Source: Heterotrichella gracilis
Lineage: Eukaryota; Sar; Xanthophyceae; Tribonematales; Xanthonemataceae
DNA length: 54,189 bases
Assembly (NCBI GenBank): GCA_032358255.1
Contig: JAULBX010025953.1
Coordinates: forward strand, 1 to 54,189
Direction of reading: 5' to 3'
Shown: positions 1 through 54,189 of the stretch, piece by piece
How the letters are laid out: every line of letters begins with the position of its first letter
Numbering within the stretch: position 1 is the first letter of the stretch
Program-made: the position numbers and the translations under genes
Notes under the pieces: model-generated
Database searches by the model: none
The model's input: only the letters and a program-made list of their open reading frames with translations
Told to the model about the DNA's origin: nothing

Positions 1-298
1 GGGATGCTGCCCCTGTCCCAGCGTGTAGTCTATGGCTTTCTGAGCCGCGACGGGTACATTATTATTCTAATTCTAATACTTAACGAGGCGAAGAACCTTT
101 CTGCTGCTACTCAGACAGCTTGAACTGCTGTCAGCTGTTGTCACCTTTTTTCTCTTTGGCATCCTTGGCAACTTGTTAGCATCCCAAAAAAGCTTTTTTA
201 TATTTAGACGCTTACTGCAGTAGCCATCGCCTGGTGGGGCAAGATGGACGCTGCCATTGAGGGGATATCCCGCTGAGTTTGGCCTTGCGTTGGCCACC
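1..298. other. 5' flank and leader of the TAF1-like gene
   Basis: No supportable gene is seen here. The open frames on the minus strand across 73-436 overlap the TAF1 first exon and have no recognisable domain, so I treat them as shadows. The stretch presumably holds promoter and 5' UTR; the last bases before the ATG at 299 read GCCACCATGG, a strong Kozak-like context. No TATA box can be assigned with confidence. Confidence 0.4.
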
Positions 299-3200
299 AT
301 GGACGGCTCTGGCTCCGATGGTAGCGACGGGGAGGAGGGACAGCAGGGGATGCTGGTGGGGTTCCTGTTTGGGAACGTGGACAAGGACCTGCACTTGGAG
401 GACGACTATCTGGGACAGGTACGAGGAACTATTCACGCAGTTGTTTGTATACTTTTCGGCTGTGTGTTCGGCGTGAACTGCATAAAGGTAGACGCGGGGT
501 CACCTTCCAGGGGTTATGCTTAGGGTGGTGCGATGCATGCATATGGAAATTGTATTGCAAAATATGTATTGCAACCTCAGAAACACTGCACCTGGACGTT
601 GACTACCCGGTACAGGTGCGAGGTTTGATCCTGTATAACTGTAAGGGATGAACTGAGTAGCCGGCTGTGAACAGACCGGTACGGGGTGGTGCAACATGCA
701 CACCTACGATGACGAGTTGCATGCATGCACCCGACCTAGCCACCAACGCTCTTGTGTGACAGTGATCTAGAGGTTCACCGAGTCCCTTGACCCTTCTAGC
801 ATGTTGCACTGTGGTCAAAATGGGTGGGGAACCCCAAACACACCCCGCCCCAGGAGCAGCTCATGGCACCCCTACTCTTTAGCAGCGTTGGAAGAGGTGG
901 TCTAGTTGTGTGGTCACCGCTGCAGCATGCACCTGCATTTTCACGCATTTGCATTTGCATTCTGTGACGATGGTGGTGGCAGCGGCTGTGTGTAGAACTG
1001 TGCCAGTCGCATTGGCGGGGTGTACACTTGTGCTGGTGGTGTGATGCCTGCTCCAGCCACCAACACCAGGGCCTGCTCCTGCCCTTAAGCACCTGACTGT
1101 GCATGCATGATATGGTATTTGGTTGGATATGAGTGCCCTGTGCAGCACTACACCCCTGGGATGTGTGCGGGATGCCAAAGGAGCTCGGAGCATAGCAGGC
1201 AGGCTGGGGCACCCGAGTAAACAACAGTATATATGCGTTGACTTTGCAAAACACCTCGCCAACAACACTGCACCAACTTTGTGCAGGATGCCAAGGAGCA
1301 CCTGGGGGCGCTCAACACAGCGGGCAGGCTAGGGCACGCGCTCAACCTAGAGGTGAATCTCTAAACCCTCACAACCATCATCTTCTCAGATAAACTAGCA
1401 CCTCATCCAGCACCATCCTGCCTGCCTCAGGATCACAATCAAACACACACCCCATCCTACCGCCCTCCATCAATCACCTCTTTTGCTTAAAGACGTACCA
1501 CATCCCATACTCCAAACATATTATTCCTCTCCACCCCTGTCTCCCGCATTCCTGCAAGATACGCCTGCACCATCCCTGCTCCCTTGCACCTTTTCCCTCA
1601 CGCCCCCCTTGCATATGCAGCGCCTGGCAGGGGAGCAGCTGGAGCAGAAACCCAACGAGGAGGAGGTGCCTGTGGATGCAAAAGCGGCTGATGCAGTTGA
1701 CTTTGGTGACGAGGATGAGCTGGCGGAGGAGGGGGCGGCAGTGCCGGGGTTTCTCCCCCCAACACTGATTGGGTATGTACCTTTTCATCTTAGAGGGATG
1801 GTTGGTAAGGAATAGGGTGGCTGCATGGCTCTAGGGTTTAGGGTTCAGGTAATGGGTTTTGATGACGAGGGTGAGCTGGCTGAGGAGGGGCCGGCACTGC
1901 CTGGGCTTTTCCCCCCCACTTTGAAAGGGTGCGTGCCTAACGAGTATGGGATAGCTAACACTGTCTGACATGCTCAGATCAATGGTGGCTTGCTACTTTG
2001 TGGTGTGATATCATTCCCCAGTTTGGGCTGATGGATGGATTTTATGAGGGTCCCCGTTGTTATTAGAGATAGCAGCAGGGAGCATGTCAGTGTAAAGAAT
2101 AAAAGCATCTGCAAATGCACCCAACCTGCACTACCCCCTCCTGGTGAGACCCCTCTGTCTCTGGTGCAGGCACCCCAGCGGCGGCCCCACAGGCTTTGCC
2201 GCTGAGGAGGATGATTATGATGAAGATGAAGGGGAGGAGGCACCCATGGCGCCACCTACTGGTACGTACCCCTTGACAGAATAAACGTAATCAGGTTAGG
2301 TCCACAGATGTGCTGCCCTTCTGTTGCAATTTTGCCATCTCATGCCACCTGTGCTGTGAGCAACATGCATGCACGAGGGGAGATGAGCGCGATTGGTGTG
2401 AGGATACTGCATGCACAGTGGCTGTCTGTAGTGAGGCGGTTTGGTAGCCCTCATGTTTCTACCATTGCACATCTGCCACCCATTCCCTCACCATGCACAC
2501 AGGCGCCCGCCCTCCTGCCTTATTGCTACCTGGCCTGGTGCCCGGTGCTGACCTTGCAGATGGCGGTGTGGAAGGCAGTGATGTGCCTCCACGTGGCGAT
2601 GAAGGGATGGTGGGGGGGTCAGTGGCGCAAGGGGGGGAGGAGGCAGCAAGGGCCAAGGGAGCTGATCTGCCAGCCAAGCAGCAAGGTAAACATAGATAAT
2701 GAAATGGGGTGACGATAACAGCTGCTTTAGTTCAAACATAATTGAACTATGTCAATTATCACGACCTTTGAGAGTTGCACAGCACTGGCTAGCATCCTCA
2801 CGTTGCAACTTCCATACCGCACTGCACCAAAAGCCTACCACCCCCCTTGCCTATATGCGAGCTTGTCTCACAATCGTCCTACAGGTTATCATCCCCACCT
2901 TTCCTCACTCATATAAAAGGGATGATAATGATCACTACCCTTGCTCCCAGGTGATCTTCCCCCCTCAGCCATCATAGCGCGGGTGGGCGACGAGATGCTC
3001 ATTCGATTCTCGGAGCTGTTTGCAACCACGGTGCTGGAGCCGCGCCCACTGCTGGCTGCTGCTGCCAAGGGGAGGGCGCGCAGGGAGGAGGAGGGGGGGC
3101 GGGGGAGGAGGGGGCCGAGGTTGGCGGCGGACCAGGCGGCGATGCTGGCGGTGGGTGGTGGGGGTCTTTGGGAGGACAAAAAACAATAGATCATAAATAT

Positions 3201-6200
3201 ACGTAGTCAGATTGAAGTACAACTAGAAGTACCATACAATAGATATTATAATGGGCATGAAATGTGGTATTAAATCTACTTCGTATAAAATAATTGTATT
3301 GTCATTTCGTTTTATTTTGTTATTCAGTACACCATTAAACGTGTACTTGTGCGTTTCACTGCTCCTCAGCTGTTCTGTGCCAAATGCACTTTTTGCACTT
3401 CTTTGAACTTGAACCAAAACAAACAAATACCAAACCTTTCCTATCCATTCCACAGTCTGATGAGCACCTTGCCGAGCATGAAATCAATGCTCCGCCCGGG
3501 CCCCATGGCGCCCACATGGCGTACCCCGATGAGGGTGATGACCTGGACATGGGGACCAGTGAGGCGGCGCCACGTCAGCAGCAGGCAGAGGAGGCAAGGG
3601 GGGCAGGAGGGGTGGGAATGGAGGGAGCGGGTGGGGGGCGCCGGCGGGTGGCGGGGGGCAAGCACAGGGGCAGGTGGGTTGCGGGTGTGTGTGGGGTGCT
3701 GGTGGGGACTTTCCAGAGTGGGGCGTGGGTGCTGCTTAGGCTTGTTACGAGTGTGTTGGGTCATGCATGTATAGCCTGTGGGGTATTTTTGCACCATCAG
3801 CTGTGGCTGCCTGTTACAGTAAAACATTTTTCTTTTTTTCATTGAGGCAGTTACGTCAACGTAACTGCCTCCCCGGATATATTAACCAACATTTTTCAAG
3901 CCCGCTTATGTCACCAACCACCCCTGTCTTTCTGTGCAGCCTGCGGGGCCGTTTCCTCCCAGCGCAGCCCCTCCCCCCTCTCCCCCCTGATGCCACCCCC
4001 CAGGGGGACACCACAATGTGGATTGAGGCAGGGGAGGGGGATTGGCAGGCGCTGGCCCAGCTGGACTGGGAGAGTGCAATCCTGTGGGGTGCTGACGAGG
4101 CGCCACCTGGCACCGCCATCCCCTCCCATGACCAAGGGGTGGTGGTGGAAGGGGAGGAGGAGGAAGGAGAGGAGGATGTGGGGACGGCTTCCATGGCTGG
4201 GATTGAACCTGGGACCTCTGCTGTGGTGGTGGGGATTCCCGCGGCAACAGCTGCGGGAGTTGAACCCGAGACTCCTGCTGCTGGGATGGGGATTGAACCT
4301 GGGACCGCTGATGCTGCAGTGGGGATTGAACCAGGGACATCCGCCGCTGCGGCCGGTTTCCCAGGGGAGGAAGCCATGGTGGTGGATGCTGAGAATGGGG
4401 GGGAGGTGGCTGGTGGTGCGGAGGGTGCGGCACTGGTGCCAGCGGGCGAAGGGGGGCCTGGGGCTGTTCCCCAACGACGGTTTTTCCCCCTTCCCTCCCG
4501 CTCTGTCTCCCTCGAGCCCCTTGCCCCCCTGCCGGAGGCGCATCCCAGGGTGGGGAGTGGTGGTGCGGGCGACGGGGTTGAGGGGGGGCGGAGGAGGGTG
4601 GGCAAGTCCACCCCGCTGCAGATGCGCATTGAGGCGTGGGAGGATGTGGTGCGCGCGCAAACCCTTCCCAAAACCCTGCAAAGCCCTAGACAGCAGGGTC
4701 CACATATGGTTTGGGATGCATTTATTTGCAAAATGGCACACACTGTAGTAGGGGTTGTACCAATCGTTGCTGTACAAAGCTAGTGATGACACAGCATGAT
4801 GGAAGCTGCGTCAGGCAGTTCTGATGCTACTGCACAAATCAATTTGACACGGTACTTCAGAAACTAAAACCCTAAACCATAAACCCTAAACCCTGGGGAC
4901 CAATACCCTAAATGTAATTTATTTTCAAAAAAAGGCCCCAAAAAAAGGGAATTTTAAATGTTTTAATTTTGCATTAAAATTTTCACCCAGAGTTTACTAG
5001 GCCATATTGCCTGATTTGCGCAATAGGCTTAGAAGGCAGGGTGTTGAATTAGCCTTCGATTTTAATACTGAGTCTGCTGTTGTAATTGTACCCAACGTTT
5101 TTACACTACAATTATACTCACACTAACAATTTCTACCCCCTCCCCCCACCCCAGGCCCCACACCCGCACCAGTCCCTCCCCACCCACCACACACCCCTCC
5201 CAGAGGACGACACCTGGATTTACCAAATCGACTGGGAGGGCACCGGTCCCCAGCAGGGCGCAGGCCGATCCAAGCTGATCCTGGACACAAATGACCCCCA
5301 GATGGTGTTTGAGGCGGTGAGGGGCATGGAGCTAGCCATCTTCAACCAGGCGGCAGCAATCATATTCCCTCCCCGTCCCAAGGTGGGTGGCGGTGGTGTT
5401 ATATATACCCCTTGATGGTGTGCGCGTGGGTAAATATCCACATATGCCTCGCTAATTGAACCCTACACCCAACACCTCTGCTGCACGCGCCTGGAGTTTC
5501 CAGGTTGACTGAATACATCAAAAGGCGACTCAAAATTGCCGCTGCCTGTGGATTAGGCAAAACCAAAGCTCGTAGCTTGGAGCTCTCAAATGCAAGCTGT
5601 GCCCCGCCCCACTCCACGTACTTCCTGCCACTTTATCCCCCACACCTTGCTACCACACTGACCAATACCCCACCTGCAGCTCAAAATCGCCGCTGCTCCT
5701 GGGCTGGGCGACACCAAGGCTGCGCAGGAAGTTGCCCGCCTGAATGTGTCCAAAGACCACCTGTACCAGCAGCACCCCAAGCGCAAGGGGGGGAAGGACT
5801 GGGGGGGAGGGACGGCATGCAGGCACGCAATGCTGGCGCTGTCGCTGTCCACGCTGCCCATACGCATGCCAGAGGTGGGTGGAAAACCCTGGAAGGAAAC
5901 CCTAGGATTTCCTGTGGCGGTTGCGCTGGCAACGCCTCTTCTTTGCATACCAGAGGTGGGCAATAACCCTGGCAAAAACCCTTAGGCATGCAATGCTACC
6001 CCTGGCGCTGTCCACGCTGCCCATACGCATGCCAGAGGTGAGGAAACCCTGGAAGGAAACCCTAGGATTTCCTGTGGCGCTAGCTCTGGCAATGCTGTCC
6101 ATGTGCATGCCAGGGGGCTCTAGCAAAAACCATACAATCTTGGTGGATATTCTTATGTTGGCAGTGGTTATGTCTCTGGCAGCGCCGCCCACACGCATGC

Positions 6201-9200
6201 CTGAGGTGGAGGAAACCTGGTGGAATCCCTGGTGGACAGGCCAAAACCCTAGAACTTAAAGCCCTGGGTGGAGTCCCTGTGGTGTATGGTGGCATCGCAA
6301 GGAAAGGAAAATTGCCAAATGTGCTGTATCTTTACCCCCCTCACACACGCTGTTTCCTCTCAAGCCCACCCTTTCCATGGCAGGATGAGTTGATCCACCG
6401 GGTGCGGGGGCTGTGGGTGCCCCCACCACCACCCGCCCGGCTGCGCATGAAGGGCCTGGGGGCAGTGACAGGGAATGGTGCGTGCCGGTGTGGTGGTGGG
6501 ACTAGTTGAATCCCCTTCTGGTGTGGTGCACCTTGCCTGGTGGTGCTTGTGTTTGTGCACATGTGGTGTGTGATGTGTGGGTTTGGTTGTGAGAGTTGTG
6601 TGTGGCTGGTGTGTGTGTTAGCTTTACGTCTGGTGGTTGTGAGTGTAGGTGCTGTTTGAATGGAACGCATGAGTCATCAGGATCAGCGTGTGTCAGATGT
6701 GATCAATCTTGCCTCCCACAGGTGGCAAGACAGCAGTCCAGCTGGTCAGCAAGTCAGGGGCGCTGCAGTCATTTCCTTCCCCAGCACACCAAACTGATAG
6801 CCTGCAAATCCCCCTCTGGTATACTCATCGCCTCTGTTCCCCACCCCAAACAAATTGATCTACCTTCTCCCCGCAGGTGGCAAGGCTGCAGTGAAGGTGG
6901 TCAGCTTGTCAGGGGGGATGCAGTCATTCAAGGAGGTGGTGCTGGGGGAAACGGCTGGTGCAAGCCTGTGGGAAACGGTGCGGATTGGCAGGGTTGATAA
7001 CGGGAGGTGGAGGTCCATATTTGTTTTTTTTAATGAGTGGGGTGGTGGTGATGCTGTGAGGGGTGGGCCCATGTGGTCTCAGGCGGCAGTCAATGCAGGG
7101 ACAACTGCTTCCAAACCCTGACCCGCACCCTTGTCTCCTTCCATCCCACACTGCACTTCACCCCCAGTGCCCTACACCACAACCCTACCCACCCACCCAT
7201 CCACCCACCTGTTTCCCCCCCTTTCTCCCCTGTAGGCCCTTGCCAACAAATTTTCCAAGGCGGCCGGCGACACCCCCACCCTCCTCTACCCCGACCGCCC
7301 CCCCGTGCGCATCGAGCTCACCTCAAACCTGGCCCAGGCTGGGATCAGGGATGACGACCAGAAGGTCACCCTCTATGCGGTGTTTTCTAGAATTCACCCC
7401 TTGGCATCAGCGGTGGCAAATACCATTCCCTCCCCTGATTCGCACCTGCCGACCAGGCCCCCTGCGGCGTTTGCGGTGAGCGTGGTTTATTTTGTTGGCG
7501 CTAAATGTGTGCACAATTCGTTTTGATGTAGTTACTTGTGTGCAGTGTTTGTGTGCAGTGCATGCGTGCAGTGTAAGTAGGTGTTAAAAAGGGTATGTGG
7601 GGTTGGATGTGTGTGTGTGCATGTATGCGCATGTGCGCACATGTGCGATCCCCCCTGCCCCCATATCTCCCCTGCATCCACACATCCCAACCCGCTCCCT
7701 GCCTTCCTCGTCAACAGAAAAAGAAGGACTTCTCCCCCCGCGATGGCCACATTTTGACCCTTGAGTACATGGAGCGCTGCCCCCCGCTGCTGTCTCGACC
7801 CGGCATGGGTCTCAAGCTGACCACCTACTACAGGAAGAGGGACCCAACGGATGCAGGCCATGTGCAGCTGGCTAACGGTGCGTTCAAAAACAACCCTGAC
7901 AAAACCCTAGAACTCATGTATTATTGGGGAGGGCGAGAATCCTAAAATGTGGTTATTGACTATAAAAGAATCCTGCCTTGCAGCAGCGAATGCCCATGCT
8001 CATTGGAAGTCGGGGTGCATCATCCTGAAATAATGACAATTCTCTGTACATCATGCTGGTGTCCTTTCTTGTACACACACAAATTTCCTCTTTATACCTC
8101 AATATATTATTTATATTCATAGATATTCTCTTTTGCAGCCGACGCCCGCTGGAAGGTTGGTGTGATCCAGCCCCTGCAGCCTGATGATGACTCCCCCTTC
8201 CTGGGTACCATGCGCCCCGGGTCAGCCCAGCTGGCAGCGGAGTGCAACCTGTTCAGGGCACCGGCATTTGCTGCCCCTCCCCGCGCAACCGATTTCCTGC
8301 TGGTTAGGACCCCATGCGGTGCGTATGTGGGGCCAACAGGGTGGGGGCGGGGGGCGATTGTGGAAGCGGATGTGTATGTGTGACATTGTACTTGTTTGAG
8401 TGCAGAAAACAAGTCCCCAGTACACATGTTTTACTATGAGTATGCCAGCCTGTAAGTGTCCATGCGTAACAAGCCTGCCCTACCTGGCATAACCCACTCC
8501 CCGCCCGTTTCCCCCAATACCCACACCCTCCCTTCTCCACCTCAGGGACCATGAACTGCTGTACTACTCCCCGTGTCTTTTCCCTTAATTCCGGCCCATC
8601 CCTCCTCTGTCTCCCCGTTGTCTTTCCTAATCCCCCCATCCCTTCTCTATCCCCAGGGACCATGTACCTGCGTGAGCTCACTGGCGGTGTGACTGTGGGC
8701 CAGCAGCTGCCGGGGGTGAGGGTGCCCATGCCAGGCTCTAAGGAGGAAAGGTAGGGTTTGGATTAGGGTTTTGGGTTGTGATTGTGGTGTGATTTGGATT
8801 GTGACCTGGATGTGGTGGTGGTCTTGAGGGCAATGTGTCACCGCAAATGATGATATTTTCTTTAACTTAGTAATTAAAAAATCCGTCACAGGGAATGTGA
8901 CCCAAAGTCTGGCATGCGCATCCTCCAAATTGCTCTTCCTGGTGCCTGCCCATGGGCGTGGTTGTAAAAGAGCTTGGGTAACTGCAATTGTAACCGGAGC
9001 CGTCACCATGTTGGCAATAGACCCCAAATGGTCTACCGCAGGGACTACGAGGAGAGGTGGCCTGGCTCTGTCGGGCCTGTGTATGATCTGAAAAGGGAAT
9101 ATTTATCTGTAACTGCACATGTGAATTCCATCATAAATGCCCCAAACCCTTCCGCAGGGACTACGAGGAGCGGCGCCTGGCTGTGTGGGCGTGGCGCGAG

Positions 9201-12200
9201 CTGCGCCAGCGCCAGTCCAAGGTGGAAAAGAAGGGGTCTGGCGTGGCGTGCGTGGGGGTGAAGGAGGCCGCCGAGCTGTTCCCTGGGGTGCCCGAGGGTC
9301 AGCTGAGGCAACGGCTCAAGGAGAAGTGCGAGCTGGTGCCCGCCACGGTAAGGGTTCTGGGGGTCTGGGGTTAAGGTTTTGTAGTGCGGGCGGTGTTCCT
9401 GGCGGCCTTAACAGCGCTTAAAAACCTTTGCAAAAGTGTGAGCTGGTGCCAGGCAGGGTAGGGGTGCAGGGTTTGGTGGTTCATGGTGATTGTAGGGTCA
9501 AAAGGAGGGAGGTTGATAAGGGTGTATAGGTTTCCATTGTGTTGCGCAAGAGTGGTGGTGGGGTGGACAGGGATTGTAATTGGGATTTGGGTGTGCCCGA
9601 GGGCCACCTGAGGCTGAAGCAAGAGTGCAAGCTGGGCAAGCTAGGGTTTGCCCTTTGGCCCCCTCACGTACCACTCCTCAGGCTACACTATCATCCCACG
9701 CACCACACTGTCTCACCCCCACACTGTGTCACTGCTCATCACCTCAACCACACATCCGCAGGCCGATGGCGAGTTCACCCTCCCCTCCGGCGCACGCATC
9801 CCCTCAGAGCAGGAGCTGCGCAAGCTGTTGGCACCCGATGGGGTGTGTGCGCACGAGGCCACGGCGGCTGCGGTGGCCAGGGCGGGGGCGCTGGGCATGT
9901 CACACCTTGAGCGATTTGTGGGTGTGAAGGGGGAGGACCTGAGGCTGGCGGTGGAGCAGCTGCCGCAGGACCAGGTGGGCGGCAAAACCCTACTAGAAAC
10001 CCTACTTGGTGCGTCGTAAGGGGTTTGCGGGTGTGGAAGGGGGGGACCTGAGGCTGGCGGTGGAGCAGCTGCCGCAGGACCAGGTGGGCGGCAAAATCCT
10101 ACTGGAAACCCTACTTGGTGCGTCGTAAGGGGTTTGCGGGTGTGGAAGGGGGGGACCTGAGGCTGGCTGTTGAGCAGCTGCCGCAGGACCAGGTGGGCGG
10201 CAAAACCCTACTAGAAACCCTACTTGGGGCATCGTAAGGGGTTTGCGGGTGTGGAAGGGGGGGGAGGGTGAGGCTGGCTGTTGAGTAGCTGCCGCAGGAC
10301 CAGGTGGGTGTCCTGGTGTGGGTGGGTGAGCGTGGGTGGGGCGGGAGTTCCGCAACCCCACCTGCCGCTAGGGCCTGAATGAAACCCTGCACGTGCTACC
10401 TGAGATGGTCATATCTGTCCAGTCGGCATCCTGATGGTTCATGCTCATCAACCAAACCATTTAAAGCATCTGTAAAATCCCGGGTTGACGCTTTCTTGCA
10501 ATCCCTTTGCCCGCAGGATGTGCACACCGCTGCCGCTGCCCTGGAGCTTGCGCTGGTGTCTGCCCCCTGGTCGGTCACCGACGTGTACCTGGGGGCTGTG
10601 CGGGAGGGGAGGTGGGCAATTCAGCTGGCTGGGCCTGGGGACCCCACTGCAAGGGGGCATGGATATGCATTCACAAGGGAGCAGAAGAGGGTGAGTAAGG
10701 GTGTTGCAAGGGGAAGGAGGTGGGTTATGGGGGACCTGCATGTCACCATGGGAAACGCCAAGGTTGGCCGTGCGCTGCCCAAGGAATATGGAGTATGTAT
10801 GTGGGAACAAATTAATATGAGCGGGCGGCCCCACCGCCAGGGGGCATGGACATGCATTTGCGAGGGAGCAGTAGAGGGTGCATGGGACCTGGGCTGGTTG
10901 GCGGGAAATAAGTGACGGGTTGATAGAGTCAGGATGGCCACAGCTGCAATTATATCCTGGGATTGGATCATAAATGCCAAGGGGTTGAGAAACACACGGT
11001 GCATGTTTTGATTTTTGATTGGTATGTTCTTGCATGTATTACCCTGCATTGCAAGGGCCCGCTGAGTAATGACTTGGCGTGTCAGTGGGATTCCTGTTTT
11101 ACAGAAATTTGACCAGGGTTTTTGCCCCGCTTTTCTCAGGGCTTTGCTGACCTAGAGGGAGTACCCTGGTGAACCTGGTTAGGGTTTCCACTCCCTGGCT
11201 AGGGTTCTGCCCCAATTTTTAGGGTTTTGCTTCTGCTGCAGGGCCCTGCTGACCTGGACGCCGTGCCCAAGCGCCAGGCTGGCAGCATCCAGGGGAGCAA
11301 TGCGGATTTGAGGAGGCTGGGGAACGAGGCTGCGGGCGCGCTCCTGCTCAAGCTGGGGGTCACGCAGGCAGAGATAACGGGTAGGGTTTCATCAGAGGGT
11401 TTTGGGAGGTGTTGGGGCTAAGAGGGCAGGGTCTGAAAGGGGCAAGAACACGCTGGGCTGTATACAGCGCAGCCAGTTGTGCCCCATATAAAGCAGCATC
11501 AGACCATCTCCCAGCACGACCCAACTCATGCCATGACACTCTCCTCCCACCCACGCATGGTAGGGACACCTGAGGGAATGACCAGCCTCCGAGTCTGGCT
11601 CTTTCTCACTCTGCCTCTTCCTCAACCAACGCCCTCGTTCTTGAGATGAGCAGTGTAATAATATATTTATTTTGTCATTTTATTTTAGTCTCACACCCAC
11701 CCGCGCCTGCCTCCGCAGTGCTCACCCGCTGGAGCCGCATCGCCCTTGTGCGCCAGCTGTCCAGCGCTGCAGCGGCGGACGGCGGAGAGGCGGCTGCTGT
11801 GATTGGCACCCAGTACGCGCGCGCCACCAGGCTGTCAGCCGCTGAGCACCAGAAGGCTTTCCAGGACAAGAGCCAGGCAATCTTCGAGAAGCAGGTGCGT
11901 GGTGGGCTAATAGTCATATTGTTATGTAAACGGCAATACATACTTCTATAATCATTGGTATTGCCCATGGTAAGGGCAGTGCAAGTTGGGGTGGATCAGA
12001 TGGCCTTTTTTCATAGGGGAAGGTGTTTGTGGAGGTGATAGGGAGGTATGCACGTGCAACCCGGCTGTCAGCTGCTGAGCACAAGAAGGGTCCAAGAGTA
12101 CGAGAGCCAGGCCGTCTTCGAGCAGCAGGTTGGGTGCGAGGGCATCGGAATGACCACAAACCCTACCCTACACAGCAGACCACACCAAAATCCCCACTTG

Positions 12201-15200
12201 TCATCCTTTACTCTCTCCCGTCTTGGGAGCTTCTCAGCCTTTTCCCACACCTAGAATGCAACACCCAAATGGTGCTTTCCTCCTCAGGTGAAAATCCTGA
12301 GCCACCCTCCCTTGGCCGATGAATTCCTGGATGAGCCAGGGGGGTACGACAGTGGAGGGGATGAGCTGGAGGCTGCCATGCTCGAGGAGCTGGGGGTGGG
12401 AGGCAGGAAGCAGGCACAGGTGGGGATGGTGGGGGGTGGGAGGGTGGGGTGGGGGGAGGGTAACTTTGCATACCACCCACATGGATTGAGACTGAGAGTG
12501 CTTTGTCTACACATCTCCAGCATGAGATGTTTCACATTGGTGCTCTTCTCCTGTGCAGACCCCTGAGCCTGATGCTGACGAGGCTGCTGAGCTGGCAGAG
12601 CTGAGGCGGGCAGGGTTCATACAGGGGGGGGATGGCGGCAAGGGGGGCGGGAAGGGGGGCAAGGGGGGTGCCAAGGGGGCAGAAGGTGGTCCCAAGCCGG
12701 GGGACAAGCGCATTCGGCGGGTGATCACATACCATCAGCCTGACGGGGAGGTGGTCACCAGGTGGGTTATAAAAGCAATTAGGAAAGACAATGCATGAAC
12801 AGGGCCTGAGTGGGACCGATTTGCATTTGAGTGATGGTGGCGGAAAATCTATTTTTTACATAATCCTTCCAAAAAGGGCACGCGCTTACGCCCCACTTTT
12901 GTGCTGTGCAAAATAATGATCCAAGCAAGTACATTGCGTTACATTTCACTTGCATGTAGTTCCTCACATCCTCCCCCACGCCCACCCTTACCCTATTCCC
13001 AGGGAGATCATCTACACCGACAGGGATAAGGTCTACGCCCTGCATGCCCTGGTGAACCGTGAGAGGGACGTGGGCGGCCCCTGGGGATTTGGGAAAAGGG
13101 TGATCAGGGGGAGGAAAGTGAGCGGGGGCGCCTACTTGCAAGGGGAGGCAGGGGGGAAAACACCCCCTGCAAGGAGGAAGCCGGGGCCCAAGCCTGGGTT
13201 CAAGCGGGGTGGCGGCGCGGGTGGCGGGGTTGGGGGTGAGAGGGCGGCCAAGGCAAGGCCAGGGGGGCGGTGCTCGGCGTGTGGGAGGGTAAGTCTCAAG
13301 CTGGCACTGGAGGTATTTGTGGATCCACAGGAGGGTGTTGGCTGTCCCTTGGCTACCTCACCTTACTTGATCACCGCGCCGCTTGTTCACCAACAAGCTG
13401 CGGAGCCCAATATAAAATAGTATGTTTTATTTTATATACATTTATTACTATTATCAGTTTATAAAAGGTCACTGGCAATGAATCCCTTTTGGATGGGTTA
13501 TTCTGAAGAGTGGGAGGATGCGTGCTTCTTTTATGACTGTGCTGTGTCTGACAGAGTGCGCAATCGTGTGCCTGACTTCTACCCACGTCAGCTTCCTTTA
13601 GACATGCTTCTTCTTACCTAACCACGTGACACTAGTATGATCACATGCTGATCACGTGCATAACCCTCACCATGCTGATCACGCAATTTCCCTGTAATGT
13701 GATCACATGCTGACCAAATGTCTTTATTCTCCCCAGACCGGCCACAGCAAGGGGAGCGAGGCCTGTCCCCTCAACGCCGGCATGGGGAGCGGGTCAGAGC
13801 CAGAGGAGGAACCAAGGGTAGGGCGCGTGCACTTGTGATTGAAACCTACTAGCATTTAAAAATGGTCACGGTAACCAGTGACGGGTGGTTTGCATGGCAA
13901 TTTGTATGGACACTTGCACAAACGCCACAGCAGCTTGCATGTAACCATAATCCTACTTCACAGGGATCCTTTCAATACTAAAGAAAAATGTCTTTCACAT
14001 GCGCAATTGGCATATGATATTTTGCACAGCCACCATCTCCCAGGCATTGAGCCCCTAACCTTGCCCCAGGTGGGAGAGGATGAGGAGGAGACAGACGAGG
14101 AGTTCGAGGCGACCCCCTCCCCGCCCTCCAGCCCCAAGGGAGGGGGCAGGAAGCGCGCAGCACCCGCAGGCCCCCCCATGGTCAGCCCAATCAAGCTCAA
14201 GCTGAATATCGGGGGGGCAGGGGGGGGATCCATCTCGCTGCAGTCACCCTCCTCGGGGATGCTGTCTCCACAGGGCTCCATGGGCCTCCGGTCAGGAGGC
14301 AACAAGCGGTCCAGGGTGAGTGTTGCCCTTAGCTAGGGTGTGTGTGGGCCTCGCCACTGTGCTTGCCCCTAGCTGGGGTGTACGTAGTTATGGCTAGAGC
14401 GTGTGTGCTATTAGCCAGAGGTGGGACGTGCGCAACTGTGATGCCTTCCATCCTGTACCCACACCCGACCAAAGCCCTGCAAAGGGCCCGTAACACCGAC
14501 TTGGAACCCTCCCGTCACCCGCAGGGCGCTACCCGCGGCGCCCTCTCCTCCAAACGTGCCCGCCGCACCATCAACCTGGCCGCACTCGAGGACAATGATG
14601 ATGATGACGACTATGTGCTGGAGGACTCCCCCTCGCCCCCCCCTTCTCCCCCTTCACCCCCCTCGCGCTCGCTCTCCCTGGTGTCCAAGGGGGTTGCCAA
14701 GAAGGGTGCCACGGGGAGGAAGATCCTGAACAAGTCCGTGCTGGCCAGGGTGGTGAACGAGGTCAAGAAGAGCAAGGAGTGGAGGATCTTCATTGTGAGT
14801 AGAATATATCTGGGGGGGATATGTGCTTGGGAGATTGGGGCATGCGGGGCATGAACCAAGTTTTGGGATGGGATTGGCGGATGGGAATGGGGGATTGTAT
14901 ATTCTCCATTGCGATGGGACCACGTTACATTGAGTACCAACACAGGACTTGTTTGCGTGCTGTGATCTTGGCTGTACCCTACCCAAAACCCGCAAGTTGT
15001 CTGAAAACCCACAGATGCCATATTGGCGGCTGCTGAAAACCACACTCCAGCCAATTCCAATTAAAGATAGGGTGTGGGATGCTTGTTGGCCTTGCAACAA
15101 CCTCTGATTAGGGTCTGCTTAATCCTGCATATTTAACAAAATATCTATCTTGACAAAACCTTGACAAAATCTTGATACTATCCTCCCCCTTCTCCCCAGC

Positions 15201-16475
15201 AACCTGTGACCAAGGTGACCATTGAGGACTACAACGTGCACGTGACACCTGAAGATGAGATGTTCATCGACAAGATCCAGAAGAAGATCAACGGGCTGAG
15301 GTACACAGACAGCGGGGAGTTCAGGGCGGACTTCCACCAGATCCTGGTCAATGCAACCGCGTACAACGCCCCTGGGAAGGGCAGATTCGGGACTCCACGT
15401 AAGGCACGGGGGCATCCCCAGTGGGGTTGGAGGGGATGGGGGAAAGGGTTTGAATTTTTTCCTGAAATGCTGGCTTACTTGGATGCTGCTTAACTGATTT
15501 GTTGCTTGGTACCCTGAACCCTAGAGCTGGCCCTATGTGGCAGTTGTCATCATCCAATGGCCAGCAATAAATCCTGATGTTATTCCGCTATCCTAACCCT
15601 GATGCTAACACATCACCCCCTGTGTGGCAGTTGTGATCCAGTGGGCCGAGGCCATGCTTGCTTTTGTGGATAATGAGCTGCAGCGCTTTGCCCCCGACAT
15701 TCAGGAGCTGAAGGGGAGGATAGCGGAGGAGGTGGTGGAGAGGGGAGGTGAGGAGTATAGTGTAGGATTAGGGCTATTTGAGGGTGGTGGGACAATAGTA
15801 GGAATGAAGGGGCTGGAGGGGAAGGTAGCAGAGGAGATGGTGAAGAGGGTATTGAAGGAGTAGGGTATGGGTTTAGGGTTTATGTTCTTTTGTATGTGAT
15901 GATGCAACCCTGAAGAAAGAGTGTGGTGCCTGACAAGACGACAGTGGGATTAGGGGGGTGGTGAGGGGGTAAGAAGACTGGCGCTTAGGTTAGGGTCTTG
16001 GAGGGTTGCTGTCGGGTAAGGTTGATGCTGGTGATGGAAACAAACTTAAAGCCTATCCTTTCCCCTTGACTGCAGGCCAACCGCCCTGCATAGGCCACCG
16101 GATGCCGTGCAACCACTATGCAAAACCACTGCTCAAACCCTACCACAACCCTACATAAACCCCAAACACCCACCTCCCGCAGCTGCCCTCCACCGACCAC
16201 TGGATCACGTGCGACCGCTGTGGCAAACCCCTTATCTACACCCTACCCAAGTGCCATATCCTTTTCCCTTGACTGCAGGCCAACTGCCATCCACCGACAA
16301 CTGGATTGCGTGCGACCGCTGCGGCAAGTGGCGCAACGTGAGCGACGCAGTGCACGCGTCCGCTGGCAACCCCCCAGGGAAGCAATGGTACTGTGAGATG
16401 AACGGGGACAGGGCGGGGGCAAGCTGCGAGGAGGAGGATGACTGGGACCGTGCAGAGAAAGCGGGCATTGTGTGA
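299..16475 (+). CDS. TAF1: TFIID subunit 1 (TAF1)-like protein with a C-terminal CW zinc finger, 30 exons
   Basis: Largest TFIID subunit, a nuclear scaffold for RNA polymerase II initiation with histone-binding domains. Exons: 299-418, 1287-1352, 1621-1772, 2170-2261, 2503-2685, 2951-3150, 3456-3673, 3940-4648, 5155-5382, 5680-5874, 6384-6477, 6877-6938, 7236-7475, 7718-7877, 8139-8318, 8657-8750, 9158-9347, 9762-9974, 10517-10690, 11242-11380, 11719-11894, 12288-12419, 12559-12761, 13003-13288, 13737-13817, 14070-14315, 14525-14794, 15200-15398, 15631-15747, 16279-16475. They sum to 5616 nt (1871 aa) with compatible phases and GT-AG ends. Domains: TBP-binding N-terminus (GFLFGNVD, about 21-28), ubiquitin-like insert (about 752-820), DUF3591/HAT core (about 660-1300; SRPGMG, TDFLLVR, VGQQLP, NADLRRL), zinc knuckle C-x2-C-x4-H-x6-C (about 1497-1512), one bromodomain (about 1670-1790, NATAYN), CW finger (about 1810-1860). 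The donors of exons 8 and 12 are the least certain. Confidence 0.9.
582..626 (+). repeat. Decayed copy of the 3' end of TAF1 exon 1, with donor, in intron 1
   Basis: Bases 586-623 match 389-426 at about 30 of 38 positions, covering the CTGCAC-TGGA...GACTA...ACAGGT-CGAGG stretch that spans the exon 1 donor. The copy therefore carries a potential extra splice donor. Confidence 0.75.
1166..1218 (+). repeat. Decayed copy of TAF1 exon 2 in intron 1
   Basis: The GGATGCCAA-GGAGC...GCAGGCAGGCTGGGGCAC stretch mirrors exon 2 (GGATGCCAAGGAGCAC...GCGGGCAGGCTAGGGCAC, 1286-1340), with an internal deletion. Confidence 0.65.
1855..1932 (+). repeat. Decayed copy of TAF1 exon 3 3' half in intron 3
   Basis: Sequence from TTTTGATGACGAGG through GAGCTGGCTGAGGAGGGG and CTTTTCCCCCC repeats the exon 3 segment 1699-1776, including the donor region. 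Distance to the source is about 155 bp. Confidence 0.75.
3844..3871. repeat. Perfect intronic hairpin, 13-bp arms, 2-nt loop
   Basis: GAGGCAGTTACGT (3844-3856) and ACGTAACTGCCTC (3859-3871) are perfect reverse complements separated by CA, in TAF1 intron 7. No flanking target duplication is visible. Confidence 0.9.
4199..4354 (+). repeat. 33-bp coding repeat inside TAF1 exon 8 (GIEPGTSA-type units)
   Basis: Units begin at 4199, 4232, 4256, 4289 and 4322, mostly 33 bp apart (one 24-bp spacing). They encode an 11-residue repeat of the form GIEPGTSAxxx, with the variants GIPAATAA and GVEPETPA. The tract sits in the acidic, low-complexity segment just after the WIEAGEGDW...DWESAILW region of TAF1. 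On the minus strand the word GGTTCAATCCC recurs, resembling a pol III B box. It stays in frame and is probably an unstructured linker. Confidence 0.8.
4861..4894 (+). repeat. Interstitial telomere-like tract (CCCTAAA type) in TAF1 intron 8
   Basis: Sequence reads AAACTAAAACCCTAAACCATAAACCCTAAACCCTG, four slightly degenerate repeats of the plant/Chlorella-type heptamer. Further isolated heptamers follow near 4906. Confidence 0.85.
5514..5585 (+). repeat. Decayed copy of TAF1 exon 10 5' end in intron 9
   Basis: CTCAAAATTGCCGCTGCC...GGATTAGGCAAAACCAAAGCT copies the start of exon 10 (5680-5720, CTCAAAATCGCCGCTGCT...GGGCTGGGCGACACCAAGGCT), about 158 bp upstream of the real exon. Confidence 0.75.
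5875..6240 (+). repeat. Ladder of exon 10 3'-end copies in TAF1 intron 10
   Basis: The exon 10 end plus donor (5822-5910: AGGCACGCAATGCT...CTGTCCACGCTGCCCATACGCATGCCAGAGGT, then AAACCCTGGAAGGAAACCCTAGGATTT) recurs at about 5984-6075. More degenerate copies of the CATACGCATGCC-type core appear at about 6075-6115 and 6165-6215. At least the first copy retains a usable-looking GAG|GTGAGG donor. Confidence 0.8.
6718..6776 (+). repeat. Decayed copy of TAF1 exon 12 with acceptor, in intron 11
   Basis: CACAGGTGGCAAGACAGCAGT...GTCAGCAAGTCAGGGG...TGCAGTCATTTC parallels the true exon 12 start at 6874-6932 (GCAGGTGGCAAGGCTGCAGTG...). The copy keeps an AG|GTGGCAAG acceptor and offers an alternative but diverged exon. 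Confidence 0.75.
9030..9066 (+). repeat. Copy of TAF1 exon 17 acceptor and first codons, in intron 16
   Basis: CCGCAGGGACTACGAGGAGAGG is nearly identical to the real exon 17 start at 9152-9175, about 121 bp downstream. The copy lacks the rest of the exon. A similar acceptor echo of exon 16 (CAGGGACCATG) lies at 8543-8560. Confidence 0.8.
9423..9645 (+). repeat. Two decayed copies of TAF1 exon 17 3' end in intron 17
   Basis: AAAAGTGTGAGCTGGTGCC (9432-9450) and GTGCCCGAGGGCCACCTGAGG...GCAAGAGTGCAAGCTGG (9591-9635) repeat parts of exon 17 (9290-9347). Confidence 0.7.
9912..10305 (+). repeat. 109-bp tandem array spanning TAF1 exon 18 donor
   Basis: About 3.6 copies of a 109-bp unit: the CGTAAG landmark occurs at 10015, 10124 and 10233. 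Each unit contains the exon 18 end (CTGAGGCTGGCGGTGGAGCAGCTGCCGCAGGACCAG) followed by the donor GTGGGC and an AAACCCTACTAGAAACCCTACTTGG tail. Copy 1 is coding up to 9974. The later copies are intronic but keep the donor; 109 is not a multiple of three, so using a later donor would shift frame. The last copy is truncated. Confidence 0.92.
10795..10882 (+). repeat. Decayed copy of TAF1 exon 19 3' end in intron 19
   Basis: GGCCCCACCGCCAGGGGGCATGGACATGCATTTGCGAGGGAGCAGTAGAGGGTG repeats 10639-10693 (GGGACCCCACTGCAAGGGGGCATGGATATGCATTC...). The copy has an in-frame TAG where the exon has AAG. Confidence 0.8.
11999..12135 (+). repeat. Decayed copy of TAF1 exon 21 3' half in intron 21
   Basis: The copy encodes ARATRLSAAEHKK followed by frame-disrupted sequence and ends at a CAG|GTTGGG donor-like site. 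It repeats exon 21 positions 11806-11894 (ARATRLSAAEHQKAF... CAG|GTGCGT). A small indel in the copy breaks the frame. Confidence 0.85.
16060..16230 (+). repeat. Decayed upstream copy of the CW zinc-finger exon
   Basis: The stretch from TATCCTTTCCCCTTGACTGCAGGCCAACCGCC onward and CTGCCCTCCACCGACCACTGGATCACGTGCGACCGCTGTGGCAAA (about 16181-16225) copies the real acceptor and start of the last TAF1 exon (16255-16326). The copy encodes STDHWITCDRCGK, then diverges before the second zinc-ligand pair, so it cannot form a whole finger. Confidence 0.85.
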
Positions 16476-17412
16476 AATTTTGGGGGGAGAAGGGGGGGGG
16501 AGGGGGCATAATATGGTGGGGTTTTGTATGGCATGAGTGCCACTGGGCATGTATCGGTAAGAGTTAGTGGGTGGAGAGAAGACGTGAGGGACTGAAAGGG
16601 GGGCCGCAGGGTTGGGCAAGGGTTTATGATGGGATAGCCCTACAGTAGATTCTTTTGGCGTCCGACCCGTAGATGAAAGGTAGCAGGCTGGTGGGAGGGG
16701 GGAGAAGACAAGGCACCCCATTTGTTTTCCCACTGGGTGTACTTGGAAATGTTAGAGTGGAGACTCATTATTGAGCAATATATCAGTTCTGTCTAGAGAG
16801 CCAGTGAGATGGCATTGTGGACCTGCTGTCCCAAATGTGTGGCCTCCAAGAACACACACTGTCAAGGCAATTAGCTGCTGACCGTCACGGCTGTGAATGC
16901 ATTAAATGAAATTTTCTGTTTCAAACTGTTTGTCTTTTTGAGACCTAATGAGCGTTATCCTTGCCAGGTCACGTTATCTTTCTCGCGGGCCTTGATGCTG
17001 TGACTCACTGGCAGTCACAGATTATAACATATATGTACAACATGAGGGAACCCATGTAGCCTAGGGATTCACCACTTGCCAATAGCACAAGACCATGATA
17101 TGTTAGGATACTCTAAGAGACTTCATGTGGTCAAATGGTATATGCTACAGACCCTTACGTGATACTCTGCGTACGCATGCGATTGGAAATTCCATGAAAA
17201 TAATGTAACAACATCACGGACCAAAACAAGAGGCTCCCTGGCAAACACTCTTGAAAAGATTGCACACCAAGGGTAGGACTCCCCGTTGAAAAATAATGAA
17301 ACGTTTCTGTACAACATTCCAATCTAAATTTCCTTTTCCTTACCCAGCGGATTTTCCCTCGCCCGCAGCATCCACCTGCCCCCTCACCCAGCGCAGCACC
17401 GCCGCCAGCTCA
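16476..17412. other. Convergent intergenic region between TAF1 and the F-box gene
   Basis: This stretch must contain the 3' UTRs of both converging genes. I see no open frame with recognisable similarity. At 17340-17412, minus-strand sequence encodes the continuation of the F-box C-terminus (VEDDELAAVLRWVRGQVDAA-like), lost from the reading frame by a 2-nt deletion. No poly(A) signal can be assigned with confidence. Confidence 0.5.
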
Positions 17413-18939
17413 TCATCCTCCACCCCCTGCCACCTCCAATACTGTCACGCCCTGCTGCACACCCCCTGGCACAGCCTCCTCCCCTGGTACCTCCACCAGT
17501 GTCGCCCCTTGCTGCACATCCCTAGCCACCTCCTCCACCCCCCCCACCCCCACTCCCTCCCCAGTACTGCTGCTTTGTGGGGCTGCTTGCACTGTGATGC
17601 CGTGTGCATCCGCTGACACCTCCCACCCCTTGCGCACCACCCTGACCTTGTTCTCAGGCTGCCAGCCAATCAGGCGCAGGCTGGGGTTGACAGGAGCAGT
17701 GAGCACCAGGCCCCACTCTCTATTCAGTAGGTCATTCCTAGGGTCATACACCCAGATGTTGACAAGGTGGGGCAGGTGGGGTAGCTGCACTTCATACGGG
17801 GGGGGATCTGCTGATGTCCATAGCAGCCCCTCGGCCGGTGGTGTAGGCAGGGCCAGGCTGAGCAGTGTGGAGGGTAAGTGGCGCACATACCCAACTGGGC
17901 ACCGCTCCCTCAAAAAACCCCGATTGTGGATCTCCAACACCCGCACAGGAGGGGCAAGCAGAGTGGCCCAACAAGGGGCCACCACATCCCCCATTGATCT
18001 GTCACAGACTCCGACTGTCAGGCTCTGCAGGGTGTCCGGCCACCACTGCACGCCCGCTGGCCCCGCCAGCCTGCTGCCTACAAAGAAGAGGGTGAGCGCG
18101 GTGAGTGCGGTCAAGGCGCGCAGGTCCATCGCCAGCTCTGCTTTATAGAGGATCAGCTCCAGGCTTGTGAGGTTGGGGAGCGGGTGTACTGGCAGGCTGT
18201 GGGGTTGGACCGGGTGCGCATGGTAATCCCCAATCCTAAGCTGGGCGCTGGTTACGGATGGGAGCAGCGGCAGCGACAAGGGCACACACTTCCGCCCGCG
18301 GCCACCCTTGAAGGCAAGGGAGGTCTGTAGCGAGAGGTGGGTGAGGCGGGTGAGGCTGGACAGCTGCTGGGTGATGGGTGCAAGGACGCCCACTGCTGTG
18401 TCGTACTCCTCGCCTTGGTGCGAGCCGTTCATGTGGGAGATTGCCAGGTGCTCTAGGTTGTGCAGGCGACCTAGTGCCGCGAAGAGCTCCACCAGGTGGC
18501 GCATGGCCTTGATGTCTTCTGACCCGTCAAACAGCCCCAGGTCGAGTGACTGCATCCGATCGGGGTCCAGCGCGGCAAGTAGCTGTGGAGGATCCGGGCA
18601 GAGATCCCATGTCAAGTACACTATTACTGTTGGGTGCAGCACCCTGGTGCGCGCCATTTGGGGTAGCATGCGCTTGAGCTGGTTCTGGGGAAGGCTGCAG
18701 CGGTGGGGGTCAACCACTTCCCAAAGCACGCCTTGGGTGCAGAGGAGCGCGTGCCAGCGTCTGCACACGCAGGCTGCCCGGGCTCCCTCATCCATGGGGA
18801 TAGCCAGCAGGATGAGGCTCAGCACACAGTCTGGAAGGTCGCCCAGCTGCAGTTCTGAAGGGAGGCTGGTGGCGGGAGGAGCTGGCAGGATCTGGTGTAG
18901 TGAGTCATGCGTGCTGTGATCTGCTGGTGTGGTGGCCAT
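17413..18939 (-). CDS. F-box/LRR-like protein (copy A)
   Basis: Single-exon open frame giving 508 aa from the ATG at 18939 (MATTPADH). An upstream ATG at 19035 would add 32 aa, but the paralogue aligns from MATT. F-box proteins recruit targets to SCF ubiquitin ligases through Skp1. The F-box lies at about residues 33-75 (LPSELQLGDLPDCVLSLI...ACVCRRWHALL), followed by leucine-rich segments (LHNLEHLAIS, LTRLTHLSLQ, LPNLTSLELILY, LTALTALTLF) typical of degenerate LRRs. The C-terminal 100 residues are Val/Gln/Gly-rich. Compared with copy B at 25956-27517, this gene lacks 2 nt just after LEVAG, so it stops early at GGGG while the homologous tail remains readable in another frame down to about 17345. 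The substrate cannot be inferred. Confidence 0.8.
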   Translation of the reverse strand: MATTPADHSTHDSLHQILPAPPATSLPSELQLGDLPDCVLSLILLAIPMDEGARAACVCRRWHALLCTQGVLWEVVDPHRCSLPQNQLKRMLPQMARTRVLHPTVIVYLTWDLCPDPPQLLAALDPDRMQSLDLGLFDGSEDIKAMRHLVELFAALGRLHNLEHLAISHMNGSHQGEEYDTAVGVLAPITQQLSSLTRLTHLSLQTSLAFKGGRGRKCVPLSLPLLPSVTSAQLRIGDYHAHPVQPHSLPVHPLPNLTSLELILYKAELAMDLRALTALTALTLFFVGSRLAGPAGVQWWPDTLQSLTVGVCDRSMGDVVAPCWATLLAPPVRVLEIHNRGFLRERCPVGYVRHLPSTLLSLALPTPPAEGLLWTSADPPPYEVQLPHLPHLVNIWVYDPRNDLLNREWGLVLTAPVNPSLRLIGWQPENKVRVVRKGWEVSADAHGITVQAAPQSSSTGEGVGVGGVEEVARDVQQGATLVEVPGEEAVPGGVQQGVTVLEVAGGGG

Positions 18940-20801
18940 GCTGTGCCTGCTGTGGCTCCTGCTGGCCTGCAGGTGGTCAACGGTATTTTGGGTACCCGTG
19001 CTGAAGCTTGCACCACATGGATCCAGAGCCACCATGGTTTGGCTGTACGGTAGTTCTTGTGACCTGTGCTAGTCCCGGTGGCCTGTGGAAAGGGAACACG
19101 GGTGTCAATACGCAGAGGTAGCGTGGGTGAGGGTGGTGAATGGGGCGTTTCACAGTTTAGATGTGTACAGGCAGCCAACCTCTTACGTTTGTAATGCATG
19201 CGTTTTGTGGTTGGCGTGTAAGATAGGCGCAGGGCACAGCATCACGAGCAGGAAGGCCCACGCTGTGCTTCCACAGGAGGTGCAGCGAGGGTACAGGTGC
19301 AGTTAAAACACACTGCACAGGTTGGCATAGTGCAAGCACAGGCCACAGGGAACGAAGGATATTCAACTTAAGGTTAAGCCAGCAAGAAAGAAAGCGCATA
19401 CCTTACGTGTCCTTACCACGGAAAGCCGCAAGGCAACCTCGCTGCCGATGCAAACCACCCTTTTACAGTGTTGTACCAGGTCTGGTGTCAACTATGTGTC
19501 TCCAATAGGCGGGGGTTCACTTAGCATCGAAATTTGCCGTAGGAATAGTCTGCAGCATATTGCGTGCACCAGTTTTATTGCCGGGCGTGGTGGCAGAAAT
19601 AGCGTCCCACTCGAGGTGATTCGTTGTTCTGTCCTACTTGGTCTGGAGTTCACAGGGCTCGAGCCGAGGCAGGCCTGGGGACAGGGGCCCTAGGCGCTTC
19701 CTCCCGCCAAAACCCTCGAGCTGCAGCAGCAGTCTGTAACCAGAATGTGGAGTCGCAGAGCGCTAGCCAAACAACAAGGGCGAGCGCACAAGGAACCTTT
19801 ATCCAGTCAACTGTCCGGATGTTTGTTGGCAACAGCTTACACACGCGCCGATATGCACCAGTAGATTATCAGCGGGGCGAAGTTACCTCAGGTGTGTTTT
19901 CATCAGTCGTACTGACCCACCGTGCGTCTCATGGTGCTAGGTGCACGCACATATCGCTATAATCCGCCCATAAGTGTTCATCCTGCTGTAAACAGACTTT
20001 TGATGGGTCCTGCATTATGCATGCATGCATACGTGCATGCATCGATCCGTGGCGCGCTGATACACGATTTAACGCTATACGGAAAGAAAAAACGCCATGT
20101 GTCTATGGGAAAGTGATTCCAGCAAGTCTACCCGCTGCAGCATATACTTTGTTCCGCTTGCTCCCAGATCTGACCTGCACACGCTTGCCCGTTTATGCGT
20201 GGCTTTTACACGAACTTTGAGGTGTAAATACGTGACTCTGCGAGTCGGGGAATGTGCCTTAAGGGTTGGGGCAATCATTTTGCACAGGCACAAGTGTGGG
20301 GCATATGCATGCGTGTGTGTCAGTGTTGGGCTGATTGCTGATGCAGGACCACAGACAACGCGGAGTGCTGAATACAAGTGAGTACACCATGCTGACGTGG
20401 AAGCACCTCCGGGTCCAGTAGTGTCACAGCACAGGGGCAGGCGCCCACTGGCAGGTCAGCCACTGGAGCGCTGCGGAGCATCAGGGGGGCGCTCTATCAC
20501 CGCCACTTTGACAGGAAAGGCAGTGACAGCATCACGTGGAGCACCAGCGATACCACGTGGCGGCAGCGGGGACGGTTCATAGAAGAGGGGGTGCAGCACG
20601 CCAGGGCCCAAAACCCCGCTCAAGGGTTTCCCTCCTCCTGGGAGGCAACCGTCTCCTCCTATTCCCCTTGCCCGTTCCTCCACCCAATCACAGCCCGTCC
20701 AGCCCAACATTAATTAGCACCCAGCACCACCACACCTACCACCCAGCATCGCAATGGCCCCTCAGCCGCAATAACACCCACCCCACCCGGCAACCCCCCC
20801 C
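18940..20801. other. Divergent intergenic region between F-box copy A and the HPAT-like gene
   Basis: This holds the leader of the F-box gene (a CAGCAGGANCCACAGCAGGCACAGC leader next to the ATG is shared with copy B) and the promoter and 5' UTR of the glycosyltransferase. Runs of GCATGCATGC occur near 20020-20045. The short open frames have no recognisable similarity. I see no further gene. Confidence 0.5.
20753..20773 (+). promoter_or_regulatory. Short upstream ORF in the HPAT-like leader
   Basis: An ATG at 20753 opens a six-codon frame (MAPQPQ) ending in TAA at 20771-20773, 28 nt before the main ATG at 20802. If the transcript starts upstream of it, this uORF could dampen translation of the main frame. 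The leader start is not known, so this is inference. Confidence 0.45.
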
Positions 20802-23800
20802 ATGAAGACGCAGTGGCTTATTATACCCCTTTTGGGGGTGGGGCTCCTGCTGGCATGCCTGAATTTTGCCAGTGAATGGCTCCACGGGCACAAATTGCCT
20901 GGGGGGGAGGTGTTGCACGCCTCGCAGAAATTCCACACCAGCTTTTCTGAACAAGGTGGGTGTGGGGACCGAGAGGAAACCCTAATGAAACCCCAGTACA
21001 CAGCAAATCCATAGAAAAGGCTGAGAGGTGTTGCGCGGGCTGTGTGGGTGGGTGATGGGTGGTTGCAGGGTAGTGAATGGTTGCTCCCGCAAACCCTTCC
21101 CAAACCTTTCCATCAATCCCCATAGCAGCCCTTATAAACCCCTTCAACAACCCTCATAAAGCCGGTATAAAAACCCTCGCCAAAACCCTACACCCGCTTG
21201 CATCCTCAGCGCCACCATGTGCCACCCATCAGCCACCATCCAAAACTCCCTTTGAAAGAGTCTGTTTTCCACACCAAACCCTGGCCAAACTCTAACAAAA
21301 CCTTTTCCCCTGCAGACATCCTGAGCGCCGCCAGCGCCATCGCCAACCGCACCTTCCACGAGCCCACCCCCACCGAGGATAAGGCCACGCGCCGCAAGCG
21401 CATAGCCAAGGAGGCGGTGCATGACGTGGTGGAGGCACTCAGCGACTCGGTGATCCGGCTAAACCAGGTTTGTTGTTTGCAGTGACTTACATGCATTCCA
21501 GCAATACAGCCAGGAGATAGCAGTCAGTCTTGCACATGCGACGCCAATTAAATCTTTCCTGGCATTGTTTGCACCACCTAAACCAGGTGGGTAGAGGTTC
21601 AGGGTCCCTATAATCCCTTCTCTTCCCTGCAGGCCCTGCACACCTATTAGGACAACTCTGGCAACATCTCTGCCGGCCTGGCCGCTCAAAACCCTGAAGA
21701 CATCTCTAAGATAACCTCAAAGAACCCTCATGCATCTCCACCATTCCCCTCTTTTCCATGCAGGCGCTGCACACCCACAAATACAAAATGCAGTGAAATG
21801 TGTCATCAGGCGAAATCGTCACCCGCTTAAACCCTAATACCCTAAACTCCCACCTTTTCCTTCTAGGCGCTGCACACATACCAGGACAATTCTGGCAACA
21901 TATCCGCCCGCCTGGCCACTGTGCTTGCCCGGCCCTTGCCACTTGGCAAGAAGGTGCGCCTGCCCGAAGGGGTGATGCAGGCGCAAGGGGGGAGGCAGAT
22001 GCCGGAGGAGGGGAAGGAACAGGGCGGTGGCGCAAAGGTAGCGGGTGGCGCGGAGGTGGTGAAGGTGGAGGGCGCTCAGGCGGTGGTACAACAGGTGGGT
22101 GGTGCGGGAGGGATGGTGGTGGCGGGGCGCTACTTCAACTTTACTCAGTGGATATTAATACAGGTTATATGAGGATTTTATTAGTACTAGGGTAGGTAAA
22201 CACAGCACATCATCCCGGGTTACAGGAGCAATTTGTACCCACCAGTTGCTGCTGAACCTCAACTGAAGACACACATTAACCCCACCTTCCCCCCCCTTCC
22301 ATGCAGACCTCCCCTCCTCCAGCTACGCAACCGCCCCCGCCTCCCCCGCCTGCGGTCCCAAAGTACCATGTGGTGGTGTCGGTGCACAGCGGGGTGTACA
22401 CAGAGTGGCAGGTGGGTGGCGCACAAAATCCTAAACCCTTGGCTGGGGTAGGGGTCTTGGTTATCGGGTGGCGGTGTGGGTACCCTTTGTGGTCCACTGT
22501 ACCTGCATCTGCACCATGAAACTGAACCCAAAACCCTAACACCCTTGGTCAGGGTTCGGGATCTGGCTGGGATCTGGTTCGTGTGGGTCGATGCGGTTTC
22601 TGTACCTGTGGCTGTAGCTTTCAACCTTGCAGTGCCGCTTGTGCGCTGCACATTTACTCCCCCGCCAAGCTGCTTTGCTAGTACAAACCCTAACTACACC
22701 GCCCCCTTACCCAGATACGCATCTGCTACTACTGGTACAAGCGAATCAAGGGGGAGCACCCTGACTCGGCAATGGGGGGGTTCACGCGGCTGCTGCACAG
22801 GTGGGGGGAAATTCCCAATAAATTATAAGTAATCAAAGTAACTAATTGCACTTAATCTGCTGTATATGCGCGCTCCACCGACATCAGAGGTACTCACGCT
22901 CTTGCAAATTTCGAGGTGTGATACACAACAGGGGAACCTGTAGTGCCATATGGTGGGATATATGATAATAAAATGGAAAAGAACAACCAGCAACTCAGAA
23001 GTTTCCAACTCTGATGTTTACCACTCTGATGTTTACAAGTCTGGTGTTTTCACATGCATGCATATATCCATGTACAGTGCTCAAGGGGCCAATATGGCCA
23101 GCATTCTCCGTTTGAAATTGTTTCCTCCTTGTCGTTAGCCCTCTCACTATCTCGCTTCCCCCTTGCAGCGGCCAGCCTGACAGCCTGATGAGTGAGATAC
23201 CCACAGTGGTCGTGGATGCGCTGCCCCCTCACATCAATGACCAGGTGAGGAGAAACCAATGTTATAAAGTTTAGGGGTTTTGGGGGTGGCCGCCGCTTTG
23301 CCACCGCACCAAATGGGTATTTCAATGTAGGTAAATAAATGGCAATATACTCAAGTATATTGCCATTTAATTAAAATCTGTATAAATCACAAGTGGGCTG
23401 TGGTTCTTTGCGCCTGTCCTTGAAATCATGTGAAAACCTGCCTGCATGGCCTGCTACCTCCCGTTCCCTCTTGCACCCTACCACCCACCTTGAGGGATGG
23501 TTTGGGGTTTAACCCCCCTTATCATCACCCTGCCCCCCTCGCGTGGGTTTGAAGTATTTCACACACGCCGTGGGCTGTGCTCCCCCAACCACCCACCTGT
23601 TTTCCCCCCCTGCAGGGCTACGTCGTGCTCCACCGCCCCTGGGGCTTTGTGCAGTTCATGCGCCACCACGCAGCTGCCCTGCAGGAGGACTACATTCTAA
23701 TGAGCGAGCCTGACCACCTGTTCCTCACACCACCGCCCATGCTGTGCGTGATAATAACCGTGCGCGTTTTCCCTGCTTGCAGTAGTTTGCGCATACTCAA

Positions 23801-24287
23801 AAAGTATGCTGCTTGCATCTGGTTGCATTTGAGGAATGGCTGGAGGATGATAATTCAGCCAACGCACCTATTCTGTACAACCACCACTCAGGCTTTGCGT
23901 GCAGTTTTTGCATGAATCGCACCTGATTGCATTTGGATTACACACCTGGCATGCCACCTGGTAGCACTGATTGTACATTTGGCTGCACCTGACCACTATT
24001 AACATTTATCTGTTCACATACTATTCGTTTAGGGTTTAGGGTTTAGGGCTGTGTGTTGTACCCGCCATCCTATCCTCCCCCTCCCCACCCACAGTGCCAC
24101 CCCCACCATCCCCGCCGCCTACCACTTCACCTACATGAACCACCACGAGCACTGGGAGGCGGTGGGGCAGAGGTTCAACCCTAAGGGTCTGAAGGCGTCC
24201 GACTATGATCCAATAGGTAGGTGGGGAGGGCATGGGTATGGATACGAAGATGGGATGGCAGGGATATCTAGCAGGTGTGGGTGGTAG

Positions 24288-24327
<40 letters not shown>

Positions 24328-25165
24328 ATGCGTGTCTGTCCCTGTAGGTCTGCTTAGTGCACACAAATTTAGACCTGTTAGAAGGGCAATGCATGCAAAA
24401 TCAAGTAGATATGTACCAATATCAATTACATTGTACATATTACGCATGCAAGCACAGTGGTCTCCCACACACCAGCATTGTATGCAATAAAGCCTGTGCC
24501 CCTAGTCCCCCCTCCCACTCCTCCCCGGCCGCCTCCCCTCACTCTCTCCACCCCTGACCCACCCCCACCCCCCACTTGCAGGCAACTCCCCCGTCATGAT
24601 CCACAAGGCCCAGTTTTCCACCTTTGTGGAGGACTGGTTCAACGTGTCGATCGCGCTCAAGAACGACAAGGTGGCCGACGCGCATTTTGGGTGGGTCCTG
24701 GAAATGTACGCGTATGCCATCGCAGCCGCCAATGCGCCAAATGGGCCCGTGCGCCACACCCTGGTTGACAATTTCATGCGCCAGCCCCCTTGGGATGGGT
24801 ACATCACCGCGCGGGGGCAGTCAGCATACATCATCCACTACACCTATGGCCAGGATTTGACGGCGGATGGGGTGTTTGTGCCGGGGCTAAAGCCTGGGGA
24901 GTACGCGTGGCATTGGGACAAGCGGGACGCCACGTGGGGGTACCCCAAGGTCCCCATACAGATGCCCCCGGAGAAATGTGATTATGATGCGATCAAAACC
25001 CTGATCAGCCGGATCAATGAGGCGGCAGCGACCTTCCCGGAGTGGAATTCGAAGGTGGTGACGCCGCAGGGGGGGCGGCGGCGGGGGCTGGCGAGGTGGG
25101 GGGTGGGTGGGGGGGTGGAGGGTGGTGTGGGTGGGGTGCAACAGCGGCATCGACCGGCGCCATGA
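20802..25165 (+). CDS. HPAT: Hydroxyproline O-arabinosyltransferase-like (GT95-type) protein, 9 exons
   Basis: Golgi/ER-type glycosyltransferase; plant HPATs transfer the first L-arabinose onto hydroxyproline of extensins and secreted peptides. Exons: 20802-20955, 21316-21467, 21867-22094, 22307-22411, 22715-22800, 23169-23244, 23616-23743, 24095-24216, 24582-25165; 544 aa with matching phases. An N-terminal signal-anchor (WLIIPLLGVGLLLACLNF, residues 5-22) predicts a type II membrane protein, followed by a stem with coiled and Pro-rich parts. The catalytic domain runs from about residue 224 (YHVVVSVHSGVYTEWQ), with RICYYWYK, MGGFTRLLHSG, IPTVVVDALP, GYVVLHRPW, the acidic EPDH motif (298-301), DPIGNSP, FGWVLEMYAYAIA, QPPWDGY and IIHYTYG, all hallmarks of the HPAT/RDN1/SRGT family. 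A Gly/Arg-rich tail after WNSKV is atypical. A serine galactosyltransferase role (SRGT-like) cannot be excluded. Confidence 0.92.
21578..21800 (+). repeat. Ladder of exon-edge copies in HPAT-like intron 2
   Basis: CTAAACCAGGTGGGT (21578-21592) copies the exon 2 donor edge. GCAGGCCCTGCACACCTATTAGGACAACTCTGGCAACATCTCTGCC... (21629-21684) copies exon 3 with a CAG-to-TAG stop. A third acceptor edge GCAGGCGCTGCACACCCACAAATAC lies at 21760-21785. The true exon 3 starts at 21867. Confidence 0.88.
23336..23369. repeat. Perfect intronic hairpin, 16-bp arms, 2-nt loop
   Basis: TAAATGGCAATATACT (23336-23351) and AGTATATTGCCATTTA (23354-23369) are perfect reverse complements around a CA loop, in intron 6 of the HPAT-like gene. 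It has the same architecture and the same TCAA centre as the hairpin in TAF1 intron 7. Confidence 0.92.
24028..24048 (+). repeat. Interstitial telomere-like (TTTAGGG)3
   Basis: Three perfect TTTAGGG heptamers in the intron before exon 8 of the HPAT-like gene. Confidence 0.95.
24289..24330. repeat. (TG)n microsatellite
   Basis: About 14 TG dinucleotides followed by CGCGCATGCATGCG, in the last intron of the HPAT-like gene. Confidence 0.95.
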
Positions 25166-25955
25166 ATTTGGCAGCATGGTCAAAGTTTTGTTCCCAAGGC
25201 CAAGGGGGGGGTAGAAGGAAGGAACGAAATTGATATGTGTGTCTGCCATGTTTCTCACCTGACACTTGTGGTCATGTTGCCCTCATGTGCTGTTGGAAGA
25301 GGGCAATTGCACTTAATAGTCACCAGGATGCCAGGATAGGGACGGGTGGCGCATGCTTGTGCAAGGCTGATTGCTGATCTGGCTTTGTTGCCGGTACGCG
25401 TGTAGTATTGTTAACAATTGCACGTACTAATAGTCACCAATCTGTTTGTCACCAGCCTGGCTCAGCCTGGCATCGCATTCCTCTCCAATATGGCTGTACA
25501 CCCTGGTTTGTTCCTTGTGGGCATTCCCCTTCCTTTCTACCCTTGCAATGCTACTGCTGTGGTTGGGCGTCGTGACGCGTTCCCGCAACTGCACTTCTCA
25601 GCTCCCCGTTGGTCGTTCAATTTGATTGAACAGAGTGGTGTTTAGCAATGCACGATGCATGAGGCACACCACAGAGCCTAGGCAGCTGCGCTCATAGACT
25701 AAGCGTCTCCGCCCGGTCTGAGGCTCTGGTAACTGTTGTAATCACAGATGAAGCCCGGCCCGGCTATGGCTTCATGCCAGCGATACCTTGTGCACACTCA
25801 ATTCATGTGATATCAAAATACTTTCAAATTGCAACACTGTGTGGTATACCAAACTGGAGTAAATCACTGAGAGTGGCAGCTGTTAGCCTGCCAGTGGCTG
25901 TCTCCGTGATGGTCAAAAAGTTACTTGGCCCTTAGTAGTCCGCACTACTAATACA
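25166..25955. other. Convergent intergenic region between HPAT-like gene and F-box copy B
   Basis: Presumed 3' UTRs of both genes. The short frames here show no recognisable similarity, and I see no repeat or RNA gene. Confidence 0.5.
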
Positions 25956-27517
25956 TCAGCCCCTGCTCGCTGCGTCAACCTGCCCCCTCACCCAGCACAG
26001 CACCGCTGCAAGCTCAGCATCCTCCACCTCCCCTGCAACCTCCAACGCTGTTTCCCCCTGCTGCACCTCCCCGGGGAGGCCAGACACAGCTTCCTCCCCT
26101 GACACCTGCAATCCTCTTCCCCCCTGCTCCACCACTGCCCCTTGACCTGCAGCCTCCCCAGTGTTGTTGCCCCCTGGCACCGCTTGCACCGTGATGCCGT
26201 GTTCATCAACCGCCACCACCCACCCCTTGCCCACCACCCTGACCTTGTTCTCGGGCTGCCAGCCAACCAGGCGCAGGCTGGGGTTGACAGGAGCGGTGAG
26301 CACCAAGCCCCACTCGGTAAGGCGAAAGGGCCAGGTAGGCCGGGAGGTGCAGATGATGGCCAGATGGGGCAGGAGGGGCAGGTGCACCTCATAGGTGCCA
26401 TCCATAGCAACCTCGTCAGGGAGGCACAGGCTCTGTAGTGTGCTGGGCAGCTGTGGCAACAAGGCGAGAAGCTGGCAGCGGGTTACGAGGGAGTTCTTGA
26501 ACTCCAACACCCGCAGTGGGGGTGTAGGGGAGCGGGTCCACAGTGCAGCCATCCCATCCACAAGCCGAACCGGTGCGCTTACTGTGAGGTGCTGCAGGGT
26601 GTGCGGCCACCAGGCCCCTCCTCGGGCAACACCAAGCAGCTGCTGCCGATGACCAAGGTGAGCGAGGTGAGTGCCGTCAGGGGCCGCAGGTCAATCGTCA
26701 GCTCTGTGCAGTCCAGCTGCAGCTCCAGGCTTGTGAGGTTGGGCAGCTGGCGTAGTGGTAGCATGCTGCTGTGCCGCGGCAAGAGCCTTTTGACCCCCAA
26801 AGGGTCTCGCACATCAATAATCCCCATCCTGAGCTTGGCTTGCGTGACAGAGGGCAGTGATGGTAGCGGGACCGCCACAAACGCCATCACATCAACGTCA
26901 TGGCCTGGGTAGATGTACATCGACAGGCTGTTGAGGCGGGTGAGGGCAGAGAGGTGCTGGGTGATGGGTGCCAAGGAGCACACAGGCGCATCACGGTCAT
27001 CCGTCTCTTCCGGGTACCAGGCTTTGGGTCTGACAGACAAAGACAGGTCCTCCAGGCTGTGCAGGCGCCCCACTGCTGTGAAGAGCTCTATCAACTTCAG
27101 CAATGGAGCAGCGCTTGCCGAGCCTTCCCAACGCAGCTTCACCATCTGCACCAAGTCAGGTGCCAAGGCTGCCAGTAGCTGCAGAGTTTCCCGGGGCTTA
27201 AGAAAACTAGTGAGAACCAGCACTCTGGTGTGTGCCAGCCGGCTGAGCTCGGGTATATCTTGAACGCCGCCGTCAACCACCTCCCACAGGTGTCCTTGGC
27301 CTGCTTGGCTGCGGATGAGCTCGCACCAGCGCTGACACACGGTGCTTGCCCAGGCACGCTGTTTGCAGGAGAGGCCCAGGAAGATGAGGCTCAGGGCCTC
27401 ATCTGGTAGGTCGTCCAGCTGCACTTCTCGAGGGAGGCTGGTGGGGGGAGGAGTTGTCAGGGCGTGAACGGGTGAGCCCAAGGCTTGGGTGCCATGGTCT
27501 ACTAAAGTGGTGGCCAT
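25956..27517 (-). pseudogene. F-box/LRR-like protein (copy B), frame broken once
   Basis: Paralogue of the F-box gene at 17413-18939: same MATT start (27517), F-box (LPREVQLDDLPDEALSLI...STVCQRWCELI), LRR-like blocks (LPNLTSLELQLD, LTALTSLTLVIG) and Val/Gln-rich tail ending AELAAVLCWVRGQVDAA. The frame is lost near 26600-26635. The N-terminal part runs on to a stop at 26579 (PGGRTPCSTSQ), while the continuation homologous to copy A (WWPHTLQHLTV) lies in another frame from about 26615 down to the stop at 25956. A single missing base (or two extra) would explain it. It could be a pseudogene, a recent null allele or a sequencing error; everything else looks intact. Confidence 0.75.
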
Positions 27518-29172
27518 GCTGTGCCTGCTGTGGATCCTGCTGACCTGGGGCAAAGCACAAGTGGGTGTCAGGTGCGGAAAACAGGGAGTAGTCTAGCGAG
27601 TTTGTATTTCAACTGTGCAGCTGCCCGTGACAAAAGCGTGTGGCGTCACGATAACAACGGTCATATGGAAGCAGGGTGCAAAGAGGGGGTTCAACTTGTG
27701 GGGCTGGGTTGACGGGGAAAGGCCGGGGAGGAGCAAATATTGAGTGTGGGGTGAGATGGTCGGACAGGTGCTGGGCACAATCTCGTGAGACAACCAAACA
27801 CAATGCGGAGGCAGGAAGGAGTGCGCTGTCACTTGCAAAGCAAGGAACGGAGCTGTGCACAGTGTTAGAGCAACTTACCACTGCAAGCCACGGTATCTTT
27901 CTCTTGTAGTTGGTTGTAGTTGGTCTCCTCGTGAATTCAGTAAGCAGTCGAACTCCCAGCTGAGCGACGTATCCTTTGAAAGCTCTCGCCGAGCACGAGG
28001 CTAATATACAGAGTCTGAATAACCCGGTATCAGTCGCTGTCGTTGGGGCTGAAGTGGTCGCGGCGATGTGATAACCGTCGCGGCGATGTCATCACGTCGA
28101 GCCCCTCCCCGTCGCACGCCCCTGCAAAGTCAACTCCCCTGTTGCTCGTAAGACCTCTTCCATGACAGTGGGAACCGCTTCTGCACCAGTGCGAGCCGCT
28201 TCTGCTGCTATCATAGTGGTTACACTAAGCAGATTTTTACAAATACCAGGTCTGACTCGTCGCACAACTGTCTGTATCTTCGAATTTTTCTGGCAACTCC
28301 TGTTCCAAAGCATCCTCGGCAAAGGGAGGGAGGTCCTGCAATCTTGCCCAACCCTGTTCACCAGCCCTTTGCTCCACTTGGCAAGCTGTCGCCGCAGCTC
28401 ACCAGCCACCAGCCACCACCGCCTTGGTTGTCCGGTGGGTGCTAGTTTTTGCCTGCCTAGGTGGATGGTGCCATCAGTGTTTTTGAACAAGCATCTGGCT
28501 GTACCCTTGTATGTTTACAGCCTGCAGCCAACCCCGTGCGTGTCAAGTCATCTCGATCTTGTTGGGTTGCTGCATTACACTACATCAGGGCAACAATGCT
28601 GCGTGGTTCGTATGGGCGTGCTCTTGGAACGGATGCATGCATGCATTCATGGGTCGATCAAACCCAAAACTCGTTGCCATCCCGTTGCGACTCCCCTTGG
28701 ATTCTTGGCTGGCATTCAGTTGTTTGGTAATTTACGTGTTGTCTCTTGTGCAGTCTCATCGCCGCAGCTGTGGCATGCGTAAGGCATTTCTTGCACACAC
28801 GTGGCAGGTCCGTATGACCTAGCCAACGCCGAAACAACGTTACACGCAAACTGGAAAACCATTGCTAGGGAGTTTAGAATCCCACGTGTTTCAATTCGAG
28901 CTACGTTGTGACGCGACAAGACAGTGGTGTGTGATGCATCAATTTGTCTAGGAATGCATGCATATGGGCTTTTCACCTTTTATTACCCCCTGCATGCTGC
29001 TTACCTTAACAAAGCGCTGCATATATACCCTGCAGCATCCACCCAACAATCTTGCTCGTTCCACCCACCCCTCTCCTGTCACCTCCACCGATCCCTCATT
29101 CCCCCCACTCCCAGACACCCATCAGCCCCCCAAACCAGCACAGCCACCGTCTCCCCTACATACACCTCGGCC
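27518..29172. other. Divergent intergenic region between F-box copy B and the bZIP gene
   Basis: Leader and promoter of both genes. The minus-strand frame 28092-28490 and plus-strand frames around 28162-28822 are long-ish but show no domain, motif or exon-like boundaries, so I do not call them. ATGCATGCATGC-type runs occur near 28633 and 28953. Confidence 0.5.
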
Positions 29173-32100
29173 ATGCTGGCGCAGCAATCCACGTTTGGCA
29201 CAGACAACTCCTTCCAAAACCCTTATGGCAACCCTAGGGGGGGTTCTGTGCCCATGACCCTGGAGTACCTGCTCATGGATGAGAGCAACCCTCTAGTTGC
29301 GGATGGCTATCTCCCCTTGGACGACCTGCTGGACGCATATGTGGATGACCTCATAACGGGGGGCACCGCTGACACCACCCAGGGTGGGTAAAACCCTAAC
29401 AACGAACCCTATCAAATAACCCTAGCCATAAACCCTCTGTGTACAGAGGTAGGTTGTTAGCCTGCTTCTATTTGCCTGCTGCGGGTATCGCGTCATTTTG
29501 CCAGTTTTGGGTAGCGTGGAATGCAATACGCACCCTAATCACCCTCCAAAACCCCACTGTAGGGCTTTCAGACCTGGACGACCTCTTCCCAGACGCTGAC
29601 CTGTCTTCCATCCCCTCCGCATCCGCGCCCCTCTCCCCCTTCCAGGGCCCTCCCGGCACACTTCCCATTGCTGGGTGGGGGGAGGGGCCAAGCACCACCA
29701 CCTGGGCACCCCCCCCACCACCAGCCCAGCCACAGCAACCACCACCACAGCAGCAGCAAGGGTCATATAGCGCCACCCCCACGGGTGTGCTTCACTCGAC
29801 ACACCTGGGGCCAAACAGCAACAGCAACCTGTCAGGTGGGGGGCGGGTTGGGGGGGTTACCCTAGGACGGCGTTAGATATAAGGGCACCAACCCCAGGTT
29901 GGGGTTTTCAGCTGCTCAAGGTGTGGGTACCATAAATTGGTGTGTTGTGTGGAGTGGGCCTGTGCAGAGATGCTCGCTACGTGACCGAAATGTAGTGTAT
30001 TGATTTGACTTGTGTAACTGAACAGGTTCTTCAAGGGCACACAGGGCATTAAACCGATGACAGCTTGGAATGCCTTGTGTTTGTTTGTCTGTTTGCAGCT
30101 TGACAGGTCTTCCGTTTACAAGCAAACTCAGGGAACGAGGGTTTTGGCAAGTGCAAATTACAGTCCTTCGTGCGTCCATACATACTACACGCACCCCTGC
30201 CGAGCCCTGCCCTATCACCCTCCTACCCAACCAATCTACTGCAGGGTATTGACCTAGCCCCACCCCTTCCGCCCCTGGCTCTGCCACCTCCCACCCTACC
30301 GCAGGTCCTGCCCCCCATACCCTAACCCAGGGTATCGGCCCTCATACTCTAATGCAGGGTATTGGCCACCCCCCGCGCCCTCCGCACCCGCCACCGGCAC
30401 TTTCGTGAACCTGCTCCAAGGGGGGAACTCCATCATCGAGCAGGGGAGTGAGCAGGGGGACACAAACATGAAATCAGATTCGGGAGGGGAGGACAAGGGG
30501 AGCGGCAGCAACCGGGGGCTGGGGACCAAGGATGGCAAGCGCATTCGGAAAAAAACGGACCACACCACTACGCTGAATCGCCAGGCGCAGCAGCGGTACA
30601 GGTGCGGGCAGGGAAAATCCTGAGGAAACCCTTGGCAAGAGCATGAGCAACTGTAGGGAAAGGGGCTGACAAGCAATTTGTTCACCATGGCATGTAGGTT
30701 CTTGAAGATGCATTTAGGGTCTGGCATTAGTAACAAGGACCCTAACTTAGGGTTTGCCGTTACCCCAGGGACCGCCGCCGCGCGCGCATCGAGGAGCTTG
30801 AAGGGGAGGTGGCTGAGCTGCAGGCGCGGCTGGGGGGGGGAGTGGGGGGGCAAGGGGGGGCGGCGGCGCTGGAGGCCGAGCACAACCAGATGCTGCAGCG
30901 ACAGGTGGGTTGGGGGGTGGGGGTGGGTGGTTGTGGGCGGGAGGCGATGGCCGCTAAGAAAGACAGTTAGATTAAGCAGGTGGCAGCACAGAGTTGAGTG
31001 GGGCATGATGGTGCAAAGCCTGCTGCTAATCTGGCTGTACTGCTGGAATGCCATGTCAATATCAACCCTGTCGCTGCATTCATATACGCGCCTGCTTTCC
31101 TTCCTTTTCGTATCTACATCTCCTTGTGTTCAGAGGGTATACAGGAAGTGTTCAGCTAGGGATTGAATTGAAGAATAAAATCCTATTTGAAATGGAAATA
31201 TCTTTTTATTGCAGGCCGCCCTTGAGGGCGAGCTCACCCAGCTTCAAGGTGAGGTGCGCACAATCAAGCAGGGGAGGCAGGACGAGGTGGTGCGACTGCA
31301 GGCGGATTTTGAGGCAAAGGTGCGGTTGCAAAATGGTTTAACCGCTGCCCTGCACAACCCTAATGCTGCTGTGGATAATCCAGTTCTTTGGGGATGGAAT
31401 AGACCCTAGGGTGTGCAATAGCCGGGGGCGATAAACAATTTCAAGAGTGAGAAACAATTTGGAAACACCGCATGAAAACTTGAAGGAAAAAAATGCAGAA
31501 AATTTTACACTCATTCCAGCGCCCTTCTTGTATCCTTCCAGGTCAACCAGCTGTCTGGTTGGCTGACCAGCCACCAGGTGGCGCCAGGCACTGCGGGAGT
31601 CGTCCCCTCTGACCCCCCTCTCTCCCCTGCGGACCAGCAAACCCTAGAGGGTTTGAACGCTGGGGTTATGGACACCTGCATGAGGATGCTGATGCTGGAG
31701 GGGGGCGAGGTGCAGGAGTTCATACAAGCCACCGTAGAAAAGTGAGTGGGAGCGCCTCCTTAAACCCTACATGAAACCCTACACAAAACCCTATATCGGC
31801 GCCGATGCACATGATGAAGGTCCAGCCAACTATCACAGTGATACTACCCAGTGGTAGACACATGTGCCCTCTTGAAACCCTAATTGCTATCACCTTATGA
31901 CTGACCTTTGATTAAAACCCTGCTGTAGGGTTGGCGCGCTGTCCTTTTGGGCCCCTGGCGAGGTGTGGGTGAAATGTCGCGAGATGCTCCAGCTGAGCCC
32001 CCGCCAGGTGGAGGTCATACTCGAGGCAAGGGGGAGGTGCCTGGAGAAGCTGGAAAGGTGTGTGTGTGGTTCGGGAGTTCCTGGCTTAGTGTTGCAAGGT

Positions 32101-32959
32101 CTGTGGAGGCTGATTTCAAATCTAAATGAGGAGATGCTGTATGAAGCGCATGTTTAGGTTTTGGGTTATTCGCTTGTTCAGCGCATGATTAGGGTGTAGC
32201 GCGTAGGTTTTAGCGGCACGAAGCTCAGGCCAATTGCCCATTGATCCTGTGCCTCTTGCCCCCCCATTCCAGCCCCTTGCACCGTGTTGCTGCCATACAT
32301 TCCCATGCACCGCGCCTTTGCCCTCAACCACAATGTAGGGTTATCCCCCATGTACCCTCATGCGCGCTTTTCCCACAAACCCTTGTGTAGGGTTTACCAG
32401 CAGCGCCAGGCGCTGAACGTGCAGGCCCTGACTGCCATGCTGCCCCAAGGGGTGGGGGGAGTTGGGGCAGGCAGGGGAGGGAGCCACTTCAAGGCTGCGG
32501 CCTCCATGCACGCCACCATGGATGCCCTAAAGGAAAATCTCAAGGTGGAGAGCAAGGTGGGTAGGGTATTGAAAGGAACTTGGGAATTCTTGGTGGCAGG
32601 TGGCTGGGAAGTAGGGAGATTTATTCAGCGGGACTGGTAACGAGCATCTGAAGTAAACCTGATACCCCATCACCGTGTATGCCTTCAACTTGCACCCACA
32701 GCCCGCCATCCTGCCTGCCTTAGCTGATCTCACAAATTGCGCCTTCTATCCCTCTGTGTGATGATGTATACTTCACCCACCTATCTCCTCACTCCTCACT
32801 CCCCACCCCCTTGCCCCCCAGATATTCATGCAGGAGGAGTTCTTCCTGTTCAAGCATGTGCTCACCCCCCTGCAAGGCGCATGGTTTGTGCTGGCGGCCT
32901 ACCCATCGCACTGTGAACCGGTGGCGCTGTACAATGCGGTGGCAGAGGGCGCAAAATAG
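29173..32959 (+). CDS. bZIP transcription factor, 9 exons
   Basis: Nuclear DNA-binding regulator. Exons: 29173-29383, 29563-29835, 30358-30601, 30769-30904, 31215-31319, 31542-31741, 31929-32057, 32391-32556, 32822-32959; 533 aa with compatible phases, start in GGCCATGC context. The N-terminal half is acidic and then Pro/Gln-rich, like an activation domain (LPLDDLLDAYVDDL; LSDLDDLFPDADLSS; polyP/polyQ about residues 110-135). The basic region at about 225-245 has GKRIRKKTD...NRQAQQRYRDRRRARIEELE, matching N-x7-R; the NRxAQxxYR form recalls YAP/Pap1-type rather than the plant NxxSAxxSR type. The zipper (IEELEGEVAELQARL) is interrupted by a Gly-rich loop and resumes in exons 4-5 (LEAEHNQMLQRQAALEGELTQLQGEV). 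The C-terminal segment (FKHVLTPLQGAWFVLAAYPSH) resembles, from memory, algal bZIP C-termini. Target genes are unknown. Confidence 0.88.
30236..30362 (+). repeat. Repeated acceptor edge before bZIP exon 3
   Basis: The exon 3 start CAG|GGTATTGGCC (30355-30367) is echoed as CAGGGTATTGACC (30241-30253) and CAGGGTATCGGCC (30328-30340), so three near-identical acceptors lie within about 120 bp. The two upstream copies are decoys in this model. Confidence 0.75.
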
Positions 32960-33260
32960 GAACACGAAAAATGGATGGGGCTTTTGGGGGTGGTTGCGGG
33001 AACTGGTCGCTGTGCGGGGCCATGGATCAGGGTGCGGTGAGCATTTGCCACATCTATGATCGTGGGGACTGGACCCTGTACGATGGTCATGGGGCAGTGG
33101 GTGCGGTGGCCATTCAGCACACAGTTGTGATTGTGTGGGTTTGTTGCTGATTGGTTCTATGATGGGCATGGCTTGCTGCAGTGATTGTGGACAGATTGGA
33201 AGGGCATCGTTTGCATGCGTGGTGTTTCATGTGTTACCCGTCCCACAGGATGTGGGTACT

Positions 33261-33313
33261 GTAGGGTTTAGGGTTTAGGTAAGGTTTAGGGTTTGAGGGC
33301 TAAACCCTAAACA
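33261..33313. repeat. Interstitial telomere-like tract with inversion
   Basis: GTAGGGTTTAGGGTTTAGGTAAGGTTTAGGGTTTGAGGGC is followed directly by TAAACCCTAAAC, so heptamers occur in both orientations, head to head. Confidence 0.9.
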
Positions 33314-33811
33314 CTGGGGGTTCGTTAGTCGTGCATTCTAGTAATGCAGCCAGAACAGCAGCCAGCACTCAAGTGCGCCAGACGCCATGGGTTTGTGTTC
33401 TGTGTTGGTCGGGGGTTGAGGGTTTAGATCTGAAAACATTGCCAGGTTCAATGTATTGCGGAACACCCTGTACGTGGCCATTGTTGTGGTCTGTACTTCT
33501 CCCATATTTTGTCTCTAGCTGTCTTTCCTCCACTGCAAGTCCAAAGGATGGGCGCAAGTCCAAAGGATGGGCACGTATGTGCACCAAAACCCTACGCAAG
33601 GGTGTTTTACTAATCTCTGCCAAGTGGCTACAAACGGTTCCCATTCATGTCGATGATATTGTGCACAAGATTTTTTTCTACTGTCTTTTTTGTCTCAAGC
33701 AAACTTGCCAATAGGCTTTACCCCTTCGGTGGGTGTTCATTACTATCTGTGCCTTTCTTGCCACTACCTTGGGTGTGTGTGTAGCTCGATTGCAGAGCTT
33801 GTTTGTACTGT

Positions 33812-33880
33812 GAGCAGGCCAGGAGGACTTCAATATATCACTGCTTTCACCGTTATATATTAAAGTCCTCCTGAGCAGGC
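33812..33880. mobile_element. Miniature inverted-repeat element with 8-bp target duplication (hAT-like)
   Basis: Left arm AGGAGGACTTCAATATAT (33821-33838) and right arm ATATATTAAAGTCCTCCT (33855-33872) are inverted repeats with one mismatch around a 16-nt loop. The element is flanked by the direct repeat GAGCAGGC (33812-33819 and 33873-33880), with one extra base on the left. An 8-bp target duplication is typical of hAT-superfamily MITEs. At about 52 bp it is unusually small and has no coding capacity. Confidence 0.7.
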
Positions 33881-35554
33881 GCTATTTCTGCCACAGTGGC
33901 AGTGCACATCAAACGCCAAGTGCATAACCATGCTAGTATCAGTTTAACTTTTCCCGCCCCCTTTTTCCTCACTTAGGTATATGCTGGTTGGCATAAAGCA
34001 ATACTATGCGTCTTCTGTGCTGTCTCCCCCTTTGTGTGGCAGTGGCAGCCACCGCAGGTGCCCACAAAGGTGGCTTATTTCTTGTTGTGTCTTTCCTTGT
34101 GCATGGCATGGCGTTCATGCCATTGACTGTGCTTGAATTTATCATTGGTCACATCTGTGCTTGCCTCATGTTTTGGACTGAATGATCTTTCCTGTGTCTT
34201 TCATGTGTAATGCCTACCTGCAGCTTTACCCAACCCCCCTGTGGTCATCACCACATGTACCGATGGCCATTGCCTTTTGCCCTGTGTGGGATGGTTCAAC
34301 CATGGCTGACTGTCCATGGAGACTGCGATTTATTGCTATGCAGCCATATGTATGCACGCTTGAGCCTGAAGTCCCGGCTAGGCGTTGTCTTGTCAAGCAT
34401 GTTCTCCTTTGCACAAGCAACTGCCACGTGGAACTTTTGTATGCCACGTGTCTATTCTGTGGCCTGGCACCGTGATGGATGCAACAAAACTAGCAAAGGG
34501 CTAGTATTTGAAGCCAGAAAGCTTTCCTTTAGACACAAACTCGAGTGGAAACGCAAATTGGAGCATGCTGGTGTGGATAGTGACTTGAAGCTAAGTAAAG
34601 GTGAGGCTTTCTGATTGGTACAGACGCTCTCCATGCCAATCAAGGACAGCCAATCACCCAAAACATACCTGCTGTTAGAGCCTTGCTATAGTTCTGTTAT
34701 TTCGGGTGGCAAAAGACGTGACTGCGTCGGTGTTTGGATGCGCAGTGTGCGTTGCCCATCGCTGTGTGGCCACCCCCGCTTTTCTGTGGTGTGGAGTGTT
34801 TCGACTTCGAATAAACCGCACATGGGCACTGCAGCCAGCAACGTTGCTTACTGTTGCGTTAAAAGACGAATACACACATAGGAAGCATATTTCCCTGTCA
34901 TGTACTGTTGCACATGTGGGCAGGACTGGCAGTTTGGTAATTGCACTGGATTTATCTGGTATCGCACACAGCTCCACACCGTACCCATAGCAGATAACTC
35001 TACGGTGATTTGTGCCCACCTAGTGCGCAGAACCATTTTCTCTGTGCACCATTTCATTGCGGGCAATCGACTCCACTACCCTCTCCATATGCATGCACTG
35101 CGGCCAGGGCCAATATTTTATTCTTTTTTATTACCATAATATACCAAAGGATTCATATCCACGAGTCGAGTGGCACTAGGATCAGGAGGGTTAATCCTGC
35201 GCAACATGTGTGCCCTGCTTCAGGTACGCAACCTTGCCCACGCTGGCGCACCCACGCCACACTGCCTGCCCAGACTTAAAGCCAACGGCAACTCTACCAT
35301 GTTCCTCCCTCGCATAGTCATAACTCCACCCCTTTTGATGTGCAGGTAGCACAGCAGCACGCGTCTTACTACTGGGAGGCACGGGGTGTCGAGGGGTTGT
35401 CAGCCTACACAGCAAACCCTGTAGGGTTTTGTGCCGCCAAGGCAGACCAGGGGTTTCATCTCAGGCCTACGTGGCGGTGTCATACTCTGCCCTCAAAACC
35501 TGCCACGGGTCCAGCCTCACCTAACAAGGAGTATACAACACAACCGATCCCACC

Positions 35555-37804
35555 ATGGCGGCCAGCACAGCATCAACCTCGGGGGTGCGACGCATGGCGA
35601 TCGCCGCGCCAATGCCATCTCGATCCGGGAGGCTGCATCACCACACACGCACAGCGCATCCAGCAGTGCTGGGCGGGGGGAGTGCGCTGTGCAGGGGGGA
35701 AACCACACGGGTGAAACGGGGGGTGAAGGCTGAGGCAGCGGCGACGGGGCCTGAGGCGCCCCCAAAGGTAGCGCTTGCATTTTGATGCTCGGAGGTTTAC
35801 CCTAGGGAGGGTGTTGGCTGGGCTCTTGCAAGATCATGATTGGTGCACATGTTCCCCCCTTGCAGCACCCCATGACCCCTCCTTGTAGATAATCCTCCCA
35901 TCCCGCTGCAGTACTCCGGTGCTTTGCCGGAGTGAAGTAAAATATAATTGTTTACGTACTAAATCGTTTTTACTCCCGCTGCAGGACCCCTTTGCTGAGA
36001 AGGAGGTGTACAACGACAACGCCTTTGACATGTTTTTCATAAACTACTTTGCTAAGAAGATGAGCCAGCAGCTTGGAAGTGCGTGGCTCGGGGTTGGGGC
36101 TAGGGTTTTGTGCCACTTGGTTGCTAGGTTTGAGGAGGGCTTTGACGTGTCCTGCACCCCAGAGTGCATGGCTAGGGTCCGGTGCTAAGGTTTGGCCTAG
36201 TTGCTTCTTAGGGTAGAACGAGGTAGGGTAGAATGACCTCCCTGTGCCACCTGGACAGACTGCATGCACACATGATCAACACCCTCTATGAACTCGACTC
36301 ACCTCCCGCCACCCTCTGCCTCCAGACAAGCCCTACCAGGCCGGGTACGAGGGTTTTGTTGACCTGAGCAAGGAAATCATGCGGGGCCGCAACACGCGGC
36401 AGCAGCAGGAGACGGTGGCGGGGGTGCTGGGGGCGCTGCTGCCCCCACAGGCGCCGGAGAGGTTCAAGAAGTGGTTCCCGCTCAACCAGGTGGGTGTGGA
36501 GGCGTTTGGAGATGGGCTTTTGGCTAATGATGGTGAGGGTTTGGGGTGTAGGGTGCTTGGGCTGCTGATGCTGGATGTTGAGTGGTTCCTGCTGAACTAG
36601 CTGATAATTTTATAGGGTAAAGTCCCAATTCAAAACTGGAAACCTCGACTCCTAACCCCAACCCTCACCTGCATGATCTGCCTCCAACTCCTCCCAGTAC
36701 CGTAATAGGGCCCCTAACTCCCTCCCTCTTGCTCCCACAGTTTACGGCCGAGTTCAACGCCCTGATCACCACCCTAGGGTTCCGGTGGCTGGTTGGCCCC
36801 GCTGAGCTAAAGCAGGTTGAGGTGGACTTCAAGGGGGAGAAGCAGACGTGGAACAGCGGGGTGCAGATCAAGAAGTGCAGGTACCTGGAGGCCAGCGGCT
36901 GTGTGGGCATGTGCGTCAACATGTGCAAGGTAAGGGAGGGGTTAATGTAGGGTTTGGGTGGTGGGTGGGGGAATGTGCGGCAACATGTGCAAGGTGAGGG
37001 AGGGGGCGTTATCTAGGGTTGGGTGAAGGATGGGGGCATTTGCGTGAAGCTTTGTAAAGGGAGCCTTATCGAGCGCTCTGGTAGCTGATGTTTGAGATGT
37101 GCGTCTATTGGATTCATTCATAATTTATTTGCCCCACATTTCAAGCAGCTGACGGCAGCTGCCATGAAGTGTGGCATCTGCGCGTTGTGTGCATTTGACG
37201 CGTGCTGAGGGAAGGAGGGTGGGAGCTCATAGTTTGGGTGGGATGGGTCTGCGCATGTGCGCCCACCCATGTGCAGGGGAGCCACTGTGGCATGGCATGG
37301 GATGTGGCTGGTGGACTTTGGCACTGGGAGCCAGGAAAGACCTGTTAGACTTCTGTACCTAGCGTATCACATGGGTTGATGGGTCTAGGGGTTGTACAGC
37401 CATTGCGCATGGTCTGGCAGTGCACCTGCTCCCACAATGCACGCACACACAAAAACACCACCAAAATCTGTCTGCACCCTTATCCCACAACCTACACACC
37501 CACCACACATGTCCGCACCCGCCTCACACACCCTCTCTCCCCCCTGCAGCTCCCCACCCAGACCTTCTTTACCGACAATTTCGGCCTGCCCTTGACCATG
37601 AACCCCAACTTTGAGGACCTGTCCTGCGAAATGATCTTCGGCCAGGCGCCCCCCTCTGTGGAAGAGGACCTGGTGTACAACCAGCCCTGCTTCAGCATCT
37701 GCGGGCTGGGTGACCGATCCAAGGTGATCGCTTGCCCCAAGGTGGATACTGAGGCGCCCATCAGGCCGGGGGTGGCGGTGGTGCCTGCCAGCACTGCGGG
37801 GTGA
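35555..37804 (+). CDS. D27: Beta-carotene isomerase D27-like protein, plastid-targeted, 5 exons
   Basis: D27 proteins are plastid iron-binding isomerases; the plant enzyme converts all-trans to 9-cis beta-carotene. Exons: 35555-35767, 35985-36078, 36326-36489, 36741-36929, 37550-37804; 304 aa, phases compatible, start in CCACCATGG context. Residues 1-70 are rich in Ala/Ser/Arg with almost no acidic residues, a likely transit peptide. The DUF4033 core follows: VYNDNAFDMFFINYFAKKM (exon 2), EFNALITTLGFRWLVGPAE and the Cys-rich CRYLEASGCVGMCVNMC (exon 4), KLPTQTFFTDNFGLPLTMNPNFEDLSCEMIFG and CFSIC (exon 5). All the family's signature cysteines I know are present. Algae generally lack canonical strigolactone output, so a carotenoid-isomer or apocarotenoid role is likelier; it could be a D27-like paralogue rather than the orthologue. 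Confidence 0.93.
36965..37062 (+). repeat. Two decayed copies of D27 exon 4 donor edge in intron 4
   Basis: GAATGTGCGGCAACATGTGCAAGGTGAGGGAGG (36971-37003) copies the exon 4 end and donor (36908-36940, GCATGTGCGTCAACATGTGCAAGGTAAGGGAGG). A weaker copy, GGGGGCATTTGCGTGAAGCTTTGTAAAGG, lies at 37032-37060. Confidence 0.85.
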
Positions 37805-38989
37805 ATGGGGGTGTGGGTAAATGAGAGGCAGTGGAGGGGGTGTTGTTGTTAACAGCCGTGCGTCGGGTCTCGGGGACAGTGCACGTCTGAAGAATGGGTT
37901 ATGGGCAGGGTCCTTGAGACTTTGCCACTAACTGTTCAAGGTTGCTTACAGGGTTGGCCCATGGGCAGGCGTGCCTAGCATTAGGGTGAGACAATGCCCA
38001 TAGCCAGGGTTCCATTTGAAATGAGTGGTGCTGACTGTGCCGTACTGGTGGCTATCTTGGACCTGGCAAATGGCCCCTATTGGCTGGCCGCTGCATGCAA
38101 TGATGATGTGGTAGACTTGTGGCATGGTCTCGTGGCGACAAGCCGGGAATATATCCTAGAGCTGCGTTTGCGCTAAGCCTTGTTAACGTCTGTGGTGGTT
38201 GCACTCACTAGCATTGAAGGTCTGAGAATCATGTGGGGAGTGTCCTCTGATGGTTCTATGTAACTATTGACCCCGATTCGCGAAGTAACGCTATGCCCAC
38301 CAGTCCCATGGGCAGACAGTATCCACCCGTAAAGGATGTAACAGTTGCAGCTGCAATAGAGTTGTCGAACCGTTCAGTATCTGCCAGACTCTCCCAGAGG
38401 GGCTCTGCGATGCATATGTGCCCGGTTGAACCACGGCGGCCAGCACTTCTTGTTGTCGACGAGATGGTCTTTCAAGGTATGCCCCCAGTGACTAAGCTCT
38501 TTCTGGCGTCGAGTGTGGCGGTCATTCTGGTCTGGCATACCTTCTGATCAGTAAAGAACCGCTGAGCCTGCAGACGTGTCCCTTACGCACCTGTGCGCAG
38601 ACTCTTGAGTTCGTCATTCCCTTGTCACTCCAAAAGGACCTTCAAGGGTTTTCTAGCGGCAAGCAGCCACGGACTTCAATGACCAAGATGCCGTCTGCAG
38701 GGGGCTACCGGGGTACACTGGTGCAGAAAACGAGTACTCCCCGAGTTCAGGCCAGCCGCTATTAAAGCTGAAGATGATGCTCACTGCGTGCTTGTCTTGT
38801 GGGTCACACAAGAGCAGCACAGCCTATGAGGATCATCCCAGCTTTGATAGCGGCTGGCTTGAAGGCTGGGACCAGTCGTTCTCTGCACCAGTGTACCAGC
38901 ATGCCACTCAATTCAGAGTGCGTAAGGACTTGCCTGGGTATAGGGTTTGGAATTCAAAGGTATGCCCTAAAACCCATGTCTGTGCCTGG

Positions 38990-39295
38990 GTATCGCAGTG
39001 GACACGCATGCGGCATGCAGGCGCCACCCTCGTCGAGGTAGCAATGAAAGCCTAGGCGGGTGAATGGGATTTTGTGTGCATGGAGTTGTGCAAGGGGAAG
39101 ATGCACGTGCATGGCATAACAGAACTAGTGAAAACTGTTTGACTTTTGGGAACGGAATGGTTACTGTGACACGTGCCGCTGCATGCAGCTGCTGCAGCAG
39201 TGTGGAACCGTGAGAGGTGGTTCAGTCTGGCTGGGGCTGTGTTGGTTGCTGCTGGCACATCGACTGCTGCCCCACCTGACCAACCCTGATCTGCA
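38990..39295 (+). repeat. Segmental duplication unit A, copy 1
   Basis: Matches 42900-43235, e.g. GCAGTGGACACGCATG (38996) and AGGTGGTTCAGTCTGGCTGGGGCTGTGTTGGTTGCTGCTGGCACATCGACTGCTGCCCCACC (39212-39275), with indels between. Part of a larger A-B-C tandem duplication. Confidence 0.85.
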
Positions 39296-39387
39296 TGGCC
39301 AATCACAAACAGCGTCTGAGTGCTCAAATTAAGCACTGTCGCCAGCTTATTTCTGGCACCCAGACGCTGTTTATGTGACCGGCCATG
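39294..39387. repeat. Fold-back element, about 30-bp arms
   Basis: CATGGCCAATCACAAACAGCGTCTGAGTGC (39294-39323) pairs with 39356-39387 (GCACCCAGACGCTGTTTATGTGACCGGCCATG), with few mismatches and a 32-nt spacer. It lies immediately beside the end of unit A. No clear target duplication. Confidence 0.88.
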
Positions 39388-40084
39388 CGGGTGATGGCTG
39401 GTCGGATGGGGCAGCAGGCGGTTGCCCACATGCCGACCGCGCAGGACATTGTGGGGTCCAACATTCAGCGTGCTTTGTACACCTCGATGCATATCTCCAA
39501 GTCTTCAAATAGTGAAATGTTTGGGTGGTGACCATCCTCAAGTGGAAGGGCATTGTTTTGCCAGGATTGCCGCTAGGCTTATGACCCTCCAAAACCCTAA
39601 AGATTTGATTCTATGTGTGTTGCTGATTGGCCTGCGCTGCGTAACCTTTTATATGCAGCAGTGCAGGGCAGTCACCCTCACACACGGGGTCAATGCTTTG
39701 GTAATAGTGGAATGTCTTATGCCCAGCGGCAGTCCAGGTGGAACGAGCATGCTACAAGTTGTGACGTTGTCACGCACCTGAGGACCATCCGGCCTCATAC
39801 CAGGTGGTCAATATCTTAGCGACAGGCATTGAGTTGGATCGTGTGCACAATTCATTCATTCAGGTTCTTGTTACAATGTTGCACCACAGCAATATGCCCA
39901 TAAATGTGACTGGAAGATCTATAGTGCAGGATGTGGAGAAGAATGATGACATACATGCAGGATGAATATGGATTTGTTTTTTAAAGGAATGGAGGCGGGT
40001 TGTCTAGGTATGCTTATAACGGGCTGTGTAGAATTGCATTTTGGAGAAAAAGGTTTTGTCTAGGTTAAGACTTGATTTGGATTT

Positions 40085-40290
40085 TATCAAAGCCCTAAAA
40101 ACCTGGCACAGTGGTAACAGCGCATGCAACATCCATGGATGAACCTACGCTGGCGACAGCAGGGCATGGGTTGGTGGCTAAGCCTTTGCATGTGTCACCT
40201 CATCAGACATGGTCATCACTGACGAACTATTGTAACAGGGGGTTGGCGCACATGCCCACTTCTATTCACCTGGCTAAATACTTAGTTTTT
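40085..40290 (+). repeat. Segmental duplication unit B, copy 1
   Basis: Matches 43575-43765: GCACAGTGGTAACAGCGCATGCAACATCCATGGATGAAC...GTGTCACCTCATCAGACATGGTCATCACTGACGA, with scattered substitutions and indels. Confidence 0.88.
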
Positions 40291-41739
40291 TATCCTTTTT
40301 GTTAAATTAAATTACTGGCTGAAGTGTTAATAACTAATTGGATTAATGTATGAATTGCACATCCAAATGTAACATATATGGGCACAAGTATAATTGATTA
40401 AATAAATACGTGCACATCCCCACCAAAGCCAGTAGTCATTCATCAGGACTGACCTTTTTTGTTGCAATGCATGAATGTGGCCTTGGCTGGCAGCGGAGTC
40501 CTGAGCTCACACCTTGATAGCTTGGAGGGATCTGCTTTTGGATGCTCGCAGTGGCAGAAGTAAGGGCGCACAGGCAGACACCGAGCTGCGAAGTGATTCC
40601 ATGCCGGAAGCTTATTTGGTAAGTAGCTTTATACAATGCATATACCAGATGTGGTTCCAAGAAGAGGCAGAGGATGCTTGGAATAGTTTGCACCAATCAT
40701 GCAAGCACTGTCTGACCATGCTACCACTAGTGCTTGTGCAAGGAGTTGATTGGGCAGGCATCATGGGTGACGCAATTATTTGCACAACGCATTGCAACAG
40801 TGTCTTAGGCGGCATTGATACCAGGCTGCATTCACAGTACCTGACAAAATAAATAAATATCATCTCTGGCCCTTGACAGGTACTAGTCCTGCATTGCATG
40901 TGAGGGGACCCATGGCGCCCATGATACCCTACATACTCAATGCAGATTGGTATCCAACGAGGGCTTGCATGGCATGACGTCAGGTAGCGCAGTTACAGCT
41001 TGGTATCAATCCTGGAGACACTGTCTGCAGACTGCACTGCTGGCCAGTAAGACATATCAAGCATTTGTACATGCAAAATTTTAAAACTAAACAGTGGCCA
41101 CGCTTTGCGGTTCAGTGTGCAACCTGATGCAACCTTGTATACAATCTGTTCCATGGACTCACAGTGCAAAACGACGCACCCAGGCAGCTAGCAAAAAATA
41201 CCGCCATTCATGACGGGTTTTGTCAGGACCTTGAAGTCCATGCCCATTGCCTCCACCATGGTGCCAGCAACCAGGTTGTGTCCGCGGTGGGGGCGCTGGG
41301 CTTGGATTACAAGGCCGTGACACAGGCCATCATAATTGGCGCTATTACTGTGTAATGTTGCTTAGTTGCATCATTTTGTACTGCAAGTTCATGACCAAAA
41401 GAATCACTGTGCAGGTACCCTGAACCCTAAACCCCAACCATATCTTTAAAAGTAAAGCGCAAGCATAGCCACTGTTGAGTGTGCAACCTGATGCAGCCAT
41501 GGGGGTGTCTCGCAAATGGTGACTAGTGTGCCACTATCCATATTGACTTTGAACATAAAAAAGAACAGACAAATTAAAGTGTTTTATCCACATTTTTGAT
41601 TTGTTTGAAAAGAATATGCGTTTCCCACATGTAGTGATGTAGTGATGTGGCACTGTCTGTAAATGTGATGGTTTATTGTGTATGACGAGTTTTACAAACA
41701 AAATGTTTCTAGTAACATTTGGTGTCGGGGTTGCCTGGC

Positions 41740-42110
41740 CTCCTCCCCTTTGTGCAGGGCACACGGTGGGCGCGGCGGAGGTCCCTGGGGTGGCAAGGTG
41801 CCAAGGCTGCCCCCGCGGATGTACAGATGAAGCAGCCTGACTTTCTGGAGCCCAGCCGAGCGCCCGAGGCAGGTTGCGCAGCAGGTGAGTGCAGCCAGGG
41901 CACTCAACTTTGTCCTCGGTTACATGCATGCCACTGGCAGTACAGCCATCTCTGGGCGGTTCGCCTTGTGCACGTGCTTGCGCCCCTCGACCCTGTGCGG
42001 CAGGGCTGATAACATTTCTGGATGTATTTTGATTCCTGGTGACAAGTGGTGAAGGGGACGCCTGACCGCCTCCCTTTGGTGTAGGGCTGCACACCTGCTG
42101 CACCATCTGC
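41740..42110 (+). repeat. Segmental duplication unit C, copy 1
   Basis: Matches 43770-44215: CTGGAGCCCAGCC...GCGCAGCAGGTGAGTGCAGCC, ...GGTTACATGCATGCCACTGGCAGTACAGCCATC..., and ...CTTGCGCCCCTCGACCCTGTGC.... The 42090-42200 segment is an inverted partial copy of the same unit. Confidence 0.85.
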
Positions 42111-42200
42111 CTCTCGTGCTGGGAAGGGCTCCAGAGTGTCTCCCTGCTCCCCCTGCACATCACACCGCGGCAGCAGCCCTCTGACGCCACCTGGGGGCTC
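42090..42200 (-). repeat. Inverted partial copy of unit C
   Basis: On the minus strand this reads TGTGCAGGGGGAGCAGGGAGACACTCTGGAGCCC...AGGCAGATGGTGCAGCAGGTGTGCAG, close to the plus-strand 43803-43880 and 41830-41900. Confidence 0.85.
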
Positions 42201-42899
42201 ATCTGCGCCCTCCGCGTGCCCTGCGACAAGGGGAGGCTCTTCCAGGTCAGGCGTCCCCAACACCCACTGGGGACTCACACTGGCCCAAAAAGGCATGGCA
42301 AGCCCCCTGGGATGTGCATGCATGGTGAACCCGTGCCCCCCCTCCCACGCCCCAAGCGTGGTGGAAATGCGGGGCCAAGGCTGGTCTGAATGCACCCACC
42401 TCCCGAGCATGCGCCCCCTTTGTGGCACACCACCCTGATGTATCCACTGGGAGACTGGAAACCCTGAACAAAACCAATTTTGTCCAGGATTTTTTATCCC
42501 CCAGGTGCATGCTGGTGTGTGTACTTAACTTTAAAGCATCACAGTACAGGGCACAATATGCGCGTCATTTCAAATCAATACACATTTAATTGGGATAATG
42601 CAGGTATTTAAACAATGCTGTAATAACTTTGAGTATACAAATACTGATATTATTGTCATCCGGTCCAGAGTATATATTTAATTGGTATTATCCGTTCAGC
42701 TTGGCAGGTGGCTGGACAAGGAGGGTGTGGCTGCGCTGACAGTGGCCCTACTGGAACTGGCAGCGCCCATGCAGCCCAGGTGTGAGCGCGATGCCTGCCT
42801 CAACTGCGCTACCAAGGGATGTGCCCCCAATCCTGCCGCCTGTGCTGGAGCTGGCAGACGGCACCCACGTGGCAGGGTTCATTGCCTGGAACCACTGGG

Positions 42900-44220
42900 T
42901 GCCGCAGTGGACACGCATGGCGGCGCCCTCATCAGGGTTGGCAACGGTGGCCTTGGGGGGTAATTGGTGTATGTGCTGGTATACTGCCTAGAGAGGTATG
43001 CCTAGGGGGGTATTCCATTGCAAGGGGGAACAAGGAGTATGCGTGGATGTGGACAAGGGGACGATGCACCGCCATGACACAATAAAGTTGTTGAATCTTG
43101 TTTGAGTCTGGGGACTTTGAACTGCCATTGTGGGATGTGCTCTTGCAGCAGCCTGAACCACACAAGGTGGTTCAATCTGGCTGTGGCTGTGTTGGTTGCT
43201 GCTGGCACTTCGACTGCTGCCCCACCCGACCAACTTCATCTGTGTCATTGCGCCTTGCGGGGCCGGCGCCACAGTTATGTTCCACCCCAGTGTAGGGTCT
43301 ATTCATGACGTTATGTCAGCAGCGCATTTTTGGACTTTTTCACTCCGAGGCGGCGTTTCGCATTTCTCCACCCCTTGAGTGCATTTCGCCACCTCTGAGC
43401 GAAAAGTGCAATAATCCACCGCTGGCACAATGTCACGAATATACCCTACACTGGGGTGTAGCGTATCTGTGGCTCTGGCCTTGAAAGGCCCTATGCCATA
43501 GGTATGCCCATGATGGGCTTTGGAGAGTCAAGCTATGGAGAGAAGTATTATAGTTAGCGTTACTTTGGCACTTATCAGGGCACCTAGAACCTGGCACAGT
43601 GGCAGCAATGCATTGCAACATCAATGGATGAACGCACGCTGGGCACAGCATCGCATGGCCTGGTGGCTTCGCATGTGTCACCTCACCAGACATGGTCATC
43701 ACTGATGACTACAGGGGGTTGTGCACATATCCACTTCTATCCACCTGGCTAAACATCTATTTACTTGTGCCCAGTGTGGCGCCAGGAGGCTGCTGCTGCA
43801 GGTGTGCAGGGGGAGCAAGCGGACACTCTGGAGCCCAGCCAAGTGCCAGAGGCAAGTGGCGCAGCAGGTGCGTGCAGCCATGCCTGTCAACTCTGTACTT
43901 GGTTGCATGCATGCCATTAGCAGTACCAGCCATGTGGGCAGCCATCTAGGCAGTACAGCCATGTGGGCAGCCATGTAGGCAGTAGAGCAATATGGGCAGT
44001 CGTCTAGGCAGTACAGCAATCTGGGTAGTCATCTAGGCATTACCCCAATCTGTACTAGTACAGGCATCTGGGCAGTCTGCCTTGCACCAGCTTGCGCCCC
44101 TTGACTCTGTGCTGACAGTGCTGATGCTATGTCTGGATACTTTTTGGTCTCCAGTGACCATGGGGGTTGGGGACGCTTGACCTCCCCCCCCTTGGTGCAT
44201 TGCTGCACACTATTCATCAC
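42900..44220 (+). repeat. Second, compacted copy of segmental units A-B-C
   Basis: Unit A copy 42900-43235, unit B copy 43575-43765 and unit C copy 43770-44215 lie in the same order and orientation as at 38990-42110, but packed into about 1.3 kb instead of 3.1 kb. This points to one tandem duplication followed by internal deletion or insertion. Confidence 0.85.
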
Positions 44221-44228
44221 GTCTTCCA

Positions 44229-44380
44229 GGATCTTCATGTTTGTGTGACCTCCTTTTCCATCCTCATCCCATCCACTTGCCCAATCACTTGCCCAATTGC
44301 CTCCTAAACGCATGCAGTGCATTGGGCAAGCGGATGTAGATGGGGATGGAAAAAGGAGGCCACTCAATTGTGAGGATCTT
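44229..44380. repeat. Fold-back element, about 57-bp arms
   Basis: AGGATCTTCATG...GACCTCCTTTTCCATCC...CACTTGCCCAAT (44229-44285) pairs with ATTGGGCAAGCGGATG...GGATGGAAAAAGGAGG...GAGGATCTT (44321-44380), separated by about 35 nt. Confidence 0.85.
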
Positions 44381-44677
44381 GAAAGGTGCGCTTTAGGAGT
44401 CATGACGCATTAGCAATAAAGTTGGATATTTATTTTTTGTGTATTATGTACGCTCACGTGGTGCACCCCATGGGGTTTCTAAACCTTAGGACGATTTGAG
44501 TGCAATGGCCTGCAGATCTGGCCAGGGATGTTGGCCATCCTTTTGGGCCAAGCTGGGACCCTCTGGTGACCCTCCAGGGGGAGTGAGTTGCATTTTGTCC
44601 GTCGCCAACACACTCTTTGGTGACCAGAAAGCTTGATTTGACACGCGTACATGCGCTGCAGTGTTGATGTCATGAAC

Positions 44678-44748
44678 CTCAGGACTCCTGCCCACAGGTC
44701 TGGCCGCTGCAACCAGGTCTCCTACAACCTGTGGGCAGGAGTCTTGAG
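44678..44748. repeat. Near-perfect hairpin, 22-bp arms
   Basis: CTCAGGACTCCTGCCCACAGGT (44678-44699) and ACCTGTGGGCAGGAGTCTTGAG (44727-44748) pair with one mismatch around a 27-nt loop. Confidence 0.92.
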
Positions 44749-44869
44749 CGTCACCAGCAGAAATACTGCAAGGTGCTGTTGAACGCATGTAAGCAGGTCA
44801 AATCAGGCTTTATAGGTTAATCGGCGCAGCATAGCAAAGAAGGAGCAGGACAGACAATAGGACTTGCAG

Positions 44870-45050
44870 GCAGCTGTTAAGCGGAGGGAGAAATGCAACC
44901 TGGCCAGAAAGCGCAGGACGCTGGAGAACCAGGTGAAGATTGAGCAATCACAGCACATACGTGTCTGTTGGTGCTTGCTCAACCTTGCCTTGCCTGTCCA
45001 GTGTCCTCCGCTTCTTTGCCAGGTTGCCTTTCTCTCTCCGCACAGCAGCT
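44870..45050. repeat. Inverted duplication with coding-like arms
   Basis: The left arm 44870-44947 and right arm 44975-45050 are diverged reverse complements of about 75 bp. The left arm on plus reads KRREKCNLARKRRTLENQVKIEQ; the right arm on minus reads RREKGNLAKKRRTLDRQGKVEQ. Substitutions are largely conservative, which suggests a formerly coding basic/coiled segment duplicated in inverted orientation. The family is not recognised. Confidence 0.8.
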
Positions 45051-46697
45051 GTGCGCAGGTCCTCCTCAGTGCTGGTAAGTATTATCACCCCATGGCATGC
45101 GGCAGTTGTTTCAACTACGCAGAGGTGAGTTATGTAGCAACAGCGGATTATCTTCTTCTTCATGGTTTTGTTATTTGAAGGGAGCATCCACGAATATGTA
45201 GGGGATTGTAATACCTAATTGAATTACCATGTCGAGTGCAACCTGCAGTACTGGTCGGTCACATGTATTGATGGCTATTAGAGTTACCCCTACTTCATCA
45301 TGCATATGACCAGTACCACGTCAAACATCATCTTCATGCTGCGGAGTACAGCATACATACAGGGCTTTGTCACTCCCTTTCCATTTCAGGGTGCTCAAGG
45401 TTGCCCTGGTAGGAGGGAAGTGAGCCTGTGGAAGGCTTCCGAGTGGGAATCTCCCGATTGGAAGCCTCTCACAGGACCATTCCTTGACATCCAGGGCGAA
45501 CCTGGGTCCTCTTGAGTCAGGGCAGATTTGAGCACCCTTGGTCCATGAGGTTGGATCCCTGCTGCCCGAAGGGTTCTCCATTTACGGCTTCCAGGGCTTT
45601 GCTTCCAGTGAGCAACTCAGTGAGCAGTGCAGCCCTGAATAGAACCTTCAAGTCGTGTGTGGAGTTCAGTTTGCCCAGCAGGTAGCAAATCTCATGAACC
45701 GAGGTCGCAACTTTGCGCAATTTGTGGGCACATTTGCAGTTTGAAGCTCCCAAAGGTGCTCCGGCGCATGACATGTCAGTGCACTCGACAGTGTGCACAT
45801 GGCATGGCATTTTTGCTTTCATATTATTACAACATTCCGCATGCATATCGATTGTGGTATAACAACAATAATAGTATTGTGGTCCATTGATATGCATGAT
45901 TCATACTCTAATAACCTAAAGACTCGCATCCCCGCTTGAGATAGGCGCTTTAGCAACTAGCATAGGCCACCCCCTGTAAGATATCATTGTCAACACGAGA
46001 AGGAAAAGAACGAATCATTGGATGCACGATTCAGTATACCATTGGTATTTAATATCTAATTTAGCATGTACGAATTCTGAAATATAATTATCATGGAGGC
46101 ACACTACCGGACAATCTAGCGTTGAACGTGCGCAACATATCCTTGTCACTAAATTGATATGGTGCAGAACTTGCCACCAGCATAGTACTCCGGTTCAATG
46201 ACTTGAAATGATTCCGAGCAGTAATATTTGCCTAGCTTGCCTAGCCAAATGTTCTTGCGCTGCACTACCCAAAAACGTGGAACTGATGTCTACGACACTT
46301 GTGGCCTATCCTGCATCACCACCTACATGCAGGAATCGGTACCTGTGCGCTGGCCCAGCCGATTGCTTTCAAGAAATAGCAGCCTGCGCTGACTAAGTAT
46401 GTACAATTACCTATTTTTGGAAAACCGAAGTTGAAGCCAAATCCTATCTGCTGATGTGTCCTATGGGGCAACAGGTTTAAGAGGGAGTCTTGGTAATAAA
46501 GGCCCAAAAATTGACAGCGGCAATTGCAGCACAGCCTGGCCGCCAGCTTGAAACAACAATTATAATCCTACTTGAAAGCATCCCCCGCAAAAAGTGCCTT
46601 CTGCCGCGCCATGCCGCGCTGGAATCACTCGTGATAAGAACATGCTGTGCGAGGCTGAAGAGTTCTAGCAGTTGCAATGTGCCTAAGCCGTTGAAGA

Positions 46698-49600
46698 CTA
46701 CGTAGTGCGCTCATTCTCAATAACAACATCAGGGGCAAAATCTTCCTTTGTGATGCCATCCCTTCCACCCTCATCCTCAAAAGTGCCATCAGGCCGGTAT
46801 GCCATCAAGGCAACCCCATCACCATGAGGATGATGCTCATAATCCTCCCCGCCAGCATCACCAATAGTAGTATCACCCCCTGCCACATGGTACCCCCCAG
46901 CCCCACCCGTAGGCCGTGGGGGTGAGGAGTGGGTGCTGCCACCCTTGTCTGCCGCCACCGCCACCACCCCACCCGTGATGAGCGCGCCCCCCGCCAGCCC
47001 CCACCACGACAGGGGTTCGTGGAACAGCGCGATGCCCAGCACGTGGCCGCAGCCAACCTGGGCAGAAGGAAATACAAAATTTATTTGGTCAGTCTACCAG
47101 CAACTAACGTGTATTTATGTGTCAAACCGATGATACCATCTAAGTTTTATTCCCTCAGAATTGCCATCATGAAATTTAGAATAATTCATTTGATTTAGCT
47201 GGTTGTGGCCAGCCTTTGCGTCAGGAGCGCTAGGCAATCGTACTTTGGTGCGGTTACATAGCCCTCCAAACTTCAAAGAATGTATAAAAGAATTATTATG
47301 CACGCAGAGCCCTAAAATTAGATGAGATGAGCGTCAAGGCAATCCCCAATGCACAATCTAAACCCTAGCTTAGGGTCATTTACCTGCGCGCAGCTGACCG
47401 CTGCAGCCTTGGATGGGGCAGCTATCTGGAACCCCCGGTTGGTCAGCATCATTGCTGCAAATGAGATGAGTGCCAGGGTGATGAGTAGCACTAGGTCAAG
47501 AGGGGAGGGAGCCAGGGGGCGCCCACCGACGCCTGCCGCCATCAGGGGGATTGACCAGGCTGTGGCGATCAATTGGAACCAGAGGGTGACTGTGAGGGAG
47601 GATTCGCGCCTGCATTGGTAAGGGGTGGGAGGGGGGTGAAGAGTGCGGCGGTGGTCGTGTGTGGTATATACAGGAGTATGTGTGGATGAAATTGTATGCC
47701 ATGTGTAGCAAAGCGTGCGTTGCGGTGGTCATGTATGAGTACGCAGGTGTATGTGTGCATGAGATTGTATGCCATGTGTACATCCAAAGTCATTGTCATA
47801 AAACCCGTAAGGTCTTGCGATAGCACCCACCCACCTGCCAATGAGTCGTATGGCCAGGAATGTGAGCGAGGTGCACAGGGCAGAGGCCAGGTCAACAAGG
47901 GTGCCTGCAGATGTGGGCAAAATTGGGGCATATACAGGGGCAGATTTTGAAAAGAAAGGTGCACAGGGCAGAGGCCAGGTCAATAAGGGTGCCTGCAAAT
48001 GGGAGCAAAACGGGGAAATAATGGTGGGGCATTTTTGAAGCTTTATTGGGTAATAATAGTTTGCACAATCAGGGTCTCGTGCGAAACAAAAAAATGCGAC
48101 GGCTTGCTGGCAGTTCCTGGTAGTTTCCCACTTTTTGTGAGGCCTGGGGGGTCATTTGCCAGTGATATGCATGATATCTTACCATGCATGCGCAATCGTT
48201 TCCCCAGGTAATACACGACAGCATGCATGTGCATCCATGCAAATTGATAGTGTGGAACAGGTCAACCACCGGTATGATGCGCAGTGCACCACACATCCAT
48301 CATGCGTCGCATGCGCTCCGGTGTGCCATATATCACATTTAAATAATTGCCATACATCACATTAATTAATTGCCCGCATGCATGCCCATTCCCCGTACAC
48401 GAATTCATTCGTGTGCAATCCCTCCCCTCCTGGCTGCACCCACCTCTCACCCTCCGCACCCCCCACTCCACCCCTCCTCCAAATAGCGCAGGGGGGTGCG
48501 CGACCGCCACCACCCCACTCACCGCCGCAGCCACCCCCACACAGGTCCCCACGCCAGGGCGGTCCCCCAGCAGCAGCCAGGCCAGCAGGGCAGTGAGGGC
48601 GGGGTTGGAGAAGCGTATGGTGACCTGCGACACCAATTTAATATGAAACGAAATAATTGTACAAGTGTTATGCATTTTATGTTACAGCAAAATCAATCAA
48701 TTTATTGACATAAAATTAGATTTGCTCTAAAGTAACAAAATGTATCAAATAAAAAGGTTGTAGCCAATGTGAGCCAACAGCAATTACCAAGATTTTTTTG
48801 TTGATAAACTGTGATATTTTATCCTCGGTTACAGGAGATGAAACAAATAAAATAAATGAACTGCAGAGCACGCCCACCAGCCCACACGATGCGGGGACCA
48901 AGTCAGCAGCCACATCAGAAGGCGAGGATTAGAATTGAGTAAAGGTAAAACGCAGGTAAACCACACGCACCGCATCTGCCAGTGGCAGGTCAGTGAGCGC
49001 CCAGTAGTATAGGGTGAAGGCTAGGGTTCCAATGCTGGCCCTGGCTGCCAGCAGTGCCCAGTGGCGGCGCTGGCCCAGCAGGCCATGCGGGTGGGGGGTG
49101 GTGGCTGCTGCGAGGGTGAACAGGGTGCCAAAGCCGGTGCGGAATGCCTGTGGGGGGTGGGGGGTGGGGGGTGGGTGCGGAATGCCTGTTGGGGGTGGGT
49201 GTTGCAGCTTGTGCAAAATGCCTGCTGGGATTGGTGGTTCGGGTGGTGGGGAGTGTGCCGGAGGCTGTGCCCAGTGGTGCAGGTTGTGGGGGTGAGGGAT
49301 GGGAGGTGAGTGTGTGGGGAGGGGGGATGTTGCAGCTTGTGAAATTACCTGTGGGGGGATGGCGGAGGCCACCACATGCATGGGTATGGGTTGCAGCACA
49401 AACCCCAAACTCGTCAGTGGATGCACTGCATTGTTGCATGACATTAGTGCACTGCAAAGCATTGTTTTTGTATATGGTGGGAGGGCGCGTACTATGATTT
49501 CGAAGACCGGTACCCGGTGGCCGATGACCTTGACAATCGTGGACCCTAGGGCGAAGAAAGCAGAGGCAAGGGCAACGCAGGCCAGGCCATTCCCCCAGAA

Positions 49601-50195
49601 CCACCTGCGTAAGCGACCCTCACACTGGGTTTGTTGGCAAACAACATATTACGCAATGCAAAATGAATATACACCTTTGATAGCACTGGTCACAGTATCC
49701 ATAGGTCGAGGAGGACCACTGGTTTCAAAGGGTGTGCTATGCATATACCCACAGGACATGACATGCTGGGTGATACTACAAAATTCCAGCGAGTGGGTGG
49801 ATATGCAGTATTCTGAGGTGGGTTTTTGAAGAGGGTTAAGATATCCTCCTGCAGAGACTTGCCAGGTGGCAAAACCACGGTGATGCATAGCACTGGATGG
49901 TCACTCACCTTGCCACGCCAAAGGAGGTTCCCCGCACCGGCATCGGCACCCCTGCAATGCTGTCTTCAACTCCACCCACTGCCACTGCCAACGCCCCAGC
50001 ACTGTCTAGCTTCCCACCCTCGCTGACACCAGCATCGGGGACGTCATCTGGGTCGAGCAGCGCACGCAGTGGGTGTGACTCCTCGTCTGGTGGGGTCTGT
50101 CTCTGCCAGGGGCCACTGTTCAGTGGAATGGCATCGACATCGCCGCCTGTGTGTCCGCCCACGGCGGCTACGCCTTGCATACTCCCCACATGCAT
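46698..50195 (-). CDS. EamA/DMT-superfamily membrane transporter, 7 exons
   Basis: Drug/metabolite transporter-fold protein, probably a SLC35G-like or plant EamA-type carrier; substrate unknown. Exons in transcription order: 50195-49909, 49604-49493, 49147-48971, 48624-48444, 47904-47835, 47609-47384, 47057-46698; 470 aa, phases compatible. A hydrophilic N-terminus (about 95 aa) precedes about ten membrane segments in two EamA repeats: WFWGNGLACVALASAFFALG, FGTLFTLAA, ARASIGTLAFTLYYWAL, FSNPALTALLAWLLLGDRPG, VGVAAAVSGVVAVA, LASALCTSLTFLAIRLIG, LTVTLWFQLIATAWSIPLM, LVLLITLALISFAAMMLTNRG, GHVLGIALFHEPLSWWG, GGALITGGVVAVAA. LPLADA...P and FHEPLSWW match the usual EamA repeat motifs. The start could instead be the ATG at 50180. 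An inverted partial copy lies at 53140-53830. Confidence 0.88.
47940..48000 (-). repeat. Decayed copy of transporter exon 5 with acceptor, in intron 4
   Basis: GTGCACAGGGCAGAGGCCAGGTCAATAAGGGTGCCTGCAAAT (47958-48000) copies 47873-47911, the beginning of exon 5 with its acceptor (minus strand CTGCAG|GCACCCTTGTTGACCTGGCC). It lies upstream in transcription order. Confidence 0.9.
49120..49375 (-). repeat. Ladder of transporter exon 3 acceptor copies in intron 2
   Basis: The true exon 3 edge (plus-strand GTGCGGAATGCCTGTGGGGGG at 49138) recurs as GTGCGGAATGCCTGTTGGGGG (49177), GTGCAAAATGCCTGCTGGGA (49213) and GTGAAATTACCTGTGGGGGG (49340). Three decayed acceptor copies therefore precede the exon in transcription order, embedded in G-rich sequence. 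Confidence 0.85.
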
Positions 50196-53135
50196 GCACA
50201 CAGGGATGCCGGAAGGTGCAACGGAAGGTGCACAAAGCCTACAATGCTCAGGAGCCCATCACACAAAGCACAGTTGCATTGACTGCAGGGCCTACATTGC
50301 AACGGGTATCGAAGGTTCTTCCTTCAAGTAGAGCTGCTTGCACAAGCACGCCTGCAATCAGACAGCGCAGTGCTCTGGAAGTGGGTACCACGCCTTGTGT
50401 AATAGGGCCAATATCCCTATAGGTGGGGTGGTTGGATGTCCCTGATCTAACAGGACTTTGTGAGCTGCAGACCAGCTTTTGACATTCGCGAGTCGTTAGG
50501 GCTTGCTTTGGCCCAAGTTTGAAGCCGCATGGGATATTATCTGGACACACAATGCATGCATGCAAGCGATTTGAAAAATGCATGCATGCATATTTAATTT
50601 ACGAGTTTCCAGCTCTGGCGTTGTGCACAACAGAACCTGTTTTGGGCACAGCAAAATAGTGATTTGAGTGCAGAGCACCGCTGTAGTAGTTGTGTTTTGG
50701 AGGAAAAAGGGAACTCCCAGGATGACATTCGAAACTCTGGCCAATGGATGTCCAATATCTGTTGAAAACCCAAAGCGTTCCTCTCCTTTGCAAACGAGAG
50801 GTTTTGCTATTTTGTAGCAGCTCCGTGTCGTGACGTCTTAGGCTGCACGTTTGGGTAGGTGCATGCGTCCAACCTCCAGTCATGCATAGATTGCAAGCCA
50901 ACCACGCACTGTTGAGTTCTGCGTGGCTATTGCAAGGATGGAGGGCCCTGTTAGCCCGATCGGAAAGCCAGATAAGGCCTGTTTTAGCAGCAGTTTTCAT
51001 CAGCATGTTTCTCAATAATACTTTTCAAACACCTTTAAGTGAAGGCCTGGTGCAATGGTGGACAAAGGCTTGCGCAGTGGTGAGGGCACCCCTATGATAA
51101 CAGTAACCCAAATCAACCTCGGCACCCACAAATCCACCTCGACAGGGTACAGGTTTCCGCGCCACCTGGTGCGTGATAAGCAGGGACTGGAGCGTGTGTA
51201 GAACATGACGCTACCAGGGCACCTGAGGCTGGACAGGTGGTTCCCCGATTCAACGGGTCGCAATGCCTACAATGTTTGGTTGTTTATCCCTGGCCGTGGC
51301 TACCACTGGAACTCGTTGCCCGACCCCCTTCCTTCCAGAGCTTTTGAGATGCGCGTGGTGCACGAAGCTTCTCGGGAGGCAGGAAGTGAGGTTGGGCATG
51401 TGCTAGCAGACTGTGTAGCCTTACAAACCACCATGCTTCAGCCTTGCACTGACTGTGTAGCCTCTGGTGAGCAGAACAAACCACCGTGCTTCAGTTTTTC
51501 ACTGAAACGTAGCCAGCTGTGCAGCGCATCCACAACCTGCCTTTTCCCATGCAACCCTGTCACTTGCACAGCACCTTGGCAGGACGTTGGCAGCTCCATT
51601 TCACTTGCTTCCACATGATGCAGCGCAACAAAAAGTGCACATATGGCATCTGCTTAGTAGAGAGGTGTAAACCCAGTGGATAGGATATTGTGTCATTGCC
51701 CAGGCCTCAACGTCAGCCTGTGTCTCAACAAGTCTGCAATACACTGGGATGCATTGAAACGAGAATGAATCCCCGGCAAGCTGGGGCCATTACTACCAAC
51801 CCCCTTGCACTGGGGGCCTGTGAATCCTGTCCCTGTGATCCCTGGCTTCCTATTGGCCCACCACAGCCTGCAGGTTTGAAAGTTTGAGTGCAGCAGGTCC
51901 AATACAGCAACGTGCTGTCCAATCAACATGTATAAAAGGCGTGCATTTCAGCGCAGAGCGCAGCGGAGCGCAGCCTAGCCCTTGCACCTAGCCCTTACCA
52001 ACTTGCCTTTGCCTTCGCCGAAGTCCGAGGGAAGGGGGAAGGGGGCAGGGGCTGTCAGCACAGGCCCACACACCCCACAGCACACCACCTCCCACGCCCC
52101 ATTTTCCAAACCCATGGTGATGCCCAAGGCGACAAATGGCACCGTGCAATTGCACACAGTGTTGAACACATAAGAGCTCTGTTGACTACCTACTGCCCAC
52201 CACCACCAAGCTTTGCACCTAGGCAAGCGTTTTAAGCCCAAAAACAGGGTGGGTTGTTATATAGATTGACCAGGGCAACCCAAAAGGTGAAAGTCAAACC
52301 AAAAAACATGGGCTCATGGCTGGCTGTCCCAAAATGTTGACCGCATGCCAAGAAGGCTTATTACTGCTGCTGACCTCAGAAAGCAGTGGGACCACGATGG
52401 AAACAAAGATTGGGTGTTAGGTCGTCGTTCCTAACCGACAGGCCACTGAATGTGCGGTGCTTCACATCGCAGCAGTGCCATCAACTACCCCCCCCGTTTC
52501 ACTGCCAGTAAAGCGTTCTCGTTTCCGTGGCGCCCAGTGTAGGGGTGCTAAACACTGCAGGAATGAAAGCAAATGAAACTCCTGGATTTCGATATCAAAA
52601 CCCTGTCTGCACCAACCCCTGTGCACACCCTCCCGCTCCTTCCCACACAGGCCCCCAGTGCCAGCGTAGTGGGCCGTGCCAATAACTGTCACAGTTGAAC
52701 AGCTGAAGAATTTCCATTTTCAGTTAATTTCCATGCAATCATGCAGGCGCCAGCAGTGGGCAAGCAGGAAGGGCCCCGGCTCCCACCGCTGCGCCCCCCA
52801 TAGAGGCATCAGCAGAGGATAGGCCGCCGTCGCTGCCAAAAACCCTGCGGCGGCGGCATGTCAAACTATCCGCGTAAATCAGCCGGCTGTCGCGGCAGGA
52901 GCGGGTCGCATGGCTCCATGACTAATGGCTCCATGATTGGGGCAAATTCCATATCTCATGTGCCATCACAGGATGTATTGACAACTCCCTGTCAAGAGGT
53001 AGGCCTTGTGCTACTCCACTGAACCCTTAGTCTAGGGTTTGCATGTGCATGATGCAGGATTCAGGCAGGGTCTTGTAGCACATATTACATATATAATGTG
53101 TGCGGACCCTAGGTGGTGCAGCCTGGCCCGGGCTC
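50196..53135. other. Upstream region of the transporter, no gene recognised
   Basis: About 2.9 kb. Frames such as 51205-51618 (plus), 50599-51015 (minus) and 51975-52241 (minus) show no domain I recognise. The stretch 51095-51330 reads TQINLGTHKSTSTGYRFPRHLVRDKQGLERV, a stop, then MTLPGHLRLDRWFPDSTG, possibly a relic. ATGCATGC runs occur at about 50553-50592. The promoter of the minus-strand transporter should lie within the first few hundred bases. Confidence 0.5.
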
Positions 53136-53139
53136 ATTT

Positions 53140-53830
53140 TTGGGTACCTGGGGGTTCCAGACAGCTGCCCCTTCCAAGGCTGCAGCGATCAGCTGCGCGT
53201 AGGTAAATGACCCTAAGCTAGGGTTTAGGTTGTGCATTGGGGTCGGCCTTGGCGCTCATCTCATGTGTGACTTAGCTGTTTTTTCTTAGGCACTGCGTAA
53301 TCAATGATTTTTAAATACTATTCGAAGTGGCAGGGGTGAGTAACAGCATCAGGTTATGTTTAGCTGGCGCTCCTCAGCCAAATGCTGCCCGCAACCTGGC
53401 TTAAAGTATGCTCATCAACGCTGCTGAACGTTAATGTGGGGCGGCTGTCATTATCTTAGTGGAATCCAAGCATAACCAGTACATGGAAATGCCAAAAATA
53501 TATGGTATTTAGCAGACTGACCAAATCAAGTGTGTTTCCTGCTGCCCAGGAAATGCGGTCACGTGCTGGGCATCGCGCTGTCCCATGAACACATAGCATG
53601 GTGGGTGCTGGCGGAAGGCGCGCTCATTGCGGGTGGGGTGGTGGCGGTGGCGGCAGACAAGGGCAGCAGCACCCATCCCCATTCCAGCCTAGCGGTGGGA
53701 TGGGTGAGCTGGCTGGGCATCATGTGCCAGGGGCTGATGATATTCCTGGGATTGCTGTCGGGGGGAACGGCATGAGCATCATGCTCCTGGCAATGGGGTT
53801 GCCTTGCCACGGGTGTCTGTTGGCACTGGA
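53140..53830 (+). pseudogene. Inverted, intron-retaining partial copy of the EamA transporter
   Basis: Plus-strand 53146-53212 copies the end of exon 6 (GGGGGTTCCAGA-AGCTGCCCC-TCCAAGGCTGCAGCG) and its donor. The intron follows with recognisable identity (GTAAATGACCCTAAGCTAGGGTTTAG-TTGTGCATTGGGG, GCGCTCATCTCAT). At 53549 the exon 7 copy starts (TGCGGTCACGTGCTGGGCATCGCGCTG) and continues past 53760. It lacks all upstream exons, has a 2-nt loss right after the acceptor, and ends prematurely at TGA (53773). Retained intron sequence shows DNA-level rather than retro-mediated duplication. Confidence 0.9.
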
Positions 53831-54110
53831 GGGCGTGAGGGTGTACGTTGTGTCACCAATAGGGATGCATGTGTCAGCTTCACTACGTCGCCAATAATTG
53901 CAGCACAGCATGGCACAGGGCACTGAGTCTCTGTGAATATGGGGGATGGGTTACACCAGGGTTTTGCAACATTTCACCATTGTCAGCCTGGGCCATGGTG
54001 TCAGGCAGTGCAGCGCGGTCAATATTTTTGGGGGTAGTCATAAGTACAAAACTCAACAGTGTGACAGTCTGCGAGTGTAGGATGTGCTAATTACCATTGT
54101 TGGACTGGTA
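53831..54110. other. Unassigned tail between the pseudogene copy and the microsatellite
   Basis: No gene or repeat is recognised here. The short open frames show no similarity I can name. Confidence 0.4.
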
Positions 54111-54111
54111 C

Positions 54112-54189
54112 CAAAGAAAAGAAAAGAAAAGAAAAGAAAAGAAAAGAAAAGAAAAGAAAAGAAAAGAAAAGAAAAGAAAAGAAAAGAAA
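54112..54189 (+). repeat. (AAAAG)n microsatellite at window edge
   Basis: About 15 perfect or near-perfect AAAAG pentamers running to the end of the window; the true length is unknown because it is cut. Confidence 0.97.

Follow-up and report, generated by a model that had tools for sequence, protein, structure and literature searches.

Why should the introns of an alga carry imperfect copies of the exon edges that adjoin them? The question is raised by a stretch of 54,189 nt from Heterotrichella gracilis (GCA_032358255.1, contig JAULBX010025953.1, positions 1-54,189, forward strand; hereafter the window), in several genes of which a sequence-only reading had noticed decayed echoes of neighbouring exon ends. 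The intron sample used here consists of the window and 25 additional genome segments of 10 kb (26 loci), with 364 introns, 294 in the main set and 70 in the held-out loci L029-L033. Exons and introns were predicted by an HMM trained on the sample itself, and a match between an intron and its own upstream or downstream exon edge was counted at a score of at least 32. The null for individual echoes comprised 400 draws of random exon edges, from a pool that includes the true exon. All events are read from a single genome.

Adjacency and Orientation of the Echoes

The neighbouring exon edge was matched, in direct orientation, in 65 of the 364 introns. Within the main set, matches to the upstream edge were found in 43/294 introns and to the downstream edge in 22/294, as against 0/294 and 1/294 for the same edges reverse-complemented, 5/1470 and 3/1470 for random exons (8/2940 together), and 0/876 and 2/876 for exon edges at a distance of two or three introns on the same strand of the locus. 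Both the adjacency and the direct orientation that had been claimed are thus borne out; adjacent matches no commoner than random-exon matches, the result that would have told against the claim, did not occur. The signal is weaker in the held-out loci, with echoes in 5/70 introns compared with 60/294 in the main set (reverse complement 0, random exons 3/700), and echo frequency also differs by contig (54/227 introns vs. 11/137). A scan of the window without gaps, for pairs separated by 20-500 bp with a score of at least 16 and with simple-array rows (the terminal AAAGA run, for example) counted in, returned 54 local direct and 9 inverted pairs, with no pairs in each of three locally shuffled copies, one at offsets of 500-980 and none at 5000-5480 or 20000-20480. 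Introns with an echo have a median length of 396 nt, compared with 285 nt for those without, longer introns also being larger targets.

Most echoes of the window lie in a TAF1-like gene, the model of which ran to 18148 and was cut by us at 16469:

299-16469, + strand: TAF1-like gene (HMM gene model, DUF3591 in Pfam)
586-615, + strand: echo of exon end 389-418, donor type (7/400 in the null)
1171-1215, + strand: echo of exon start 1287-1340, acceptor type (0/400 in the null)
1702-1782, + strand: source, comprising exon end, donor and first 10 intron bases
1858-1938, + strand: echo of 1702-1782, 80% identical (alignment, null test)
5529-5570, + strand: echo of exon start 5680-5721 (scan, null test)
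5821-5956, + strand: source unit, comprising exon end 5821-5874 and intron start
5984-6116, + strand: echo of 5821-5956, 85% identical, with another copy at 6171-6230 (alignment, null test)
6700-6773, + strand: echo of acceptor region 6856-6928, i.e., intron tail, AG and exon start (alignment, null test)
9033-9079, + strand: echo of 9149-9193, acceptor and exon start (alignment, null test)
9434-9471, + strand: echo of exon end 9324-9361 (scan, null test)
9588-9635, + strand: second echo of the same exon, source 9284-9336 (null test)
9915-10308, + strand: 109-bp unit repeated 3.6 times, comprising exon end 9915-9974, donor and intron start with AAAACCCTACTAGAAACCCTA
10829-10880, + strand: echo of 10642-10693, donor (alignment, null test)
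12046-12130, + strand: echo of 11813-11896, donor, with indels (alignment, null test)
15808-15878, + strand: echo of 15703-15773, donor (alignment)
16054-16117, + strand: echo of 16257-16320, acceptor (alignment)
16180-16226, + strand: second echo, from exon 16281-16327 (alignment, null test)

Thirteen of the 15 places that had been listed in this gene hold against the 400-draw null, the weakest of them at 586; those at 8545 (87/400 draws as good) and 11110 (71/400) fail. The HMM called bits of the later copies of the 109-bp unit exon; in our reading, these copies are intronic. Intron 9975-10516 was matched in the genome at its own locus only.

Echoes had also been reported in four other genes, and Pfam confirms HPAT, D27-like_C and EamA as well as DUF3591, while bZIP_2 lies barely above the Pfam cut-off and bZIP_1 below it:

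21606-21686, + strand: HPAT gene, echo of 21840-21920 (intron tail, AG, exon start) with one in-frame stop
30235-30275, + strand: bZIP gene, weak echo of 30348-30388, 78% over 41 nt with the intron tail included
36965-37044, + strand: D27-like gene, tandem echo of 36901-36979, 64-bp period (alignment, null test)
47957-48039, - strand: EamA transporter gene, tandem echo of 47869-47951, acceptor side, 88-bp period (alignment, null test)

The D27-like echo (36965) withstands the 400-draw null. In the HPAT gene, 21633-21686 also holds, whereas an echo at 21764 is marginal (14/400) and the supposed donor echo at 21578 fails (115/400). The transporter echo at 47957 holds and that at 49150-49185 is marginal (16/400); the bZIP pair was found with its intron tail, but on the exon part alone 39/400 draws are as good.

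Structure and Decay of the Copies

The duplications are short (median period 123 bp), and many are plainly tandem and span the splice site. An aligned copy typically takes in approx. 30-55 exon-edge bases, the splice site and 10-45 intron bases, and in 59 of the 64 exon-intron pairs the source reaches its own exon edge while the copy lies in the intron. Among the 30 pairs ranking highest in exon identity, ten have a seam of 0-5 nt between the copies (contiguous tandem), twelve have a telomere-like seam and eight have neither, so that the copies are direct without being contiguous head-to-tail in every event. The aligned intron part reaches a median of 0.38 of its expected length (30 events), compared with 0.60-1.00 in simulations, and therefore some events may be dispersed copies rather than full tandem units. 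Exon sequence makes up at most 0.59 of the period, whereas simulation puts 40-44% of events above 0.6. We ascribe this to putative splice-site competition, in which exon context and proximity reportedly play a part (work of Reed and Maniatis from 1986).

The copies differ from each other at.101/.088/.216 over the three codon positions. Constraint on the echoes, which these values might suggest, is unconfirmed by three-copy parsimony (summed over 16 echo pairs, some sharing echoes), where exon-side changes number 6/4/15 and echo-only changes 25/23/33 (p about 0.16). Similarly, where the alignment includes the splice site, GT has survived in 31/37 cases and AG in 21/21, but the AG count as a sign of selection on echo splice sites is, by our reckoning, not significant after correction, which is needed because the exon-side site is fixed by definition and only one copy can lose its AG. 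An in-frame stop or frameshift occurs in 17/64 echoes, so that the earlier statement that many carry stops or indels is only partly accurate. The accompanying proposal, local duplication across exon-intron junctions followed by decay, is supported by copies that are adjacency-specific, direct, junction-spanning and often tandem when young, and by the spread of echo-side changes over codon positions.

It is improbable that the echoes are instead real alternative or mutually exclusive exons. Tandem exon duplication is a local duplication of exon sequence within a gene, and the echoes resemble it in that exon sequence is copied locally inside the gene; however, in this alga it is mostly one exon edge that is copied, the copy decays, and the periods (mod 3 = 0/1/2 in 22/16/26 of the 64 exon-intron pairs) are without a multiple-of-three bias. 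None of the 64 pairs presents a whole exon with both splice sites and an open frame. The stops and frameshifts and the lack of a significant codon bias in echo-only changes also argue against this explanation, as do alignments that cross junctions with the echo omitted, the junction residues being derived from the lengths of the exons: the D27-like_C profile (1-88 of 88) runs across the echo junction, and a gapped alignment of chain 4rgw_A (human TFIID subunit 1) to residues 35-324 of the six-exon DUF3591 piece crosses five junctions, four with echo-bearing introns. Nonetheless, splice dinucleotides are mostly retained and synonymous differences number 156, compared with about 95-107 in a neutral-echo simulation; a few "echoes" may therefore be real coding exons, for example L019 J6434, with 9/9 differences at third positions.

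Tandem duplication, together with telomeric motifs that contain splice-like words, occurs at introns, and the introns themselves could in principle have been born from tandem duplication of exonic AGGT (Rogers model) or from introner elements. We consider this highly improbable, since the copies cross the junction into the same-side intron (from exon plus intron to intron) rather than placing an exon end at the acceptor. Among the 64 exon-intron pairs, the arrangement expected of AGGT duplication, with the upstream exon end at the acceptor and the downstream exon start at the donor, was not seen: 59 have the source at its own exon edge and an intronic copy, and one pair, L020 1781/1906, has an exon-intron to intron-exon shape. 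Introner elements would be seen as near-identical introns at many loci, whereas each of the three echo-bearing introns queried matched its own locus only (in a search that skips very common words).

Bias Towards Junctions

The pairs comprise 64 exon-intron, 14 intron and 6 intergenic ones, and 18 further pairs are exon-exon. Forward simulation of uniform duplication with one-sided decay gave 1148:965:797 for the first three classes, with similar values under other settings (binomial p 2e-5 and 8e-8). It might be argued that ordinary tandem duplication acts evenly across the genome and that exon-edge copies, being conserved on one side, remain recognizable for longer, in which case the junction bias would be illusory and the telomere motif a separate intron feature. 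Exon-side conservation is indeed real by three-copy parsimony, and the 21 pairs with identity of at least 0.95 lie close to random placement (observed/expected: exon-intron 6/5.4, intron 5/6.4, intergenic 4/5.5, exon-exon 6/3.5, the expectations ignoring decay). The youngest class, with identity of at least 0.88, shows a weak excess at junctions (9 exon-intron pairs, 6 intron, 2 intergenic, 6 exon-exon). However, simulations with one-sided decay and indels yield only about 1.1-1.5 exon-intron pairs per intron pair, compared with 64 to 14 observed, and telomere-like sequence gathers at the seams themselves and, genome-wide, just downstream of donor-like sites. The uniform duplication-plus-decay model does not yield the observed bias, and we regard evenly spread duplication as rather unlikely.

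Telomere Repeats at Seams and in Introns

The seam motif, which is new relative to the earlier observation of echoes, is the organism's own telomere repeat, TTTAGGG/CCCTAAA, as found at contig starts (TTTAGGG x5 in the first 10 bases of C70, C140, C526, C609, C717, C770 and C824). Two examples from the TAF1-like gene, with positions counted from the spacer list, are as follows:

1830-1849, + strand: telomere-like tract of TAGGGTTT type in the seam between 1702-1782 and 1858-1938
5975-5983, + strand: telomere-like seam AAAACCCTT, directly before the 5984 echo

Telomere-like sequence covers 0.181 of the seams, measured in the 52/64 events with a seam of at least 12 nt, compared with 0.057 in position-matched echo-free introns (maximum of 1000 draws 0.109); five of six scrambled-unit controls gave 0.045-0.058 and one, G/T-rich, 0.119. 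In 48 events, seam cover was 0.283 vs. 0.148 in the counterpart region (p 0.006), and in the seams of eight intron-intron pairs it was 0.063. Since 18/52 seams of 12 nt or more contain no telomere-like 8-mer and the seam is shorter than 12 nt in 12/64 events, the motif is not required for every event. It lies on both sides of the second copy in 18/48 events and only outside it in 5, and thus can belong to the duplicated unit rather than to an insert. Acceptor-type seams with the motif are all C-rich (13/13), whereas donor-type seams are C-rich in 7 and G-rich in 10 cases.

Introns as a whole are rich in the repeat: AACCCTA was seen 153 times vs. 9.0 expected, and the motif is present in 47/65 introns with an echo vs. 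124/299 without, although echo share and telomere density over the 26 loci show no significant correlation (rho 0.33, p 0.10). Direct repeats (score of at least 32) flank 69/232 intronic telomere tracts of at least 12 nt vs. 39/696 control positions, namely 29/86 vs. 20/258 in the donor zone, 20/52 vs. 7/156 in the acceptor zone and 20/94 vs. 12/282 in intron interiors; the corresponding values are 1/47 vs. 0/141 for intergenic and 1/14 vs. 1/42 for exon tracts. The tracts are concentrated within 60 nt of intron ends. Their density per kb (donor zone 3.36, acceptor zone 2.03, interior 1.03, intergenic 0.57, exon 0.18) is not what random insertion predicts. Across the whole genome, a donor consensus is followed by TAGGGTTT in 2306 matches at 5-35 nt vs. 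774 at 75-105 nt, and by AAACCCTA in 1586 vs. 614, with 7-13 matches for reversed-pattern controls; these figures are matches, in which one donor before a telomere run is counted repeatedly.

Alternatively, the telomere-like motifs might be selected intron signals (G-runs near donors and a CCCTAAC branch point near acceptors), the G-rich and C-rich runs of which stall replication and so lead to tandem duplication; the motif would then be a cause and not an insert. CCCTAA and CTAAC are most frequent 20-30 nt before acceptors, at the place expected of a branch point; GGG is abundant downstream of donors, and the motif stands outside the second copy in the 23/48 events mentioned above. Yet a peak of C-rich motifs is also seen 10-30 nt downstream of donors, where we know of no signal role for them, and the seams exceed position-matched echo-free introns threefold and also exceed the counterpart region. 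This explanation therefore appears doubtful.

A Possible Repair Route

Duplication straddling junctions, by break repair with telomere-type additions, is in our opinion the best reading and somewhat more probable than not. Recurrent DNA repair would produce short duplications across exon-intron junctions, many of them plainly tandem; splicing would stay at the copy that is continuous with the rest of the exon, and the other copy, stranded in the intron, would decay free of significant codon constraint. A large proportion of events have degenerate TTTAGGG/CCCTAAA units between the copies, as expected if a staggered break across the junction were extended by telomerase, filled in and rejoined. 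We infer the initiation by breaks, the action of telomerase (or a fill-in of the type performed by Pol alpha-primase with CST, a telomere complex) and the selection on splicing that would decide which duplications survive, namely those with a short exon part. Upstream of acceptors, the C-rich orientation may be favoured, as the G-rich strand would bring TTTAG decoy acceptors.

Several known systems are related. Mammalian interstitial telomeric sequences are runs of the host telomere repeat at double-strand breaks, with target-site duplication, which the horse study attributes to staggered breaks, at 6/130 rodent, 4/25 primate and 3/66 horse loci; human sites are 31% intronic, compatible with random insertion according to the authors (PMC2246262, PMC7215372). 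The algal tracts are likewise short runs of the host repeat at internal sites, some with flanking duplication, an optional feature of such insertions. However, duplication is a minority outcome and placement random-compatible in the mammalian reports, whereas the tracts in this alga lie within 60 nt of intron ends and 69/232 are repeat-flanked. CST-guided Pol alpha-primase fill-in at break ends also yields small tandem duplications (PMC8355091), comparable to those seen here, where the breaks are presumed; that system concerns Cas9-induced breaks in human and mouse cells, and its abstract and outline mention neither a telomere repeat in the join nor a relation to splice junctions. Finally, intron gain may proceed by tandem genomic duplication or double-strand break repair (PMC3443670, PMC2891723, PMC4974935), and in Daphnia 43% of gained introns have short direct repeats at their flanks, according to a review (PMC3443670). 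Both involve duplication at short range and break repair within genes, but intron gain makes new introns in exons, whereas the introns considered here were already present and acquired copies of their own edges. The pattern is not described in the titles or abstract openings of the literature searched, which mostly left subscription papers outside.

Implications for Intron Evolution

The echoes bear on the questions of how introns become longer and why they are not alike at their ends and in their middles. Graded events, from more than 95% identity to barely visible, are legible in one genome, and the organism's own telomere repeat offers a molecular signature pointing to a repair route. The duplicated splice sites also constitute a natural experiment on which exon lengths and repeat orientations are tolerated. 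Telomere-like seams suggest that chromosome-end machinery mends breaks at exon-intron borders. More tentatively, and as a possibility for which we claim less than an even case, junctions may be preferred sites of a standing telomerase-type process by which the splice junction is duplicated and the two copies are joined through telomere repeats; introns would then grow and turn over from their ends, and intron ends would be a main entry of telomere sequence to the chromosome interior. The seams of the echoes would thus link telomere enzymes, break repair and gene structure.

Exon-edge echoes in introns

Echoes, i.e., degenerate direct copies of the neighbouring exon edge, are a real feature of the introns sampled: 65 of the 364 analysed (60-1200 nt long, flanked by at least 30 nt of exon) carry one, with the source in the upstream exon in 46, in the downstream exon in 24 and in both in 5. 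The sample comprised the window (contig C345) and 25 stretches of 10 kb taken from nine further contigs, 304 kb in total or 0.4% of one genome (68.5 Mb, 903 contigs), with self-built gene models based on the sequence alone. A local repeat scan of the window gave 54 local direct pairs, against 0 in three shuffled copies and nine inverted pairs; one direct pair was found at offsets of 500-980 and 0 at two larger offsets. When introns were aligned with exon edges (score at least 32), adjacent exons were far ahead of all controls: upstream edges were matched by 43/294 introns and downstream edges by 22/294, compared with 0/876 and 2/876 for non-adjacent exons of the same locus, 5/1470 and 3/1470 for random exons, and 0 and 1 matches (294 introns) for reverse-complemented edges, which bears out the direct orientation proposed in the sequence-only reading. 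In five held-out loci, 5/70 introns were echo-bearing. The share was higher in C345, C875 and C112 (54/227) than in C772, C901, C553, C835, C508, C37 and C824 (11/137; p 1e-4, with groups drawn post hoc).

The individual places named in the sequence-only reading fared unevenly against a 400-draw null. Thirteen of 15 in TAF1 exceeded it, whereas those at 8545 and 11110 did not; the D27-like echo also stood, as did one of the three HPAT-like places tested and one of the two in the transporter, and bZIP was weak.

Decay and coding status of the copies

Differences between echo and exon amount to.101,.088 and.216 over the three codon positions. For edges with at least two echoes (16 echo pairs, partly non-independent), echo-only changes number 25/23/33 and exon-side changes 6/4/15; thus, the echo decays without a significant codon pattern, as expected from the proposed decay after duplication, and the exon varies mainly at third positions. 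A stop or frameshift is present in 17/64 echoes. Synonymous differences (156) exceed those of a neutral-echo simulation (about 95-107), an excess that is not fully explained. Among echoes whose alignment includes the splice site, GT is retained in 31/37 and AG in 21/21. The human TAF1 chain aligns with gaps over five junctions, four of them at echo-bearing introns, with the echoes omitted, and the D27-like_C profile is complete over its junction with the echo omitted; at those junctions, therefore, conservation falls on the copies that were called real. At the donor junction at 6434 of stretch L019, the "echo" differs from the exon nine times, always at third codon positions, and is probably a true duplicated exon overlooked by the gene model.

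Anatomy of the copies and preference for junctions

At a gapped score of at least 44 and a period of at least 50, 102 pairs were obtained (64 exon-intron, 18 exon-exon, 14 intron-intron and 6 intergenic). Among the exon-intron, intron and intergenic pairs with periods of 300 bp or less, the median period is 123 bp (quartiles 99-167.5). The exon-intron pairs divide into 42 on the donor side and 22 on the acceptor side; 59/64 reach the exon edge, and their median aligned lengths are 42 bases for the exon part and 22 for the intron part. The 30 pairs that rank highest in exon identity include 10 contiguous tandems (seam, i.e., the stretch between copies, of 0-5 nt), 12 with a telomere-like seam and 8 with neither. 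The clearest example in the window is:

9915-10308, 109-bp array

Whole short exons, with flanking intron, are present as tandem copies at L017 948-1434 and L016 1804-2052 (60 and 27 bp as modelled); these are possible tandem alternative exons.

In a first scan of 200 pairs, 96 were exon-intron and 17 intergenic, compared with 58 and 51 expected under random placement. Because exon-bearing copies decay one-sidedly, uniform tandem duplication with decay was simulated; for each intron pair it yielded about 1.1-1.5 exon-intron pairs in all settings tried, against 64 to 14 observed (p 2e-5 when tested against a junction share of 0.59, from the most favourable setting). In the youngest class, the excess is slight (9 exon-intron pairs against 6 intron, 2 intergenic and 6 exon-exon pairs), so part of the junction bias may reflect a loss of intron homology quicker than modelled. 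Aligned intron parts, too, fall short of the simulated length (median 0.38 vs. 0.60-1.00), and some copies may thus be dispersed rather than tandem. In no pair does the exon take up more than 0.59 of the period, whereas 40-44% of simulated values lie above 0.6. Candidate reasons for the junction preference are nucleosome edges, R-loops and G-runs after donors.

Telomere-like sequence at seams and intron ends

The repeat TTTAGGG/CCCTAAA occupies the first bases of seven contigs and is therefore taken to be the telomere unit of this organism. In introns of the window and stretches L009-L033, telomere-like motifs occur about 17 times as often as expected (AACCCTA, 153 vs. 9.0 expected from trimer statistics). 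They peak at 10-40 nt from donor sites and at 10-50 nt from acceptor sites; at least 12 telomere-like bases lie within 60 nt of an end in 101/344 introns of at least 120 nt, compared with 26/236 intron middles. One-mismatch telomere 8-mers cover 18.1% of the bases in seams of at least 12 nt (52/64 events) and 55% of those in the nine seams of 12-30 nt, whereas position-matched echo-free introns reach 5.7% (sd 1.4%, maximum 10.9%, 1000 draws); with scrambled units, seam cover was 4.5-5.8% for five of six and 11.9% for one G/T-rich unit. No telomere-like 8-mer was present in 18/52 of these seams. In a motif-first search, direct repeats flanked 69/232 intronic tracts against 39/696 control positions, 1/47 intergenic and 1/14 exonic tracts, counts that inflate the number of events since tracts within one array are non-independent.

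Seam cover exceeds that of the counterpart region (0.283 vs. 0.148, p 0.006). Nonetheless, the motif is in both in 18/48 events and in the counterpart only in 5/48, so the evidence for telomere insertion at the seam extends to no more than some of the events. Motif-bearing acceptor-side seams are all C-rich (13/13), whereas donor-side seams are mixed (7 C-rich, 10 G-rich); the inference is that G-rich TTTAG placed ahead of an acceptor would attract splicing and hence be purged. CCCTAA and CTAAC peak 20-30 nt upstream of acceptors, the expected branch-point position, and telomere C-strand units may have been co-opted as branch points.

Donor-plus-motif sites across the genome

Genome-wide, the exact donor consensus is followed at 5-35 nt by AAACCCTA in 1586 matches and by TAGGGTTT in 2306, compared with 614 and 774 at 75-105 nt and 7 to 13 for reversed patterns; matches are not donors, as one donor before a telomere run scores several times and the consensus alone is no proof of a splice site. 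Neighbouring sites 40-250 bp apart form 9 pairs in the sample, against 0.93 by chance. Ladders of such sites were seen by eye among the matches listed (first 100 places of each listing):

C15, 16491, 16595 and 16699
C12, 125981 and 126091
C18, 52107, 52198 and 52287

If the introns were introner elements, copies would be dispersed; three echo-bearing introns queried against the genome had no copy beyond their own locus, which counts against this.

Other features of the window

1-85, first ~80 bases recurring at at least 40 places genome-wide (81-100% identity); perhaps a mobile-element end
17369-19035 and 25956-27544, read as - strand, two similar gene-like stretches flanking the HPAT gene, in which F-box-like and leucine-rich-looking parts were seen by eye; the gene model divides the first between strands
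38712-38897, 41197-41346, 43240-43501 and 44859-45063, inverted repeats (arms 59-100 bp) in a gene-poor stretch with decayed gene-like pieces
43913-44043, 29-bp tandem array of 4.6 copies inside that stretch
54113-54189, perfect AAAGA array of 15 copies at the contig end, probably where assembly stopped

Proposed origin

Short tandem duplications and the insertion of telomere repeats at breaks are each known by themselves; a literature search yielded no account of the two jointly concentrated on splice junctions. PMC2246262 and PMC7215372 describe telomeric insertions with target-site duplication in mammals, and PMC8355091 describes duplications made by CST/Pol alpha-primase fill-in, likewise in mammals; these guided the enzyme steps suggested here. 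The best-supported account is break repair, in which a break would arise at an exon-intron junction, repair would duplicate that junction, and telomere repeats would often be added before rejoining.
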